Shown: positions 1-64,000 of the stretch, in pieces
Position numbering within the stretch: position 1 is the stretch's first letter
Layout of the letters: every line of letters begins with the position of its first letter
Origin: Gottschalkia acidurici 9a
GTDB taxonomy: Bacteria; Bacillota; Clostridia; Tissierellales; Gottschalkiaceae
Assembly: GCF_000299355.1 (NCBI RefSeq)
Contig: NC_018664.1
Coordinates: 2,927,993-2,991,992, forward strand
Length of the DNA stretch: 64,000 bases
Direction: 5' to 3'
Position numbers and translations under genes: made by a program
Notes under the pieces: generated by a model
Seen by the model: only the letters and a program-made list of their open reading frames with translations
What the model was told of the DNA's origin: nothing
The model's database searches: none

Positions 1-555
1 AGAACCACCAGAACCACCGTTATATGCTATGCCAAGGTTGCTTAAAATACCCTTCGCTACTGCTACTGCTAATTCATTTTGTCTATTTCTTAGTATGTCA
101 GCATCCTGAGCGTTACTAATGAATGCTAACTCTACTAAAGCTGCTGGCATTTTTGTTAATCTTAATACTGCATAGTTTGCTGTTTTTGTTCCTCTATTTG
201 CTGTATATACTTTACTTGCAATTATGCTATCTTGTATATTTTTTGACAATTTAGCTCCTGTTGTACTACCTGGATAACTGTATGTTTCTACCCCTTTTGC
301 TGATGAACTGCTAAATGAATTGCAGTGGATTGAAACGAATACATTTGCCCCTAAGCTATTTGCTTTTGTAGCTCTGCTTGCAAGCTCTAAAAATACATCT
401 GTAGTTCTAGAATAACTTACACTTACTCCATGTTTTCTTAATATGTCTCCAATTTTTAATGTAACTGATAATGCTATGTTTTTTTCCTGTAAACCATTAC
501 CTACTGCTCCTGGATCATGTGCACCATGTCCTACATCTAAAAATACTTTTGCCAT
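1..555 (-). CDS. N-acetylmuramoyl-L-alanine amidase (Amidase_3), C-terminus cut by window
   Basis: Secreted or spore-type zinc amidase that cleaves the bond between MurNAc and the stem peptide of peptidoglycan. The visible 185 residues hold the whole Amidase_3 fold: DVGHG with zinc His10, Glu24 in the QEKN segment, SIHCN with His77, and VELAF with catalytic Glu142. There is no signal peptide. The frame runs off the left edge in a GGSGGS linker, so a second domain probably follows outside the window. The ATG at 555 is set by an AAGGAGG site about 7 bases upstream. The family call is sure; the biological role (lysis, sporulation or phage) is open. Confidence 0.9.
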   Translation of the reverse strand, partial: MAKVFLDVGHGAHDPGAVGNGLQEKNIALSVTLKIGDILRKHGVSVSYSRTTDVFLELASRATKANSLGANVFVSIHCNSFSSSSAKGVETYSYPGSTTGAKLSKNIQDSIIASKVYTANRGTKTANYAVLRLTKMPAALVELAFISNAQDADILRNRQNELAVAVAKGILSNLGIAYNGGSGGS

Positions 556-657
556 TAATAAAACCTCCTTAGTTTTTTAAGACTACTTTAGTCGACTATT
601 TTGTCTTATATATTAAGAAGGTACTTTTCATTGAAAATGTAAACCTTCATATAAAAT

Positions 658-701
658 AAAAAGCACTTTCAATACGTATATAGGTATTAAAAGTGCTTTT
701 T
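658..701. terminator. Hairpin with A/T flanks between amidase and VanZ regions
   Basis: A 12-bp outer stem (AAAAAGCACTTT paired with AAAGTGCTTTTT) and a 5-bp inner stem (AATAC/GTATT) form a strong hairpin with T-runs on both strands. It looks like a bidirectional intrinsic terminator, though no convergent gene end adjoins it. Confidence 0.6.
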
Positions 702-880
702 ACTATTTTGGTTTTCTTTTTTATTTCTTTTCTCTATCGATCTTTAAATGGTATAGGCAAGCTATACCAAATAAATTGGTAACTTGCCCTACGAGGTAAA
801 AGATAAGGGCTTTGCTCTCGCCTACGGCTTCACCCATAACCTTTCAAAAAAGGTTAATCAAAGCTTTAAAAAGTCTTCGA

Positions 881-949
881 CGACACTTAGGCATGACCCA
901 CCCCTCCTGAACATAAGGTTCAGGAGGGGTGGGTCATGCCTAAGTGTCG
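881..949. repeat. Perfect 32-bp palindrome with 5-base loop, covering the VanZ ribosome site and start
   Basis: The arms 881-912 and 918-949 are exact inverted copies around the loop ATAAG. The right arm holds AGGAGG (922-927), then 8 bases, then the ATG at 936, so an RNA through this element would bury the VanZ start signals in the stem. The G/C-rich arms differ from the AT-rich surroundings. It may be a small mobile palindrome (MITE or REP-like) or a translational switch. Confidence 0.8.
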
Positions 950-1415
950 CTACCATTTGGGATATTTTTTTATATTGTACCTTAATATTACTTTAAAAAT
1001 AACTTTAAGGTTTAATAACCCAATATTTAACCCTAATATAAATTTAATACCTTTAAAATATGGATTTGGAATTGAAAATATACTTAATATTGTATTATTT
1101 ATGCCTTTGGGATTTCTATTACCCATTTTATGGGAAAAATATCGTAACTTTTGGTCAACCTTTTACTATGGACTATTTTTCTCCTTATTCATTGAAATCG
1201 GACAACTATTTGTAAGAAATCGTGCTACAGATATAAATGATTTAATAATGAATACTATAGGAGCTATCGTTGGTTGGGTAATTTTTAATGCTTTAAGAAA
1301 AGTTTCTCGTAAATTCTCTACTAAAACAGCAATTAATATTTCTTCTAATGATACTTTGGCTATCAAATTAGAATCCTGTGTATATGTCGTGATTACGATT
1401 ATATGCCTTTTTTAG
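936..1415 (+). CDS. VanZ-like family membrane protein
   Basis: Small integral membrane protein of 159 residues with about four hydrophobic segments. VanZ-family marks are NLIPL near residue 36, NILNIVLFMPLGFLLP in the middle, and the acidic pattern RATDINDLIMNTIGAIVGW near the end. VanZ of enterococci raises teicoplanin tolerance; most homologues have no known role. The start lies inside the 32-bp palindrome, which supplies both AGGAGG and ATG, so the first few residues (MPKCR) are encoded by the palindrome and the native N-terminus may have been replaced. A terminator follows directly. Confidence 0.75.
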   Translation: MPKCRYHLGYFFILYLNITLKITLRFNNPIFNPNINLIPLKYGFGIENILNIVLFMPLGFLLPILWEKYRNFWSTFYYGLFFSLFIEIGQLFVRNRATDINDLIMNTIGAIVGWVIFNALRKVSRKFSTKTAINISSNDTLAIKLESCVYVVITIICLF

Positions 1416-1430
1416 ATAAGCAGAGTGACA

Positions 1431-1470
1431 AAAAACAGCGTTAATATACGTGAATATTAACGCTGTTTTT
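1431..1470 (+). terminator. Intrinsic terminator after the VanZ-like gene
   Basis: Long inverted repeat AAAAACAGCGTTAATAT ... ATATTAACGCTGTTTTT with a T-run, 15 bases after the VanZ stop codon. Confidence 0.85.
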
Positions 1471-1622
1471 ATGTTATTATTATGATATCTTTTTATTTTG
1501 CACTTCAAAACGGAAATCGTTGATTCATATATACTCTCTTCTTCCCTACTTATATAGTTTTTTATTTTAAGTTTTATTAATTTAGTCGGTTTATAAAAAT
1601 AAGTAGTAAATTACCCTCTCTA

Positions 1623-3035
1623 CTAATTGAATATAATTTTTACTATTGTTCCTTGATTTAATTTGCTCTCTATTTCTATTTTAGATTTATGAACGTTTGC
1701 TATTTCAGCACAAATAGAAAGTCCAATTCCTGAGCCATCACTTGCTCTAACCCTTGATTTATCTACCATATAAAAAGGTTCGAAAACTTTAGGTAAATCA
1801 TCTTCAGATATTCCTATTCCTTCATCCTTTACTTCAAGGATAACTTTTAAATCTATATCTTTATATACACTTAGATAAATTTTAGAGCTATCATTAGATG
1901 CCTTTATAGCATTATCTACTAGATTAACCACTAAATTTTTTATTAAGTCCTTTTCAACTAATATCTCGTACTCTTCTCCATATATAATTAAATCTATATT
2001 TTTGCTTTCTATTTTATTATTTAAAATTTCTTTTGTTTCTAAAAGTATATTCTTTATATTTTCTTTCTTCATTATAAAGTTCTCTTTTTTAAATAGTATT
2101 AAATCCATCATTTTTTCAGAAAGATTTTTAAGTCTCTTTCCCTCGTTTAGTATGTAATTCATTCCTAAAAAAAATACTTCTTCGTTATGTTTAGTTGATA
2201 TTAGAAACTCTGCATACCCTATTATAGAGGTTAGTGGAGTCTTTAGTTCATGGGTCAAATTATCTATAAATCTTTGCTTTTGCTCTACATTTTTTTCTAG
2301 TTCAAATATTTTTTCTTCAATAACATATGTCATATCATTGAAATGATCTGATAAGATACCTATTTCATCATTAGACTTTATATTAACTCGCTCTGAGAAA
2401 TTTCCATCTTTTATATTTTTCGTAGTATCTATTAGTTTATTAATTGGCTTTGTTATGTATTTACTTAAAATATACATGCCTATAGCTAAAACTATACAAA
2501 TTACAAGCTGTAATTGAATAAAAAGAACATATTGTTTTCTCTTATCTTCATACACATAACTTATATCTCTTATATATGTAAATTTAAAATATTCCTTATT
2601 TGCTTCTAGTAAACTAGTTATAAATATATAAGTTTTATCTCCTACATCTCTTATAATATATTGTCTTTTATCTAAGAGAGGATTTTTAAGCTCTACTCTT
2701 TCTTGTTTCACTTTTAAATTAATATTGCTAAAAACTTCATTATTATCATTATCTAAAACTTCTATATATATCTTCTTACCATTAAAAACTTCCATATAGT
2801 CTTTAAGCGTAAAGTATATAAATTCTCTTCCAAAGGAATAATCTAGTGCATTTTTTATTGAAATTATACTGCTTCTTACTCCAGAATATATGCTTAAGTG
2901 TTCGCTAAGGCCCCTATCTATTTCTCTTTTCAAGTTTAGTTTATAACTATTATCTATTAGAATATAAGCTCCTATATTAAATACAACCAAGAATAATATT
3001 ACTGAGTATATAAGTATCTTCTGCCAAAATTTCAT
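1623..3035 (-). CDS. Sensor histidine kinase
   Basis: Membrane sensor kinase of 470 residues, partner of the response regulator that precedes it by zero bases. Order of parts: membrane segment at about 7-27, an extracytoplasmic sensor region to about 170, a second membrane segment, a HAMP linker at about 192-245, the H-box HELKTPLTS with phosphoacceptor His262, then N-box (NLVDNAIKAS), G1 (DEGIGI), F-box (FEPFYMVDK) and G2 (GSGIGLSI). The ATG at 3035 has GGAGG 5 bases upstream, inside the end of the regulator gene, so the two are co-translated. The signal is unknown. A PepSY lipoprotein gene lies upstream on the same strand and may belong to the same response. Confidence 0.92.
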   Translation of the reverse strand: MKFWQKILIYSVILFLVVFNIGAYILIDNSYKLNLKREIDRGLSEHLSIYSGVRSSIISIKNALDYSFGREFIYFTLKDYMEVFNGKKIYIEVLDNDNNEVFSNINLKVKQERVELKNPLLDKRQYIIRDVGDKTYIFITSLLEANKEYFKFTYIRDISYVYEDKRKQYVLFIQLQLVICIVLAIGMYILSKYITKPINKLIDTTKNIKDGNFSERVNIKSNDEIGILSDHFNDMTYVIEEKIFELEKNVEQKQRFIDNLTHELKTPLTSIIGYAEFLISTKHNEEVFFLGMNYILNEGKRLKNLSEKMMDLILFKKENFIMKKENIKNILLETKEILNNKIESKNIDLIIYGEEYEILVEKDLIKNLVVNLVDNAIKASNDSSKIYLSVYKDIDLKVILEVKDEGIGISEDDLPKVFEPFYMVDKSRVRASDGSGIGLSICAEIANVHKSKIEIESKLNQGTIVKIIFN

Positions 3036-3689
3036 CTAGTCCTCCAATCTATATCCTACTTTATATACAGTTCTTATACTATTACCTAGATTTAATTTTT
3101 TCCTGAGTTTCTGAACATGCATATCTATAGTTCTTGTTTCTCCTAAGTAATCATATCCCCATATCGTCTCTAATAGCTTGTCCCTAGACAAAGCTATACC
3201 CTTATTTTTAACTAGCATAATTAAAAGTTCAAATTCCTTTGCTGTTAAATCTATTACTTTACTATTCTTTTTTACAATTCTTTCTTCTATGAATACTTCC
3301 AAGTCTTTAAAATATAAAATATCTCTTTTATTACCATACCTTCTTAAGACTACTTCTATCCTTGCTAAAAGTTCAATTGCTTCAAATGGTTTCACAATAT
3401 AATCATCTGCTCCCATTTTAAGTCCTCTCACTTTATCTGAAAGAGAGTCTCTAGAAGTTAAAAAAATTACAGGAATACTACGGTGTTTTATTCTTTCCAT
3501 CAAACTAAATCCATCTAATTTCGGAATCATAATATCTAAAATGATTAAATCAAACTGTTCTTCTCCTATTAGTCTTAAAGCTTCCTCTCCATCATAAATT
3601 TGTGTTGTCTCATAACCTACCATATTTAAGTTTAGTCTTATCAAGTCTGAAATTCCTAAATCATCTTCTACTATTAATATCTTTTCCAA
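3036..3689 (-). CDS. OmpR/PhoB-family response regulator
   Basis: Cytoplasmic DNA-binding regulator of 217 residues. The receiver domain shows the acidic pair at 9-10, phosphoacceptor Asp52 in LIILDIMIP, and Lys in KPFEAIELLAR. The C-terminal winged helix ends in the typical RTIDMHVQKLRKKL and YKVGYRL. Translation starts at TTG 3689 behind an AAGGAGA site about 10 bases away; there is no nearer ATG. It is the first gene of a two-gene operon with the kinase and probably controls neighbouring targets. Confidence 0.93.
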   Translation of the reverse strand: MEKILIVEDDLGISDLIRLNLNMVGYETTQIYDGEEALRLIGEEQFDLIILDIMIPKLDGFSLMERIKHRSIPVIFLTSRDSLSDKVRGLKMGADDYIVKPFEAIELLARIEVVLRRYGNKRDILYFKDLEVFIEERIVKKNSKVIDLTAKEFELLIMLVKNKGIALSRDKLLETIWGYDYLGETRTIDMHVQKLRKKLNLGNSIRTVYKVGYRLED

Positions 3690-3750
3690 TAAAGATACAC
3701 TCTCCTTGTACGTTTCAAATTACCTTCTATTATATATTAAAGGTACAATA

Positions 3751-3788
3751 AGTAATAAGGTATTGCAAAATTGCAATACCTTATTACT
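3751..3788 (-). terminator. Terminator-like inverted repeat after the PepSY lipoprotein
   Basis: Perfect stem AGTAATAAGGTATTGCAA / TTGCAATACCTTATTACT with a two-base loop, just past the stop of the lipoprotein gene and before the response regulator start. The T-run is weak. Confidence 0.65.
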
Positions 3789-3804
3789 TAAGCATATATT
3801 CCTT

Positions 3805-4584
3805 TTATCCAAGTATACCTTTAGTCTTGTAGTCTTTATTGATTTCTATTGCGTCCTTTGCCTGTTGCTCATCTACATAGCCAAATCCAGTTACTTTTCT
3901 TGAAAGGGACTCTACAAATACTTCTATAACCTTATTCTCACCATATTTATATGCTATAGTACATAAGTCTGGACTTATTCTTATGTCACCTAGAAACTCT
4001 AATCCTTCTATGTTATCTACAAGTTTATTTTTCTTTATGTAATCAAGTGCAATATTTTTAGCATCTTCTGTTTCAATTTCCTTTGCTTTCAACTCTTCTA
4101 TTGCCATATTTTGGTTTCTAGCTTTTTCGTCAATTATTCCAATTTCTATAATTTCTCCATTTTTTTCTTCCATTTTTACATGGTAAGTTTTGTTGTTATG
4201 CCAATCTTCATTTAACTTTTTTACCTCGTCCTTAGTCATATTCTTTACATTTTTTAACCTGCTACGATCAAATGTTGACCAAGAAATGCTCCAGTGATTT
4301 TTATTCTTAAAGTTATATTCATCCCCTATTTTTAGAAGTTCTACTTTTTCGAATAAATTCTTTACATCAACTTCTTCATCAAAGTAATTTTCGAATAACT
4401 TTATAGCTATTTCTTTTGCTCTTTCTTTTGTTATACTTTGAGAATTTAATGTATTTTGAAAACTAGTTTGTTCTGTCATTAATACATTCTTTCTTACAGC
4501 TTCTGTACTTTGACAACCTGATAATATTAGTACCCCTGTAATTACACCTATTGGTATTCCTTTTTTTATTTTATTAAGCTTCAT
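3805..4584 (-). CDS. PepSY-type lipoprotein
   Basis: Predicted membrane-anchored lipoprotein of 259 residues. The signal peptide ends in the lipobox LSGC (Cys24 is the lipidated residue). Two regions rich in the pattern xAxxIAxxxF / DAKNIALDYIKKN resemble PepSY repeats like those in YpeB, which inhibit peptidases or bind cell-wall enzymes. The start is set by GGAGG 8 bases before the ATG. It sits upstream of a two-component system on the same strand but is separated by a terminator-like repeat, so it is probably its own unit. The exact function is not known. Confidence 0.7.
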   Translation of the reverse strand: MKLNKIKKGIPIGVITGVLILSGCQSTEAVRKNVLMTEQTSFQNTLNSQSITKERAKEIAIKLFENYFDEEVDVKNLFEKVELLKIGDEYNFKNKNHWSISWSTFDRSRLKNVKNMTKDEVKKLNEDWHNNKTYHVKMEEKNGEIIEIGIIDEKARNQNMAIEELKAKEIETEDAKNIALDYIKKNKLVDNIEGLEFLGDIRISPDLCTIAYKYGENKVIEVFVESLSRKVTGFGYVDEQQAKDAIEINKDYKTKGILG

Positions 4585-4984
4585 AATTCATTTCCTCCAA
4601 TGGATTTCATTTTTTATTTAATCTCATTATATAGTGAATGTATATATAAACTATATTCTAGTTGTAAAATAGTTGTAAAATGTTTCTTTTTTAAGTGGTT
4701 TCTTTGCTCAAAATGAATTATATTTTATTTTTTATGCTAATTGTTCAGTTATCCTTATTCACGTTACTATTCTTTATTGATAAACTTTTTTCAACTAGAT
4801 TTGTGCATCCTTTTTGTAATAATTTTATATTTCTTTCACAGTTTATTTTTTATATTTATTATATTATCTATTTAATTATATAGTTATGCTCTTCCCTTTA
4901 ATACTAGTTATATATTTAAGCTACTCTTTATATCAGCAGTTTATAAAATTACCAAGCAGCCTAAATGCTTATTCTATTAGTACA

Positions 4985-6526
4985 TTATTTTGAACCAATC
5001 TTAACTGCTTGTGTTTTCTTTTTATAATAATTAAATTCATACCATTTATCATAGTATTGATTTAGCTCTTCTTGTTTTTTATTGATATATGTTTTCGCAT
5101 TTTCTTTTACTACATAGTTATCTTCTACTTTTAATAATCTCTCCATTTCTTCAATACCATCACATGAAAGACTAGTTATATATTCCATATCTATATTTCC
5201 TGTTTCAAAATATCTATCAATATTATTTTTAATAATTAATTTATCTATATTTATAAAGTTTAAACCTATATAGAAAGCCATACTAACTATTAAACCTAGC
5301 TTTAAAGCTTTTATCTTTTTTTTCCAAACTTTAGACAGTACTATTAAAAGTAATGCTCCTAAATATACTATAAATATTTGAACAAGTATCCTAAGTCTAG
5401 TATATCCAAAAGCTTGCTCATACAGATTCATCTTATAGAATGATGAAAATATCATATTAAAAGTAAATATTATCAACAAACTATACAATACTTTTAATGC
5501 AACTGCTACTTTTCTCCCATCTACTTTTGTAAAGTTAATACTTAGTATTAATATAGTAAAATTTATTAAAGTGACTATAACAAGCTCAAAGAAACCCCTT
5601 CTTGCATATTCTGCATAGGTAAATCCGCTTTTAATAATATTTTCACTATCTCCATATAGATATGAAATCTGAACCACACTAAATATTAAGTAAACTATAG
5701 ATATACAACATATAATAGTTAAGACCGTTATAGAGTTCCAACTAAGTTTACATTCAATCTTTCTTTTATTACTATCTATTTCCTCATCACATCTTAAACT
5801 CCATAGAAAACCTACAGAATAATTTGTAACAAATAATATGACAATTGTATGACCTATCAGCTTTTCTATATTCATATAATTAAAGATGTCTATTATATTT
5901 TTAATATGATAACTAAACATTGCATCTGCAGATCTAAGAAGCCCTAATATAACAGCCAATAGTGGTATAGAAATTATAAGTCCTCTAATTACTGCTTTCC
6001 TAACAGGATTTTCTTTATTTTTTGATTGCACTATATTTTTTGTGAATTCAGGTCCTTTCGTAAAGTTCTCTAAAGGTGTAGCTACTAATCTAGTAAATGT
6101 ATTTTCAATAAAAGATATATTTATTTCTTTTATATTTTTATATCTTATTAATAATATGTATCCGCTAATCAATAATGGTATTATGATTGCGTTTAGTCCT
6201 CTTAATATCGGATTATTGTAAATACTATATGATAATGATAATAATATAATTGTTAGTAGAAATATTAAACTTAGCTTATTTGATAAATTAACTTTTGAGT
6301 GAACTGACCATACAGAAATTACTATAAATAAAGAGATAAATAATAGTGCTGATATGCCTATAAATTCGCCCACAAAAAAAACATCGTATGCCATTCCTAT
6401 TATTAATCCTAGAGCTAAAACTTTTATTTTCTCACCTATGCTTTCACTATTATCTCCTTCTATATACTTATTGTTTAATATGTCTCTAGACATGCTATCT
6501 AGAAAGTTACTCTTTTTCATTTTCAC
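4985..6526 (-). CDS. DUF4173/DUF4153-type polytopic membrane protein
   Basis: Integral membrane protein with roughly ten hydrophobic segments followed by a soluble C-terminal tail of about 90 residues. The segment YARRGFFELVIVTLIN is typical of DUF4173 proteins; no biochemical role is known. The open frame continues upstream to 6778 (84 more basic residues), but no ribosome site precedes that ATG. AAGGGGGAT stands 5 bases before GTG 6526 and 11 bases before ATG 6520, so I place the start there. The upstream in-frame stretch could be untranslated or a variable N-terminus. Confidence 0.7.
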   Translation of the reverse strand: MKMKKSNFLDSMSRDILNNKYIEGDNSESIGEKIKVLALGLIIGMAYDVFFVGEFIGISALLFISLFIVISVWSVHSKVNLSNKLSLIFLLTIILLSLSYSIYNNPILRGLNAIIIPLLISGYILLIRYKNIKEINISFIENTFTRLVATPLENFTKGPEFTKNIVQSKNKENPVRKAVIRGLIISIPLLAVILGLLRSADAMFSYHIKNIIDIFNYMNIEKLIGHTIVILFVTNYSVGFLWSLRCDEEIDSNKRKIECKLSWNSITVLTIICCISIVYLIFSVVQISYLYGDSENIIKSGFTYAEYARRGFFELVIVTLINFTILILSINFTKVDGRKVAVALKVLYSLLIIFTFNMIFSSFYKMNLYEQAFGYTRLRILVQIFIVYLGALLLIVLSKVWKKKIKALKLGLIVSMAFYIGLNFINIDKLIIKNNIDRYFETGNIDMEYITSLSCDGIEEMERLLKVEDNYVVKENAKTYINKKQEELNQYYDKWYEFNYYKKKTQAVKIGSK

Positions 6527-7068
6527 GTTATCCCCCTTACATTTTCCTGCCTTTTTTAACTTATATACTAAAAGTATTGGTGATATATCTCTTATAAAGG
6601 ATATAGATTTCGTATATATTTTTTCAATTTGGCCTATCTTTAGTAGCTTGAAAGCAAAGTACTTTTTGATAAATTCATAAGTTTTCCTATCTCTATTAAA
6701 ATTAAATCGTCGAATGTAACTTTTAAAAAACCTGATATGGATTTTTCTATAGTATTTTCTTCTCACTCTCCATTCCATATATTACTATTATAGTATCATC
6801 ACACCCCATGTTAATCAATAGTTTTTTATTGTTTTTCAATACTTTTTTATTGTGTGATTTCAAGAATTGTCTTTATCTCCATACTAAAGGGAAAAATCAA
6901 AAGTTCATCACCTTATTTATAATAGGAAAAAAAGAATAATCTCATAGTTCTATTGTATTTTGTTAAAAGATTAGTTTATACATCCATCTCTAGTTACTTT
7001 AATTTTTCATCAGTTAATGGTTAAAATAACATAAGTATTAAATCTTTTAGATAAAGGAGATATTTTTT

Positions 7069-7773
7069 ATGGATTTTTTACATGGTCAGGAGACACTTAC
7101 AAGTATTGAGTGGGCTCTTCGTGCTATTATTGCTTTTTTCTTCTTGTTAACTGTTGCAAAGCTTTTAGGTCAACGTGCCATTTCTCAATTAAGACTACTT
7201 GACTTTGTTATTGCTATAGTGATAGGCAATATCATCGCTCATCCACTGTCTGATGAAAGGCTTGGATTAAAAGGCTCTATTATTACAACACTTGTATTAG
7301 TTACCTTATATTTTGTTGGAATATTCAGCACATTTAAATTTCCACTTATTAGAAAACTGATTAGTAATTCGTCAATCACAATTGTTCAAAACGGTGAAAT
7401 TCTTTATGACAAATTAAAAAAAGCAAGAATATCAATTGACGTATTATTAGAGGAACTACGTGAAAAAAAAGTAGACGATGTGACAAAGGTAGCATTAGCA
7501 ACCTGGGAGCCCGATGGGAAAATCTCTGTCTTTTTACATCCAAAGTACAATCCAATTACTCCTTCGTCCTTACATATAGAAACAGAACCTTATACTTTTC
7601 CAAGAACTATTGTTAAAGAAGGTAAAGTTAATCTAGAAGAATTAAAAAAATTCGACAAAACTGAAGATTGGATTGTTTCTAAATTGAAATTTTTATATCA
7701 AACAGAAGTAAAAAATGTTTTACTTGCTACTCTTGATAATAAAGATAACTTAAAAATTTTTTTATATAATTAA
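7069..7773 (+). CDS. DUF421 (YetF/YrbG-like) membrane protein
   Basis: 234-residue protein with three N-terminal membrane helices (about 15-35, 44-62, 69-90) and a cytoplasmic DUF421 domain. Family marks are KLLGQRAISQLRLLDFVIAI and the later KKARISIDVLLEELREK and VALATWEPDGKISVF. Homologues such as Bacillus YetF and YrbG are widespread and poorly characterised; some link to spore or envelope stress. The ATG has AAAGGAG 9 bases upstream. It is a single gene transcribed away from the DUF4173 gene. Confidence 0.85.
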   Translation: MDFLHGQETLTSIEWALRAIIAFFFLLTVAKLLGQRAISQLRLLDFVIAIVIGNIIAHPLSDERLGLKGSIITTLVLVTLYFVGIFSTFKFPLIRKLISNSSITIVQNGEILYDKLKKARISIDVLLEELREKKVDDVTKVALATWEPDGKISVFLHPKYNPITPSSLHIETEPYTFPRTIVKEGKVNLEELKKFDKTEDWIVSKLKFLYQTEVKNVLLATLDNKDNLKIFLYN

Positions 7774-8002
7774 TCCATTGAGGTCTAAACGTATCTATTT
7801 ATGTACAGATTAGTTTAAGCCTCTTTTCTTATAAAAGGCTATTTTCCTAGACCTTTTTTAATAAACTTGATACTATAAATATCACTTTCCTTTAAAACAC
7901 TTTTTATATTTACCTAATTCAGGATAAATTACTTTACAATTTCTTCTCAAATTTCGAATAGGGTTATAACTATAGGGCTTAGTTAAACCAACTTAAAATT
8001 TT

Positions 8003-8044
8003 AATAAAATAAGACTTACCTTATAAGGTAAGTCTTATTTTATT
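8003..8044 (-). terminator. Terminator after fbp
   Basis: Perfect stem AATAAAATAAGACTTACC paired with its inverse around a short TTATAA centre, with T-runs on both strands. It lies 22 bases beyond the fbp stop and could also close the convergent DUF421 gene. Confidence 0.85.
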
Positions 8045-8066
8045 AAATCTATGCTATACTAGTTTT

Positions 8067-10064
8067 TTATTTCTGCTCTTTAACAATTCCTTTTCTATAA
8101 ACATTTAAAAGCATTTCTAAATCCTTTATTTGAGTTCTCAATTCCTCTCCAATATCTGTATCTCCAACTCGTTTTCTTTCAACTTCTCTCTCAAGAACTA
8201 CTGTAGTTGAAAGAATATCTTGCTCTTCCTCAATGGCTTTTTGAGTAGATTCAAAAGGCTCATGAGACGCTAGTAGAAGACCATATGAGTTATATATAAG
8301 AGTATATCCAGCTATTCCTGTTGTTCCCTGATAAGCTCTTGAAAATCCACCATCTATAACTAAGAGCTTACCATTTGCTTTTATAGGACTTTCTCCCTTT
8401 TTTATTTTAACAGGAACATGTCCATTAATTATATGAGAAACCTCAGGATTTAAATCAAACTCTTTAAATATCATATTGCATATATCCTCATTATCTTCTA
8501 TTCTGAAATAAGGATTTTTCTTTTCATTGTGAGTCTCCTTATCATCTACAAAATACCTTTCAAATGTAGTCATTTTATCCTTTCCAAAAAGAGGTGAATC
8601 GCATCCAGTCCATAAATACCAGGTCAAATCTAATCCATATAAATTAACATCAGGATCATCTTTTTGGAAATAGCCTTCTCTTACTAAAGTTTCTAACCTA
8701 TCAAGATAAGCCTTTCCACTATATTCTCTTCCTGTACGGCCTATTTTTACTTTCTTAAATGTTCCATCTTCATTCAGTGGAATACATCCATGATACAGTA
8801 AATTTGAATTATATTTTAAATACATACTTCCCTTAGTGAAAAGAAATCTGATATGCTTTTGAAGTCTTTCACTATTTAGAAAAGATGACTTAAGTCTTTC
8901 CATAAGTTCTTTTTCTTCTGAAGTAAGCTCATAAGGGTTATTAGGACTTATAGTTGGGAACTTATTATCATTTAGCTTGTACATTTTGCCATATAGGTTG
9001 ATTGTACCTTTCTCATAATCAATTTCATTTAATAAAAGTCTATCTTCCATACCTAAGTGAGGACGTCTCTTAATTATTTCTCCTTCTAATTTAAATTGGA
9101 TTATAGATATAGCTTTATGCATTTGAGATACAAGCTTTAAATCCTTTTCACTATAATTCATATTATCTCCAACCTTAGGTTTAAAAGCTAAGCATTCGTC
9201 ATCTTTATAGAAATCTAAAGCAAATGTAGCTAAAGGAAGAAGGTTTATTCCGTATCCATCTTCTATAGTATCTAAGTTTACATATCTAGCACAAATTCTA
9301 AGGACTGTTGCAATACAAGCTTCACTTCCGGCAGCAGCTCCCATCCATAATATATCATGATTTCCCCATTGTATATCAACAGAATGATAATTTATAAGGG
9401 TATCCATTACAATATCAGATCCAGGACCCCTATCAAATATATCTCCAATAATATGTAATCTATCTATTACTAATCTTTGAATTAGATTTGATATTGCTAT
9501 TATAAACTCATTAGCTCTTCCTATTCTTATTATAGTTTTAACTATCTCGTTATAGTATTTTTCTTTATCCATTCTATCAGGATGTTCATGCAAGAGTTCT
9601 TCTATTATATATGCGAAATCTTTTGGAAGAGCTTTTCTTACTTTATGTCTAGTATATTTTGAAGATACGTGCCTGCAAATCTCTACAAGTCTATATAAAG
9701 TGACTCTATACCATTCATCTATATTTTTCTCATGTTCAGTGATAATCTTTAATTTTTGTTCTGGGTAGTAAATAAGAGTTGCAAGTGTTTTCGCATCTTT
9801 TTCGCTTATAGATGTGCCTAGAGAATCCTTTATCTTACGCTTTATAACTCCAGATGCATTTTTCAGGACATGATTAAAAGATTCGTATTCACCATGAATA
9901 TCTGTTAAAAAGTGTTCTGTCCCCTTAGGAAGGTTCAATATTGCTTGTAAGTTTATTATTTCTGTACATACTTCCGCTATAGTTGGATATTGCTTGGCTA
10001 AAAGTTTTAAGTATCTTATTTCATCTTCAAATTCTTTAGTTATTTCATCATTAGCGTAAACCAT
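8067..10064 (-). CDS. fbp: Fructose-1,6-bisphosphatase class III
   Basis: Cytoplasmic gluconeogenic enzyme that hydrolyses fructose-1,6-bisphosphate to fructose-6-phosphate. At 665 residues it has the usual length of the class III family of Firmicutes. Metallophosphatase motifs are clear: [15 protein letters not shown] near residue 57, [11 protein letters not shown] near 205, [12 protein letters not shown] near 233 and [14 protein letters not shown] near 545, followed by VIDGGFS. It is single, flanked by terminators, and there is no sign of damage. Confidence 0.96.
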
Positions 10065-10253
10065 TATAATTCCTCCATATTATCAAATCTACTTATATTA
10101 TATATTTTTAATTTTCTCTATTACTACTGTTTGTTCCTTTCGAATATAATTATTATGATTATATATATGATAACATTTTATGAACATTTATAACCAGTAG
10201 ACTTTTATAGGAAAATTTATAGAATAATGATCTAACGAAATTTTTTCAAAAAT

Positions 10254-10307
10254 AAAATAAAGACATACAAAATATTTATAATTTAGTCTTTTGTATGTCT
10301 TTATTTT
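10254..10307 (-). terminator. Terminator between the UDG-like gene and fbp
   Basis: 19-bp perfect arms (AAAATAAAGACATACAAAA and its inverse) around a 16-base loop, ending in a T-run, 86 bases after the UDG-like stop. The rest of 10065-10392 is AT-rich and holds nothing I recognise. Confidence 0.8.
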
Positions 10308-10392
10308 CTATAAAGTAGTTCTTCGATTGTCTAAACCTAATTTTAAATCTATTACTTCATAAAGTGAAAATATTTATAATTATATAAACACT

Positions 10393-11034
10393 CTATATGT
10401 CCAATTTTTCTTTTATCGATCTTATGCCCTCAACAAACTCATTTTTGCCACCCTGTGCGGGATGCCTTACTTTCTCGCAGGTGATACCTAATTTACTAAG
10501 ATTTTCGTGGGCTTTGTTACCTACAGCAACTAATTTTTGAATATTAAACATTTCTATCATTTGAAGAAGAGGCTTTTCACCTATTAAAAGTTCTTTTTTT
10601 AAAGGAGTTCTATTACTCTCTTCATTATCTTTTTTATGAGGGTGAAAGGGAAACGCATTCCAAGATAGTGTCATCATATTATACTCTAATAAAGTCCTCC
10701 ATATCATTGTAGCTGTTGCCTCTTTAAGTAGTTTATCTTTTTCCACAGCTAACCTGTATCCTTTATCTTTTCCGAATAATTCTAGACCCTCTATGTTGTT
10801 CATGAGTAAATGCTCACTAGTAAAAGGAACTCCCGTAAGACGACATCCCCTGTATCCTGGTGCTTCTCCTACAAGTATAATTTTAGGCTTTAACTTATAC
10901 ATTTGCTTTAAATAAATTAGTAGATTATTTCTTCTTACGGAATTTTCTTGACATTTATATGAGTACTGATTATATACATTTGGAGTAACTTCCATGTTTG
11001 CTAGTTCTTCTACAAAAGTTTTTAAATTATTCAT
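10393..11034 (-). CDS. Uracil-DNA glycosylase superfamily protein
   Basis: 213-residue cytoplasmic protein of the UDG fold. The N-terminal motif GEAPGYRGCRLTGVPF corresponds to the phosphate/water-binding loop of families 4-5, and HPAQGGKNEF near the C-terminus is the minor-groove intercalation loop. It lacks the four-Cys iron-sulfur signature of family 4, so its substrate (uracil or another lesion) cannot be set from sequence. The start has AAAGGA about 10 bases upstream. It is separated from the MFS gene by about 50 bases and may share its transcript. Confidence 0.8.
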   Translation of the reverse strand: MNNLKTFVEELANMEVTPNVYNQYSYKCQENSVRRNNLLIYLKQMYKLKPKIILVGEAPGYRGCRLTGVPFTSEHLLMNNIEGLELFGKDKGYRLAVEKDKLLKEATATMIWRTLLEYNMMTLSWNAFPFHPHKKDNEESNRTPLKKELLIGEKPLLQMIEMFNIQKLVAVGNKAHENLSKLGITCEKVRHPAQGGKNEFVEGIRSIKEKLDI

Positions 11035-11082
11035 TGTTTAATCCATCCTTTTATATTTAGTAATATTAATTATTAGCTCCAC

Positions 11083-12489
11083 CTATTTTTTTCTAATCAA
11101 TCTGAAAAAGGTTAGTATTGTTCCTACAAAACAAATTATTGATGCAGCTATATATACTGTTTTCATACCGTATATGAATACATCATTTCTTCCTACTACA
11201 TAATCTGTAACGCGATACCCAATTTTATAACTCATTCTGCTATATAAAAGTGTTGTAGCTAAGGCTATTCCACATACCATTCCTAAGTTTCTTATAAGGG
11301 CATTTATGCTCCCTGCAATCCCCAATTTATCCTTTGCTACTGTTGACATTATCAAAGAATTATTTGGGGATTGAAATAATCCAACACCAATAGACATAGT
11401 TCCCATAAACATCACTATACTTAGTAAAACTGAATTTTCATTTAAAGTAGACATTAGCATCAACCCTAAACTTGTAAGCACTAGTCCTATAAAAGTTAAT
11501 ATCTCTGAACCAATCTTATCTGATAAGTGTCCACTAATGGGTGCTACTACAGTTAAAATCAAAGGATAAATCATAAGTATTAACCCAGCATGTTGTGGTG
11601 TATATGACATTACATCTTGAAGATAAAAAGGTAGAATAATATTGTTGCAAAATATTGCTACAAAGGATGTAAATGCACAGAATATGCTTAGGGAAAATAA
11701 TTTATTTTTAAACATTTGTAACTCCACTAAAGGATTTTCTCTTTTCTTTTCCACAATAATAAATGCTATAAAGGAACTAATTGCTACTATAAAACCTAAT
11801 AAAATTATTGGATCCGTAAAACTACGACTTAAGCCTTGACTTAAAGCTACAAACAATGGAACTATAGTAAGTATTAATAGTATAGAGCCTATACCGTCTA
11901 ACTTTCCCTTAGCTATTTTGTGACCTTCAGGGAATAGTTTAAAAGCAAAAAATAAAGCTACCAAGCCAATAGGTACATTTATCAAAAATATAAATTCCCA
12001 GCTAGCCGTACCTACTATAAGTCCACCTAGTCCTGGTCCTACTAAAGAACCTAATGCTACAGTAGTTGCTGAAAGTCCAAGTGCTTTTCCTCTTTCATTT
12101 TTAGGAAATACCTCTGCAATAATGCCTTGATTATTAGCCATAGTTCCAGCTGCCCCCGTGGCTTGTATTATTCTTGCTATAATTAATAATGGAAAAGAAC
12201 TTGTTATACCACATAACAAGGATCCAAATGTAAATAAACCTAATCCGAACTTAAATACCTTAGTTTTTCCAAGCATATCTCCTAGCCTTCCGAAAATTAA
12301 CACTAGCCCAGCTATAACAACTAAGTAACTTGTCACTACTAATTGAATATTAGATGTCTCCACATTTAAATCTTTAGCCATTTTAGGTAATGCTACATTT
12401 ACAATACTACTATCTAAAGATGCCATAAACATTGATATTACTACTATCGTCAGTATGGTCCATTTATTCTTATTTTTTGTTGATTCCAT
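11083..12489 (-). CDS. DHA2-family MFS multidrug exporter (EmrB/QacA type)
   Basis: Proton-driven efflux protein with about 14 membrane helices, roughly 468 residues. DHA2 marks are the opening MFMASLDSSIVNVALPKM with Asp in helix 1, motif A GRLGDMLGKTKVF after helix 2, and motif C GSLVGPGLGGLIVG in helix 5. An upstream ATG at 12510 is possible, but AGGAGG sits 6-7 bases before ATG 12489, so I choose that. It is the last intact gene before the leftmost rlmH-like repeat at 12.71 kb and probably belongs to the resident chromosome. Confidence 0.9.
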   Translation of the reverse strand: MESTKNKNKWTILTIVVISMFMASLDSSIVNVALPKMAKDLNVETSNIQLVVTSYLVVIAGLVLIFGRLGDMLGKTKVFKFGLGLFTFGSLLCGITSSFPLLIIARIIQATGAAGTMANNQGIIAEVFPKNERGKALGLSATTVALGSLVGPGLGGLIVGTASWEFIFLINVPIGLVALFFAFKLFPEGHKIAKGKLDGIGSILLILTIVPLFVALSQGLSRSFTDPIILLGFIVAISSFIAFIIVEKKRENPLVELQMFKNKLFSLSIFCAFTSFVAIFCNNIILPFYLQDVMSYTPQHAGLILMIYPLILTVVAPISGHLSDKIGSEILTFIGLVLTSLGLMLMSTLNENSVLLSIVMFMGTMSIGVGLFQSPNNSLIMSTVAKDKLGIAGSINALIRNLGMVCGIALATTLLYSRMSYKIGYRVTDYVVGRNDVFIYGMKTVYIAASIICFVGTILTFFRLIRKK

Positions 12490-12711
12490 TTGGATTCCTC
12501 CTAATTCCATTCATCTCCTTTTTATATACATAATCTAACTCTATAAGTTTTGTTATTACTCTTTCTGACATTGCCATATTCAAATAAATTTATACATTTC
12601 TAAAAATTTTGCTATTGATAATTATTAAATACATGATTTCTTATTTCATAACTGTTTCAAAAAAACTATTGATAAAATAGTTTATTTTATCATTTATATA
12701 AAAAGTCTACG

Positions 12712-12735
12712 TTATTTATGATACAGTTCTCCGTA
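12712..12735 (-). repeat. rlmH-type att repeat G (leftmost boundary)
   Basis: On the minus strand it ends ...TGTATCATAAATAA, matching the last codons of rlmH (Y-H-K-stop). It continues leftward into ordinary chromosome and rightward into CCGTA, then an AAAGGATGCCTTTTTT-like segment shared with other copies. It marks the outer end of the proposed cassette array. Apart from this copy and the blaI remnant, 12511-13339 is AT-rich and empty. Confidence 0.65.
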
Positions 12736-12929
12736 CCTTGTGTAAAGGATGCCTTTTTTTACTTTTATATTTACTTACATTAATTCATACATTTAAATCC
12801 TTATATAATTCTCTCTAATATTATTTATAACCATTGTCTAAATAAATTAATATGTTTAAGAGCCTAGAATCACCTGTTTATTCTTTCATATATTTCTATT
12901 TTTCCTTTTCATTCAAGTTAGTCTTGACT

Positions 12930-13241
12930 TTTCCAATTTACAATTGTAGACTTCATTGTATAGAGGTTATGAAACTTCTTTAGGAAAATAGTCCTTTGTC
13001 TGATAGTGAAATTATATCTTCTTTATCAGATAAAATGAGTTGGTCACACCAAACTATAAAAACTTTCATAAATAAACTTCTAAATAAGCAAGTAATATCA
13101 TTTGAGAAATCTAGGAGAAGTTATCCTTACTATCCTTTAGTTTTTTATAATGGGTATGTAAAATCAAAAAATAAGTCTTTTCTTAAAAAAGTCTTAAAGA
13201 TATCTTGTTATATGAGGATGAATCAGTGCAATATGGAATGA
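12930..13241 (+). pseudogene. BlaI/MecI-type repressor, broken by a TAG codon
   Basis: The translated frame reads EVMKLL-stop-ENSPLSDSEI and goes on through MSWSHQTIKTFINKLLNK and SRRSYPYYPLV, which is the winged-helix region of BlaI/MecI beta-lactamase repressors (consensus EVMKxLWExxPL). The TAG at 12981-12983 replaces the conserved Trp. There is no good start before it and the C-terminal dimerisation region is lost after residue 70. The usual partner, an M56 sensor peptidase, is absent; a DUF4367-like gene follows instead. It is a decayed regulator. Confidence 0.7.
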
Positions 13242-13339
13242 CTATATTAAATATTTTCAAATCTTTTATAAATATTAGCTAAAAGCAAAACCTTAGCTTA
13301 TATTTTTATGAAAATAGAAACCAAATTGAAAGGAGAATT

Positions 13340-14733
13340 ATGATGATAAAACATTTTAAAAAAGGTTCTTATAAAATGTCTGCTATGAGTATTGCGGTAC
13401 TTACGTTACTTGGTTCTGTGACCGTAGCAAGTGCTGACAATAACATACTAAACCCTAGTACAGATGCATCTGTAAGCCAAAATGTAATAAAAAAAGATGA
13501 TGATGACTTTAAGTTATCAGATACTAAATATGAGTTTGATCGTTTAGATAGAGTGCACGATTTTGTAAACTTTGAATTTAAAGTTCCTACTTATTTACCA
13601 TCAGAATATAATTTACTTAATATAATTGTTAATGGAGTTGCTAATGGTACTACACATAGAACTATTGATAACTTAGTAAGTATTAATTTTGTTAAAGACT
13701 ACACTGGCTATTTTGCTCCTAGAAAACAATTCGAGTTTTTAGTGTCTAACGAAACTCTTGTACCTCATTTAAAAGATATCTATGAAAACTACCATTATAG
13801 ATCTAGTTCTAATGAAGCTATTAATGTTACAGTAAACTATAGTGAAGAGCCTATGACTATTTCTAATGTAAATGGTATAAATCTCACGATAAAAAGTGAC
13901 CATATTGCTGAAGAAATAATAGAGAACTTTGGTACTGATAGCCAAAAGGTAGTAAAACTTGATAAGCCTAAAGAAAAAGGCAAAAAGTTATCTAAATACT
14001 TTATATGGAATAACGAAGGCATATGGTATGGAGTTCAATATTATCATAAGTATGAAAGCATCGATTCACCTGAAAATAACACTTATTTTGAAGAGCTTCA
14101 GAAGAATGATATAGAGCAAATGGTACTTTCTCTAACAAATTCTAAAAACATACCTAAAGATATATATAAAGATAAATATACATCTGTAGATGAACATTAT
14201 GATACTGGTATAAGAATATATAATAAGAAAGATTTAATAAGAAAGATTTAATAAGAGCTGGAGATATTCTTGGTTTTTCACCTAAGTTTCCTTTAACTTT
14301 ACCGAAAAATCTTGTACCTAAAATGTCTCTTACAAGTGAAGGTTATAACCCAAGTTATCCTGATGAGTTTCAACGTATATTAACACTTGAAACATTTTAT
14401 AGTGATGGAAAAAAAGACATCATTCCAGCATCAATGGTACGTTTTCGTCAAGGAAAAAATGCCTACTATTATGATCTTTTAGAAAAAGAACTTAAAAATC
14501 CTGACTCCAAAGAAGTGAAAGATGCTAACGCCAGATTAATAACAATAGATGGAATCCAAGTTATTTCCTATGTGTATAAGAATGGGACTGATGTTACAGA
14601 TCAACTTTATATGTGGAAACAGGGTGGAATTCTAAACCAAGTAAGATTCCCTAAAGAACTTCTTGCATATGAACAAGATGCTTTAAACGAAGTGGAGGAT
14701 CATGAGGAGATAGTAAAAGCTCTCATGAAGTAG
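13340..14733 (+). pseudogene. Secreted DUF4367-like protein, frameshifted by a 14-bp tandem duplication
   Basis: The first frame (13340-14251) gives a signal peptide cleaved near VASA-DN, then a stretch FEFKVPTYLPSEYNLL typical of DUF4367 domains found next to BlaR1/M56 systems. It stops after KKDLIRKI. The unit AATAAGAAAGATTT is present twice (14222-14235 and 14236-14249). Removing one copy joins the frame to the second ORF through LIRAGDILGFSPKF, to the end at 14733, about 460 residues in all. The start has AAGGAG 4-7 bases upstream of two adjacent ATGs. The sequence is otherwise undamaged, so the break is recent or reversible. The function of the domain is unknown. Confidence 0.8.
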
Positions 14734-14817
14734 TTTATTTAACCTATTAAATTTTATTGTTAAATACTAACCAGATAATTCTTGTCAAATTAGAGATATA
14801 TTTTATCTTTTTTACCA

Positions 14818-14847
14818 ACTATAAAGGTCTTCATAGACCTTTATAGT
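14818..14847 (+). terminator. Terminator after the DUF4367-like gene
   Basis: Perfect stem ACTATAAAGGTCT / AGACCTTTATAGT with a 4-base loop followed by TTTT. Confidence 0.85.
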
Positions 14848-14871
14848 TTTAATGAAATATTAATATTACAT

Positions 14872-14960
14872 TATAAAATCTAATTATTATATTTTTAGGG
14901 ATTCGATAGTGTGAACTTAAAGACAAAAGTTAAAAATCTAAAAGATTTTGATGTTTAAAA
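14872..14960 (+). pseudogene. Remnant of the 5' end of a UvrC-like gene (copy of 27.42-27.66 kb)
   Basis: The first 28 bases and the GTG-start region match the leader and start of the UvrC-like gene at 27458. The match then jumps about 50 codons ahead to the stretch encoding VKNLKDFD. The jump falls on the direct repeat TTAAAAATCT, which occurs at both places in the intact gene, so the remnant looks like a deletion between short repeats. It lies beside the intact DUF924 gene. Confidence 0.7.
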
Positions 14961-14994
14961 AATTAAAATGCTTAATATATTAAGCATTTTAATT
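14961..14994 (-). terminator. Terminator after the DUF924 gene
   Basis: Stem AATTAAAATGCTTAA / TTAAGCATTTTAATT with a short loop and T-rich flank, between the UvrC remnant and the DUF924 stop. Confidence 0.7.
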
Positions 14995-15067
14995 TTTAAT
15001 ACTTTTCACTTTGTTTTGGTAACTTTTCAGCATATAGTGTTAATGCAATGGATGGTATTTCATTAGT

Positions 15068-15649
15068 CTAAAAACTGCTGCCAGGTTGTTTCAAAAATTC
15101 AATCTCTTCTGGAGTGGATTCACGATTGAGAGCTTTATTACGATGAGGATAACGACCAAATCGATCTATAATTTCTTTATGACGATATTCATATTCAGCT
15201 GTTTCTTTATCAGATAACTCTTCAAATAGAACAACTGCTTGTTCATGTATTCCAGATGATTCTGAATGCATAAACGGCATAATCATAAACTTCTTTTCTT
15301 CTTCTAACATTTCAGTAAAGCCAGGTTGTCTTATCGCCTCCTGAGATAAGACTAGGGCCATTCCATCCTGAGTAAATGCACACGCCTTTTGACGACATAA
15401 GTTTCTAGAAAACTGGTCTAATACAATAATTTCTGCTAAACGCCCATATAGTGATACACGCCAGTCCGATAATAGTCCCTGACATCCACTTTGCCAGATA
15501 TCATAAAACTTATCGTATATTTCATTATCAAAAGCTTCATCTTTTTTAAACCAGTAAGGTTTATTTTTTGGATTAAACCAGAAATCTAGAACCATCTTCC
15601 ATGGCTCATTTGAAAAGATTACCTCTTCTTTATCACTTATTTCATTCAC
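15068..15649 (-). CDS. DUF924 family protein
   Basis: 193-residue soluble protein of a family with no assigned reaction; its fold is related to TPR-like helical bundles. Family marks are VLDFWFNPKNKPYWFKKD near the start, LAEIIVLDQFSRNLCR in the middle, MPFMHSES, and RFGRYPHRNKALNR near the end. The GTG start at 15649 has GGAGG about 9 bases upstream. A degraded second copy lies at about 27 kb. It is unlikely to be essential in an accessory region; its role is unknown. Confidence 0.88.
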   Translation of the reverse strand: MNEISDKEEVIFSNEPWKMVLDFWFNPKNKPYWFKKDEAFDNEIYDKFYDIWQSGCQGLLSDWRVSLYGRLAEIIVLDQFSRNLCRQKACAFTQDGMALVLSQEAIRQPGFTEMLEEEKKFMIMPFMHSESSGIHEQAVVLFEELSDKETAEYEYRHKEIIDRFGRYPHRNKALNRESTPEEIEFLKQPGSSF

Positions 15650-15821
15650 AGAAGTTCGCCTCCATTTCTTTTTTATCTTATATTAAATACGGTATTTTTT
15701 AACAATGTATTCTTGTTAATCATATCATATTATATTTTCTATAATTAGTCTAATATACAGTACATTTCTTCATTAAGATTCTACAGCTTCAGTGATACAA
15801 ATAATTAACAAGCTATATCAT

Positions 15822-15840
15822 TTACTTATGATACATTACT
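15822..15840 (-). repeat. Possible rlmH-type att half-site H
   Basis: TTACTTATGATAC matches the conserved core of the other copies, but the following bases (ATTACTTG) diverge. It could be an old scar separating the DUF924 and DUF6179-like segments. A chance match is possible. Confidence 0.35.
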
Positions 15841-15873
15841 TGATAGCCAAAGTGACTTCGATCTTTAGATTTT

Positions 15874-17229
15874 TTATTTATAATGTATTCTTTCTCTAAG
15901 CTTTCTTATTGCTATCTGTTCCTCTTCACTCAAACTCATCATATACTTTTTAAATTCATAATGCCATTCTTTTTCATATTCATCTTCAAAAGTTAAATCA
16001 TATATATCCTTAGATAAAAGAATAATTTCAATTTGAGATAAGCTTTTAAAGTAATAAATATACTCATCTCCAAATAAACAATCCGCGCTTAACATATCTA
16101 CTAAATCTTCCATACTCTTAATTTTATTTTTAATTAATGTAATTTTATCTTCAATTAAAGAGCAATCCCGAATTTCTTCACTTAACTTTTTAAATTCAGT
16201 ATTTGTCATTTTCTTTCCATCAATATATTCAATTGCTTCATCCTCATTTCCCTCATCAAAAGATATAAATACTGTCTCTAATCTATTCAATTCTATGCCT
16301 TGGCTTATTAGCGAAGTTACTTTTAATGTTGACTTTTTAATATAGTTTATCAATGCTTCGTTTTTAATACTTAAAGTACTACAGCATGTTTTTGCATGTT
16401 GTAATAACTCTTCTTGTAATTTTTCTAAAGATAACTTTTTTAACTTATTTTTTATATACTTTCTTTCAGTATCATTAATACTAAGATTATTCAAATCCCT
16501 TCCACAGATGATTACTCCTAGTGAATTAATTAATAGTAATTCAAATACATTTATTAATAACAGTTCACATTTTTTATCATAGCTCTTTAATAACTTGTTT
16601 ATTTCATCAATGTTAAAATTATTACAGAACTCATTTTCTAAGTTCAATTTATCTAAATAGTTATATATATATTCAACACCTGTATATTTTATATTATCTA
16701 TACAAAGCTGATAATCTATTGATCCTGAAGTTTCATGAGCAGCAAAAAAAATATCATACTCTTTAAAAAACAACTTAAGTCCATAGTATATAGTATCGTT
16801 ATATGAGTAGTTATCGATTCTAAGCTTGTCATCATTAATTTTATTAAACAATTTCTTACACTCTAATACTTGTGCACTAATTAAATCCTGACCCGTTTTT
16901 AGTATATCTGATAATCTAGTATGCTTTAACTCGTCTATTAACATATCCATATTATCAAAAGTTTTTAAGTAAATTCCTATAGTATAGTCAATGCATTGTA
17001 AAATATTTTCAGCCACTTCTACCATAACTGAACTACTCTCATCTTTTGTATAATATTCTAACTTTACCTTTAGAAGTTCCATTCTTTCATAATGGATATT
17101 GCTTAAAACATTTTCATCTAGCTTTCCTTTCTCATAACAATTCACTAAAACATCCTTAAAAAAATATTCATCACTAAAGCTATCTCTTGTAAGATGATCA
17201 TATTCTTGAATATTGCTAACGTTTCTCAT
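15874..17229 (-). CDS. Uncharacterised 451-aa helical protein (DUF6179-like)
   Basis: No catalytic motif is visible. The protein is acidic, almost entirely helical and rich in Leu, Ile, Lys and Asp; it has no signal peptide or membrane segment, so it is cytoplasmic. It ends in the pattern MSLSEEEQIAIRKLRERI. Together with the smaller gene just upstream it resembles the clostridial pair annotated DUF6179 plus DUF6323, from memory and not by search. The two genes are only six bases apart and surely co-transcribed. Function unknown. Confidence 0.6.
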   Translation of the reverse strand: MRNVSNIQEYDHLTRDSFSDEYFFKDVLVNCYEKGKLDENVLSNIHYERMELLKVKLEYYTKDESSSVMVEVAENILQCIDYTIGIYLKTFDNMDMLIDELKHTRLSDILKTGQDLISAQVLECKKLFNKINDDKLRIDNYSYNDTIYYGLKLFFKEYDIFFAAHETSGSIDYQLCIDNIKYTGVEYIYNYLDKLNLENEFCNNFNIDEINKLLKSYDKKCELLLINVFELLLINSLGVIICGRDLNNLSINDTERKYIKNKLKKLSLEKLQEELLQHAKTCCSTLSIKNEALINYIKKSTLKVTSLISQGIELNRLETVFISFDEGNEDEAIEYIDGKKMTNTEFKKLSEEIRDCSLIEDKITLIKNKIKSMEDLVDMLSADCLFGDEYIYYFKSLSQIEIILLSKDIYDLTFEDEYEKEWHYEFKKYMMSLSEEEQIAIRKLRERIHYK

Positions 17230-17235
17230 ATTATA

Positions 17236-17703
17236 TCAATCCTTTTCATTATCAAGATTTGTATAATCTTTTACACCACTTCTTATATTGTCAGCAATCT
17301 TATATAATGCTTTTCCTTCTAAAAGCTCCAGTGATCCCTGACAATAGTTATTAAAACTCTCTTTCATAATTTCTATTAGTTCATCATCACTTATATAATC
17401 TAGGGTTTCGTTCTTATAGTTATAAAAAATCTCCACAAGTTCATTTATTGTATCACTATAATTATATTGTGATATATATGGAGAATCACAGAAAGCTATA
17501 ACAATTTTATTTATAATTTGACCATTAAATTCTATCCTTCCACTTTTCTTAAGTGCTATATTTCTCGTTTTAATAATTTCTTTGACATCTTCTGTAGAGA
17601 GCTTTAATCCATATTCACTTGTATGTTCATTACACTGGAGTATGTCATTAAAAACTTGCTCCTCTAGTAAGTTATTCTTAAATAAATCAATAAAATCTTT
17701 CAT
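17236..17703 (-). CDS. Uncharacterised 155-aa protein (DUF6323-like), partner of the 451-aa gene
   Basis: Small cytoplasmic protein, first gene of a two-gene operon. A TTG at 17721 is possible, but AAGGAAG stands 7 bases before ATG 17703, so that start is preferred. It shows repeated patterns of Ile, Asn and Glu and the segment IMKESFNNYCQGSLELLEG, which recalls DUF6323 proteins; this link is from memory. No enzymatic residues stand out. The pairing with the larger protein suggests a complex. Confidence 0.6.
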   Translation of the reverse strand: MKDFIDLFKNNLLEEQVFNDILQCNEHTSEYGLKLSTEDVKEIIKTRNIALKKSGRIEFNGQIINKIVIAFCDSPYISQYNYSDTINELVEIFYNYKNETLDYISDDELIEIMKESFNNYCQGSLELLEGKALYKIADNIRSGVKDYTNLDNEKD

Positions 17704-17828
17704 ATTAAAACTTCCTTTCAAAATTTATTGACTTTCATTTAGAAATGTGATATGATTAAAATATTATGATATAATTGCTATAATAGTGTATTTTATCATT
17801 TATGTTTTCCGTTGTCAATATTGTATAT

Positions 17829-17866
17829 AAAAAAGAGTATCTATATAATCAAGATACTCTTTTCTT
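17829..17866. terminator. Terminator-like hairpin in the 17.7-18.3 kb gap
   Basis: AAAAGAGTATCT paired with AGATACTCTTTT, T-runs on both sides. The remainder of this 580-base gap is AT-rich. A short minus-strand stretch at about 18060-18115 reads like protein (GKPKFHLDQTIGLTW) but has no start and may be a gene scrap. Confidence 0.6.
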
Positions 17867-18302
17867 AGTTTATTGAATAATTCTTTTCACTATTATCCAA
17901 AGTATAACCTTAGACAATTTTAATATAATATTTTTAAAAAACTTGTGAAATATAAAGTGTTGAATTTTACTAGCTTTATTACTTCTAAATTTATATATTC
18001 AATAAAGTACTTCTTATATAAATCTAATATTTTTTTATGATCATTTTAAATAAACCTTTAGTAGACTACTCCACGTCAATCCTATAGTTTGATCTAGATG
18101 AAACTTTGGTTTTCCAAATAACTCATATCAACAATTTAAGAAAAGACTATTTCATTTATATTATAGTATTCAAGTTAAAACTAAAGCTTCCGTAGATGAT
18201 GACTATAGTTGTTGTATGCTTTTTTCTCTTAGTTAACTTCAATGGTAAAAACAAAGAATTCCTTAAACTTATACAATTCCCTATCTGGCATATTGTTCTT
18301 AT

Positions 18303-19148
18303 CTAGCAATTTATTTTTGACATTTTCAACTGATACTCTTCTAATGATATATGGCCTCCGGCAAATTGATTTTCTAGTATTGTCATCTTTTCAGTTTTTG
18401 TTAAAACCCTTTCATTGTCAATATTAATAGCATTTTCTTCACCTTCCAGAGGAGCTAGTATATGCTTAAGTTTATCATATGCTTCAAAATATCGAAGTCC
18501 AAATATTCTTTGTGAAGCTGCATTTAAGTGAATACCGTCTGGATTAGGTGTTAATCCTGATGCTGTCACAAAGTAGCAGTTCTTATGTGTATTAGCAAAC
18601 TGTAGAAGTTCCTGATTAATTTCGGAATATTCAGGAAAATATTCACCTAAAAAACCTTCTCCTAAATAGTCTCCAATTCCACCCATGATAATAGGTATAT
18701 CTGGCTCACCAAGTTGTTTACGAAATTCTTCAGTAATTTTTAAAAACTTCTCATGATAAAGTTTATAGAGCCCCGACATAGAATCACTTTCACCTTGATG
18801 CCATAGGATTCCTTCTAATTTACTATTTTGCTGAGCTAATTTTGCCTGTAGTATAGCATGCTTAAATAACGATCCATCTACTGACCAATCATCTAAGCTT
18901 GCACCACCTTCGGCACAAGGTATCAATCCTATTTCTTCATTTTTATTTTCTCTACACCATGCAGCTGCAAAAGAAGCAGCGGGACCAATACCAGCATAAG
19001 GTCTATCATAGTTTATAGGTTCCATCATGATTTGCCATAGCCCATTACGTAACACTTTTATATGTTCATTACAAATTATAGGAACATCTTTTAAAAATCC
19101 ACGACCAGCCATATTCGATTGACCAACCATCAAAAAAGAATGTATCAT
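18303..19148 (-). CDS. SGNH-type esterase (sialate O-acetylesterase/CE6-like) with a SHOCT-like tail
   Basis: 281-residue cytoplasmic hydrolase predicted to remove O-acetyl groups from sugars. The SASA-domain marks are all present: GQSNMAG with nucleophile Ser11, GPAASFAAAW, IPCAEGGASLDDW, WHQGESD, and the catalytic DGIHLN. The last 30 residues (TILENQFAGGHISLEEYQLK) resemble a SHOCT motif, an unusual appendage that is normally an oligomerisation or membrane-protein tail. The ATG has GGAGG 9-10 bases upstream. It stands alone. Confidence 0.85.
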   Translation of the reverse strand: MIHSFLMVGQSNMAGRGFLKDVPIICNEHIKVLRNGLWQIMMEPINYDRPYAGIGPAASFAAAWCRENKNEEIGLIPCAEGGASLDDWSVDGSLFKHAILQAKLAQQNSKLEGILWHQGESDSMSGLYKLYHEKFLKITEEFRKQLGEPDIPIIMGGIGDYLGEGFLGEYFPEYSEINQELLQFANTHKNCYFVTASGLTPNPDGIHLNAASQRIFGLRYFEAYDKLKHILAPLEGEENAINIDNERVLTKTEKMTILENQFAGGHISLEEYQLKMSKINC

Positions 19149-19471
19149 AAATATTTTTCCTCCTTGTATTTATCAAGAATTCTTTACAAATTAATTTTTC
19201 GTTATTCAAAATATATGAATTCTTTGATTATAGTTATTATTTCTTCTCAATAAAAAATATCAATCTTAGTATTTGATAATATTTTTAAAGTTATTTAGTC
19301 TAATTCCAATATAGTCTAGAACATCTTTTTCCTTAATGTAATTTTTATAAAATATTTGTTGAATGTATATTAGGACTTGCTATAAAGTACTAATGAATTA
19401 TACATTTATTTTATAATTTAAAGCACTATAATCACAGTCTTAAAAATAGATATATTTATTTTTTCCTATCT

Positions 19472-19508
19472 AAAAAAGAGATCTTACCAAAATGGTAAAA
19501 TCTCTTTT
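19472..19508 (-). terminator. Terminator after the CD3324-family gene
   Basis: AAAAGAGATCTTACC / GGTAAAATCTCTTTT stem with a 5-base loop and a T-run, immediately past the stop. The gap 19149-19471 holds nothing I recognise. Confidence 0.8.
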
Positions 19509-19511
19509 GCT

Positions 19512-19769
19512 TCATTTTTTCACTATTTTTCTTACTGAATCATATGATAAACAATATTTCTTAGCGATATCAGTTATTGTCGCTCCATTTTTATATTGAT
19601 TGATTATCTCACTATTACGCTTCTTATAATATTCTCTTGAACCACTATTCTCTCCCCACTTACGTTTTTCCCTATTAGTCGGAATGTATAGTAGCTCCCC
19701 ATCTACATAGTTCAAAATTTCGTTCAATAACTCTTTTGGAAGCACATCTGCTGCATTAATATATTTCAT
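19512..19769 (-). CDS. CD3324-family helix-turn-helix protein
   Basis: 85-residue DNA-binding protein. The N-terminus MKYINAADVLPKELLNEI and central GELLYIPTNREKRKWGENSG are the hallmark of the CD3324 family of clostridia. The C-terminal ATITDIAKKYCLSYDSVRKIV is a helix-turn-helix of the Mor/resolvase type. The start has GGAG upstream. Targets are unknown; family members are scattered near transporters and mobile regions. Confidence 0.85.
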   Translation of the reverse strand: MKYINAADVLPKELLNEILNYVDGELLYIPTNREKRKWGENSGSREYYKKRNSEIINQYKNGATITDIAKKYCLSYDSVRKIVKK

Positions 19770-20023
19770 ATCCCTACTCCTTTACTTAACTAGTTAAATA
19801 AAGTGCAGAATTGGCAGCTAATGCAACTTTTTATCCCACGCAGTTCGTTGCATTTCTACTATTCTGCATGGGTATAAGCACTATGTAGTTTATTTTCATA
19901 TTTCAGTTTCATAAACATACTACCACCTCCAAAATCGTCGAATTAATACATGTTGTTAGTATATCATACTTAGTATTTCTATAAGTTTTTTAATATTTAA
20001 TTTCATGTAGATATTTTTCTTAT

Positions 20024-20036
20024 TTATTTATGATAA
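20024..20036 (-). repeat. Weak rlmH-like half-site
   Basis: TTATTTATGATAA matches only the YHK-stop portion of the repeat and lacks the ACCGTA half. It is noted as a possible scar between the HTH gene and hisS. The rest of 19770-20097 is AT-rich and unremarkable. Confidence 0.2.
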
Positions 20037-20097
20037 GGCTAATCGCAATAGATATAATATAGACTTTTATTTCTTTAATAAGCATTAAATTTATCAT

Positions 20098-21393
20098 TTA
20101 TAACACTCTGTAATCAACCTTTTTATCGTTTCCAGACCTCATATTTTTTATCTTCACTTCATTTTTTATCATCTCTTCTTCTCCAATTAATATCACATTT
20201 TCTATACCTAGCTTATTAGCATAATTCATTTTTTTCTTCAGTGAATTATCCTCAAAATATACTGATACACCATAACCTTTTTCCTGTAGATATCTCATAA
20301 CCTTTATACAATAGCCGATTGTGTCTCCAATTGGAATTATTAAATAATTTAATTTATTTTTTATTTTATAATTCTCTATAAAACCTATTTCTTTTAATAC
20401 AAAAAATAATCTTGTTATTCCTATTGAGATACCAACACCTGGTAATAAGTTCTCTGTATAGTTTTCTGCCAAATTATCATATCTTCCACCTGAACAAATT
20501 GAACCATAATTTTCATTTCCTACTAGTACTGTTTCAAAAACAGTTCCAGTATAGTAATCTAGTCCTCTAATAATTTTTAGATTTATTCTAAATTGTCCGT
20601 CATCTACACCTAAGTCTTCTAGCATTGATTTAACCTGACTTAGTTCATTTATTCCTTCAATAAAATATTCATTTTTAATATCAAGTTTCAATAATTCATC
20701 TAATATTTTTTGATTAGTTCCTTGAATATTAAATATTCTATTTAAATATTTACTTTTTTCATGACCTATAATACTTATAAGCTCCTCTTCAAAACATTTT
20801 GAGCCAATTTTATCATACTTATCGACTAAGATCATTACATCTCTGGTGTTTTCTATCTCTAATTCACTTAGTATTCCTTTTAATATTTTTCTATTACTAA
20901 CTTGAAACTCATAGTTTTCTATTCCTATCTCTCTAAATGCTTTGTCTGCTAAACTTATAACCCAAGCATCATTATATATACTTAACTTATCTTTACCAAT
21001 AACATCAACATCACATTGATAAAACTCTCTATATCTACCCTTCTGATTTCTCTCACCCCTATACACTTTTCCTAATTGATACCTTTTAAAAGGAAAGATT
21101 AAATCATTATAGTATTGTGCTACATATCTGGCAAAGGGTACTGTTAAGTCGAATCTTAATGCTAAGTTATTTTTACCCTTTTGAAAGCTATATACTTGCT
21201 TTTCTGTTTCTCCACCACTCTTAGCAAGTAGAACCTCTGCTTTCTCTATTATTGGTGTATCCATAGACATACAGCCATTTTTTTCATAAACATCTGTAAT
21301 TTTATTTACTATATCATTAAATATTTCTTGCTCTTTTGGTAATAGTTCCATAAATCCTGCTAATATACTTGGTTTTATAATATTCTTACTCAT
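20098..21393 (-). CDS. hisS: Histidine--tRNA ligase
   Basis: Class II synthetase charging tRNA-His, 431 residues. Motif 2 is YRGERNQKGRYREFYQCDVD, the histidine-binding signature is RGLDYYTGTVFE, motif 3 is SGGRYDNLAE followed by GVGISIGITRL, and the C-terminal anticodon-binding domain is present (NYLIIPIGDT to KKVDYRVL). An in-frame ATG at 21459 lies inside a terminator; the true start is ATG 21393 with GGAG 8 bases upstream. It is preceded by a histidine-rich leader peptide and terminator, so expression should rise when charged tRNA-His falls. It may be an extra copy; another hisS outside this window is likely but unseen. Confidence 0.93.
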   Translation of the reverse strand: MSKNIIKPSILAGFMELLPKEQEIFNDIVNKITDVYEKNGCMSMDTPIIEKAEVLLAKSGGETEKQVYSFQKGKNNLALRFDLTVPFARYVAQYYNDLIFPFKRYQLGKVYRGERNQKGRYREFYQCDVDVIGKDKLSIYNDAWVISLADKAFREIGIENYEFQVSNRKILKGILSELEIENTRDVMILVDKYDKIGSKCFEEELISIIGHEKSKYLNRIFNIQGTNQKILDELLKLDIKNEYFIEGINELSQVKSMLEDLGVDDGQFRINLKIIRGLDYYTGTVFETVLVGNENYGSICSGGRYDNLAENYTENLLPGVGISIGITRLFFVLKEIGFIENYKIKNKLNYLIIPIGDTIGYCIKVMRYLQEKGYGVSVYFEDNSLKKKMNYANKLGIENVILIGEEEMIKNEVKIKNMRSGNDKKVDYRVL

Positions 21394-21428
21394 CTCATTC
21401 ACTCCATATCTAATTTTATTTCTGCACA

Positions 21429-21463
21429 ACAAAAAACCATGTAGGCAAATATCCCACATGGTT
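21429..21463 (-). terminator. Attenuator terminator of hisS
   Basis: On the minus strand AACCATGTGGG pairs with CCTACATGGTT around a short loop and is followed by TTTTTT, about 35 bases before the hisS start. It can stop transcription before the gene and is the output stage of the leader described at 21553-21603. Confidence 0.85.
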
Positions 21464-21478
21464 CAATAAATTATGATT

Positions 21479-21533
21479 GCACTTAATTTATCATCACCTA
21501 GAGATACAAGCCTACTCAAATAGACTTGTATCT
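21479..21533 (-). promoter_or_regulatory. hisS leader RNA stems that pair with the His codons
   Basis: Three pairings are visible. CTCTAGGTGATGAT (21503-21490) complements the His codons and stop of the leader peptide (21563-21551) with one bulge. TAAGTGC (21485-21479) complements GCACTTA inside the leader reading frame. AGATACAAG/CTTGTATCT (21502-21533) forms its own hairpin. A ribosome stalled on the His codons would break the first pairing. Which freed strand blocks the terminator is not resolved by eye; GTAGGC near 21513 can pair with GCCTAC of the terminator arm. Confidence 0.7.
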
Positions 21534-21552
21534 GCCTCAACAGACCAAGTCT

Positions 21553-21603
21553 CTAGTGATGATGATGTATTGAATTAATATCTTTTATAATAAGTGCTTT
21601 CAT
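21553..21603 (-). CDS. Histidine leader peptide of hisS (16 aa, four terminal His)
   Basis: AGGAGG, 6 bases, ATG, then MKALIIKDINSIHHHH and TAG. Four consecutive His codons directly before the stop make this a sensor of charged tRNA-His, as in the enterobacterial his leader. It is too short for ordinary gene calling. A promoter lies just upstream and a terminator just downstream. Each element is seen directly; the attenuation mechanism is inferred. Confidence 0.88.
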   Translation of the reverse strand: MKALIIKDINSIHHHH

Positions 21604-21632
21604 AATATTCCTCCTAAATTTATTTTAGTAAC

Positions 21633-21661
21633 ATTGTATATAATATTATCGAAAATATCAA
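21633..21661 (-). promoter_or_regulatory. Promoter of the hisS leader
   Basis: On the minus strand TTGATA, 17 bases, TACAAT: a good sigma-A promoter placing the transcript start about 25 bases before the leader ATG. Confidence 0.7.
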
Positions 21662-21733
21662 TCATATTATTTTTTGTATTATTTATTCATATATCAAAAT
21701 AATTTATATCAACATCTCAAGTAAAGTTCTCCT

Positions 21734-21757
21734 TTATTTATGATACAATTCACCGTA
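21734..21757 (-). repeat. rlmH-type att repeat F
   Basis: Plus strand TTATTTATGATAC-AATTCACCGTA; the minus strand ends in TATCATAAATAA. Left flank CTCC-TTTATTTATG resembles repeat C. It separates the hisS segment from the HelD/CLC segment. Confidence 0.75.
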
Positions 21758-21897
21758 CTATCAATAAATGATAAATGCCTTAATTTTAATCTAACCAGCT
21801 TCAAAGTCTTGTAATCTAGAAGCTTTCCCGATAAGTGACAGACTAGCACCTAGCGCACACTTTGGCTTCTGTTTTGCAAATAACTGATTGTACTTTA

Positions 21898-23952
21898 TTA
21901 TAAAAAATGTGTCAATTTTCCGTAATACGTCAGATCTAATCGATGCATAGCTCGAGTACAAGCAACGTACAGCATGCTTCTATCCAAATCCGTATGATAA
22001 GTTGCAGAACAAACGGAAGGTACTATTACTTGGTCAAATTCTAACCCCTTGGCCATATGAGCTGTTGTAATAATTATTCCATCCTTAAGCTCAGTGCTAC
22101 CAAAGTCCAGTAAGAAAACATCGTTGTATTTATCTTTGACTTGTTGGTAAATATCGTCTGCCTGCTCTTGTGTTTTGCATACAATTCCTAGGGAACTGTA
22201 GCTTGATTTTAAATAGTCATTAATTAAATGTCTGATCTCTTCCCATTGACCCTCTAAATTTGCACAGTTCCTTATTATAGGCTCTTTACCATGTCTCTCA
22301 ATTGGAATCAATTTGCTGTTGCTTTTTATTTTCTGTGCAAAATTTGTGATTTCAATCGTAGAGCGGTAGCTTTTGCATAATTCCATACAGTCGGAATCCA
22401 CAAAAACACTTTTTAAAATCTCAAGCGAGGATGCACTATGAGGATTAACCGATTGAAAGCTGTCGCCTAAAATCGTCATTTTGCAGTCAAATAGCTTCTT
22501 TATAACTGCATATTGTATAGGAGTATAGTCTTGCATTTCATCCACTAACAAGTGCTTTACATGTTTAAATTCTGTTTCCGATCCTTCGAAAAACATTTTT
22601 GTATATATATAAGGAAATACATCAGCATACTCAAGTTTATCTTTCTGTATCAACTGGAATAGTTTCGGATTTTCAATATGATCATAGAAATTCTTGTATA
22701 ACGAAAGTGCATCCTTGAATTTGTACATTTTAAGGATAGCGGTCTTAATCTTTTTTGTAATTGGATATCTTATTCTTTTACCATCATTTGTTTTTATGTT
22801 TTCTATAATATCTTTTGATATTTTCTCCAGTCGTTTTTTTACAGGCATCCTTTTTAGAGTTATAAAGCTTATCATCAAATACTCTTTTGATACGTTGATA
22901 CTTTCAATGCAAATATCCGCGGGAGAAAAGTATTCAGTGTTTGCCTTCTCTAGATACGAATCAAGATCTCTTACAAAATCTAAAGTAGCTTTGTATCTGA
23001 TGCGTTCAATGGCTCTATTATCCCCTGAGCTCATCAAATCCGTAACTTGCTGGCTGAAGGATTGAAAACCCAGCCTTCCTGCCAGTTCGTCTGTTGCAAC
23101 TTCCTCCATTGCCATTTCCATGATTTCTTCTTCACCCAACTCTGGTAAGACGTTTGAAATATAATCAGAGAAGACTTGATTTGGCGAAATGATCAAGATA
23201 TCTTTCGAAGTCAGCTTCTCTTTGAAGCGATATAGCAAAAATGCAACCCTGTGCAACGCGATGGACGTTTTTCCAGAGCCAGCCACCCCCTGAATAATTA
23301 ATATCTCCGATCTATCATTTCGGATAATGCTGTTTTGTTCTCTTTGTATTGTAGCTACAATGTTTTTCATCTTCTCATCAGAAGTACGACTAAGCTCCTT
23401 TTGCAAAACATCGTCTCCTATATTCAACGCACTCTCCAGCATATACTCCATATGACTATTTTTAATCTTGTATTGTCTTTTCAAGCAAATATCACCACAA
23501 ATCCTTCCCATGGGTGCATTGTAATATGCTTTGCCTATTTCAAAATCATAAAACATGCTGGAAACTGGTGCACGCCAGTCATAGATCAGCATCTCGTTCC
23601 CACTTTCTTCTTCGAAGGAATGCATTCCAATGTAAAAAGATGATTCTTGTATTTCACCATTCTCATGGAAATCGATTCTCCCGAAATATGGAGATTCTAT
23701 CAGCTTAGCTATTTTTTGTTTTTTGACAATAGCTCTTTCTCCAAAATCAATGGTTTCATGTACAGAAATACGGTTTGCCGCTTTTTCAGCTTGATCCATC
23801 TGCGCAAGGTTTTCCCAGATATATTTCTTCGTTTCTTGAATCTCATCGGCATAACTGGATATCTTTTGGTCAATAGTCTGGTATGTTGCTTTCAATTTTT
23901 TCAATATCTCATGTAGATACTGTCTTTCGTCTTTCTCTGTCCTATTAAACAT
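21898..23952 (-). CDS. HelD-like UvrD-family helicase
   Basis: Cytoplasmic ATPase of 684 residues. Features: a coiled N-terminal arm (about 1-100), a region ending LIYDWRAPVSSMFYDFE that is diagnostic of HelD, Walker A GVAGSGKTS near residue 228, and helicase motifs VDEMQDYTPIQY, GDSFQSVNP, KSYRS and TTAHMAKGLEFD, VACTRAMHRL. HelD binds RNA polymerase, clears stalled complexes, and in some actinobacteria protects against rifampicin. Codon use here is visibly less AT-rich than neighbours, suggesting transfer. The start has GGGGGGAG upstream. A broken tetR lies just upstream, perhaps its former regulator. Confidence 0.85.
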   Translation of the reverse strand: MFNRTEKDERQYLHEILKKLKATYQTIDQKISSYADEIQETKKYIWENLAQMDQAEKAANRISVHETIDFGERAIVKKQKIAKLIESPYFGRIDFHENGEIQESSFYIGMHSFEEESGNEMLIYDWRAPVSSMFYDFEIGKAYYNAPMGRICGDICLKRQYKIKNSHMEYMLESALNIGDDVLQKELSRTSDEKMKNIVATIQREQNSIIRNDRSEILIIQGVAGSGKTSIALHRVAFLLYRFKEKLTSKDILIISPNQVFSDYISNVLPELGEEEIMEMAMEEVATDELAGRLGFQSFSQQVTDLMSSGDNRAIERIRYKATLDFVRDLDSYLEKANTEYFSPADICIESINVSKEYLMISFITLKRMPVKKRLEKISKDIIENIKTNDGKRIRYPITKKIKTAILKMYKFKDALSLYKNFYDHIENPKLFQLIQKDKLEYADVFPYIYTKMFFEGSETEFKHVKHLLVDEMQDYTPIQYAVIKKLFDCKMTILGDSFQSVNPHSASSLEILKSVFVDSDCMELCKSYRSTIEITNFAQKIKSNSKLIPIERHGKEPIIRNCANLEGQWEEIRHLINDYLKSSYSSLGIVCKTQEQADDIYQQVKDKYNDVFLLDFGSTELKDGIIITTAHMAKGLEFDQVIVPSVCSATYHTDLDRSMLYVACTRAMHRLDLTYYGKLTHFL

Positions 23953-23998
23953 AGACTTACTCCCCCCCTTATTAAATCAAAGGTAATTATAATGCTTT

Positions 23999-24400
23999 CT
24001 AAAGAAAAGTACTAGACTTTTTCTTCGCTTTATTATATTCTATTGCTATAGTATGCCCATACATATTATGGTAATATTTTCCTGAAATATCGGGACTTTC
24101 ATTGATATGTTTACCTAAAAATTCAAATAAATCCTCAATTATAATCTCATATTCATTATTGTGATTAGTAATGATATCAATATTACTCTTATAATCATAT
24201 CTACAAGTTTCTCTATTAATTAATTCTATAATTACATCATTTATATCACTAAAATACCTATATATTCTACCTTTACTTAAACCTGCTTGCTTTATAATGT
24301 CTAGCATAGTTATTTCATATAATGGTTTTGTTGAAATATTATAAACATCGCCCCTATAATTTTAGTTCTCTTTTTGTATGTAATCTTAAGTCACCTTTAT
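23999..24400 (-). pseudogene. TetR-family regulator, frameshifted and truncated
   Basis: The frame from 24307 gives MLDIIKQAGLSKGRIYRYFSD, the helix-turn-helix of TetR, but starts in mid-domain. The missing N-terminal part is in another frame upstream (KRTKIIGAMFIIFQQNHYMK, then stop), so a small indel near 24310 split the gene. The ligand-binding domain also ends after about 80 residues, where about 130 are expected. It is a non-functional remnant between HelD and the fluoride cassette. Confidence 0.7.
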
Positions 24401-24540
24401 TATATAATATCCACCTTTTAATTAGACTAGTTTCATTTTTATTAATTACGTTTTAAAATGTATTTTTTATGTAACTATTGCTTTTGTATTATAAATCTTA
24501 TAGACAAGTGCTAGAATACGTGTTAATATTATTGAAGAAA

Positions 24541-24592
24541 ACTCACGGCGATGGAGTTCGCCATTAAATGCGTAAAGCTGATGACTCCTACA
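24541..24592 (+). ncRNA. Fluoride riboswitch (crcB motif)
   Basis: Aptamer with the conserved blocks GGCGATGGAGTTCGCC, then AAATGCG, then GCTGATGACTCCTAC, matching the crcB motif consensus. The last block overlaps the 5' arm of the following terminator, as expected for a fluoride ON switch. The gene downstream is a CLC-F type transporter, a classic partner. Confidence 0.92.
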
Positions 24593-24635
24593 AAGTAACA
24601 ATTATTATAATTGTTACTTTGTAGGAGTATTTTTT
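24584..24635 (+). terminator. Riboswitch expression-platform terminator
   Basis: ACTCCTACAAAGTAACAA pairs with its inverse ending GTAGGAGT, then TATTTTT. Its left arm is shared with the aptamer, so fluoride binding should prevent it forming. Confidence 0.88.
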
Positions 24636-24703
24636 GTTGTCCATTTTACAAAATATGCTTCTACTAAATAAATATCTTAGGATAAATGAAAGGGGATTAG
24701 GAG

Positions 24704-26779
24704 ATGGAAAAGAACAAAAAAGAAATAGCAAATAAAGTAATGTCATTGAATAAGAAAAGCAATAGTGCAATTTTAAGCCTATCATTTATTAAATGGATTG
24801 CTATAGGTACAATAGTGGGTGTTGTTACTGGTTCTGCTGCTGCTCTATTTTTAAAAAGTCTGGAGTTAGCCACAGACCTACGTATGAAATATACCTGGTT
24901 ACTATTCCTTCTTCCACTTGGAGGTGCACTTGTTAGTTTTTTATATTCAAAGTATGGTAAAAATTCTTCAAAGGGTAACAATTTAATTATTGAAAAGATA
25001 AATGAGAGTAGTGGTAGAATACCACTCCGTATGGCTCCTTTAGTTTTCTTTGGTACTGTTGTCACTCATTTATTTGGAGGGTCTGCTGGAAGAGAAGGTA
25101 CAGGTGTGCAAATAGGTGCTAGTATAGCTGAAGGTATAGGTAATTTAATAAAGTTAGATAAAGTAGATAATAGAATTATACTTATGGCTGGAATAAGCAG
25201 TGGTTTTGCTTCTGTATTTGGAACACCACTTGCGGGTACAATTTTCGGACTTGAAGTTGCTGCGCTTGGGCTTATGAGTTATGAGGCTTTAATTCCGGCT
25301 CTTACTGCAAGTATCGTCGGAGATTTTATGGTATCTTTCTTGGGTGTACATCATACACACTATGAGGTTGTAGGGGTTCCAGACTTAACATTACCCACAA
25401 TAATTAAAATAATTTTTGCAGCAATTTTATTCGGGCTAACCAGTAAGCTGTTTAGCGAACTAACACATAAGATAAAAGAATTATTTACAGAGGGATTTGA
25501 AAACCCGGTAATAAAGAGTATGGTTGGTGGAATACTTGTTATAATTTTAGTATATATAGTTGGGACAAGGGATTTTCTTGGATTAAGTATCCCACTTATT
25601 TCTGAATCATTTAGTGGACATGTTCATCCACTTACATTCTTGGGAAAAATAATATTTACATCTTTAACTTTAGGAACTGGCTTTCAAGGAGGAGAGGTTA
25701 CTCCACTATTTGTAATCGGTTCTACATTAGGAAATGCTTTATCAAATCTACTCAATATGTCACCTTCATTTTTAGCAGCACTAGGACTAATAGGGGTGTT
25801 TGCTGGAGCAACCAATGCACCTATTGCTTCCTTTATACTAAGTCTAGAGATGTTCGGTTCCCAAGGACTTGTATTTGTATTTATGACTTGTGCTATTAGC
25901 TATATGTTTTCTGGACATACTGGCATATATGTCTCACAGAGAATTGGAAGAAGTAAAAGCAAACTAATCGAAGTACCGCATAATGCAACGCTTTCATATT
26001 TAAGAGCAAATAATAAAAGTAAGACAAAAAAGTTAAATCAGGTATTAGTCGGACAATTTAAGTTTGGTCGCTCAAGTATTGAAATCCCAACTACTGAAGG
26101 ACTAAACCTCATAAAAATTCGAGTTAGTAGAACAGGTATTAGACTTATACACCATGCCTATAATCCTGATGATTCCACTTGGTCAGCAAAACCTATTAAT
26201 GAACAGCCTGAATATATTAATTTAAATAGCGGAAGTGAAGAAATACATGCAATTACAGTATCTCAGTCCTATGGCAAAAAGGATAAAATATTATTAGTAA
26301 ATACTAATCTGTGGAAGAGTGTTGAAGTTGACTATATCATCGAACAACTCCGAAATATGGAACTAGATTCTGCTAACAATAATTTTGAAAATATAAAAGA
26401 TAAGGAATCTTCTTCTCATAATATACAAGTTATTAGTATGCTTGTCGGACAATTAAAGAGAGGAAATTTCAGCATTGAGTTACCAGCAGAAAAAGGAGAA
26501 AATAGATATATAATAACTGTTAAAGGTGGGGCTATTAGATTAAACCATAGTTCCTACAATCCAGATGGACATACCTGGTCGACTCCTCCTGGAAATGGTG
26601 AAAGGCAACATATCGATTTAAAGGAAGGCAGACACACATTAGATATTTTTGTTAGTGAACACTATGGCAATATAAATAAAATTGAATTAGTTAATGGAAG
26701 CTTTTTTAACAGCGTGGAGATTATCTGTTCAATTGAGAAGATAAATATTACAGAAAGTATATTAGAAGATATGAATTAG
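24704..26779 (+). CDS. CLC-F type fluoride/proton antiporter with two C-terminal repeat domains
   Basis: Membrane transporter that expels fluoride. Residues 1-430 are a CLC core: GREGTGVQIGASIAEG (helix F region), GISSGFASVFGTPLAG and GTGFQGGEVTPLFVIG. The fluoride riboswitch upstream supports the CLC-F class. After residue 447 come two homologous blocks of about 100 residues (about 448-545 and 580-685), each opening VGQxKxGxxSIExP and containing IRLxHxxYNPDxxTWS. I do not recognise this domain; it replaces the usual CBS pair. Total length 691 against about 400-450 for CLC-F. GGGGATTAGGAG precedes the ATG. Confidence 0.9.
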   Translation: MEKNKKEIANKVMSLNKKSNSAILSLSFIKWIAIGTIVGVVTGSAAALFLKSLELATDLRMKYTWLLFLLPLGGALVSFLYSKYGKNSSKGNNLIIEKINESSGRIPLRMAPLVFFGTVVTHLFGGSAGREGTGVQIGASIAEGIGNLIKLDKVDNRIILMAGISSGFASVFGTPLAGTIFGLEVAALGLMSYEALIPALTASIVGDFMVSFLGVHHTHYEVVGVPDLTLPTIIKIIFAAILFGLTSKLFSELTHKIKELFTEGFENPVIKSMVGGILVIILVYIVGTRDFLGLSIPLISESFSGHVHPLTFLGKIIFTSLTLGTGFQGGEVTPLFVIGSTLGNALSNLLNMSPSFLAALGLIGVFAGATNAPIASFILSLEMFGSQGLVFVFMTCAISYMFSGHTGIYVSQRIGRSKSKLIEVPHNATLSYLRANNKSKTKKLNQVLVGQFKFGRSSIEIPTTEGLNLIKIRVSRTGIRLIHHAYNPDDSTWSAKPINEQPEYINLNSGSEEIHAITVSQSYGKKDKILLVNTNLWKSVEVDYIIEQLRNMELDSANNNFENIKDKESSSHNIQVISMLVGQLKRGNFSIELPAEKGENRYIITVKGGAIRLNHSSYNPDGHTWSTPPGNGERQHIDLKEGRHTLDIFVSEHYGNINKIELVNGSFFNSVEIICSIEKINITESILEDMN

Positions 26780-26796
26780 TTAGATTAGTTAATATA

Positions 26797-26833
26797 AAAC
26801 ACAGTATGAAATATTCAAGGTCATACTGTGTTT
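26797..26833 (+). terminator. Terminator after the CLC gene
   Basis: AAACACAGTATGA / TCATACTGTGTTT stem, 11-base loop, 18 bases past the stop. Confidence 0.8.
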
Positions 26834-26922
26834 CAATTTTCATAGCTTTAAATATCATAATAAGGATATAGGAATTACCTCATTAACAGTACGTTCTTAA
26901 ATAATCCTACTAAAAAGCTCAT

Positions 26923-26946
26923 TTACTTATGATACGGTTTACCGTA
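26923..26946 (-). repeat. rlmH-type att repeat E
   Basis: Plus strand TTACTTATGATAC-GGTTTACCGTA. TACGGTTTACCGTA is a perfect dyad. It is followed by TATCGATAAAGGAAGTTTTTT, the end motif shared with repeats G and D, and marks the left end of the 26.9-40.3 kb segment. Confidence 0.8.
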
Positions 26947-26977
26947 TTATCGATAAAGGAAGTTTTTTGATATATGT

Positions 26978-27275
26978 ATTTCAAATGATTCAGAATGCAT
27001 AAACGGTATAATCATAAGCTCTTTTCTTCTTTTAACATTTCAGTGAACCTAGGCTGTTTTATTGCTTCTTAAGATAATACTAAATCTATTCCACCCTAAA
27101 TAAATGTACATGCTTTTTCACGACATAAGCTTCTAGGTAATTGATCTATACAATAACTTCTGCTAAACGACCACATAATGATACACGCCAGTCTGATAGT
27201 AATCCCTGACATTATTTTTTCCATATTTCATAAAATTCATTGTATATTTAATTATCAAAATCCTCATTTCTTATT
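26978..27275 (-). pseudogene. Degraded DUF924 gene copy
   Basis: The sequence aligns along its length with codons of the intact DUF924 gene at 15068-15649 (for example the stretches ATGATACACGCCAGTC and CATAAACGG), with many substitutions, stops and indels. Both ends of the gene are missing; the 3' part is lost close to att repeat E. It is an old paralogous copy beside the UvrC-like gene. Confidence 0.8.
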
Positions 27276-27457
27276 ATAATTGCCAAACTTTTCCGATCTT
27301 ATTGAATAGCTTATATTTTTAACAATTCATGGCAGAGAGAAGCAAATGTATATTGTAAATCCAGTATGTAACTTAATTTTTCTTTCATATATGTGAATTG
27401 AGATCAGACTCTGGTCATGATAAAATCTAATTATTATATTTTTAGGGAGGCTACAGT

Positions 27458-28546
27458 GTGGATTTAAGTGCGAAAATTAAAAATCTTCCTTCTTGTTCAG
27501 GAGTGTATCTTATGAAAGATTCACTTAATGGTGTAATTTATGTAGGAAAATCAAAAAATCTTAAAAACAGAGTTTCATCATATTTTCAAAATTCAAAGTC
27601 ACACACCCCCAAAGTTATAAAATTAGTTAAAAATCTAAAGGACTTTGACTATATAACTACTGACACAGAATTTGAAGCCTTTATGCTAGAGTGTAAGTTG
27701 ATAAAAGAAATTAAACCTTTATATAACAAACTAATGAAAAGCTCAAAATCTTATTGTTATATAAAGATAAAGTTCAATGAAAAGCATCCTTATATTGACC
27801 TTTCTAGCGTATATGTTAAAGATGATGATGGTATTTACTTTGGACCATACACTAGTAAAAGTATAGTTGAAAGAGCCATTCAAGGTGTAAAAGAATACTG
27901 TAAAATACTATGTACTAATGAGTCGCAAAGAAAAGCCTATTGCTTGTACTACTCTTTAGGGTTTTGTATTGGCATGTGTTTAGATAAAGTTTCAAAAGAA
28001 AAGTATTTTGATATATTTAATAAAATAGTAAATCTATTTAATGGCACTGATGAAAGTATCATTAAGGGAATAGAGCTTAATATGAATTCTTCATCAAAGA
28101 AGTCTGCTTTTGAGAAGGCTATTAAGTATAGAGACTATCTAGCTTCAATAAATTATGTAATTGACAAAGCTAAAGTTGTGAAATATACAGAAGAGAATAA
28201 AAATATTGTTTTACTTGAGTATTTAAGTGATGATATATTTAAGTTTTTTCTAATTAAGGGAAATAAAGTTCTTTTTAGTGATAAATATATAGTTAAAGAT
28301 TTAGATATTAAAAAATTAAAGTATTTTTTAAAAAATAATATTTTATCTTATTTTAACAATATATCCATAAATGATTCAATAAAAGTTGGAAGAGAAGAAG
28401 TTGATGAGTCTCAAATAATTTATACCTATTTAGAGAATAAATCTAACGACTGTAGGTATTTTGTAGTTCTAAAGCAATGGCTTAAGAATATAAATGATGT
28501 AGATTTTGACCATGAAATTGATAAACTTCTTCTTGCTAAATCATAA
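27458..28546 (+). CDS. Short UvrC-like GIY-YIG protein
   Basis: 362 residues. The N-terminal domain (about 10-90) is the GIY-YIG nuclease of UvrC: GVYLMKD, VIYVGKSKNLKNRVSSYF and the acidic EFEAFMLECKLIKEIKPLYN. A region FEKAIKYRDYLASI near 220 is a UvrB-binding UVR motif. It lacks the RNase H-like second nuclease and the helix-hairpin-helix end of full UvrC (about 600 residues), so it can make at most one of the two UvrC incisions, like E. coli Cho. The start is GTG 27458 with AGGGAGG 7 bases upstream. It may be a repair enzyme or element-encoded nuclease. Confidence 0.8.
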   Translation: MDLSAKIKNLPSCSGVYLMKDSLNGVIYVGKSKNLKNRVSSYFQNSKSHTPKVIKLVKNLKDFDYITTDTEFEAFMLECKLIKEIKPLYNKLMKSSKSYCYIKIKFNEKHPYIDLSSVYVKDDDGIYFGPYTSKSIVERAIQGVKEYCKILCTNESQRKAYCLYYSLGFCIGMCLDKVSKEKYFDIFNKIVNLFNGTDESIIKGIELNMNSSSKKSAFEKAIKYRDYLASINYVIDKAKVVKYTEENKNIVLLEYLSDDIFKFFLIKGNKVLFSDKYIVKDLDIKKLKYFLKNNILSYFNNISINDSIKVGREEVDESQIIYTYLENKSNDCRYFVVLKQWLKNINDVDFDHEIDKLLLAKS

Positions 28547-28699
28547 TCGTCTTAAGGTGTGTTTCATTACCAAACCTTTACAACATAAAAAGTTTTATTA
28601 AGAAAAATATACACCACACAATTTTATTTTTTACCTTAATTTTATCTTTTACCTTTAAGATGAAATAGAAAAGAGAACGGTTCTCCAAAGTAAAAAATA

Positions 28700-28820
28700 A
28701 AAATAATACTAGAACAATTAGAAGACATGTCTGGGAAGAATATAAGAAAAAAATTAATTTTTAAAAACCGATAAAGGCAAAAGAATATATAAAATGAGAA
28801 AAGAAAAAGTAAGTTAACAA
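28700..28820 (+). mobile_element. IS1182-type transposase scrap
   Basis: A short, frameshifted plus-strand stretch translates to pieces VWEEYKKK, KGKRIYKMRKEKV, which match the conserved end region of IS1182-family transposases. No ends or start remain. The rest of 28547-28950 is AT-rich and empty. Confidence 0.55.
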
Positions 28821-28951
28821 TATTTACTTACAGTTATTTATTAGAATATGGAAAAGATAGCTAATATACTAGCTTCTTAAATTATTAAAAAAACAATATA
28901 TTTAGCTAGATTTCATGGATCATGTTACATAAAAGTCCAAATTTAAAAATA

Positions 28952-28986
28952 TGAAAACTCTCATAAAAATTTCTATGAGAGTTTTC
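28952..28986 (-). terminator. Terminator after the isochorismatase-like gene
   Basis: GAAAACTCTCATA / TATGAGAGTTTTC, 8-base loop, 28 bases past the stop. Confidence 0.8.
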
Positions 28987-29013
28987 AACAGTAGTTTAAG
29001 CTTCTTTTTAATA

Positions 29014-29604
29014 CTAATTTAGTTCTTTTATTAATTCATCAACAGTTACCACATCACCGATTACATAATCGATATTTTTAAGAAAAGCTTCATGTAGTTC
29101 TATACTAGTACCTGCTACTCCATCAGAAAGCACCACAGACTTTACATCTCTTTGCACTGCATCTAAAGCAGTAGCATATACACAAACGTTTGTTGCAGCA
29201 CCAGTTAAGATAAGAGCTTTTTTATTAAATGATCTCATAAGCACTTCTAAATCTGTAAGGTAATATCCACTGTATCTTCTTTTTATTATTACATAGTCAT
29301 CATCTTCTGGTTTCAGCTCCTCAATTATTTCAACACCCTCAGTTCCTTCTAAACAGTGTTGAGGTTCATCTCTTTCTAGTTCAAGACCATAGTCAACCTT
29401 TTGGAATCTATGCATCTCTTGTGTATAAAACACAGGGATATCGTTTTCCTTTGCCCAACGTTTAGCCTTCTGAATATTTGGTATTATATCTCTACCACCA
29501 GGACATTCGATAGGTGCTCCTTCTCTGATAAAGTCATTCTGCATATCAATTATTATTAATGCACATTCTTCTTTTTTTATTTTGTGTAAATTATTTTTTG
29601 ACAT
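29014..29604 (-). CDS. Isochorismatase-family cysteine hydrolase
   Basis: 196-residue cytoplasmic amidohydrolase. The catalytic triad is visible: Asp in IIDMQNDF, Lys in IKRRYSGYY, and Cys in TGAATNVCVYATALDA. Relatives include nicotinamidase, N-carbamoylsarcosine amidase and ureidoacrylate hydrolase. It is the second gene after an NCS2-like permease, 17 bases apart, with a divergent LysR regulator, which suggests breakdown of an imported purine- or pyrimidine-derived amide. The precise substrate is open. Confidence 0.85.
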   Translation of the reverse strand: MSKNNLHKIKKEECALIIIDMQNDFIREGAPIECPGGRDIIPNIQKAKRWAKENDIPVFYTQEMHRFQKVDYGLELERDEPQHCLEGTEGVEIIEELKPEDDDYVIIKRRYSGYYLTDLEVLMRSFNKKALILTGAATNVCVYATALDAVQRDVKSVVLSDGVAGTSIELHEAFLKNIDYVIGDVVTVDELIKELN

Positions 29605-29621
29605 TTTTATTCCTCCTTAAA

Positions 29622-30677
29622 TTAGAAAATATTAGTTAAAAATCTTACTATAATACCAGAAATCATTCCTATAAATGGGTCTGTACTTGCGGTAACTATA
29701 GTTGTAACACCAGCTACCATTGGATTTGAGGATACTCCAGTAGCAATATTCGATGGAAATACTACTATAGCTCCCAGAACAAATAGAAATCCTGCTATTG
29801 ACTCACTAGGAACATACTTGGCAATTTTGGGTAATAACTTAATAAGCAGTACAACTGCCATTAATAGCATCATTATAAGACCGCTAGAAACAGGATTAGG
29901 TGCAACAGCTGTACCACTTATAACTGCTTCAACAGGTCCACCACCAAAAAGCGCACTAGTAGCATCTGCAAGACCAGAGTATAGTGTAACATGGTCAACA
30001 TTTACTGTAGCATTTGCTAATGAACCAGTAACACTTGAATATGCAATATTTCCTCCAATTTGCATTGTGGTCAATGCTAGAACCTTTCTAACTAAACTAG
30101 GTGTTATTTTGAAATTTAAAAGTTTAAACTTTTCGTTTGAAAGATCAACTTTACTATTGCTTTCTTTATCTTTATTTAGAAAAATCCAAGCTATAGAACT
30201 TATAAAAACAGATGTTACAATAGTATATACTAAGTTTTTATCTGTAATAAAATATGTCAATAATGCAGTACTCACGGATAGTGCAGTAACTACTTTGTTT
30301 GATTTGAACATATCTACTGATACTTTTGCCAGTGTAATTCCTACACCAGCCATCATACTATTAAGTATTGCTGGTCCAATAAAGTTAATGGTTGGTTCAA
30401 GAAGTCCTAAAGCACCAATAATGGACATCATAACTCCCGTAAAAAATACAATATTCAAGCGTTCATTTCTGTCTTCACCCATTTGACCAGCGAGTACAAT
30501 TGCTTCTGCTTGGAATGAAATAGGTGCAACTTGTTTAGTAAGTAAAAAACCAGCACTTCCTACAATAAATCCTATAGCAGTTGGAAAGGCTCCAAATCCA
30601 TATGATAACGAAAGTAGCCCCTGAGGAAGTCCATTAATTACAACAGCAATAGCGGCAATTATATCTTGAAATGTCAT
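29622..30677 (-). CDS. NCS2-like nucleobase permease
   Basis: Membrane protein of 351 residues with about ten hydrophobic segments, somewhat short for NCS2 (usually 420-460). Segments such as SLSYGFGAFPTAIGFIVGS and FGGGPVEAVISGTAVAPNPVSSG have the sequence texture of the xanthine/uracil permease superfamily. It precedes an isochorismatase-like hydrolase in an operon and is divergent from a LysR regulator. A purine or related substrate is an inference from this setting. Confidence 0.7.
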   Translation of the reverse strand: MTFQDIIAAIAVVINGLPQGLLSLSYGFGAFPTAIGFIVGSAGFLLTKQVAPISFQAEAIVLAGQMGEDRNERLNIVFFTGVMMSIIGALGLLEPTINFIGPAILNSMMAGVGITLAKVSVDMFKSNKVVTALSVSTALLTYFITDKNLVYTIVTSVFISSIAWIFLNKDKESNSKVDLSNEKFKLLNFKITPSLVRKVLALTTMQIGGNIAYSSVTGSLANATVNVDHVTLYSGLADATSALFGGGPVEAVISGTAVAPNPVSSGLIMMLLMAVVLLIKLLPKIAKYVPSESIAGFLFVLGAIVVFPSNIATGVSSNPMVAGVTTIVTASTDPFIGMISGIIVRFLTNIF

Positions 30678-30920
30678 AAAATCATCCCCTTTATTATTTT
30701 TATTTCAAATACTTTAAATATCCAACAAAAATTCACCTCCAATTAAGAGTAATTTATTTGATTATTATTTAGTCACTAAGGAGATTTATATATAGTGCTT
30801 TGTAAGGGTTATGTTATATATGCAAATATTAAGATATACTGTTAAGATCATATTAATGTATTAACTTCATGATAGCATTGTCTAACTATAGAATCTAATA
30901 TATAATAATATATAATATCA

Positions 30921-30935
30921 ATAGGTAAAACCTAT
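30921..30935. promoter_or_regulatory. Palindromic operator candidate for the LysR regulator
   Basis: ATAGGTAAAACCTAT is a perfect dyad between the divergent permease and LysR genes, 6 bases before the LysR ribosome site. It could mediate autorepression and control of the permease operon. Confidence 0.5.
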
Positions 30936-30953
30936 CAGTAGGGAGTGATTTTG

Positions 30954-31844
30954 TTGAATTATAATATATTACGTTATGTAGTGACGGTTGCTGAGGAGAA
31001 GAATTTTACAAAGGCTGCAGAGAAACTATTTATCGCACAGCCATCCTTGAGTCAAATTATAAAAAAGGAAGAAGATTCTCTAGGAGTTAAACTATTTGAT
31101 AGAAATAAAAAACCTTTGGAGCTGACAAGTGCTGGAAATGAGTATGTACTTTGGGCAAGACAAATTATTAATAGCTTTGATAATATGAAAAGAAGTATGA
31201 AAGATTTTTCTGATAATGATACTTATTTATTGAAAATTGGAATTATGCCAGAATTTAGCGCTTTTATCTTAGCTAAGCCATTGAAAAAGTTTAGAGAAGA
31301 AAAACCAAAAGCAGTTGTTCAAATTCATGAATTAAGTAGTAGTGATTTGGTAAAGAGTTTAGAAAATTCTGATCTAGATTTTATTGTGGGACTTACACAC
31401 CCAGATAAATATAAATATATTAGTGAACCATTGTATGATGAGAAAATTGTTTTGGCTGTAACACCTGATTATTTACCCCAAAATTATAATACAAAAAAAG
31501 TAAACTTAAAACAATTCTCAAATGCTCCATTTGTGATGATGGAGAAGGGGCAGTTCTTATATAATGTTACACATCATTTATGTAATAGAAGTGGGTTTGT
31601 ACCGAAGGCGGTAGTAGAGTGCTACAATCTTGAGACGGCTTTTCACATGGTGAAAACTGGGGTAGGAGTTTCCATAGTGCCTGACTTGATGTCAGATGTA
31701 GTCGGTGAACTAAAGTACTATGAAATTGAAGGAGCAACACCAGAGTCACAAGTATCAATAGTATATCAAAGAGACCGCTACTTATCAGACAATACTAGGC
31801 TTTTAATTGAACTTATCAAACAATATAGCTTAGAAAATGAATAA
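30954..31844 (+). CDS. LysR-family transcriptional regulator
   Basis: About 297 residues: N-terminal winged helix-turn-helix (NYNILRYVVTVAEEKNFTKA, AAEKLFIAQPSLSQIIKKEE) and the periplasmic-binding-like effector domain (MPEFSAF, VGLTHPDKYKY, VKTGVGVSIVPD). A GTG at 30945 is in frame, but GGGAG (30941-30945) is placed for TTG 30951 or 30954; the family usually begins MNYNILRY, so 30954 is preferred. Divergent to the permease-hydrolase pair, which it probably regulates. Confidence 0.85.
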   Translation: MNYNILRYVVTVAEEKNFTKAAEKLFIAQPSLSQIIKKEEDSLGVKLFDRNKKPLELTSAGNEYVLWARQIINSFDNMKRSMKDFSDNDTYLLKIGIMPEFSAFILAKPLKKFREEKPKAVVQIHELSSSDLVKSLENSDLDFIVGLTHPDKYKYISEPLYDEKIVLAVTPDYLPQNYNTKKVNLKQFSNAPFVMMEKGQFLYNVTHHLCNRSGFVPKAVVECYNLETAFHMVKTGVGVSIVPDLMSDVVGELKYYEIEGATPESQVSIVYQRDRYLSDNTRLLIELIKQYSLENE

Positions 31845-31899
31845 TAAAATAAATATCCAACAACTTAGCTGATGTCAGTGTAAAGACAAAGTAATAAAA

Positions 31900-32078
31900 A
31901 ACCCATAACATTCTATCTGAAATACATTTCTAAAATTTTCATATATAGAATCGTATTTTTCTCCTATCTAACTTTGAGATATAACGTACTTTATCTCTAC
32001 TTCTTTATGAGATCTTAGGATTCTAACTAGTTCCGTCCCTACATATTCAGTTGCTCCTATTATACCTGCTTTTATCAT
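31900..32078 (-). pseudogene. 5' remnant of argC
   Basis: From ATG 32078 (GAAGGGG upstream) the frame reads MIKAGIIGATEYVGTELVRI, then LRSHKEVEIKYVISQS-stop-IGEKYDSIYENF. This is the N-terminus of N-acetyl-gamma-glutamyl-phosphate reductase, with TAG in place of the Tyr common in SYIGKKY. It fades out after about 60 codons; the rest of the gene is gone. Confidence 0.75.
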
Positions 32079-32159
32079 TTTTACCCCTTCTATATAATTA
32101 AAATAAACCTTTCATCTCTATGTTTCTTAAGAGACGAAAAGTTATCTTGCGTTATCACT

Positions 32160-32201
32160 CATATTGGAATAAATGAATATTTACATATCTATTCCAATAT
32201 G
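32160..32201 (-). promoter_or_regulatory. Inverted repeat with ARG-box-like core upstream of the argC remnant
   Basis: CATATTGGAATA pairs with TATTCCAATATG, and the centre ATGAATATTTACAT resembles an ArgR operator half-pair. It may be the preserved control region of the lost arginine gene. Confidence 0.4.
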
Positions 32202-32379
32202 ACTCTTCTACTTTAATAACTTTATCCAGAAAACCTTACTAATATTTGTAAATTATTATATAAATATTTTCAGCCACTCTCTTCAATATAGTTTCATTAC
32301 TAGACTCACACTAAACTCTAGCTCGCTTAAACTGTCTTATATCTACTCTTCTAATCATTAGATTTATATATTAATTGTA

Positions 32380-32875
32380 TTTAATTATGAATATATGAGA
32401 TTATTTATACATTGTCAATAATATCTTGAATATTTATTCTTATTTTTTATATTAAAAACATCTCAATACTATCTTACGTGTTATTTTCTATATTATGTAT
32501 TATGTGCCGTCAAAGCGTTATTATTTTATCCAAATTTCATCGAATTTTTGCTATAACAATAATTATATTTATCAAATAGTTTTTATTAATTTTTTATTTA
32601 ACGACTTTACATATTAATTTACATATTAATTTATATATTAATTTTAATATTAAAATTAATATTATTGTTTTTTTGAATTCTATTGACTTTTTGTTATTAC
32701 AATAGTTATACTGTATACAAATAGTTGTACTGTATACAGTATTTCTTGTTAATTTTTTATTTAACGATTTATGTAGTAATTTATACAATATTTTTAATAC
32801 TAAAGTTATTGAGGTCTTATTTTTTTAAGATCCAGGAAATCGTTTCTATTATTTTATAATCTTTTAAAGGAGGAC
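32380..32875. other. AT-rich non-coding stretch with short direct repeats
   Basis: No gene is visible. ATTAATTT-type units recur (32610-32660), AATTTTTTATTTAACGA occurs at about 32588 and 32752, and a strong promoter lies at the right end. Any ORF here is low complexity. Between the argC remnant and this stretch nothing else is seen. Confidence 0.6.
32683..32737 (+). promoter_or_regulatory. Promoter with tandem operator for the NCS2 permease
   Basis: TTGACT (32683-32688), 18 bases, TATACT (32707-32712). Two 18-base copies, AATAGTTATACTGTATAC and AATAGTTGTACTGTATAC, follow each other with a 19-base period over the -10 and start region, and contain the palindrome CTGTATACAG. This is a typical repressor-binding layout. 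Confidence 0.65.
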
Positions 32876-32881
32876 ATGATT

Positions 32882-34219
32882 ATGTCGAACGAGGCACAAA
32901 AATCTACTAATTTGCTATACGGTGTAGATGATAGACCAGGACTGCCAATAGCAATTCTTTTAGCTTTTCAAAATATTATAACATCATTTGGTGGTATAGT
33001 TGCAGTACCTCTGATCCTAGGTCAGGCGCTAGGATTTCCTGTAGAAGAAGTTGCTTTTTTAGTTAGTGCAACCGTTTTCGTATCAGGTATTACTACCTGG
33101 ATTCAAGCAAAAGGTATTGGACCAATAGGTGCTAAAGCTCCTTGTGTTATGGGTACTGATATTACTTTCGTTGCACCAGCACTTACTGTAGGTGTTAACA
33201 TGGGATTAGGGTTACCAGGAATTATGGGTGCTTCTATAATGGGAGCTTCTATTGAAATGATTTTAAGTAGATTCTTAAAACCTTTAATGAAATTCTTCCC
33301 TCCAGTTGTTACTGGTACAGTTGTTACTTTAATAGGTACTAGTTTAATACCAGTTTCTATAGACTGGATGGCAGGTGGAGCCGGTAGTAAAGATTATGGT
33401 AATCCTTTAAACATTATCGTAGCGTTAACAGTGTTAACGGTTATTATTTTCTTAAACAGATATGGTAAAGGTATGTTAGGTAGTGCTTCTGTTTTAATAG
33501 GTATAGTTTTAGGCTATATTATAAGTACTCCACTTGGATTAATTGATTACCAAGCTATCGCTGATGCTCAGTGGTTTTCTTTACCAACTATATTCAAATA
33601 TGGAGTTACATTTGATTTTGGAGCATTTATCTCATTTGCACCTGCTTATCTTGTTGCTACAATAGGTACAGTTGGAGTTTTACTTGCAGTTAGTGGTGTT
33701 ATTGATAAACCCTTATCTGAGAAGCAAATTGCAGACGGAGTTTTATGTGATGGCTTTGGAAGCTTTATAGCTGGTTTCTTTGGAGCTGGTCCAAATACTT
33801 CATTCAGCCAAAACGTTGGATTAATTCCTTTAACTAGAGTTGCTAGTAGATATGTAGTAACTATATCAGGTGTCATATTAGTTTTACTTGGAATATTCCC
33901 TAAATTCAGCACATTAATAGCTATCATGCCAAATCCCGTATTAGGTGGAGCTGGTATAGTTATGTTCGGTATAGTTGCAGCATCAGGAATTAAAGCTTTA
34001 GGAGAAATAAAATTAGACAACCGTAATCTTCTTATAATAGCTGTTTCATTAGGACTAGGCCTTGGTATAACAGTTAAGCCTGAGCTTTTAAGTAAATTAC
34101 CTAAATTAGCTCAAATGATATTCTCATCAGGTATTAGTACTGGTACTATAGTAGCTCTTGCTTTAAATGTATTATTAAAAGAAGAAAAAGACGATGAAAT
34201 TACAGCTGAATCAGTATAA
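32882..34219 (+). CDS. NCS2-family uracil/xanthine permease
   Basis: Proton-coupled nucleobase transporter, about 445 residues and 12-14 membrane segments. Family signatures: LLAFQNIITSFGGIVAVPL at the start, FFPPVVTGTVVTLIGTSLIP in the middle, and FGAGPNTSFSQNVGLIPLTRVASRYV, the conserved substrate-binding loop. An ATG at 32876 lies only 2 bases from AAAGGAGG, so ATG 32882 (8 bases) is chosen. It has its own promoter with a tandem operator. Xanthine or uric acid is more likely than uracil, but this cannot be settled here. Confidence 0.92.
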   Translation: MSNEAQKSTNLLYGVDDRPGLPIAILLAFQNIITSFGGIVAVPLILGQALGFPVEEVAFLVSATVFVSGITTWIQAKGIGPIGAKAPCVMGTDITFVAPALTVGVNMGLGLPGIMGASIMGASIEMILSRFLKPLMKFFPPVVTGTVVTLIGTSLIPVSIDWMAGGAGSKDYGNPLNIIVALTVLTVIIFLNRYGKGMLGSASVLIGIVLGYIISTPLGLIDYQAIADAQWFSLPTIFKYGVTFDFGAFISFAPAYLVATIGTVGVLLAVSGVIDKPLSEKQIADGVLCDGFGSFIAGFFGAGPNTSFSQNVGLIPLTRVASRYVVTISGVILVLLGIFPKFSTLIAIMPNPVLGGAGIVMFGIVAASGIKALGEIKLDNRNLLIIAVSLGLGLGITVKPELLSKLPKLAQMIFSSGISTGTIVALALNVLLKEEKDDEITAESV

Positions 34220-34244
34220 AAAAGTATATAAATAGTAAAGTATA

Positions 34245-34303
34245 ATTACAACGAGACTATTCATCCTACCACCAAAGTAGTGAGATGAATAGTCCCGCTG
34301 TAA
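34245..34303 (+). terminator. Hairpin after the NCS2 permease
   Basis: ATTACAACGAGACTATTCATC pairs imperfectly with GATGAATAGTCCCGCTGTAAT, 26 bases after the stop. The T-run is weak. Confidence 0.6.
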
Positions 34304-34377
34304 TATTTTAATAAACATTATATAATATAAGCATGATTCAAGATAATGCTTAGTCTTATCTTTTTTAAGTATTATAG

Positions 34378-35490
34378 TTAAGGTTTTAATTCTAATAATC
34401 TACCAGTAATTACGCCATTAGCATCTTTTGAGAACTGAGCAGCTCTGCGTCTCTTATCATCGCCACTTATACTTACTGTTTTATATACATTGATCTCCCC
34501 CTCTTTAAAATAATCATCTACAGAAATACTAATTTTATGTCCTTCATATTCATAGTGTGCTAAACCATCTTTATCATAAGTAACTTTTTGTACTGATTCT
34601 GGAATTACAACACCACCTTTAATTTCTTCCTCAATATCAATATCTGTTTCCATACTAGATTTAGAATCTTTTGCGGTTTTTTCTAATAATTCTTTTATAT
34701 ATTTTTCAGCTTTATCATTGTTAGCCTTTTTTACGTCAATTGGTAGATTAAACAGAGCATTAGCTCCATTATAATTAGGATTAACAGTAATTTCTCCAGT
34801 TTCTTCGCTATAATTAAAAGCATTTACATCATAAAAATTACTAGTACTTACAGCTAGATAAAGCCCTCTATCTGCAAACATTTCAACTCCGTCACATTCA
34901 ATCAACCTATACATAACTCCATCATTTACAAATTCACTATATCCTCCGTTCATGGATGCTATATTAAATTGCCATGGTTTTTGTCCTTTTATAAGAGGAG
35001 AAACGAAGAATGGAACTTCACCGTATTTTTCATCCTGACTATCTGGCATTTTCTCACCATCTTTTTTTGCTATAGCTACTACAGCATATGTCCTATCAGG
35101 ATGTATTTCATCTCCAGAAGTTTTAAAGCTACTTAAACCTTTGCCCGACACGATTCCAAGAAAAGTAAAATTATATTCACCTGAAACAACTGATTCATTT
35201 ATCTCAATTGCATTTTTGTTCTTAAATGCCTGAGCAAGTGTTTGGTCTCCAATATGTTCTGCAACTTGCTTTGGATTAAGAAGATTCCAAGCTGCAACTC
35301 CTGTTATAGATACTGTTAATGTAACCGAAACAGCAACTAGTGCGGCTGCTACTTTTTTTCTGTAACTTGATTTCATAACATTATTCTCCTTTAATTGGTT
35401 TATAATTTTTTGATTTAAATCTTCACTGGGCTCAACGGTTGAAGAAAGTGCATTCTTTAGTAGTTGATCTAATTGTTCAGAATTTTTCAT
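34378..35490 (-). CDS. Membrane anti-sigma factor with DUF4179-like domain
   Basis: About 370 residues. A short cytoplasmic N-terminal region (about 1-45) with the sigma-binding pattern LDQLLKNALSSTVEPSEDLN, one membrane helix (AAALVAVSVTLTVSITGVAAW), then a large extracellular domain. Its gene overlaps the end of the ECF sigma factor gene, so the two are made together. ATG 35496 is 3 bases from GGAGG while ATG 35490 is 9, so 35490 is preferred. It should hold the sigma factor inactive until an envelope signal arrives. Confidence 0.8.
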   Translation of the reverse strand: MKNSEQLDQLLKNALSSTVEPSEDLNQKIINQLKENNVMKSSYRKKVAAALVAVSVTLTVSITGVAAWNLLNPKQVAEHIGDQTLAQAFKNKNAIEINESVVSGEYNFTFLGIVSGKGLSSFKTSGDEIHPDRTYAVVAIAKKDGEKMPDSQDEKYGEVPFFVSPLIKGQKPWQFNIASMNGGYSEFVNDGVMYRLIECDGVEMFADRGLYLAVSTSNFYDVNAFNYSEETGEITVNPNYNGANALFNLPIDVKKANNDKAEKYIKELLEKTAKDSKSSMETDIDIEEEIKGGVVIPESVQKVTYDKDGLAHYEYEGHKISISVDDYFKEGEINVYKTVSISGDDKRRRAAQFSKDANGVITGRLLELKP

Positions 35491-36016
35491 TATCATTAAC
35501 CTCCAGTTCTAAAGTTTTTTTCAAAGCTTTCTTGGCATTATGAAGTCTACTTTTTACAGTTCCTAACGGAATTTTCAGTGCTAATGCTATATCCTGGTTA
35601 GACATTTCTGCAGTATAGTACATATACAAAGGTATTCTAAATTTATCATCTAATTTATCTACTGCAGCTTGTATCGTAAGATCAAGTTCGTTAGATATAA
35701 CAGCATCCTCTGGAGTTGATTCATCCTTAAAAAGGTAATCAGTATTTACGTTTTCATTAATCTTTACTATTGGTACTATCCTTTGTCTTCTGGCATATTT
35801 ACGGCGATTATTTTTCCAAATTCCTATTGCAATAGATATAAGGAAACCTTTGGAGTTATTATCTTTATCGATCTTATAACACAATTCCGTCGCTTTTAGA
35901 AATGTTTCTTGATATAGATCATCTGCATCAACCTTGTTTTTTACAAGCTTATAACAAAATCCATAGATAACTTTACCATGTATGTTTACAAGATCGCTTA
36001 AATCTGTTATATCCAA
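35477..36016 (-). CDS. ECF-type RNA polymerase sigma factor
   Basis: 179 residues with region 2 (VNIHGKVIYGFCYKLVKNKVDADDLYQETFLK) and region 4 (LPLYMYY-type helix, AEMSNQDIALALKIPLGTVKSRLHNAKKAL). Start TTG 36016 with AGGAG about 9 bases upstream. First gene of a pair with its anti-sigma factor. It directs an envelope-stress type regulon that cannot be defined here. Confidence 0.9.
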   Translation of the reverse strand: MDITDLSDLVNIHGKVIYGFCYKLVKNKVDADDLYQETFLKATELCYKIDKDNNSKGFLISIAIGIWKNNRRKYARRQRIVPIVKINENVNTDYLFKDESTPEDAVISNELDLTIQAAVDKLDDKFRIPLYMYYTAEMSNQDIALALKIPLGTVKSRLHNAKKALKKTLELEVNDNEKF

Positions 36017-36154
36017 GTAATTTCTCTCCTTTCAACACATTTAAACCTCCTTTATATATCTCTTCACTTATATATTGTCACAATATAATAAAAAGTTCAG
36101 TTTTAAGATGAAAATAATCCTGTTATTAAAGAAAAAACTTTTAAATAGTTTTTT

Positions 36155-36210
36155 GACAACGAAAAAAGCACACAAAAAGACTGTGAAATTCTTTTGTGCA
36201 CTTTTGTAAT
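36155..36210. terminator. Terminator-like hairpin upstream of the sigma factor
   Basis: AAGCACACAAAAAG pairs with CTTTTGTGCACTTTT. The stretch 36217-36552 contains an open frame (LEDVMKFYCMKRVLPDRV) with no recognised family and no ribosome site; it may be a gene scrap. Confidence 0.5.
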
Positions 36211-36552
36211 TTTTATTGTATTTATATAAAAGCTAAAGAAGTAAGTATAATTGTCTAATATAAAAGCATGATTTTGCCAATAAACAATTGTAACGAAACG
36301 TTTGTTGTATAGCAAAGCATTTCATAGTGACTACCTCTTTTGAGCCGCCATATCTTCATAAAAGATTGACTTTGTACCCACCATATCTTCTGAGTAAAAG
36401 AAAAACGGCGGCTTTTTCAAATCATCTTCTGGAAGATGTAATGAAGTTTTATTGTATGAAAAGAGTACTGCCAGATAGGGTTTTATTTCCGTTAAGGATG
36501 TGGAGTGTAAACAAAATATCAGTAGAAAGGTATATCAATTTAAATTTAATTT

Positions 36553-37431
36553 TCATCTTTTTGTAATCCCAATTAAAATGCCTCCTAATACTACTAGAAG
36601 CAATCCGATTATTGTGAATTTAAATTCTTTCGGAGTCTTTGATTCTTTTAAGATTATTAAACCACCTATAGTTGCAATTACTACATTCATTTGTGTTAAA
36701 GTAAATCCTATTGCCAATCCATTCATAACATTCGAAATCATAAGAGTGATGTTTGCAATAGCAAAAATAAAACCTGTTAATATATTTTGAAATGTTTTTG
36801 GAACAAACAGTTTACTTCGATCTTCACGCTTGGATAAAAAATATGACCCTATTAGCATCCCGATTGCTTGGGGAAGTAAAGCATCCCAAATTGTAATATC
36901 AGCTATTCTCAGGATAACAGTATATATTACGAACCCTAATGAAGATAATATTAATGTTATAAGACCTTTTTTTATAGATTCCTTTTGGATTTGTGCCTCA
37001 TTATTTTCTTGAAGTGTTGTCATCGTAACTCCAAGAATAATTAGAATAAGAGCAGCTATTCCTAACATATATTGTTCAACTGTTGACCATTCTTTAAAAT
37101 AAAGAACTCCAAACAATGCCGCTCCAACTAATTGTGTTCCTGTTGAAATCGGCATACCTCGGGAGATTCCTAATAGAGAAAAACCCTTAATCTGATTAAT
37201 TAGACCGTAGCTTAGTGCAATTCCATCAATTAAAGAAATTATTATTAGCCTTGTTGTCCACTCCTGAGGTCTTTTAAAAATAAAAACAATTAATGAAACA
37301 ATAAATATTCCTAAGGCCATTCCCATAACTTTCTTTGTAGGTCTTCCTCCGATTTTTGTCATGATAATTGGTTGAATTCCCCACATTAATGCTGGAATTA
37401 AGCCAAACAAAACATTCTCCAAATTATCCAT
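36553..37431 (-). CDS. GRP/DMT-family sugar transporter (GlcU/RbsU-like)
   Basis: 292 residues and ten membrane segments with the GRP family pattern: LFGLIPALMWGIQPIIMTKIGG at the start, SRGMPISTGTQLVGAALFGVLYFKEW and the matching second half QMNVVIATIGGLIILKESKTPKE. Relatives take up glucose or ribose. AGAAAGGA directly touches the ATG at 37431; TTG 37422 would have better spacing, so the start is uncertain by three codons. It lies about 160 bases after the amino-acid dehydrogenase gene in the same direction. Confidence 0.8.
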   Translation of the reverse strand: MDNLENVLFGLIPALMWGIQPIIMTKIGGRPTKKVMGMALGIFIVSLIVFIFKRPQEWTTRLIIISLIDGIALSYGLINQIKGFSLLGISRGMPISTGTQLVGAALFGVLYFKEWSTVEQYMLGIAALILIILGVTMTTLQENNEAQIQKESIKKGLITLILSSLGFVIYTVILRIADITIWDALLPQAIGMLIGSYFLSKREDRSKLFVPKTFQNILTGFIFAIANITLMISNVMNGLAIGFTLTQMNVVIATIGGLIILKESKTPKEFKFTIIGLLLVVLGGILIGITKR

Positions 37432-37595
37432 CCTTTCTAAAAATTATATTTAACTTAATGTAGTGATTATATGGGTTCATTAAATGCGATAATTTATGAC
37501 ATATATGGCTTTAACATTAACCGTGGTGCTACAAATAAAACTATTTTGTTAATAGACGTTCCATTTCTGTATTCAACATTAACTTATGGTTTAAA

Positions 37596-38591
37596 TTATA
37601 AGCAAATTGTTTTACCAATTTTTTTTGCTACAGCACAATCGTAAATCTTTTTTGCTACCACTATATCAAGTACGGCATTACCAGTTGTTTCAAAAAAAGT
37701 GATTTCATCATCTGTTTCTCTACCTGGAGTAACTTGTAGAAGCAATTGCCCAAGCTCACCAGTTATAGATTCTTCGGTGAATATACCCTTCTGAATCATT
37801 TGGACAAAATCTCCGCTTTCAACTATAGCATCTTTAGTATCGCAATATATTTTATCTGCTCTCAAAATAAGGCTACTATCAATTTCAGCCATTTCACGTG
37901 TATAAGAACCAACGCCATTCACATGAGTGCCTCTTTTAACCCATTCACCATTAAATGTTGCACATTTTGCTGTAGTTACAGAGGTAATAATATCCGATTC
38001 TCTGATCGCAGACTCTAAATTAGTGCACTCCTTAATTTGTACGTTATATTTATTTCCAAATCTCTCTTGCATCTCTTGTGCAAATTCTTTTTGACGTTGT
38101 TCATGTATATCGAAAACATAAGCTGTCCTAATATTTCTTACAGCCAGAACTGCTTCTAACTGTAAAGCCGCTTGTCCACCTGTACCAATCAGGGTGAAAA
38201 TATTACTATCTTTTTTAGACAATAGTTCTGTCGCGGCTCCTGAAACAGCTCCTGTACGTAATTGAGTTAAGTATGTCCCATCCATCATACAATTAACAAA
38301 TCCTGTTTTGTCGTCAATTAGAAGCATTAATGCTGGAACGGAAGATATTCCTTTTTCAATATTATTAGGATAAACACTAACCAGTTTTACTCCAAGGGCA
38401 TTAGAAGATGCTGAGTATCCAGGCATATATAGACTTTGGCCTTTATGCTCCTCAATGTCTAGGTTTATACGCAAGGGAATATTGGCATCTCCAGATGAAT
38501 ATGATTCTAAGGCCAATTTATCTGCTTCAATAGCATCTTTGATATTAATTGCTTTCTTCATTTCTGCTGCATTTAAAGCTAATATTTCCAT
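37596..38591 (-). CDS. Ornithine cyclodeaminase / mu-crystallin family protein
   Basis: About 331 residues, NAD(P)-dependent. Family marks: SLYMPGYSASSNALGVKLV, LRTGAVSGAATELL, the Rossmann loop LIGTGGQAALQLEAV, and GSYTREMAEID. Members include ornithine cyclodeaminase, alanine dehydrogenase and ketimine reductases; the exact reaction is open. ATG 38591 has GGGAGG 6 bases upstream and is preferred over 38621. Downstream of trmB and upstream of the sugar-type transporter, possibly a regulon for an imported amino compound. Confidence 0.85.
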   Translation of the reverse strand: MEILALNAAEMKKAINIKDAIEADKLALESYSSGDANIPLRINLDIEEHKGQSLYMPGYSASSNALGVKLVSVYPNNIEKGISSVPALMLLIDDKTGFVNCMMDGTYLTQLRTGAVSGAATELLSKKDSNIFTLIGTGGQAALQLEAVLAVRNIRTAYVFDIHEQRQKEFAQEMQERFGNKYNVQIKECTNLESAIRESDIITSVTTAKCATFNGEWVKRGTHVNGVGSYTREMAEIDSSLILRADKIYCDTKDAIVESGDFVQMIQKGIFTEESITGELGQLLLQVTPGRETDDEITFFETTGNAVLDIVVAKKIYDCAVAKKIGKTICL

Positions 38592-38764
38592 GTTAGTTTC
38601 CTCCCTTTTAGATTTTTTCACTTAAAATAATATTATTGTGACACCCGTAACATCGTTGTATCCAATTCTTTTGCACGAAAAATCAAAACTAAAACTTATA
38701 TAATAAAAGGATCACTTTTCTGCTGATGCAAATATTGTTGTTATCATATTGTATCGTTATCTAC

Positions 38765-39565
38765 CTAATTAAATATGTCTCTAACTCCACTCATTCCTTC
38801 TCCATATACCTCAAGTATTTCATCGTGAAATTTATCAATCAATTTTATACAATATGCATCATGTTGAACATATTCTTTTGCAAAGTAGGACAATATTTTA
38901 TTTTTAGTATATATAGCAGAAACTTCATTATTGAATAGAACTCCTGCGTGAAGAAATATTTCATCATCAGAAACAATAGTAATCCAACGATGTGCCATGT
39001 CCTCAAGTCTCTCCATTTCAAATCCATGAGGATAAAACTTTTTTAGTCCAGTATCATATTTTTGTTTTTCATCATAGAGAATAACAATGCTCTTTTCAAT
39101 TTTATCAATCTTACTATTAATAATCTCAGTTAACTCAGGATTTAATTCATTTGTCCATATTTGAATATACAGTGATTTTTGTGCCTCTTGAATGATACTC
39201 TGACTTTTTAATAAAACTCTATCATATTCCTGTAGCTCCCAAATCCCCTCATTTTCTACTGGTGAGGTAATATTTGATGCTAAATATTCAAAGGATTTAA
39301 GAGTGTTATTCATTGATTTTCTCGTTAAATCCACAAGTTCCTTTGGAGAAATCGCCTTATAAAAAATACTCTTTCCAGTGTTGAATGATTCTAACACACC
39401 TCTACTTAATAATACCTCTATGTGATTATATATCTTTGATCTTGGAACTCCTGAATGCTTACTTATTTCATATCCTGTACATTTTCCATGCTTCAATAGA
39501 GTCGTATAAACCTTTGCTTCTGATTCAGTAAATTTCATTTGCTTTAAATCATCAATTAAAGACAT
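38765..39565 (-). CDS. TrmB-family transcriptional regulator
   Basis: 266 residues. The N-terminal winged helix (FTESEAKVYTTLLKHGKCTGYEISKHSGVPRSKIYNHIEVL) is characteristic of TrmB; the C-terminal half (RVLLKSQSIIQEAQKSLYIQIW, DDEIFLHAG) is the sugar- or effector-binding region. AGGAGG 8 bases before the ATG. A palindrome lies 28 bases upstream. It probably controls the dehydrogenase and transporter genes that follow. Confidence 0.85.
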   Translation of the reverse strand: MSLIDDLKQMKFTESEAKVYTTLLKHGKCTGYEISKHSGVPRSKIYNHIEVLLSRGVLESFNTGKSIFYKAISPKELVDLTRKSMNNTLKSFEYLASNITSPVENEGIWELQEYDRVLLKSQSIIQEAQKSLYIQIWTNELNPELTEIINSKIDKIEKSIVILYDEKQKYDTGLKKFYPHGFEMERLEDMAHRWITIVSDDEIFLHAGVLFNNEVSAIYTKNKILSYFAKEYVQHDAYCIKLIDKFHDEILEVYGEGMSGVRDIFN

Positions 39566-39592
39566 ATTAACCCTCCTATATTTTACACTCTA

Positions 39593-39621
39593 AATAGTAG
39601 CTACCTTTGGTAACTACTATT
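39593..39621 (-). promoter_or_regulatory. Operator candidate upstream of trmB
   Basis: AATAGTAGCTACC and GGTAACTACTATT form a near-perfect dyad around TTT, just before the regulator start. Suggests autoregulation. Confidence 0.5.
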
Positions 39622-39689
39622 CTATATTACTTACAAATCAATTGTCAATATTTTATTTGAGTTTCTGAAAAGAGCAGGAGAGAGATGCT

Positions 39690-40015
39690 ATATGGCAATT
39701 AAGAAGTGGTATAGACGACCATGATTCCGCGTAAAGGTTCCACTTCTGTGAAAGACGGAGAACGTGCTTTGATTCCGATTAATACGCAGGATTGCAGTAT
39801 AATCTGCATAGGGAAGCGTAATGAAGACTGGAACGGTTCTACTCCACGCGGTGCAGGCCGGCTGATGAGTCGATCTAAAGTGAAACAAAGTATAAACTTT
39901 GACACAATTTATGGCATCCATGGAGGAGATTTATTTTACCACGATCAATCAGGTAACCATAGATAAATCTCCTTTTGCACATAAACCAATGGAAGAAAGA
40001 ATGACCAACATTTTA
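39690..40015 (+). pseudogene. C-terminal remnant of an RtcB-family RNA ligase, frameshifted
   Basis: One frame reads IPRKGSTSVKDGERALIPIN, then GNGNEDW-like and GAGRLMSRSKVKQ, as in RtcB (RKGA, GAGRxMSR). Near 39905 the match shifts frame and continues MEEIYFTTINQVTIDKSPFAHKP. The N-terminal two thirds are missing and the end is replaced. The base composition is less AT-rich than neighbours, so it was probably acquired. Confidence 0.75.
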
Positions 40016-40264
40016 TTCTGTAATAGAGCAACTATTTATCAGCTAAAGGTTCTTTGGTGGTTGCTGTCGGAGACAGAGTCTTATAAATAAAGAGGCTGTT
40101 CCGTATAGAATTTATCTTCTATGACGAACATCCCCTATTTTTATGCCCCTATTATATATTAAGTTATTAAACCCTTTGCTATTTTACTCACTATTAATGT
40201 TATTATAATTGTTGTGATTTGCACATTTAAACATGGTATTTTTATTACTAGTTTCTTTTTAAGG

Positions 40265-40288
40265 TCACTTATGATATGGTTCACCGTA
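40265..40288 (-). repeat. rlmH-type att repeat D
   Basis: Plus strand TCACTTATGATAT-GGTTCACCGTA, encoding EPYHK-stop in reverse. It is followed by GAAGGAGGCCTTTTT, the conserved end motif also seen after repeat G. Left end of the McrBC segment. Confidence 0.82.
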
Positions 40289-40522
40289 ACGGGTATGAAG
40301 GAGGCCTTTTTCTATGAAAATTAATTCTAATCAGAAGTTTGTATCTATGATATTATACCAGCATCACAGAATTACTATAAAATCTATACTAACAAGAAGT
40401 AAAACAATAAATTATTAGGAAGGTTAAGTAGTATGCCTTGTAGAATAATGCAATCAGGTGAAGAAAATAACAGGAAATATTATGAGTTTAAATATTAACT
40501 ATAAAGGAGGAAATTTTAGACT

Positions 40523-41023
40523 ATGAGTAATGAATTAGAAAAAGATAAAGAATATTTAGAGCCAATACCAGTACATGCTGTTATGGCTAAGTTATTTGCC
40601 CATCTTTCAAAAGAAGTAGTTGAGCGCTTTGGAGATGAAGGTCGTGAAGCAATCAGAGAAGGTGTTAGAAAGTTTGGAGAAGAAAGAGGAAAAGGTATAG
40701 CTAAAAGAGCTGAATTAGCTGGTCAAACCAATGAAATTGAAAATTACCTTTCTAACTATGACATGGGTAAAAGTGACCACTTTGAATGTAAAAGTATTTA
40801 TAAAGAAAACGAGTTAGAGTTAACATATACTAAGTGTCTTATTGGAGAACAGTTTTTAAAAGATGGTATGGAAGAGTATGGTATGATATATTGTAAAAAT
40901 ATAGATCCCGCTCTAGCTAGAGGATTTAATCCTGATGTAGAAGTCAAGCATAATAAGTTTTTAATAAAAGATGGGATATGTCAGTTCTGTTTTAAAATGA
41001 AAGATAGTATTGCAGACAAGTAA
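40523..41023 (+). CDS. L-2-amino-thiazoline-4-carboxylic acid hydrolase family protein
   Basis: 166 residues, cytoplasmic. Matches the ATC-hydrolase-like family by YLEPIPVHAVMAKLFAHLSKEV and the conserved ECKSIYKENELELTYTKCLIGE and ARGFNPDVEVKHNKFLIKDG. Named for an enzyme of cysteine formation from a thiazoline; most members in Firmicutes are uncharacterised. AAGGAGG is 12 bases before the ATG, a long gap. Monocistronic, just inside att repeat D. Confidence 0.75.
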   Translation: MSNELEKDKEYLEPIPVHAVMAKLFAHLSKEVVERFGDEGREAIREGVRKFGEERGKGIAKRAELAGQTNEIENYLSNYDMGKSDHFECKSIYKENELELTYTKCLIGEQFLKDGMEEYGMIYCKNIDPALARGFNPDVEVKHNKFLIKDGICQFCFKMKDSIADK

Positions 41024-41044
41024 ATATATAGTGTCTAAGTGAAT

Positions 41045-41260
41045 TTAAAAACAGAGGGCTAAAAGATTTAATGATATGTATTTAAAGTTTTCTAAATTAA
41101 CTCCTACCATCATATAAGCAGCTTTGCTTTTAATCTGTCTGTCTTCTCTAGCCTTGTAGTGAATAGCATCCATAAATACAACAGGATCTCCCTTATCAAG
41201 AGGTCTATTTTTCCATTCTTTTATATATGGTATTACACTATCAGTCATCTTACTTATCAT
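41045..41260 (-). mobile_element. IS256-family transposase fragment
   Basis: The 71-codon frame MTDSVIPYIKEWKNRPL, then VVFMDAIHYKAREDRQIKSK and YMMVGVNLE, is the catalytic-core segment of IS256 transposases (DAIHYK). Both ends are missing and no inverted repeats are seen, so it is dead. Confidence 0.85.
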
Positions 41261-41310
41261 TTAACCAAAGATACAAATTACTTGTATTAAATTTGAACTA
41301 GTAACAATGG

Positions 41311-41345
41311 AAAATATCCCTCGAATGATGAATCGAGGGATATTT
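41311..41345 (-). terminator. Terminator after mcrC
   Basis: AAATATCCCTCGA / TCGAGGGATATTT, 8-base loop, 29 bases past the mcrC stop. Confidence 0.85.
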
Positions 41346-41373
41346 CATATACAAATAAAGCAACTTTATAAAA

Positions 41374-42420
41374 CTATGCAAAAAATTGATTGGCATATGC
41401 TAGTAGGTTCTCCTTTATACCGCTAAAATCTTGTTGTAAATCAAGAGATACAACAAAAACTTGATTACCTTTAATATTATAAATATGGTTAGGTTGATTT
41501 ATTGCGGTTGTTTTCGCATAAAGTAACATTCCTGCAACTATTTCATTCGGTTCTTCTCTCCAATTATTTATGTATGTAAATATTTGATAAAGATTACTGG
41601 ATATTTGTTTTGAAGCTCCTGCTTTAAACCTTGCTACCATATTCTCCGAATAAAATTTCGTATCCACAATCAATGTTTTTTTATCTTTTTGAAGTACAAG
41701 GTCTGTTTGCATAATAGGTAATTCCTCTATAAATCCATCATCCACACTCCACTGAATTTGAGGACGGGATACACTATATTTTGTTTCTCTTTTAAAAAAT
41801 GCAAAGATGAACTTTTCATATAAAGATGATAATCTTTGTTCATCTTTAACCTCTTTTATCGTTTGAGATGCAGAGCTTTCATCAAATAATAACTGCTCAT
41901 AAAGATATCTGCACGTATCTACAATAAATTGATAACGAATATTTTGACGGCTATATCTAACGTTTTTCCATAGCTTCAAATCTAGCTCTACATCTGATAT
42001 CTCTGTAAAATAAGGTAGCAAACTGTAAAACAATCTACGCTTTTTCTGACTTATTTTATTTAAATGCGATAGGTAAACGAGTGTCGCCTTAATAATTTGA
42101 TTTAACAATATATTTTCACAAAACTCATCATAAATAACCGCAACTTTTTTATTTACCAATGCGTTTTTCTTTATAGTAGAATTAATATCAATTTTCCCCT
42201 TAATAACATTGGAATTCTCTTCAACGCTTATATAATCTTTACTTAATCCTCCTCGAATCAAAACAGGTATACCAATTGATAGGATTTCTGTGTAAAGATC
42301 GTTGACGTTCTTAAACTTTTCTGTTCCGATTTGTTTGTACTCGGAAAGATTTAACGTTCGATATGCATAAGAAAGCATATAGTATATATTCCGAATTGGA
42401 ATACTATTATTTTTCTCCAT
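41374..42420 (-). CDS. mcrC: McrC, nuclease subunit of McrBC
   Basis: 348 residues. The N-terminal part (IPIRNIYYMLSYAYRTLN) binds McrB; the C-terminal PD-(D/E)XK nuclease shows QTDLVLQKDKKTLIVDTKFY. McrBC cuts DNA containing modified cytosine. Its start overlaps the end of mcrB by 14 bases, so the pair is coupled. The gene is intact, but its partner carries a nonsense codon. It lies in a cassette between att repeats D and C. Confidence 0.9.
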   Translation of the reverse strand: MEKNNSIPIRNIYYMLSYAYRTLNLSEYKQIGTEKFKNVNDLYTEILSIGIPVLIRGGLSKDYISVEENSNVIKGKIDINSTIKKNALVNKKVAVIYDEFCENILLNQIIKATLVYLSHLNKISQKKRRLFYSLLPYFTEISDVELDLKLWKNVRYSRQNIRYQFIVDTCRYLYEQLLFDESSASQTIKEVKDEQRLSSLYEKFIFAFFKRETKYSVSRPQIQWSVDDGFIEELPIMQTDLVLQKDKKTLIVDTKFYSENMVARFKAGASKQISSNLYQIFTYINNWREEPNEIVAGMLLYAKTTAINQPNHIYNIKGNQVFVVSLDLQQDFSGIKENLLAYANQFFA

Positions 42421-44512
42421 CGTAACAACCTCTTAGTCGCACAGCCCAATCGTTTGCTTTCTGTTCATCATCAAACCAATACTCGAATAACTGTGGAATA
42501 ATTTCATATTCTATTACTTCCTCTACACGATTTAGAGTATCTACTTTATAAGAACTCCCTACAAAATAACTATGACCAATTTGAAAGCCTGTCCCTAACT
42601 CTTCCGTTATTCCGTTATTTAAGCTTCTAATTTCATCAATAACACGATTTAAAACTTCCGGATTATCTAATTCGTTTACATACGACTTAAATGTATCATT
42701 TTGGAACGCTGGTTTAATTTCAAAAAACGAAAATCTCCTTCTAAGTGCATAGTCTAATAAAGCTAAGCTTCTATCTGCCGTATTCATCATTCCAATAATG
42801 TATAAATTCGAGGGTACAGAGAATTTATCATTAGAATAAAGGAGATTAATATGCATGTCTCGCTTATCATCCTCGATAAGCATCATTAATTCTCCAAATA
42901 TTTTACTCATATTCCCTCTATTAATTTCGTCAATAATAAAAAAGTAATCTCTTTCCGGATCTCGTGCTGCTTTTCTTGCAAATTTTACAAACGGACCTTG
43001 TTTCAGTTCAAATCCTTCTCCTTCAGCTTTTGGACGGAATCCTTCAATGAAATCCTCATAACTATAGCTTTGATGGAACTGAACCATATGAATACGTGTT
43101 TCATCTTTTTCTCCCATCATCACGTGTGCTAATCGTTTAGAAATGAATGTTTTACCTACACCTGGTGCACCTTTTAAAATAAGATTCTTCTTATTTTCAA
43201 GTAAAGAAATTAGACGTTCAAGTTCCTGCCTTTCAATAAAAACCTCCGAAAGAAATTCATCAGTAGTAAAGGATTCATTTTCTTGTATAGTGGGCTTAGA
43301 TTCAATAAAGCGAATGTAATAGTCGATTGAACTACCAGATATACCTTTATATTTTTTGTAAGATTCATCTGATAAAACGATAGCTTTCAACTGTTTTTGC
43401 TGCTCAATATCTGTTTCTCCAAAAATTGAAACGTCAAAATGACGCTCTATATCCCTTAACGCATTTACTTTTTGAGTAACTGTTTTATCGTTCAAGCTAA
43501 CTCCTATATCAGTAACTTGATTGGATAACCAAGTTCGAAATTCATTTACTTCAGCATCTTTTGGATCAATAAAACCTCCATTTATTACTTGCTCAATTTC
43601 TTGAATAAAACTTGGATAAGAATTAAGGCATGTTAACGTTTTTTGAGCAAAAGTCTGATGAATTTCTCACTTTCCAACTTGATGCCACTCTACTTTTCTT
43701 CTATGTTTATGCTCTGATGCTGCCTCATCGAAGTAGTAATCTCCTGTAACAATTCCGCGCGCTATAATTCTTTTAGTTCCTTCTTTTGCATACACAATGT
43801 CCCCTATTTGAATTTCACGATAGAAATCCCACACAGCCTTTGTATCATTAATAGGGCGCACTCCATCTGACCTTTGCTCAGTTATTTTTCTCTCAACAGC
43901 TTCCTTTGAGTCATAGTTTTTCAAATCCCCTAAATAATCCCAACCGACTGTAATCATATCTTCTGTCTGAAACTGATTCCACAGCCTCGATTGTTCACCT
44001 GCAGAAATTAGCCAATAATTAATGCTGTTATCAATCTCACCTTCCTGATTCGCAATTTTTTTCTCCTTTTTAGGATAAGTTAAAGTAGAATTTTCATCAT
44101 AATATAAAAATATTAAATATGATCGCATTAAAACGCCCCAGTCAGGTATCCCACCTAAATTGCTAGGCTTACTTCTTTCACCGCGATTAAATTCATCTTC
44201 TGCATATCTTTTTCTAAATTGAAGCCTTGTTGTACCATACTTTTCGGGATATCGTGGTGTACTTTTACCAGTTACTAATCTCTCAATATCCTCATCACTT
44301 TGTTCCGTCATTTGTTGGTAGATATTTTTAAACTCCGAGTATGTTTGGTAATCAAAGAAATTTTCCTTATAGCTGCTAGCTAATCCATACTTCTCTAGCA
44401 GGTATCCGAGTTTTTCAAGATATGGCGTGTACCAGCTACCTGTTAATTCCCCTAAATTTTCCGTAACCCAAGCTCTATATTTTTCTTTTCGAATATTCGA
44501 AACGATGCTCAT
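42407..44512 (-). pseudogene. mcrB: McrB with EVE-like N-terminal domain, split by one TGA codon
   Basis: One reading frame of 702 codons runs through this region with a single stop, TGA at 43667-43669, at the position of a Trp in VEWHQVGK-W-EIHQTF. Residues 1-281 hold an EVE-like domain (WLISAGEQSRLWNQF, GDIVYAKEGTKRIIARG). The rest is AAA+ GTPase: Walker A LKGAPGVGKTF, FFIIDEINRGN, and MNTADRSLALLDYALRRRF. A 362-residue product could restart at TTG 43495, which has AGGAG 5 bases upstream, keeping the motor. The system is either crippled, works without its recognition domain, or uses read-through. Confidence 0.85.
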
Positions 44513-44759
44513 AACACACCCCCAAAAATAAAGTTATTTCATTAAATTAGATCACTGTACTACTTTAAAATTAAATTTATTTAACAGTTTGGTTCCTTAT
44601 TATACCTAGATGATAGTATGCTCTAAACAAATCGTTTTAGAAAAGCGCCTTAGTAATCATTGCTTTTTAAAACTTTGTATTTCTTTTATTTATAATAATT
44701 ATTAGTAAACTCAATAGTGATATTACAAGAGTAATTAATATAGGATTAAAAATCCTCCT

Positions 44760-44783
44760 TTATTTATGGTACGGTTCACCGTA
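44760..44783 (-). repeat. rlmH-type att repeat C
   Basis: Plus strand TTATTTATGGTAC-GGTTCACCGTA. Over 21 bases it differs from the present rlmH end at only two positions, the closest of all copies. The dyad TACGGTTCACCGTA is perfect. The remainder of 44513-44866 holds no gene. Confidence 0.85.
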
Positions 44784-44812
44784 TTTCTTTAACTGCAATT
44801 TATACCTAAATA

Positions 44813-44852
44813 AACTAGAACACCATACTTAACATATCTCTGGTGTTCTAGT
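44813..44852 (-). terminator. Terminator after the zinc-ribbon gene
   Basis: ACTAGAACACCA / TGGTGTTCTAGT, 16-base loop, just beyond the stop at 44867. Confidence 0.7.
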
Positions 44853-44866
44853 CCAAATAATTATCC

Positions 44867-45139
44867 TTACTTAAAAGCCATCCATGACCTTTCTCCAGTT
44901 TTCAAGTAGTCATCAAGTTCTGCATCTGTCTGAAATTGCCATAAGTCAACATTAGTCACTGCACTTCCCCCTAATTTCTTGTGAACATACTCACATAATA
45001 CAGTATCACATACTCCTTTATGAACAGTAATTCCCTTATAATACTCTTTATTTAATCTTACTATTACAGCAAGGTCTTCTTGTCTGTCAACTGGCTTCTT
45101 ACAAACTTCACAAATATATTCTTTACCCAACTCTAACAC
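44867..45139 (-). CDS. Small zinc-ribbon protein of unknown function
   Basis: 90 residues. A CEVC pair near residue 10 and a later GVCDTVLC could bind one zinc. The C-terminus QFQTDAELDDYLKTGERSW is acidic. The start is ATG 45139; a GGGTG-type ribosome site is weak. No family recognised. It sits between att repeat C and the recombinase remnant, so it may be cassette cargo. Confidence 0.55.
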   Translation of the reverse strand: MLELGKEYICEVCKKPVDRQEDLAVIVRLNKEYYKGITVHKGVCDTVLCEYVHKKLGGSAVTNVDLWQFQTDAELDDYLKTGERSWMAFK

Positions 45140-45298
45140 CCCTATCTTTCATTTTATATAATCTAACTAAATAATAGATGCTAAGGAATACTATGTCAAC
45201 CTTTGAAAATATTAAATTATCTATTGTTAAAACCTTTTTTATTCTATTGCTAAAATTAATTTAATATCAGCTTAATATAAATAGCTATATTATTTTAT

Positions 45299-45568
45299 CT
45301 ATATCGCTATTCTAAAAACAAAATTAGGGGAACTCTCATCTGAGAGTTCCCCTAATTCACCTTTATTTGAGTAGCTATCTATTATTCTAGTTATAGCCTG
45401 ATTAAAGTGTATGTGAATTTTTTTAATTTTACCACCTTCAACAGTTATCTTTTCTACTAGTATTTTTAGAAATAGCTTTCTTTGTTCTGGTTTCGCTTTA
45501 CTTATTAATTGATTAAAGTTATTTATAGCAGTTTTTACTGCTTTATAAGGTATTTCATGTAGTTTCAT
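45299..45568 (-). pseudogene. C-terminal remnant of a large serine recombinase
   Basis: The frame FNQLISKAKPEQRKLFLKIL, then VEKITVEGGKIKKIHIHFNQ, matches the end of large serine recombinases of clostridial elements. The catalytic domain with its Ser and the zinc/coiled-coil regions are missing. A perfect palindrome (45326-45357) overlaps the last codons and may serve as terminator. Whether it was the cassette's own recombinase is an inference. Confidence 0.6.
45326..45357 (-). terminator. Palindrome at the end of the recombinase remnant
   Basis: TTAGGGGAACTCTCA pairs with TGAGAGTTCCCCTAA around TC. It lies within the final codons of the remnant, so it is protein coding and hairpin at once. 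Confidence 0.5.
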
Positions 45569-45607
45569 GGTTTGTTAGTTACGTATAAATCGAATAATTT
45601 TTATCCA

Positions 45608-45656
45608 ACTATAATGTTATAATTTAATTAATCCGTTATTTACGGATTTCATAGGA
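45608..45656 (+). promoter_or_regulatory. Promoter and operator of the XRE regulator
   Basis: A TATAAT-like box at about 45611 is followed by the dyad ATCCGTTATTTACGGAT (45631-45647) and then AGGAGG. This position fits autorepression by the XRE protein. Confidence 0.55.
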
Positions 45657-45664
45657 GGAATATT

Positions 45665-46021
45665 ATGATTGGTAAAAGAATTAAGGAACTTAGGGTAGAT
45701 TATGGATTGTCTTTAAAACAATTATCTGAGAGAATTGATATATCTATATCATTCTTAAGTGATATTGAAAATAATAGGAGTAATCCCTCTTTAGATAGGC
45801 TTAAGGATATAGCTAAAGGGCTAAATACTACTGTTTCTTATCTTATTGGAGAAAGTGAAAATTCTTTTGTGCTAAAAGATACTTTACTTAATGATGATGA
45901 AATACAGAAAATTCTAAAGGAGCTTTCTTGTTTGGATTATTGGAGTAGTGAGGATAAAAAGGAGCTGTTATATTATCTAAGGGCTAAAAATTTTATTGTA
46001 AAGTCTAATAATAGAAAGTAG
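45665..46021 (+). CDS. XRE-family helix-turn-helix regulator
   Basis: 118 residues. Residues 1-60 are a Cro/CI-type domain (RIKELRVDYGLSLKQLSERI, SFLSDIENNRSNPSLDRL). The C-terminal part is helical and may dimerise. GGAGG 7 bases before the ATG, with a dyad operator in the leader. It stands divergent to the recombinase remnant and in the cassette with the type IIG system; it may act as control protein of either. Confidence 0.85.
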   Translation: MIGKRIKELRVDYGLSLKQLSERIDISISFLSDIENNRSNPSLDRLKDIAKGLNTTVSYLIGESENSFVLKDTLLNDDEIQKILKELSCLDYWSSEDKKELLYYLRAKNFIVKSNNRK

Positions 46022-46052
46022 CATAATTAGCTAACAATTGTATCTCTTAATA

Positions 46053-46094
46053 TATAAAATCTCCTATTCTTTCTATTAAGGTAGGGGATTTTAT
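46053..46094. terminator. Bidirectional terminator between XRE gene and the 120-aa gene
   Basis: ATAAAATCTCCTA / TAGGGGATTTTAT with a 16-base loop and T-runs both ways, between two convergent genes. Confidence 0.75.
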
Positions 46095-46113
46095 CGAATT
46101 TTTAATCTCATTT

Positions 46114-46476
46114 CTAATCTACTATTGAATCTATTATTTTTTCTGGAACAATTGGTATAGGCATTATTATAGAAACTCCGAAGTCATTATTACAAAGAAT
46201 GAGTGCATTTATCCAGTCATTATTATTTTCTACTTTTATTCTATCTACATATTCATAAATCGTATCATTTATATCTATGTGAATATCTTTTAACTTCTTA
46301 AACTCATCTTTTGATTCAATTATTAATATATATCCTCCAATATCATAATCTATATCTCTACATTCTCCATACTCAGTATCAAGAATAGTTGCTACGTCTT
46401 TAATTACTTTAATCACTTCTTCTGGTAGGTTTTTCTGTATATATTTTATATCTCTAACATGACCTATCTTAAACAT
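46114..46476 (-). CDS. Uncharacterised 120-aa acidic protein
   Basis: Starts at ATG 46476 with AGGAGAGG 5 bases upstream; the frame is open 30 codons further up without a ribosome site. Sequence is soluble and acidic, opening MFKIGHVRDIKYIQKNLPEE. I recognise no family. It is the last of a row of same-strand genes after the type IIG enzyme and DUF1643 gene, so it may be an accessory of that defence module. Confidence 0.6.
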   Translation of the reverse strand: MFKIGHVRDIKYIQKNLPEEVIKVIKDVATILDTEYGECRDIDYDIGGYILIIESKDEFKKLKDIHIDINDTIYEYVDRIKVENNNDWINALILCNNDFGVSIIMPIPIVPEKIIDSIVD

Positions 46477-46569
46477 TATTACCTCTCCTTTAGTTTTAGA
46501 GTGTTTGTGTTTTACCGTTTTTTCGGCTCGAAAGTTTCGTGTTTCCTTTCCCTTACCAAGAGGCAAAGA

Positions 46570-46605
46570 AAGCCCAAGAAAGCTGTTTTAATGGCTCTCT
46601 TGGGC
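46570..46605 (-). terminator. Terminator at the end of the DUF1643 gene
   Basis: AGCCCAAGAAAGC pairs with GGCTCTCTTGGGCT; the T-run follows on the minus strand. Confidence 0.7.
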
Positions 46606-47165
46606 TATTTGTTTTCCTCTTCTTGCTTTTCTTCCATCTCCAGACTTATCTTTTTCAGATTCCATCCAAACCTTATTTGTGGTGCTAATGGATGAAATCC
46701 TGCTCTTCCAATACTATCTTCTATGATGTAAAACTTATCTTTATGCTCTTCTAATAGTTTTAGTACTTCTTCTTGTCTTTCTTTTATCTTTTTATTATTC
46801 TCATCAACCTTTCCCCAAGCAATAATTATGCTATCAACTTTTATAGCAGATTTTAGTATTTGGCTGTCATTTTCTCCATCTACCAAGCCATCTGTATTGT
46901 CTTTTGTACTTATTCTAATATTTATTTTTGAAAATATATTAACTATATCAACTGAACCAAATTCTAATTTAGAAAGATTATTTACTACATACATAGTAGT
47001 ATGGTCTATTATTAGTCCATCAGCAGAACTAGGATTAATCATTATAACCATAGACTTTTTCTTGTTTTTATCCCATTCTTTTCTTAGAAGATATCTATGT
47101 AACCTATCTCCTGAAAATATAGCTTCTGTTCTTATTATACTTTTTTCTGTAGCTAGCAAATCCAA
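46605..47165 (-). CDS. DUF1643 family protein
   Basis: 186 residues. DUF1643 marks: RYLLRKEWDKNKKKSMVIMINPSSAD, then DHTTMYVVNNLSKLEFGSVDIVNIF, and IIAWGK. The reaction is unknown; members often sit beside restriction or phage-defence genes, as here, 450 bases after a type IIG enzyme. The start ATG at 47165 follows the upstream 124-aa gene by 15 bases, so they form an operon. Confidence 0.85.
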   Translation of the reverse strand: MDLLATEKSIIRTEAIFSGDRLHRYLLRKEWDKNKKKSMVIMINPSSADGLIIDHTTMYVVNNLSKLEFGSVDIVNIFSKINIRISTKDNTDGLVDGENDSQILKSAIKVDSIIIAWGKVDENNKKIKERQEEVLKLLEEHKDKFYIIEDSIGRAGFHPLAPQIRFGWNLKKISLEMEEKQEEENK

Positions 47166-47180
47166 TCATCCCCTTATGAC

Positions 47181-47555
47181 TTATAAGCTATTTATAAACC
47201 TTTTTCTGACGTCTGATGAATCTTTTCTTTTTTCAAGTTGTATTTGTAAAATCTTTCTAAATATTTCTTCTTTCATATATATTCTAATTGTAACTAATCT
47301 AACATTGAAGTTTTTTGTTAAAATCCACACTATCCCAAGATTACATATTCCAATATCTACAACTTCAAATTTCATCATGTTTTCCATACCTAATTCATAA
47401 GCAAATTCTATTATATTGTCACACATTTTTATCTGTGAAATTATATTGCCTAAAGTGCCTACTTTAAATAATCTTCTATTGAAGTAACTTTCAACTTCAT
47501 CATTACTAGACAATTTACAATTAATGAATAAAGATTCTCTATTAATTACTTTCAT
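47181..47555 (-). CDS. Uncharacterised 124-aa protein upstream of DUF1643
   Basis: Start ATG 47555 with AAGGAGG 6 bases upstream. The frame extends to 47594, but that ATG falls in the terminator of the preceding gene. No signal or membrane helix. It contains EESYFNRRLF-like and KKRKDSSDVRKRF basic ends. Co-transcribed with DUF1643. No family recognised. Confidence 0.6.
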   Translation of the reverse strand: MKVINRESLFINCKLSSNDEVESYFNRRLFKVGTLGNIISQIKMCDNIIEFAYELGMENMMKFEVVDIGICNLGIVWILTKNFNVRLVTIRIYMKEEIFRKILQIQLEKRKDSSDVRKRFINSL

Positions 47556-47575
47556 TTGTATCCTCCTTAAATAAT

Positions 47576-47615
47576 AAAAAACCCCAATCCACATATTAAT
47601 GGATTGAGGTTTTTT
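47576..47615 (-). terminator. Terminator after the type IIG gene
   Basis: AAAAAACCCCAATCCA / TGGATTGAGGTTTTTT, 8-base loop, 2 bases past the stop. Confidence 0.88.
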
Positions 47616-47617
47616 AC

Positions 47618-50600
47618 TTAATTAATACCTAATTCTTCATCAAATATTTTATATCTTTCCTTTTCCTTTTTTCCCTGCATTTTTTTTAAAATCTGTTCTT
47701 GAACTTGAATGGGAGGTACTGGAAACTTAATTTTCTTTAACTCACTTTGTAATAACTTACCTCCATTGGGTCTCCTTTTTAAATAACTGAAGTCTAATCT
47801 ATTAAAAATTTCTACTAAAAACTCTTCTTTAAGAATATTCTTGTTTACTCTAATAACATGAGCATGATTATTTACCCAAGATTTACCTTCAACTTTATAT
47901 GCTGTTTCTTTAAATTCATCCCAGCGTGCTCCGTCTTCACCAATTAAAACTAAATCTTCATCAAAAATATAGTCAGTAATTTTACCTACAACCCCCGAAG
48001 CACCATAATAAGGAATATCACCAGAAGTTCTGTCCGACTTTTTTACAGGCTTACGCATGTAGTCTAATATTTCTACCATATCTTCATTTTCCAATGACTC
48101 AATAGGATATTTATCAGTTGATAGATAAATATTTTCAAGTGCTTCAATAAATATCTTAGCTATAAATCTATCAGACGATAAATCTAGCATTTCATGTAGC
48201 ATCTCAATTTTTACATGTTTTACAAGATTACTATGGATTTCAGGTAAATCTTCTCCTAAATAATTTTTGTAAATATAAGTACTTACTTTCTCTATATTAT
48301 TCAATGAATTTTCATCGTAAAGCATCGAATTAATTTTTCTGTCTTTATTATTAGGATAAGGATGAATTCCCTCATATTTTCTTCTATCTGAATGTTCATA
48401 CCCAAGAAACATTAGTTCATCTTCTTTATCTTTAGAATTAGCAACTACTATTTTATTATTATAGGTAAGCATAAAAAACATCAGTTTTTCCACTTCAGTA
48501 TCAAAATGTTTTTTATCTGTTAATGTATTAATATACTCATCTAAATCAATTTCATCACTTAATAAGTTTAAATACTCACTAAAAATACTCTTATTATTAG
48601 CATAGTCAAAGTCACTCTTTTTACCTGGCTTTAAATTATCCAAAAACTCTTTTGCAATATTCTCAGCCATTTTCCATTCATCATTACTTCTTCTAATCAT
48701 AAATAAGTTGACTGTTCTTTGTCCTGTGGCAAGAAAAGTTTGCGTTCCAAACTCAACAATTCCAACTACCTTAAAATACTTAAGCATCAATTTTCTTGCT
48801 TTTGAATGTATACCTGAATTTAATAAAATTGTAGCAGGTAAAATTAAACTTGCATATCCACCTTCTCTTAATAAATGCTTAGCTCTCTCAATGAATAGAC
48901 ATTCAATATCATCACTTTTGTCACTTACTTCATCAAATAATTCAAAGCTATCCTGACTATCTTGGATTGTAAGTTTAAAGTTTTCTACCGAATATGGTGG
49001 GTTAGCCTCGAGAACATCAAAATTTCCATTATCAATATTCTTACTAGCTAAAAGTTTACCCCTATACTTATCTGAATCAAATTTATCTAGCCCGTCAGCA
49101 TAAAGAATATTTACATCCCCTTCTCCATTTAAGAAACATGCTATCTTAGATGTTTTAACTAATCTGAAGTCCTTTTCAATACCATATACAAATTCTCTAG
49201 TCCAATTAAATGAAGTCTGCCATCCTGACAATCTATCTATTTGTCTTCTACTTTTTAAGTCTTTATCTGTAAGTCTTTGCAATACTTCATCTATTCTCTC
49301 TATTCCTTCCGTTAAAAAATGTCCACTACCACATGCATAGTCAATTAAGTAGGGCAAAAAGAACTCTTCCCTTCTTTCAATCTTATCCTTAATAATTTTT
49401 TCATAAGGAATAGATCTACTGTTGAATTCAGCTATAGGCAGTGCAGTAAAAAACTGACCTGTTTCTTGTTTCATACCTATATTTAAAAGCTTCTCGAAAA
49501 AGTATCCTAAAAAGGGTTGTTTATGTGTTCCTTTTAACTCATATTTTTCTAGTAACTTAACAACTGATTTGACTATTTCAGCATTTTCTTTAAAAGTTCT
49601 TTCATCCAATATTTCTTTAAATGCAAATTCACTACTTTTATATATCCTAAATTGTTTAAAAAGATCTCGTATCTCTTTACTTACGTGATTTAGATCATGA
49701 GGAATTCTTGCTAAAACTTGATCTACTTCTTCACTTAATTCAACTAACTCTATATCTAAGTAATCTGTTACACCTGTTCTATAAAGCTTACTTAAACGTT
49801 CAAGTACTTGAACTGGTTCTTCATCAAATTTCCACTGAAATTCCATTTCATAATCTTCATCTACAGCTTGGTCTTCATCTACTATTTTACTTAAGATAAG
49901 GTTAAAAATAACATTGTATGCATTATTTTTATCAGAAATAACATTTCTCCTTAATATCTCAGCAAAAGTATTAAATATTGTTCCATCTATATTCTTATCA
50001 AATTTATCAACATCATAAATGCTTAGGGGTTGTAAATCTTTCTGCTTAATTCCTGAAAATTTTACATTATAAGGTGTTGAGTCCTCATCAAAAATTCCTT
50101 TTATTTGAAAATTCTTATCCCAGTTCTCATAAATTTCTTTTTGGTTTTTGCAAGAAATAAATCTTGACATCTCTATAATATTAGACTTATAACGAATACC
50201 ATTATTGGTCAAATTTGATGTGTAGAGTACAACAAACTTGGCATTCTTGTCATTAAGATAATAGTTAAACAACTGTTCTTTATTGTAATCATTTGTCATA
50301 ATAATTTTTTCAGCCGAATTATAAGGTTCTCCCCAAACTTTACAATCGATCATAATATAAGCTTTATCTGTTGTGTCTTTGACTAAAATATCTAGATATC
50401 CTCCTACCCTCCATCTCTTTTCAAGCTCAATTTGAGGTGGTGCATACCCTTTCATTAATAATCTATCAACACATTCCAATACCACGAGATTCTCCCTTTG
50501 ACTAAAGTTACATGTTGTCTCTCTACCTTTTGCAATATCATCTCCATAGTTTATTTTACACTTACTTAGTTCATCATTGCTCAAGTCAACAATAATAGTA

Positions 50601-50710
50601 TAACTACCATGTTTAGTATATTCTTTCTGCCAGCAACTAGTTTGACCTGATATTAAACTAAAATCTAACCCTGATAATGTTTGCTCTATAAAACTTTTAT
50701 TAAATGACAT
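47618..50710 (-). CDS. Type IIG-like restriction-modification protein (nuclease, N6-adenine methylase and specificity in one chain)
   Basis: 1030 residues. Order: N-terminal HSDR_N-type nuclease with RWRVGGYLDILVKD and YIMIDCKVWG (D...DCK core, about 105-140); helical linker; N6-adenine methylase with motif I LIDYACGSGHFLTEG and NPPY in VLEANPPYSVENF; C-terminal target-recognition domain (IPYYGASGVVGKITDYIFDE, RPNGGKLLQSELKKI) like half of HsdS. Such fused enzymes cut and methylate at a site set by the TRD. AAGGAGG 8 bases before the ATG. It is the main cargo of the cassette between att repeats C and A. Confidence 0.88.
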   Translation of the reverse strand: MSFNKSFIEQTLSGLDFSLISGQTSCWQKEYTKHGSYTIIVDLSNDELSKCKINYGDDIAKGRETTCNFSQRENLVVLECVDRLLMKGYAPPQIELEKRWRVGGYLDILVKDTTDKAYIMIDCKVWGEPYNSAEKIIMTNDYNKEQLFNYYLNDKNAKFVVLYTSNLTNNGIRYKSNIIEMSRFISCKNQKEIYENWDKNFQIKGIFDEDSTPYNVKFSGIKQKDLQPLSIYDVDKFDKNIDGTIFNTFAEILRRNVISDKNNAYNVIFNLILSKIVDEDQAVDEDYEMEFQWKFDEEPVQVLERLSKLYRTGVTDYLDIELVELSEEVDQVLARIPHDLNHVSKEIRDLFKQFRIYKSSEFAFKEILDERTFKENAEIVKSVVKLLEKYELKGTHKQPFLGYFFEKLLNIGMKQETGQFFTALPIAEFNSRSIPYEKIIKDKIERREEFFLPYLIDYACGSGHFLTEGIERIDEVLQRLTDKDLKSRRQIDRLSGWQTSFNWTREFVYGIEKDFRLVKTSKIACFLNGEGDVNILYADGLDKFDSDKYRGKLLASKNIDNGNFDVLEANPPYSVENFKLTIQDSQDSFELFDEVSDKSDDIECLFIERAKHLLREGGYASLILPATILLNSGIHSKARKLMLKYFKVVGIVEFGTQTFLATGQRTVNLFMIRRSNDEWKMAENIAKEFLDNLKPGKKSDFDYANNKSIFSEYLNLLSDEIDLDEYINTLTDKKHFDTEVEKLMFFMLTYNNKIVVANSKDKEDELMFLGYEHSDRRKYEGIHPYPNNKDRKINSMLYDENSLNNIEKVSTYIYKNYLGEDLPEIHSNLVKHVKIEMLHEMLDLSSDRFIAKIFIEALENIYLSTDKYPIESLENEDMVEILDYMRKPVKKSDRTSGDIPYYGASGVVGKITDYIFDEDLVLIGEDGARWDEFKETAYKVEGKSWVNNHAHVIRVNKNILKEEFLVEIFNRLDFSYLKRRPNGGKLLQSELKKIKFPVPPIQVQEQILKKMQGKKEKERYKIFDEELGIN

Positions 50711-51005
50711 TTTATCAACCTCCTTTTGAACTGTATAAATAAATTATACTCTATTTTTCCAAAAAGTAAAGAACAGAGTTCTGTTTTTTTCGTTTTAAAC
50801 CATTATTTTATTCAAAACAGTTCTATGTTTAATCTTAAAAATATTAAAAGCCGCATTTATTTTTAATACGGCTCAACACTTCTTTGACTAAAAGCTTTAT
50901 TTCATTATAATACAGCTTGGCTTATATTCTATTATAGTAATATATCAGAATACAAAAAGAGATATTTAAAATTAAGTTTTTACATTAATTACTACCAAAC
51001 CTCTG

Positions 51006-51027
51006 TCACTTATGATATGTTTCCGTA
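51006..51027 (-). repeat. rlmH-type att repeat B, 22 bases from the rlmH stop
   Basis: Plus strand TCACTTATGATATG-TTTCCGTA. It shares TCACTTATGATATG with repeat D and lacks two bases in the middle. The gap 50711-51005 is AT-rich and has no gene. Confidence 0.7.
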
Positions 51028-51049
51028 TACACTATATAAAAAACCGCAG

Positions 51050-51070
51050 TTACTTGTGGTACGGTTCACC
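51050..51070 (-). repeat. Native att site A: 3' end of rlmH
   Basis: The last seven codons of rlmH, plus strand TTACTTGTGGTACGGTTCAC plus C, encode GEPYHK-stop. In staphylococci the equivalent GEAYHK-stop is the attachment site for SCC cassettes. Repeats B to H are copies of this sequence. Confidence 0.85.
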
Positions 51071-51529
51071 CCGACTAATCCTGAATCCTCTATAGACTTG
51101 CTCTAAGAGTATCATCTTCATCAACTGATGTGGGAAAGTCATCTTAGAAAATGATAATTTATAGTCACTTTTTTTGAGCACCTCATCTGACAATCCTAAT
51201 GAACCACCTATAACAAAAGTTATATCACTCTTTCCATCTAACATTATCTTGTCTATTTTCTCGGAGAACTTTTCAGAAGTTAATTGTTCTCCATCTATAG
51301 CTAGTGCTATTAAATACGAATTTTCTTTTATCTTGGATAAAAGCTTAGCTCCCTCTTTATTTTTAATTATATTTTCCTCCTGAAGGCTTAGTTTCTCTGG
51401 TGCTTTTTCATCTTGCACCTCTATGAAGTTTAGTTTACAGTATTTTGATAATCGCTTTGCATATTCTTTTATTCCGTCTTCTAAATATTTTTCTTTTATT
51501 TTTCCTACTGATGCTATAGTTATATTCAT
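51050..51529 (-). CDS. rlmH: 23S rRNA (pseudouridine-1915-N3)-methyltransferase
   Basis: 159 residues, full length. A SPOUT-fold enzyme that methylates pseudouridine 1915 in helix 69 of 23S rRNA. Key parts: [45 protein letters not shown] (knot glycine loop), and [20 protein letters not shown], then [10 protein letters not shown]. Its 3' end is the integration target of the neighbouring cassettes and stays intact, so the gene is still functional. Core gene of the wal locus. Confidence 0.97.
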
Positions 51530-51544
51530 TATTTCACCTTCACT

Positions 51545-51712
51545 TTATACTACTAAAAACCTAGGAGGATCATTACAATAGTCACATTTATGGGGACTTG
51601 ACCAATCTGTAAAGCTTACTTTATCTAACTCATATATATCAGGTGACTGTTCATAATCATCTACAAACTCATCTAATGCGTCTTCTAAGTGTTCATTACA
51701 AACTACATACAT
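51545..51712 (-). CDS. CxxH/CxxC motif protein (YyzF-like)
   Basis: 55 residues, too short for most gene callers. MYVVCNEHLEDALDEFVDDY followed by DIYELDKVSFTDWSSP and CDYCN: the CxxH and CxxC pairs bind zinc. It is a recognised small family found next to rlmH in Firmicutes. Start ATG 51712 has GGGAG about 9 bases upstream. Confidence 0.88.
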   Translation of the reverse strand: MYVVCNEHLEDALDEFVDDYEQSPDIYELDKVSFTDWSSPHKCDYCNDPPRFLVV

Positions 51713-51802
51713 TTATATCACTCCCAACTTTGGTTTTCTTTTATTGTACTATATTCTTCACCTTTTTGTAAAAAAATATAGATTCTTTAAGAATAGTGTA
51801 AA

Positions 51803-51824
51803 AGCCTGGCTAACTTGCCAGGCT
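51803..51824 (-). terminator. Terminator after htrA
   Basis: AGCCTGGC / GCCAGGCT, 6-base loop, then TTTT on the minus strand. Confidence 0.85.
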
Positions 51825-51837
51825 ATATATATTATAC

Positions 51838-53061
51838 TTATTCTGTTTTTTCTCCCAGAGTTAATTCCACTTTTGTTTCTTTATCTTCTGTAATTATTCC
51901 TACTTTAACTTTATCTCCTGGTTTATATTTATATAGTTCTTTTCTTAGGGTTTCAAGAGAGTCTATTTTTTTATCATCTAAGCTTACTACTATATTCATC
52001 TTTTTTATTCCTGCTTTATCAGCTGGTGAACCTGGTTCTACATCAGATACTACTATACCTTCCTCAACACCTAAATCTATTCCAGCTGCTTTATATCTTG
52101 CTACAGAGTTTCCAACTATACCCATATATACATTAGTGTATTTACCTTGTTTTATAACTTGATCAATTATAGGTTTGGCAATATTTATAGGTAGTGCGAA
52201 TCCTAGCCCTTCAGCAGATTTTAACTTTAATGTATTTATACCTATTACTTCACCTTTCGAGTTTAGTAATGGTCCTCCACTATTTCCATTATTTATAGAT
52301 GCATCTGTCTGAATAAGGTTCTCTATTTTATTATACTGATCTACTTGTATTGTTCTGTTTAATCCACTTATATATCCTGCAGTAACTGTTCTTTCAAATT
52401 CTAGTCCTAATGGATTTCCGATTGCAACAGCTATTTCACCTATATTTAATTTATCAGAATCTCCTAGATCTGCTGCTGGATAGTTACTTCCATCTACTTT
52501 TATTATAGCTAGGTCTAGTGCTTTTTCAAACCATAATACTTTTCCTGGCTTCTTATCCCCATTTTCAAACATAACTGTTATGTTCTGAGCAGCCCCATCT
52601 CCTATAACGTGAGAATTTGTAAGTATATATCCATTACTATCTATTATAACTCCTGAACCTGTCCCTTGAACTGGTCTTTGTTGAAAGAAAAGGTCTCCTC
52701 TCATTTCAATTGTAGTTATACCTACTACTGATTTCATCGCCTTTTTAGCTACTGCTTCTACAGTAGTCGGTTCATCTTTTGGAGTAATATTTATTTGTTG
52801 ATTACTTCCATTAGGATATTTACCTGATAAAGTATTCTTATAAATAAATGGAGTAAGTAATGACGCAATAATTCCACCAATTATTGCTGATATTATAGCT
52901 ACTGTAAAGTATGATGCATTACTTCTTGGCTTTTTCTTATTCGGATCATTATTTCCACTATATCCATATTGGTTATTTTGATAAGTACCTTTATTTTCTT
53001 CATCCATTAATCTAAAGTTCACATCATTGTTGTCTAAATTATCATTGTTTTCATTATTCAT
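51838..53061 (-). CDS. htrA: HtrA-like S1C serine protease with PDZ domain
   Basis: 407 residues, membrane-anchored envelope quality-control protease. A charged cytoplasmic N-terminus, one membrane helix (FTVAIISAIIGGIIASLL, about 52-70), then the trypsin-like domain with catalytic His in TNSHVIG, Asp in DLAIIKV, Ser in NNGNSGGPLL, and a C-terminal PDZ domain (GIVVSDVEPGSPADKAGI). GGAGG 7 bases before the ATG. Member of the conserved wal gene cluster. Confidence 0.95.
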   Translation of the reverse strand: MNNENNDNLDNNDVNFRLMDEENKGTYQNNQYGYSGNNDPNKKKPRSNASYFTVAIISAIIGGIIASLLTPFIYKNTLSGKYPNGSNQQINITPKDEPTTVEAVAKKAMKSVVGITTIEMRGDLFFQQRPVQGTGSGVIIDSNGYILTNSHVIGDGAAQNITVMFENGDKKPGKVLWFEKALDLAIIKVDGSNYPAADLGDSDKLNIGEIAVAIGNPLGLEFERTVTAGYISGLNRTIQVDQYNKIENLIQTDASINNGNSGGPLLNSKGEVIGINTLKLKSAEGLGFALPINIAKPIIDQVIKQGKYTNVYMGIVGNSVARYKAAGIDLGVEEGIVVSDVEPGSPADKAGIKKMNIVVSLDDKKIDSLETLRKELYKYKPGDKVKVGIITEDKETKVELTLGEKTE

Positions 53062-53097
53062 GATTTTTTCCTCCTAAAAATTTAATAGAATGAAACT

Positions 53098-53892
53098 TTA
53101 CAACTTGTATACTTTAGTTGCTTTATCCCTAAATGTAACACCTAAAGATATATCATTAGATACATTTATTCCACTTTCATTTAGAATATTTGATACAGTT
53201 TGATATGCTAACTCCGGGAAATTATTCTCTCTACTTAAATGTCCTAGTAATACCTTTTCATTATTCCCCATTAATACTTCCTTTAACAAGTTTCCTGCAT
53301 CATCATTAGAAAGATGTCCTTGTTCGCCAGCTACTCTTTTTTTAAGAAACCAAGGATAGCTTCCCAGTCTAAGCATCTCTGTATCATGATTTGATTCTAT
53401 TACTAAAAGGTTTGAGTTTTTTATTTTATTTTTTATTTCATGATCTATACAACCTGTATCTGTAACTATACTTATTTTTTTGTCTTTATTATAAAAACTG
53501 TATCCGACAGGTTCAACTGCATCATGAAAGACTTTAAATGGTACTATACCTAAGTCTCCTACTTCAAAATCACTATTAGTTTTAAATACTTTTATATTTT
53601 CTTCTTTTATCTTTCCCAATTCAGCTCTCATATTATTCCATGTATTTTCATTTGCATATATAGGTATATCAAATCTCCTTGAGAGTATTCCAGCTCCTTT
53701 TATATGATCCTTATGTTCATGAGTTATAAGTATACAGTCTATTGTGCTTGCTTCTATTTCTATACTTGAAAGTAACTCTTGCACCCTTTTTCCACTTAGT
53801 CCTACATCTACAAGTACTCTTATTTTTTCAGTCTCTATATATTGACAGTTACCACTACTTCCACTAGCTAGCGAACAAAATTTTATCGTCAT
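53098..53892 (-). CDS. walJ: MBL-fold metallohydrolase WalJ/YycJ
   Basis: 264 residues. Metallo-beta-lactamase fold with the zinc motif THEHKDH near residue 60, then VFHDAVEPVGYSF, TDTGCID and a C-terminal LLGHLSRENN. In Bacillus the protein coordinates cell division and DNA repair and is encoded with walRK. GGAGG before the ATG. 36 bases upstream of htrA in the same direction. Confidence 0.92.
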   Translation of the reverse strand: MTIKFCSLASGSSGNCQYIETEKIRVLVDVGLSGKRVQELLSSIEIEASTIDCILITHEHKDHIKGAGILSRRFDIPIYANENTWNNMRAELGKIKEENIKVFKTNSDFEVGDLGIVPFKVFHDAVEPVGYSFYNKDKKISIVTDTGCIDHEIKNKIKNSNLLVIESNHDTEMLRLGSYPWFLKKRVAGEQGHLSNDDAGNLLKEVLMGNNEKVLLGHLSRENNFPELAYQTVSNILNESGINVSNDISLGVTFRDKATKVYKL

Positions 53893-54060
53893 ATTATGCC
53901 TCCATCTTTTTCATCTAATATAATAATTATATCATAAAGAAGTCTTTTAATTTTTCTCTAGCTATATCGATTAGACTGGATTTTAATAGATATTCCTTCA
54001 CCTATCTAGCAATATATTCAAAAAAAATAGAGAGAATAGAATGTGAACCTTTGTTAAAGG

Positions 54061-55314
54061 CTACTTTTCTATTCTCTCTACTTTTGCACCTAATTTTGTT
54101 AACTTCTTTTCTATATCCTCATATCCCCTATATATATGATATGCGTCTTGTACTTCCGTTTCTCCCTCTGCCATAAGTCCAGCTATAACTAATGCTGCTC
54201 CTGCTCTTAAGTCGGTAGCTTTTACTATAGCTCCACTCAAGGTATCTACACCTTCTATTACTGCTGTTCTCTCATCTACTCTTATATTTGCTCCCATTTT
54301 CTTTAGTTCATCAGTAAATTTAAATCTTCCCTCAAATATATCTTCAGTAACTATGCTTGTACCCTTTGCAATTGTAAGTAGTGAAGTCATAGGTTGTTGT
54401 AAATCTGTAGGAAATCCTGGATAAGGAAGCGTTTTTATGTTAACACAGCTCATTTTATCATTTCCTATTACTCTAACAAAATCTCCACCTTCAATAACTT
54501 CTACACCCATTTCTCTCAATTTAGCAGTTATTGCTTCTAAATGCTTTGGTATTATATTCTTTACAGTTACATCTCCTTTTGTAGCAGCTGATGCTATCAT
54601 ATATGTTCCTGCCTCTATCTGATCTGGTATAACGTTATGAGTACAACCATGTAACTCTTTTACTCCCGTTATTTTTATTACATCAGTACCTGCTCCTTTT
54701 ATATCTGCTCCCATAGCATTTAAAAGATTTGATGTATCAACTATATGTGGCTCTTTAGCTGCATTTTCTATTATTGTTGTGCCTTCTGCCATTACAGCAG
54801 CCATCATAATATTTATAGTTGCACCTACACTTACCACATCTAAATATATAGTAGTTCCTATCAATCTCTCTGCACTACATCTTATTATCCCGTGGTCTAT
54901 TTCTACCTTTGCTCCTAGTGCTTCGAATCCCTTTATATGCTGATCTATCGGTCTACTACCTATATCACATCCACCCGGATATGCTATTTCCACTTTTTTA
55001 AATCGTCCTAAACCTGCCCCTAATAAGTAATATGACGCTCTAAGTTTTCCTGTTAAGTCATTTAGTGCTCTGCATTCTTTTATATTAGTAGTATCTATAT
55101 TTACATCTCCATCTTTTACATCTATGTCTGCACCTAATTCTTTCATTATATCCACTAAGCACATAGCATCATCTATTAATGGAAGATTCTCTATTCTATA
55201 TTTATCTCCTGCTAACAAAGTAGCTGGTATTACAGGTAGTGCTGCGTTCTTAAATCCACTTATTTCAACTTCTCCATTTAATCTAACTCCACCTTGTATA
55301 AGTAATCTTGCCAT
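54061..55314 (-). CDS. murA: UDP-N-acetylglucosamine 1-carboxyvinyltransferase
   Basis: First committed enzyme of peptidoglycan synthesis, transferring enolpyruvate from PEP to UDP-GlcNAc; target of fosfomycin. 417 residues, complete. The catalytic Cys116 lies in [25 protein letters not shown] and [13 protein letters not shown] are conserved. No strong ribosome site precedes the ATG at 55314. Its place between yycI and walJ is less usual for the wal cluster. Confidence 0.95.
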
Positions 55315-55441
55315 GTGTTTGAACTAACTTAAAGTCAGTTTCTGCCACCTCTCTTTCCTCTATACCTTTTCACTTTAGTTAATTATCAACTTATATTATA
55401 CTATATTTTTTACTACTATGTATCTATTTTATCAATAAAAA

Positions 55442-55467
55442 ATAGAAGAGCCAAATAGCTCTTCTAT
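55442..55467 (-). terminator. Terminator after yycI
   Basis: ATAGAAGAGC / GCTCTTCTAT, 6-base loop, just beyond the yycI stop. Confidence 0.8.
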
Positions 55468-55480
55468 AAGTATATCCTAG

Positions 55481-56338
55481 CTAACTATCTTCTAGAAACG
55501 CTTTACTCCCATCTTCAAATACAAATCGCCAAGTTGGAATAGCTTTTCCACCCCTTGCGTCTCTAAACCTATCACTTTTTTCATACACAGTTGGTTTAAA
55601 ATAATAGCAAACACTTATCTCTTTTATTGTTTTTCCGTAGTACTCTTCTCTTGTTAATATTCTTAATAGTGCTTTAGATGTTGAGGATACACTGATCATG
55701 TTGTTACTTTTTTCAATACTATCAACCCAGTATCTCTCAAAAGATATAACTCCTTGATTAGATACTTCTAATATCATGTAAGTTTCTTCTATTACTATAT
55801 CTTTCAAAACTTTATTATATTCTATTTTATAGATACCATCTTTCTCTTTGGCATATCCTAACTTAAAGTCATCAGTTTTGAACTTTTTTTCTTCTATAAA
55901 AGACTTTGCCTTATCTAGAGCCTCTTTTAATAATATGTTTTCTTTTTTAACTCCTTTTTGTTGAAGAAAATAATTTTTATATACTATTTTTTTATTATTG
56001 TTCTCCAACCTTAATATTTCATTACCATTTTTATAAGTGATAACTCCATTCTTTTCTTCTTCCTCTACGTATTTCTCTAGAAACCTATCCGCAACAACCT
56101 CTGGCTTATACTTCTCGTACTCTATAGATATTACAGGTAAAGAGGGGATCTCTTTTGGTATATCTGTTTCTAATTTTATATCTTTTTCAGAAAGAAGTTT
56201 AACTATATCTGTTAAAAAGTCATTATCTGTACTCAAATCATGTTTATTTGAATCTACAACGAATAAAACATATGCTAGAAAGGTATTTGTAATAATAAAT
56301 GCTATAATTAAGATGTTTTTGGCCTTAGACCAATCCAT
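55481..56338 (-). CDS. yycI: WalRK regulator YycI
   Basis: About 285 residues. One N-terminal membrane helix (SKAKNILIIAFIITNTFLAYVLF) and an extracellular PepSY-like domain ending IPTWRFVFEDG. YycI forms a complex with YycH and WalK at the membrane and tunes kinase activity. The start M (MDWSKAKN) at 56338 is typical of the family and has GGATGGTG upstream; ATG 56350 is less likely. Follows yycH by about 50 bases. Confidence 0.88.
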   Translation of the reverse strand: MDWSKAKNILIIAFIITNTFLAYVLFVVDSNKHDLSTDNDFLTDIVKLLSEKDIKLETDIPKEIPSLPVISIEYEKYKPEVVADRFLEKYVEEEEKNGVITYKNGNEILRLENNNKKIVYKNYFLQQKGVKKENILLKEALDKAKSFIEEKKFKTDDFKLGYAKEKDGIYKIEYNKVLKDIVIEETYMILEVSNQGVISFERYWVDSIEKSNNMISVSSTSKALLRILTREEYYGKTIKEISVCYYFKPTVYEKSDRFRDARGGKAIPTWRFVFEDGSKAFLEDS

Positions 56339-56384
56339 ATATTTCACCATCCAGAATTTGTTTTATATTTTAACATTACGTTTT

Positions 56385-57818
56385 CTAGCTTTTTACTTCT
56401 CCACTATATGCATCAAATACATATTTATCTCCTAATATCTCTATTACCCATACTGGTTGTAATATTTCTTGACCACCAGCTAGATCTCCATAGTATGCTA
56501 GATATACATCTGTTATAGAGTTCTTCACCTTATCATTTATATCTTCACTATTAATATCTTTAGTGTTACTATTTATATTTTGTAGATATTTCTCTTTTAA
56601 AAATAGAAAGTTATCATCTATAATTTCAAATGCTGATAATATTGGATCACTAGAGTCTCTATATCTATTATTGTATATGTCCATATTGTTCCATATCCTG
56701 CTCTTGTATGAGATAACACTTCCGTTTACTACTTCTACCTCTATTTTATCTTGTATATCTTCCCTATTACTCATTACTGTAAATCCATTAAGTTTATATC
56801 TAAATGTAAATACGTATCCTTTAGAATCTTCACCATCTAGATTTTTGTTATTTATACTAGATAGATATACATTTTCTGGCCATCCCATATGGTCGGTTAT
56901 AAAATCTACGGCCTTTTTTAGACTAGAATATAGGTTGTTTTCATTGTTATTCTCAATAGGTCCCATATATTCTAGTCTACCATCTGGATATATCTTTAAT
57001 ATATTGTCTCCATCTATATATATACTTGATCCATTATTCTCTTCTATTTTTTTTATATATTCTATCCCTTTATCAAAAAATAGTTCTGCCATATTATCAT
57101 CAATTTTCGTTTCTCCATCTATATTATATCTTTTACTTATATGAATTGATGGTATGATATTCTTTGTATTAACTGGTATATAAACATCACTTTTAATTCC
57201 TAAGACCTCTTCTAGTTTATAAAAGTTAGTATATTCGCTGTTTTCAAGTTCGTATATTATGCTTTTAAGTCTTTTTAAGTCTATTGTACTACTTTTTATC
57301 ATTAATCTATCTTTATCATTACTAATAACTATGAATGACTCCTCTGATAGTGAGAAGTATATACTATTTATAGTTTCTATATTTTTGTATATATCTTTTG
57401 GAATTTCTATTCCTAGTATCTTTCCTATCATATTGGTATATAATGCTTCCGAGAATTGAAAGTTAATAGATTTGTTTGAAGATAGTTCGTTATATTTTTC
57501 TTTACTTAGGCGTGATGTTCGTAAATTCTTATCATTAAATACGCTATCTAGTGACTTTTTACCTTCATCCCATAAATCATACTCATCTTTAGAATATATT
57601 ACGGTTCTATTATTTTCACTAAAATTAACTAATATTTTTTGTGGCACTATAACGTCCGATAGCTCATATTTTTTCTTATTTGGGTCATTCACATTTATTT
57701 TTTCACGGTGACTTTCTGAACTATTATGCACAGTCCTATCCCATAAACCTTTACTAAAATAAATACTCATAATAACAAGGAAAGCTAGCAATAAAGTTTT
57801 TAAAATTTCTCTATTCAT
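56385..57818 (-). CDS. yycH: WalRK regulator YycH
   Basis: 477 residues. N-terminal membrane helix (TLLLAFLVIMSIYFSKGLW) and a large extracellular part. The C-terminal YLAYYGDLAGGQEILQPVW, VIEILGDKYVFDAYSG is the conserved YycH ending. Acts with YycI to modulate WalK. GGTGGTGC upstream of the ATG. Same strand and order as in other Firmicutes, apart from one extra gene between it and walK. Confidence 0.9.
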   Translation of the reverse strand: MNREILKTLLLAFLVIMSIYFSKGLWDRTVHNSSESHREKINVNDPNKKKYELSDVIVPQKILVNFSENNRTVIYSKDEYDLWDEGKKSLDSVFNDKNLRTSRLSKEKYNELSSNKSINFQFSEALYTNMIGKILGIEIPKDIYKNIETINSIYFSLSEESFIVISNDKDRLMIKSSTIDLKRLKSIIYELENSEYTNFYKLEEVLGIKSDVYIPVNTKNIIPSIHISKRYNIDGETKIDDNMAELFFDKGIEYIKKIEENNGSSIYIDGDNILKIYPDGRLEYMGPIENNNENNLYSSLKKAVDFITDHMGWPENVYLSSINNKNLDGEDSKGYVFTFRYKLNGFTVMSNREDIQDKIEVEVVNGSVISYKSRIWNNMDIYNNRYRDSSDPILSAFEIIDDNFLFLKEKYLQNINSNTKDINSEDINDKVKNSITDVYLAYYGDLAGGQEILQPVWVIEILGDKYVFDAYSGEVKS

Positions 57819-57855
57819 TTTATAAGCACCACCTTATTGCTAACTTAGTTAAGTT

Positions 57856-58320
57856 CTACTTTATTAATTGTTTCAATGTTTCTGTAAACTTTATATCATT
57901 AACACTTTCCAGCTCTTTTCTAGCTTTATTTAAGTCAGTTATATAAATATATCTAACTGCTGAATTGGCAGAGTTTACTACTTTTACTTCTATTTTATGT
58001 AGCCCTTTTTTAAGTGTCAACTCTTTAGCGAAGTTTCCAGAAGCTCCTATTTTTAAGTCCTCAGACAGTATTAAAACATATCCATCCTTTGGAATATTAT
58101 TAAAATCAATCTTATCTTTAATTATATTTGACAGGTATGCATCTATTGTTAGATTTGTTCCTTGTTTACCCTTTCCAGAAACTAATACTATATTATTAGT
58201 TGTTACTGTTTTATTTTGAGGGCTTATCAATTGAACCGTATCGTTAGCAGCATATGTTGAATTGCTAAGGATTCCTACAGTCAAAAGTACTGAGGCAAAA
58301 GCTAATATCTTTTTAAACAC
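57856..58320 (-). CDS. Secreted 154-aa protein inserted between walK and yycH
   Basis: Signal peptide MFKKILAFASVLLTVGILSN, then STYAAND with cleavage after YAA. The mature part VQLISPQNKTVTTNNIVLVSG, then GKQGTNLTIDAYL and LTLKKGLHKIEVKVVNSAN has the texture of a beta-sandwich (Ig-like) domain. No catalytic residues. It is in the walRK operon by direction and spacing but is not a standard member, so it may be a clade-specific part of the system. Confidence 0.75.
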   Translation of the reverse strand: MFKKILAFASVLLTVGILSNSTYAANDTVQLISPQNKTVTTNNIVLVSGKGKQGTNLTIDAYLSNIIKDKIDFNNIPKDGYVLILSEDLKIGASGNFAKELTLKKGLHKIEVKVVNSANSAVRYIYITDLNKARKELESVNDIKFTETLKQLIK

Positions 58321-58434
58321 AAAATCCCCTCCTTGTTATATTTAAATTATTCCATATATAATTATACACAATGATTATTACAGATATATTACAATGCAAT
58401 TAAATTTACATTACGAAGCTTGATTTTTCGTACT

Positions 58435-60231
58435 TTACTTAAAGGGGAATATGATATCTACTCTAGTGCCATGATTGTATTCACTTTGTATTAGAATTTT
58501 ACCTCCATGTGTTTCTATAATTTGCTTTGCTATAGATAAACCTAATCCTGTACCTCCCAACTCTCTGGCTCTAGCTTTATCTACCCTGTAAAACCTTTCG
58601 AATATTCTGTTTAAATCTTCTTTTGGTATTCCTATTCCATTATCTTTAACAGAAATTATTATATTCTCATTTTTTTCACTAGCACTTATTTCTATTTTTC
58701 CCTTCTCAGGTGTGTACTTTATCGCATTTGTAATAATATTTAGTAAGACTTGCTCTATTGCATCTTTATCAGCGAATATATTACTAATATTCTCTGGTAT
58801 GTTCATTTCTATGAGTTGTTTTTTTTCTTCTGAACTCATTTTCACTTTTAGATATATCTTCTCCATAAATTTATTAATATTTATATCTACTTTATTCCAA
58901 TCTACCTGCTTATAGTCAAAATTTGATAGTTGTAACAGATCTCTAACTATTCTAGCCATTCTATCGCATTCCTCATCTATAACAGATAGAAACTGTATGC
59001 TAGTTTCCTTGTCTACATCATTCTCCATTAATGTTTCTGCATAACTTTTTATAGTAGTTATTGGAGTTTTAAGCTCATGAGATACATCTGCGACAAACTC
59101 TTTTCTCATATTATCAAGCTTTTGTTGTTCAGTTACATCTCTAAATACTACTATCATTCCGTCTATTTCTTTTTTCTCATCCTCTATAAGAGCATACCTT
59201 ACATTATATATATTTGAATCTATTTCTACGTTTTCCTGTCCTTCACCATAACCTTTTTCTTTTATATATTTCAAGGTAACTTCTTTATTTAAACTTTCGA
59301 ATATACTATCATATTTAGAGTTAAGTAGTTTATAATAGGGTGTTTTTATTATATTTGAGACTACTCCATTAGCATGAATTATATTTTCATTTTTATCCAC
59401 TAATATAACTCCATCTGCCATATTAGCAAATATTATATCCAATTTGTTTTTTTCTCTTGTTAGCTTAGATATTGTCTTTTTAAGTTCTGAGGTAAGATTG
59501 TTAAACATGCTAGCAAGTTGACCTATCTCATCATCAGACTTTACTTCAACCACCTGATTAAAGTCTCCCTCTGCCATCTTCTCAGCCTTTATAGTCAAAT
59601 CATTTATAGGTTCAGTTATACTTCTAGCTATAAAAAAACCTAATACAACAGTAATACCTAATGCCATAGCTGTTGCCTTAAACAAAAGGTTTTTAGACTC
59701 CTCTAAAGTTTTATATATATCATTTAAGTCTTTAACCATATATACAATACCCTTAACTTCACCTGTTTCACTTAACACAGGGTATGCTATATGCATACTT
59801 TTCCCGCCACTACCATAATCTTCGTTCATTGAGGACTGTGGTTCTCCATATTTTTGACACCACAATACTATATCTTCTCTTATCTGTTTTACATCAAAAG
59901 CACTTCTATCTATAGCCTTAGAACTAGTAGTATCTGCCACCACTCTATATTCATCCATAGCATTTATTACATACATCATCTCCGATGATGATATTGGCCA
60001 TTCTCTTACAACTTTTTGTATATCACCTTTAACCGAGTTTAAATCTTCTGATTGTGATATATCTGTAGAGCTATTTATAAACTTTCGTACACTATTTTCC
60101 ATGGTGCTAGATATCTGATCTATCTGATACGTCTCAAGCTTCTTTACTATAAAAGTAGTTACTATTAGCATAGCTATAAGTACCAGTAGAAAATACACCG
60201 TTATAAACTTCCACCTTATACTTCTAAACAT
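58435..60231 (-). CDS. walK: Cell-wall sensor histidine kinase WalK
   Basis: About 598 residues. TM1 (FITVYFLLVLIAMLIVTTFIV), an extracellular Cache-type sensor, TM2 near 190-205, HAMP (to about 258), PAS (FANMADGVILVDKN), then HisKA with phospho-His386 (VSHELKTPITTI), N-box, DNGIGIPKEDL and GGTGLGLSI. Essential kinase that controls cell-wall hydrolases. ATG 60231 has AGGGGG 9 bases upstream within the walR end, so the two are coupled. Confidence 0.96.
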   Translation of the reverse strand: MFRSIRWKFITVYFLLVLIAMLIVTTFIVKKLETYQIDQISSTMENSVRKFINSSTDISQSEDLNSVKGDIQKVVREWPISSSEMMYVINAMDEYRVVADTTSSKAIDRSAFDVKQIREDIVLWCQKYGEPQSSMNEDYGSGGKSMHIAYPVLSETGEVKGIVYMVKDLNDIYKTLEESKNLLFKATAMALGITVVLGFFIARSITEPINDLTIKAEKMAEGDFNQVVEVKSDDEIGQLASMFNNLTSELKKTISKLTREKNKLDIIFANMADGVILVDKNENIIHANGVVSNIIKTPYYKLLNSKYDSIFESLNKEVTLKYIKEKGYGEGQENVEIDSNIYNVRYALIEDEKKEIDGMIVVFRDVTEQQKLDNMRKEFVADVSHELKTPITTIKSYAETLMENDVDKETSIQFLSVIDEECDRMARIVRDLLQLSNFDYKQVDWNKVDININKFMEKIYLKVKMSSEEKKQLIEMNIPENISNIFADKDAIEQVLLNIITNAIKYTPEKGKIEISASEKNENIIISVKDNGIGIPKEDLNRIFERFYRVDKARARELGGTGLGLSIAKQIIETHGGKILIQSEYNHGTRVDIIFPFK

Positions 60232-60234
60232 CAA

Positions 60235-60924
60235 TTAGTTCCCCCTAAAGTAGTATCCAACACCTCTTTTAGTTAGTATGTACTTATAGTCACCTAATTC
60301 ATCCTCTACCTTCTCTCTAAGCCTTCTAACAGTTACATCTACAGTTCTTATGTCACCGTAATACTCATATCCCCATACTTCTTCAAGAAGTTTTTCTCTA
60401 GTATATACTTGTTCCGATCTTGTGGCTAAAAACTTTAATAATTCATACTCTCTTAGTGTAAGTTCTATTATTTTTCCACTCTTAGTTACCTCATATTTAT
60501 TTAAATCTATAACTAAGTCACCTGACACTATTAATTCGTTATTATTAGATGTAGTTAGATATTCTATACGTCTTAAATTAGCATTAACTCTAGCTACAAG
60601 TTCCTTCATTCCAAATGGTTTCGTCATATAGTCATCTGCACCTAACTCTAGTCCTAGAACCTTGTCTGCTTCCTCTTCTTTAGCAGTCAACATAATTACT
60701 GGAACTTTAATTTGTTGTCTGATTTCTTTAAGAACTTGAAATCCATCTTTCTCTGGCAACATAACATCTAATATTATAAGGTCTGGACAATCTGTCAAAG
60801 CCTTATTCACTGCATTTTGTCCATCATAAGCCGTTATAACCTCAAATCCTTCTTTTTTTAAATTAAAATTTAGTATATCTGCTATAGGTTTCTCATCATC
60901 TACTACTAAAATCTTTCTATTCAT
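60235..60924 (-). CDS. walR: Response regulator WalR
   Basis: 229 residues, OmpR family. Receiver with acidic 10-11, Asp53 in LIILDVMLPEKDG, and KPFGMKELVARV; winged helix ending RTVDVTVRRLREKVE and TKRGVGYYF. First gene of the wal operon. It activates autolysin genes when phosphorylated by WalK. Preceded by a T-rich leader with no obvious riboswitch. Confidence 0.96.
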   Translation of the reverse strand: MNRKILVVDDEKPIADILNFNLKKEGFEVITAYDGQNAVNKALTDCPDLIILDVMLPEKDGFQVLKEIRQQIKVPVIMLTAKEEEADKVLGLELGADDYMTKPFGMKELVARVNANLRRIEYLTTSNNNELIVSGDLVIDLNKYEVTKSGKIIELTLREYELLKFLATRSEQVYTREKLLEEVWGYEYYGDIRTVDVTVRRLREKVEDELGDYKYILTKRGVGYYFRGN

Positions 60925-61039
60925 TTAATTCTTCACCTCATATTAAGTTTAGTCTTCCTAAAACTTATCACATGCCTTTACTATACCAAATATCTTGATG
61001 TTAATCAATAAAACGAATTGGCAAATATTGTCACAAAAA

Positions 61040-61071
61040 TTAAAAGAACAAGCTAGTAAACTAACTTGCCC
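61040..61071 (-). terminator. Terminator overlapping the stop of the peptidase gene
   Basis: On the minus strand GGGCAAGTTAGT pairs with ACTAGCTTG, followed by TTTTAATTTTT. The gene's TAG lies inside the stem. Confidence 0.6.
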
Positions 61072-61850
61072 TTTTGTATTTTTAGAACTGATTCTATAGT
61101 TTTATTAGCATTTTTACCTTCTCCTAATGTGTGTAAAATTCCGTTTATTTTATTAAATCCCCATTCATCTGAGATCTCTTTAACTATATCAAAAGATTCT
61201 CTATATGCAACTTCTTGATTTAAATCTTGAAAATCATCATGTAGTGATTTCATAGAAACAGTTTCTTCTTCTGTTAAAGGCTCTCTAATTTCAAATCCTG
61301 TTAATTTATATTCTGTATATAATGCCAAACCTTCTGTAAGCCACATTGGATAATTTCCCTTCGTAATATCATCTATTATTAAGTGTGCAAACTCATGAAC
61401 TATTGGACCTTCTTTTTCATATATATAATTTAAGTTCTCTTTATCATTTATCCACTCTTTAGGATCTAGTATATGAATTACACCACTATAGTAAACCCCT
61501 ATAGGTGGAACTTCTTCATTTAGATTAGTGTTGTTCATCATTTCTTCACCATTAGGATAGATTATTACTTGAACCTTTCCTTTAGGCTTATATCCATACA
61601 TATCTGTTACATTTGTATAGTACTTTTCTGATAATTTTGATGTTACAATGGCTTCATCTGTGTCTTCATACTTATATCTTATTATGAAATGCTCAGTTTC
61701 CAGCATATTATAATCTTTCACACTTCTCACTATATTTTTTTGACCTACATACTTAAATAATGGATTAAAATATGTTATTAAAGACTCACGAAATACTGTC
61801 ACTATGAATAATAATATCATTATGGGAATCATTATATATTTTTTTTTCAT
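61053..61850 (-). CDS. Membrane-anchored metallopeptidase (MA family)
   Basis: About 265 residues: N-terminal membrane helix (YIMIPIMILLFIVTVF), then an external domain with the zinc motif HEFAH in IVHEFAHLIIDD and a downstream WLTEGLALYTEY. That is the MA clan pattern with Glu as third ligand. Substrate unknown. Start ATG 61850 with AAAGGGGG 6 bases upstream is preferred over 61889. Follows walR region but transcribed as own unit. Confidence 0.82.
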   Translation of the reverse strand: MKKKYIMIPIMILLFIVTVFRESLITYFNPLFKYVGQKNIVRSVKDYNMLETEHFIIRYKYEDTDEAIVTSKLSEKYYTNVTDMYGYKPKGKVQVIIYPNGEEMMNNTNLNEEVPPIGVYYSGVIHILDPKEWINDKENLNYIYEKEGPIVHEFAHLIIDDITKGNYPMWLTEGLALYTEYKLTGFEIREPLTEEETVSMKSLHDDFQDLNQEVAYRESFDIVKEISDEWGFNKINGILHTLGEGKNANKTIESVLKIQKGKLVY

Positions 61851-61976
61851 AATATTACCCCCTTTAAAGTACAGATATGTACCGGGCAATATTATTATAG
61901 CATAACATTATGTAAACCTCATTGGTTTTTTTAGAATTTCAATGTCCATATATTATATTTAGGAAGGTGAATTTAA

Positions 61977-62591
61977 GTGAAAAGATCAAGTAATTTAAGA
62001 GTTTGTCCAATTGTAAGTGCAAAATTGACTTCCAGATCTAGAGAGGATATACCTGTTATTGTTAGTGTTAAAGATAACGATAGTGAAAAGTTAAGTAACA
62101 TGGTATTCAATATGTCAAGTGAAGTTAGACATACACTTCCTCTAGTTGGTGGAGTTGCATGTAGTTTGAATTTAGATGCTATTAACAGACTTTCAAGACA
62201 TCCTAATATAGAGTACATTTGTTTTGACTCTAAGGTGTTTGCATTACTAGATATAGCAAGTTCAACTGTAAGTGCATCTATTCCTCATGATCTAGGATTC
62301 ACTGGTAAAGATATTACGGTTGCTGTAATAGATACTGGTGTGGCACCTCACGCTGACTTAGTAAAGCCTAGAAACAGAATTATAGGTTTTAAAGACTTTG
62401 TAAATAACAAGACCTCCCCTTATGATGACAACGGTCATGGTACTCATGTTGCAGGGATTATAGCTGCTAGTGGTTCTTCATCAAATGGTAAGTACAGAGG
62501 GGTAGCCCCTAATGCAAATATTTTAGCAGTAAAAGCACTAGACGCAACAGGGGGAGGTAATACATCAGATATTGTTTCTGCTATACAATAA
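61977..62591 (+). pseudogene. Subtilisin-like S8 protease truncated before the catalytic serine
   Basis: 204 residues. It has an N-terminal propeptide-like part and the S8 motifs for Asp (TVAVIDTGVAPH) and His (DDNGHGTHVAGIIAA), but the frame stops after DATGGGNTSDIVSAIQ. The region with the GTSMA serine motif, over 100 residues, is gone and the following DNA does not resume it. Start GTG 61977 with AGGAAGG 8 bases upstream. Probably inactive as a protease; it could keep an inhibitor or chaperone-like role. Confidence 0.8.
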
Positions 62592-62639
62592 CAAAAGTAA
62601 TTATTTTACCAATACTTAACTAAGTGAAGTCCGTTCCCT

Positions 62640-62804
62640 TTATTTTTTCAGCTTTGATATAAGTATATCATATGCTTCAACTCTTAAATGTTCAGGCAAT
62701 TTCTCTATTCTCTTCTTTGTTATATCTGCAAATGCTTTCGCCATTAGTTTTTTAGTCTTTTCTTCATCATCTACTTTTATTGTCACTTTTATCTCTTTTG
62801 ACAA
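62640..62804 (-). CDS. Small 54-aa basic/acidic helical protein
   Basis: TTG start at 62804 with GGGAGG 7 bases upstream. The sequence SKEIKVTIKVDDEEKTKKLM, then AKAFADITKKRIEKLPEHLR is a soluble helix-rich protein. No family recognised. Its ribosome site lies in the right arm of a hairpin (62812-62840), so translation may be regulated. It follows the polysaccharide deacetylase on the same strand. Confidence 0.65.
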   Translation of the reverse strand: MSKEIKVTIKVDDEEKTKKLMAKAFADITKKRIEKLPEHLRVEAYDILISKLKK

Positions 62805-62811
62805 TTTATCA

Positions 62812-62840
62812 CCTCCCACACATAATATGTATATGGGAGG
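62812..62840 (-). promoter_or_regulatory. Hairpin sequestering the ribosome site of the 54-aa gene
   Basis: On the minus strand CCTCCCA ... TGGGAGG, with an inner ACAT/ATGT pair. The 3' arm is the ribosome site. It may be a translational switch or simply a terminator for the gene upstream. Confidence 0.55.
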
Positions 62841-62863
62841 TTGTACTATAACGTTAATTTTAC

Positions 62864-63643
62864 CTATTTCTCTAATAACAACTCTGATATAGTTACAAAT
62901 TCATATCCTTGTTCTTTTAATTTAGGAATTATAGATTTTAACGCATCTACTGTGTGGCTTTCATTTTCATTATGGTCATGAAAGAGTATTATATCCCCAT
63001 TATGAATACCCGATAATACTGTTTCTACTATATAATCTGTACCTGGACTACTCCAGTCCCTTGTATCCTGATAATAAGTCCATAATACTGTCTTCATATT
63101 ATTTTCCTTAGCCATTTTTGTTATTTGTTCATTATGTATACCATATGGTGGTCTAAATAGCTTAACCTCTCCTTTAGTTATATCTTTTATTATATTTTGT
63201 GTTCTTAACATTTCTTCTTCTATCTTATCTATCTTTGTTTTATCTATATTTATATGACTATATGTATGGTTTCCTATTTCATGTCCCTCGTTTTTTTCCC
63301 TTAGTACAATATCAGGATAAATTTCTGCATGCTTTCCCAAAACGAAAAATGTAGCTTTAACATCATGTTCTTTTAAGATATCTAGTATTTGAGGTGTATA
63401 TACTGGATTAGGTCCATCATCGAATGTAATAGCTACTCTCTTTTTATCTCTAGGTCCATTTTTTACAACTTCATATTTTATATCCTTACTAATTTCCTCT
63501 ATATCGCTTTGATACTTTTCATATGCAAAGGTTTCTGTATCTTCACCTTTATTCTTTACAATCTTAACCGTGATCAATGAAGCTAAAGCTAATAGCAAAC
63601 ATATTGATAATATGAATGATTTCTTTTTTATAACATTTTTCAT
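62864..63643 (-). CDS. Polysaccharide deacetylase (NodB domain)
   Basis: About 259 residues. N-terminal signal-anchor (SFILSICLLLALASLITVKI), then a NodB domain: TFDDGPNPVYTPQIL with the metal Asp pair, HEIGNHTYSHINI with the His pair, RPPYGIHN, and ILFHDHNENESHTVD. Removes acetyl groups from peptidoglycan or another exopolysaccharide at the cell surface. Start ATG 63643 with AAAGGGGG 7-9 bases upstream. Confidence 0.9.
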   Translation of the reverse strand: MKNVIKKKSFILSICLLLALASLITVKIVKNKGEDTETFAYEKYQSDIEEISKDIKYEVVKNGPRDKKRVAITFDDGPNPVYTPQILDILKEHDVKATFFVLGKHAEIYPDIVLREKNEGHEIGNHTYSHINIDKTKIDKIEEEMLRTQNIIKDITKGEVKLFRPPYGIHNEQITKMAKENNMKTVLWTYYQDTRDWSSPGTDYIVETVLSGIHNGDIILFHDHNENESHTVDALKSIIPKLKEQGYEFVTISELLLEK

Positions 63644-63680
63644 ACTAATTATAACCCCCTTTCTCAACGTATATGGATAT

Positions 63681-63749
63681 AATAAAAGCATAATAAACAG
63701 AAGACTTAATAGATTATTATTCTATTTCTTCCGTTATTATGCTTTTATT
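63681..63749 (-). terminator. Terminator after the MATE gene
   Basis: AATAAAAGCATAATAAACAG pairs with CCGTTATTATGCTTTTATT around a bulged loop, right after the MATE stop and before the deacetylase. Confidence 0.75.
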
Positions 63750-63762
63750 AGAATTACAATTA

Positions 63763-64000
63763 TTAATATTCTTGAGATACATTTCTTATCCACTTATTTG
63801 AAAATAGTCTTCTTAAAGCTAATGTAGCTTTTGCTATTTCTTCAACCGCTATAAGTGCAACTACCCAGTATACTGGAAGGTTTAAGACAAAAGCTCCTAT
63901 AATAGATAGCGGTACCCCTATACCATACATAGTCATTATTTCTATATGAAAACTATGTTTCGTATCTCCACCGCCTCTTAGTATACCAATTATCATCATT
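63763..64000 (-). CDS. MATE-family efflux transporter, N-terminal part outside window
   Basis: Only the last 78 residues are visible. IGILRGGGDTKHSFHIEIM, YGIGVPLSIIGAF and YWVVALIAVEEIAKATLALRRL match the C-terminal helices of MATE multidrug exporters. The upstream part is beyond 64000. Confidence 0.8.
   Translation of the reverse strand, partial: MMIIGILRGGGDTKHSFHIEIMTMYGIGVPLSIIGAFVLNLPVYWVVALIAVEEIAKATLALRRLFSNKWIRNVSQEY

Follow-up and report, generated by a model that had tools for sequence, protein, structure and literature searches.

A probable composite array of SCC-family cassettes behind rlmH in Gottschalkia acidurici 9a

SCC elements carry methicillin resistance in staphylococci (SCCmec, the MRSA cassette). 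Integron arrays collect, at a fixed entry point, small gene cassettes that run in one direction and carry a recombination site. SCC-like islands outside the staphylococci have already been published. As described for Staphylococcus haemolyticus WCH1, a region of ~40 kb behind orfX (rlmH) holds several SCC terminal repeats and parts of mixed origin, with no ccr genes reported in it, and its authors interpret it as what remains of either a composite SCC or more than one SCC (PMC3637587). The account of the Enterococcus cassette chromosome (ECC) places it in the rlmH 3′ region, with att repeats of ~50 bp, inverted repeats in attR and in the circle, a TATCATAA motif and, in 16 of 32 elements, several attR copies (PMC6222049). 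A further account describes SCC-like islands of Bacillota with PolA-SSB pairs: large serine recombinases lie behind rlmH, the second end of the island was located by the last bases of rlmH, and tandem composites are mentioned, for example in Paenibacillus pinistramenti (PMC10061031).

Here we analyse 64,000 nucleotides of the Gottschalkia acidurici 9a genome (the window), in which five blocks of accessory genes lie behind rlmH, separated by copies of the rlmH tail. We conclude that these 38 kb are probably a composite array of SCC-family cassettes, arising from successive site-specific insertions into the last rlmH codons. The array resembles the ccr-less composite of WCH1 in its ~40 kb behind rlmH, its several repeats and the absence of an intact ccr; it differs in having six strong sites, a ccr remnant and a host from another class of Bacillota, where WCH1 is described with three terminal repeats and many IS431 copies (PMC3637587). 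With ECC it shares the rlmH 3′ region, att repeats, a dyad in the attR-type copies and the TATCATAA motif; ECC, however, is described with intact ccrAB, sizes of 21–78 kb, and demonstrated circularisation and transfer, whereas the window has no intact recombinase (PMC6222049). The position behind rlmH, the ends marked by its last bases and the tandem composites are all found in the PolA-SSB islands as well, but those are described with a helicase and a recombinase, and the blocks of the window and the 1–2 kb cassettes of its relatives mostly lack both (PMC10061031). The host had been labelled a clostridium, which is loose; Caloranaerobacter, placed by NCBI in Tissierellales, belongs to the same order.

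The array begins at the last codons of rlmH, the location expected of the SCC family. This target gene, which encodes a SPOUT methyltransferase (51050..51529, minus strand; PF02590, E 5.8e-60), ends in GEPYHK-stop, just as a preliminary description of this DNA had stated, and its last codons form an attB/attL-type site (51050–51073, minus strand; 38.1 bits). The 20-mer TTATGATACGGTTCACCGTA, with up to 3 mismatches allowed, matches the window five times, on the plus strand only (12716, 21738, 26927, 40269 and 44764), and 100 shuffles gave no match. A refined 24-mer (up to 2 mismatches) has seven matches in the whole genome, all on a single strand, and its reversed pattern has none; five of the seven fall inside the rlmH cluster and two lie far away from rlmH (C2:402594, 2061958).

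We scored the window with a site matrix from which its own sites were withheld, leaving 175 of 180 seeds; this was done for the window scoring only, and the original seed set contains array sites that are used later. Six strong sites emerged (33–55 bits), all in the same orientation, against a maximum of −3.5 bits in the reversed window, both strands included. Apart from the rlmH end they are att-type dyad copies on the minus strand at 44760..44783 (54.6 bits), 40265..40288 (35.6 bits), 26923..26946 (42.9 bits), 21734..21757 (33.3 bits) and, at the distal end of the array, 12712..12735 (40.1 bits). The core G of the six lies at 12729, 21751, 26940, 40282, 44777 and, in the rlmH end, 51067. The preliminary description had named all six. 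It had also named a copy at 51006 (51006..51029, minus strand), 44 bases off the rlmH end, which proves marginal at 6.5 bits, above the reversed control and far under the strong sites, and a weaker copy at 15822, which we reject since its score of −18.8 bits is background. Another marginal copy, new to this analysis, lies at 20024..20047 (minus strand; 6.6 bits) and would set off a block ending at 21733 with hisS as its single gene. The five internal strong copies are dyads, TACGGT-GA-ACCGTA, and the end of rlmH itself is not; the window sites are short double-strand dyads judged by their sequence.

The blocks between these sites measure 4.5–13.3 kb, and their ORFs run 19 with rlmH and 9 against it. 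The proximal block (44784..51049) contains an HTH gene, a restriction-modification protein—a type IIG-like methyltransferase with a type I specificity domain (47618..50710, minus strand; PF02384, PF07669, PF01420)—and two genes that bear on its origin. The first is a remnant (45299..45568, minus strand) that comprises the C-terminal 89 residues of a CcrB-like large serine recombinase and is 42% identical over 89 residues to the recombinase of a related genome, G011 (E 2e-17). This remnant has no NCBIfam match, and the intact recombinases of the G. acidurici genome, four in number, match it at E 1.6 at best. The second encodes a DUF1643 protein (46605..47165, minus strand; PF07799, E 1.8e-36), a type listed among staphylococcal ccr gene complexes in published descriptions (PMC3983117, PMC10581047). 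Because it holds these two genes, the proximal block is likely a decayed SCC-like element. We compared a 90-aa ORF at 44867 with the 99-aa ORF that separates recombinase and site in G011, in case the two were homologous, and obtained no useful match.

The next block (40289..44759; PF10117, PF07728, PF14196) carries an McrBC pair (41374–42420 and 42407–43495) and a gene of the L-2-amino-thiazoline-4-carboxylic acid hydrolase family (40523–41023). The largest, of 13.3 kb (26947..40264), carries GIY-YIG, isochorismatase, LysR, permease, sigma factor, sugar transport, ornithine cyclodeaminase family and TrmB genes; at its distal end a truncated second copy of a DUF924 gene (26974..27272, minus strand; direct repeats D10, D1 and D2 plus alignment) begins ~34 bases from the core of site 26940, the full gene lying at 15068–15649. 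A HelD-like motor (21898–23952), a TetR fragment (23999–24307) and a CLC-family channel (24704–26779) make up block 21758..26922; fluoride export had been listed among the cargo, a claim we do not retain, as only the CLC-family match was found. The distal block (12736..21733) holds DUF924, DUF6179, DUF6323 and SASA esterase genes and a second hisS (20098–21459), the main hisS of the genome being at C2:1803819.

A Pfam scan of 40 window ORFs found no recombinase, tyrosine recombinases included, and no SCC-type helicase. A search of the whole genome, as the preliminary description had advised, turned up neither an intact recombinase of the CcrB clade nor a DUF927 (Cch-type) helicase. The earlier statement that no intact ccr-type recombinase or helicase is present stands for intact genes in the window, although a ccr fragment is there. 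With a functional ccr gene absent and only the 89-residue remnant in its place, the window array is not an intact SCC element; what we propose is a composite made up of remnants together with cassettes. Among the intact large serine recombinases of the genome, three reach 135–141 bits to CcrB and one more scores 78. One of them, a 535-aa protein encoded ~1.4 kb beyond the right end of the window (L038 1358–2965), was considered as the putative mover and is not favoured, because its 135 bits to CcrB are like those of two other recombinases of the genome, against 290–453 bits for the rlmH-associated clade. Plasmid records yielded no relatives of the ccr remnant, and viral contigs no confirmed relatives of the G011 recombinase.

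That clade is found in the relatives. Seven genomes from seven families of the order (G014, G011, G009, G013, G177, G121 and G060) have CcrB-like genes at 290–453 bits, the frame in G013 being broken by two stops, and G014 and G011 additionally carry a DUF927 helicase with a Cch HTH domain. All seven genes share a contig with rlmH or with a site of the type described here. Weaker CcrB matches (<265 bits) share a contig with a site in 0 of 49 cases in one search, which scored the best seven candidates at most per genome, and in 0 of 12 in another. A different recombinase using the same conserved rlmH codons might have inserted the blocks, with the CcrB-like genes as bystanders. Indeed, G050 has a 688-aa large serine recombinase directly behind an rlmH ending in GEPL-stop, which the CcrB search missed at E 1e-50, and G. 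acidurici has the intact large serine recombinases listed above. We nevertheless think this improbable: the dyad copies accompany the CcrB-like clade and not the weaker matches, and the remnant in the window belongs to that clade. SCC-like stacking at the 3′ end of rlmH, as first proposed, is supported by the target codons, the dyad copies in one orientation, the ccr remnant with DUF1643 and the CcrB-like genes of seven relatives.

Sites of this type also occur in related genomes. We count 34 of 60 genomes with a match, which is fairer than the raw 36 of 60 because the only match in G022 and G059 is the rlmH end itself; matches in some further genomes of this count are likewise rlmH ends. In a wider sample (up to 1 mismatch), 32 of 179 genomes have a match, more than half of that sample being family f4, with two matching genomes (G121 and G123). 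Across genomes of one or two contigs, 20 of 25 sites other than rlmH ends lie within 60 kb downstream of rlmH and in its orientation.

Stretches shared between related genomes end at these sites, on one side. In blocks common to different genera and families, it is the 3′ borders that fall on sites, with 19 of 67 3′ ends coinciding, against 3.3 expected. The 5′ ends do not (5 of 66, against 3.2 expected), so the expectation that copies mark breakpoints was borne out in these other genera for 3′ borders, and two-sided cassette borders are not supported. The genomes returned for comparison included no second one from the genus of the window. At the G056/G009 junction, identity starts at the core and continues at 97.25% over 2.84 kb. 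Copies of this kind could in principle be dispersed repeats, terminators or hot spots of homologous recombination, with no site-specific integration involved; their right arms do frequently run into T-rich stretches, which some left arms mirror. We consider such an origin highly improbable, given that the copies bear rlmH codons, cluster behind rlmH and keep a single orientation, that the reversed pattern occurs in none of the 60 and none of the 179 genomes, and that junctions switch exactly at the core between genera.

The arrays of the relatives are built of smaller units. In 13 array genomes chosen by hand (omitting the arrays of G024, G027, G033, G040 and G043 and one G017 contig), 48 blocks have a median length of 1.8 kb and at least one ORF of ≥100 aa each, and 93 of the 99 such ORFs run in the rlmH direction. 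Across 22 stitched or single loci, the same two-gene cassette turned up in six genomes, which represent four families, and its place in the array differed. A conserved leader opens most cassettes in two array-bearing families of the order, and a promoter-like leader is found on many cassettes in three families. These features resemble integron arrays, in which small co-directional cassettes with a site also stand at a fixed entry point, and they bring in an integron-like system of serine recombination: small recombinase-free cassettes would be its normal cargo, the rlmH end its fixed entry site and CcrB-like elements an occasional source of enzyme, with the window an old array of merged or enlarged blocks. 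This reading overlaps with the SCC-family explanation and is compatible with it; we regard it as possible, though doubtful. Shared blocks are site-bound on one side only, the window has large blocks with mixed ORF directions, and the enzyme that would move such cassettes is putative; only 3 of the 13 array genomes have a CcrB-like gene belonging to the clade associated with rlmH, and the other 10 lack one. Nor is co-direction with rlmH a general rule: the bias is less pronounced across a wider set of named loci (89 with and 39 against, among the matches listed; 5 of 117 loci—L103, L130, L143, L157 and L163—were left out because their genomes had already been used). Unlike integrons, moreover, these arrays have a different type of site, the promoter-like leaders and the one-sided borders just described, and, by association, a serine rather than a tyrosine enzyme.

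Several observations weigh against the SCC-family array that we prefer: this genome lacks an intact CcrB-clade recombinase and a DUF927 helicase, the ccr remnant has no NCBIfam match, two of the seven genome matches are remote from rlmH, the 5′ borders of shared stretches miss the sites, and 10 of the 13 array genomes have no CcrB-like gene of the clade. For this array we infer an acting enzyme, a cut position and an order of arrival. A CcrB-like large serine recombinase would bring the attB site at the rlmH 3′ end together with the att site carried by a circular cassette, and the predicted cut lies at the asymmetric GA centred in the dyad. Joining would let the cassette restore the last rlmH codons and leave a dyad copy at its far end. 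As every new cassette would enter adjoining rlmH, growth of the stack would keep a single orientation. The remaining blocks, in which no recombinase was found, would have been moved by one supplied in trans.

Our literature search, which took in few subscription papers and no preprints, returned no account of small recombinase-free cassette arrays at rlmH. We tentatively suggest, as less than an even prospect, that in Bacillota a system based on serine recombinases plays the part of the integron: at a general entry site, the rlmH 3′ end, recombinase-free cassettes of 1–3 genes, many with a promoter-like leader, would be collected, reordered and passed between families, with SCC-type elements as occasional enzyme donors. 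It becomes directly testable whether a CcrB-type recombinase can mobilise cassettes lacking a gene for it. If the suggestion is true, recombinase-free blocks of 1–2 kb, which recur across genera and families, would be a source of the small pieces in composite SCC islands, and rlmH would be a general gene-exchange port of Bacillota and no staphylococcal peculiarity. SCCmec would then be one large enzyme-bearing form of a far wider cassette economy, and the window an ageing array.

The sequence behind rlmH (51050-51529, minus strand) is best explained as an old composite of arrayed SCC-family cassettes, in which one decayed recombinase-bearing element adjoins rlmH; the preliminary description had proposed an SCC-like stack there. 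The 20-mer repeat that it reported is real, with five matches at up to three mismatches, all on the plus strand, and none in 100 shuffles. A refined 24-mer, TACGGNGAACCNTAYCAYAARTRA (rlmH coding strand), has seven matches in the genome at up to two mismatches, all on one strand and five inside the rlmH cluster; the reversed pattern has none in this genome. Scored with a 46-column matrix from sites of many genomes, own sites excluded (175 of 180 seeds kept), the six window sites (12712-51070) score 33-55 bits; the reversed window never exceeds -3.5. With the same matrix, a proposed copy at 51006 is marginal only (6.5 bits), as is one at 20024 (6.6 bits). A further candidate, at 15822, scores as background (-18.8 bits). 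Far from rlmH, the genome holds copies at G000:C2:402594, 2061958 and 2068354 (L039, L040), the last retaining rlmH-like codons for FRIIMGEPYHK.

On the rlmH strand, the internal copies read TACGGT-GA-ACCGTA followed by YCATAARTRA, forming a dyad with an asymmetric GA at its centre, and the rlmH end itself reads GGGGT-GA-ACCGTACCACAAGTAA, without the dyad. This anatomy fits serine-recombinase integration, because the right half is common to rlmH and the left half would derive from the element; GA would then be the crossover point.

The six sites bound five blocks of 4.5-13.3 kb (median 6.3 kb), with 19 ORFs directed with rlmH and 9 against. Much of the cargo is as first described: a McrBC pair, a HelD-like motor (NF041464, 536 bits), permeases and an extra hisS (389 bits, against 531 for the main hisS at C2:1803819), together with a methyltransferase with a specificity domain and a CLC-family channel. 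Marginal site 20024 and site 21734 would enclose this extra hisS alone, and the relative G011 also has a hisS, 32% identical, after an array site. A truncated DUF924 copy starts about 34 bases from the core of site 26940. Reciprocal remnants occur in swapped order: at 14869-15649 the DUF924 gene is intact and GIY-YIG is reduced to a short remnant, whereas at 26974-28546 the GIY-YIG gene is intact and DUF924 is the remnant.

No recombinase came up when 40 ORFs of the array and its surroundings were scanned with Pfam. The earlier statement that no intact ccr-type recombinase or helicase is present holds for these ORFs, but a C-terminal ccr remnant survives in the block next to rlmH (44784-51049): 89 residues encoded at 45299-45568 align with the terminal part of the CcrB-like recombinase of G011 (42%, E 2e-17). 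An NCBIfam search of the remnant gave no match, and the genome's four intact recombinases match it no better than E 1.6. The block also contains a gene for a DUF1643 protein, which PMC3983117 and PMC10581047 name among the components of staphylococcal ccr complexes. Remnant and DUF1643 gene are two marks of an SCC element. A DUF927 helicase was not found in this genome. A 535-aa large serine recombinase from a different clade lies about 1.4 kb beyond the window's right end, beside a short ORF with what we take to be a subtilase-like GTSMATP motif (both in L038 1358-3727).

The CcrB model (NF047343, cut-off 900 bits) was run against 60 relatives and against 179 genomes of the order. Scores of 290-453 bits were reached in seven genomes, each of a different family (G014, G011, G009 and G013 among the relatives; G177, G121 and G060 in the order). 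On these scores the seven rlmH-associated enzymes are homologues rather than CcrB itself, because none attains the cut-off. The G013 frame has two stops and the other six are open. All seven share a contig with rlmH or a site (G060 by matrix only, 24.8 bits); of the hits scoring less than 265 bits, none is on the same contig as a site (0 of 49 in the order, 0 of 12 among the relatives). In G014 the end of rlmH and the recombinase gene overlap; next comes a helicase carrying DUF927 and Cch HTH domains, and there is a site 5.9 kb further on. In G011 the same pair adjoins three sites at intervals of one or two genes. In G050 a 688-aa large serine recombinase stands immediately behind rlmH (L094 5626-8191), whose C-terminus there is GEPL-stop, not GEPYHK; this is perhaps a second recombinase family using the same codons.

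The 24-mer occurs at up to two mismatches in 36 of the 60 relatives (34 without two genomes showing the rlmH end alone), its reverse in none; at up to one mismatch it occurs in 32 of the 179 genomes, again with no reversed match. In one- or two-contig genomes (own, G009, G032, G040, G043, G051), 20 of 25 sites other than rlmH ends are no more than 60 kb downstream of rlmH and share its orientation. Thirteen genomes that we picked for their arrays yielded 48 cassettes, 0.75-6.1 kb long with a median of 1.8 kb. Each carries an ORF of at least 100 aa, and 93 of the 99 ORFs of this length have the direction of rlmH. The window's blocks differ from these small cassettes in size and ORF direction. 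A CcrB-like gene belonging to the rlmH-associated clade occurs in only three of the thirteen genomes (G009, G011, G013). Across named Bacillota, among the loci listed, the direction bias is weaker (89 versus 39 ORFs, 61 cassettes), and 47 of 48 multi-site loci have one site orientation (median spacing 2.2 kb).

Among the 119 ORFs of at least 80 aa in cassettes of the relatives are acetyltransferases, nucleotidyltransferases, HepT-like proteins, hydrolases, Fic proteins and matches to candidate defence genes. A conserved leader about 100 bases long (GGACAAGCTATG, further on TATAAT and GTATAAGTA; L078, L079, L076, L077, L080-L082, L089) stands at the start of most cassettes in families f7, f14 and f10; it contains a promoter-like TATAAT and looks like a built-in promoter. 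Four relatives have a second, diverged rlmH-like gene with piecewise identity of 31-52% (G001:C1:415946-416344, G002:C14:45225-45641, G003:C20:18718-19116, G009:C1:2247905-2248204), with a site at or just behind the gene's end in G001 and G002.

Cassettes are shared between genomes. The G056 rlmH end and an internal G009 site, about 38 kb from G009 rlmH, are 97.25% identical over 2.84 kb rightward from the core, and their left sides are unrelated. One two-gene cassette is common to G030, G024, G016, G012, G056 and G009, of four families, at varying array positions; the far site of the G016 copy is degenerate. Breakpoints in related genomes had been expected to coincide with sites, and they do so on one side. 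In nine array genomes, counting ends within 60 bases of a site (2000 shifts; the ends are mutually non-independent), 19 of 67 3' ends of shared stretches fall at sites against 3.3 expected (no shift as high), but only 5 of 66 5' ends against 3.2 (P 0.22). These one-sided borders are the chief result against a clean two-sided cassette model; swapped leaders may explain part of the asymmetry. A separate 9.1-kb stretch, 91% identical, lies directly behind rlmH in G031 (L221 2067-11157) and, in the single-contig genome G043 (L224 7930-17009), behind a site of opposite orientation that is 2.5 Mb away from rlmH, a placement that a chromosome-scale inversion between two such sites would fit.

SCC-like islands at rlmH outside staphylococci are already on record (PMC6222049, PMC10061031), and the 40-kb ccr-less composite of S. 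haemolyticus (PMC3637587) is close in form to the window array. Our literature search found no description of small recombinase-free cassette arrays at rlmH common to several families. For a serine-recombinase counterpart of the integron the evidence points both ways: the one-sided breakpoints and missing enzymes count against the idea, and the cassette sizes, direction and reshuffling count for it.
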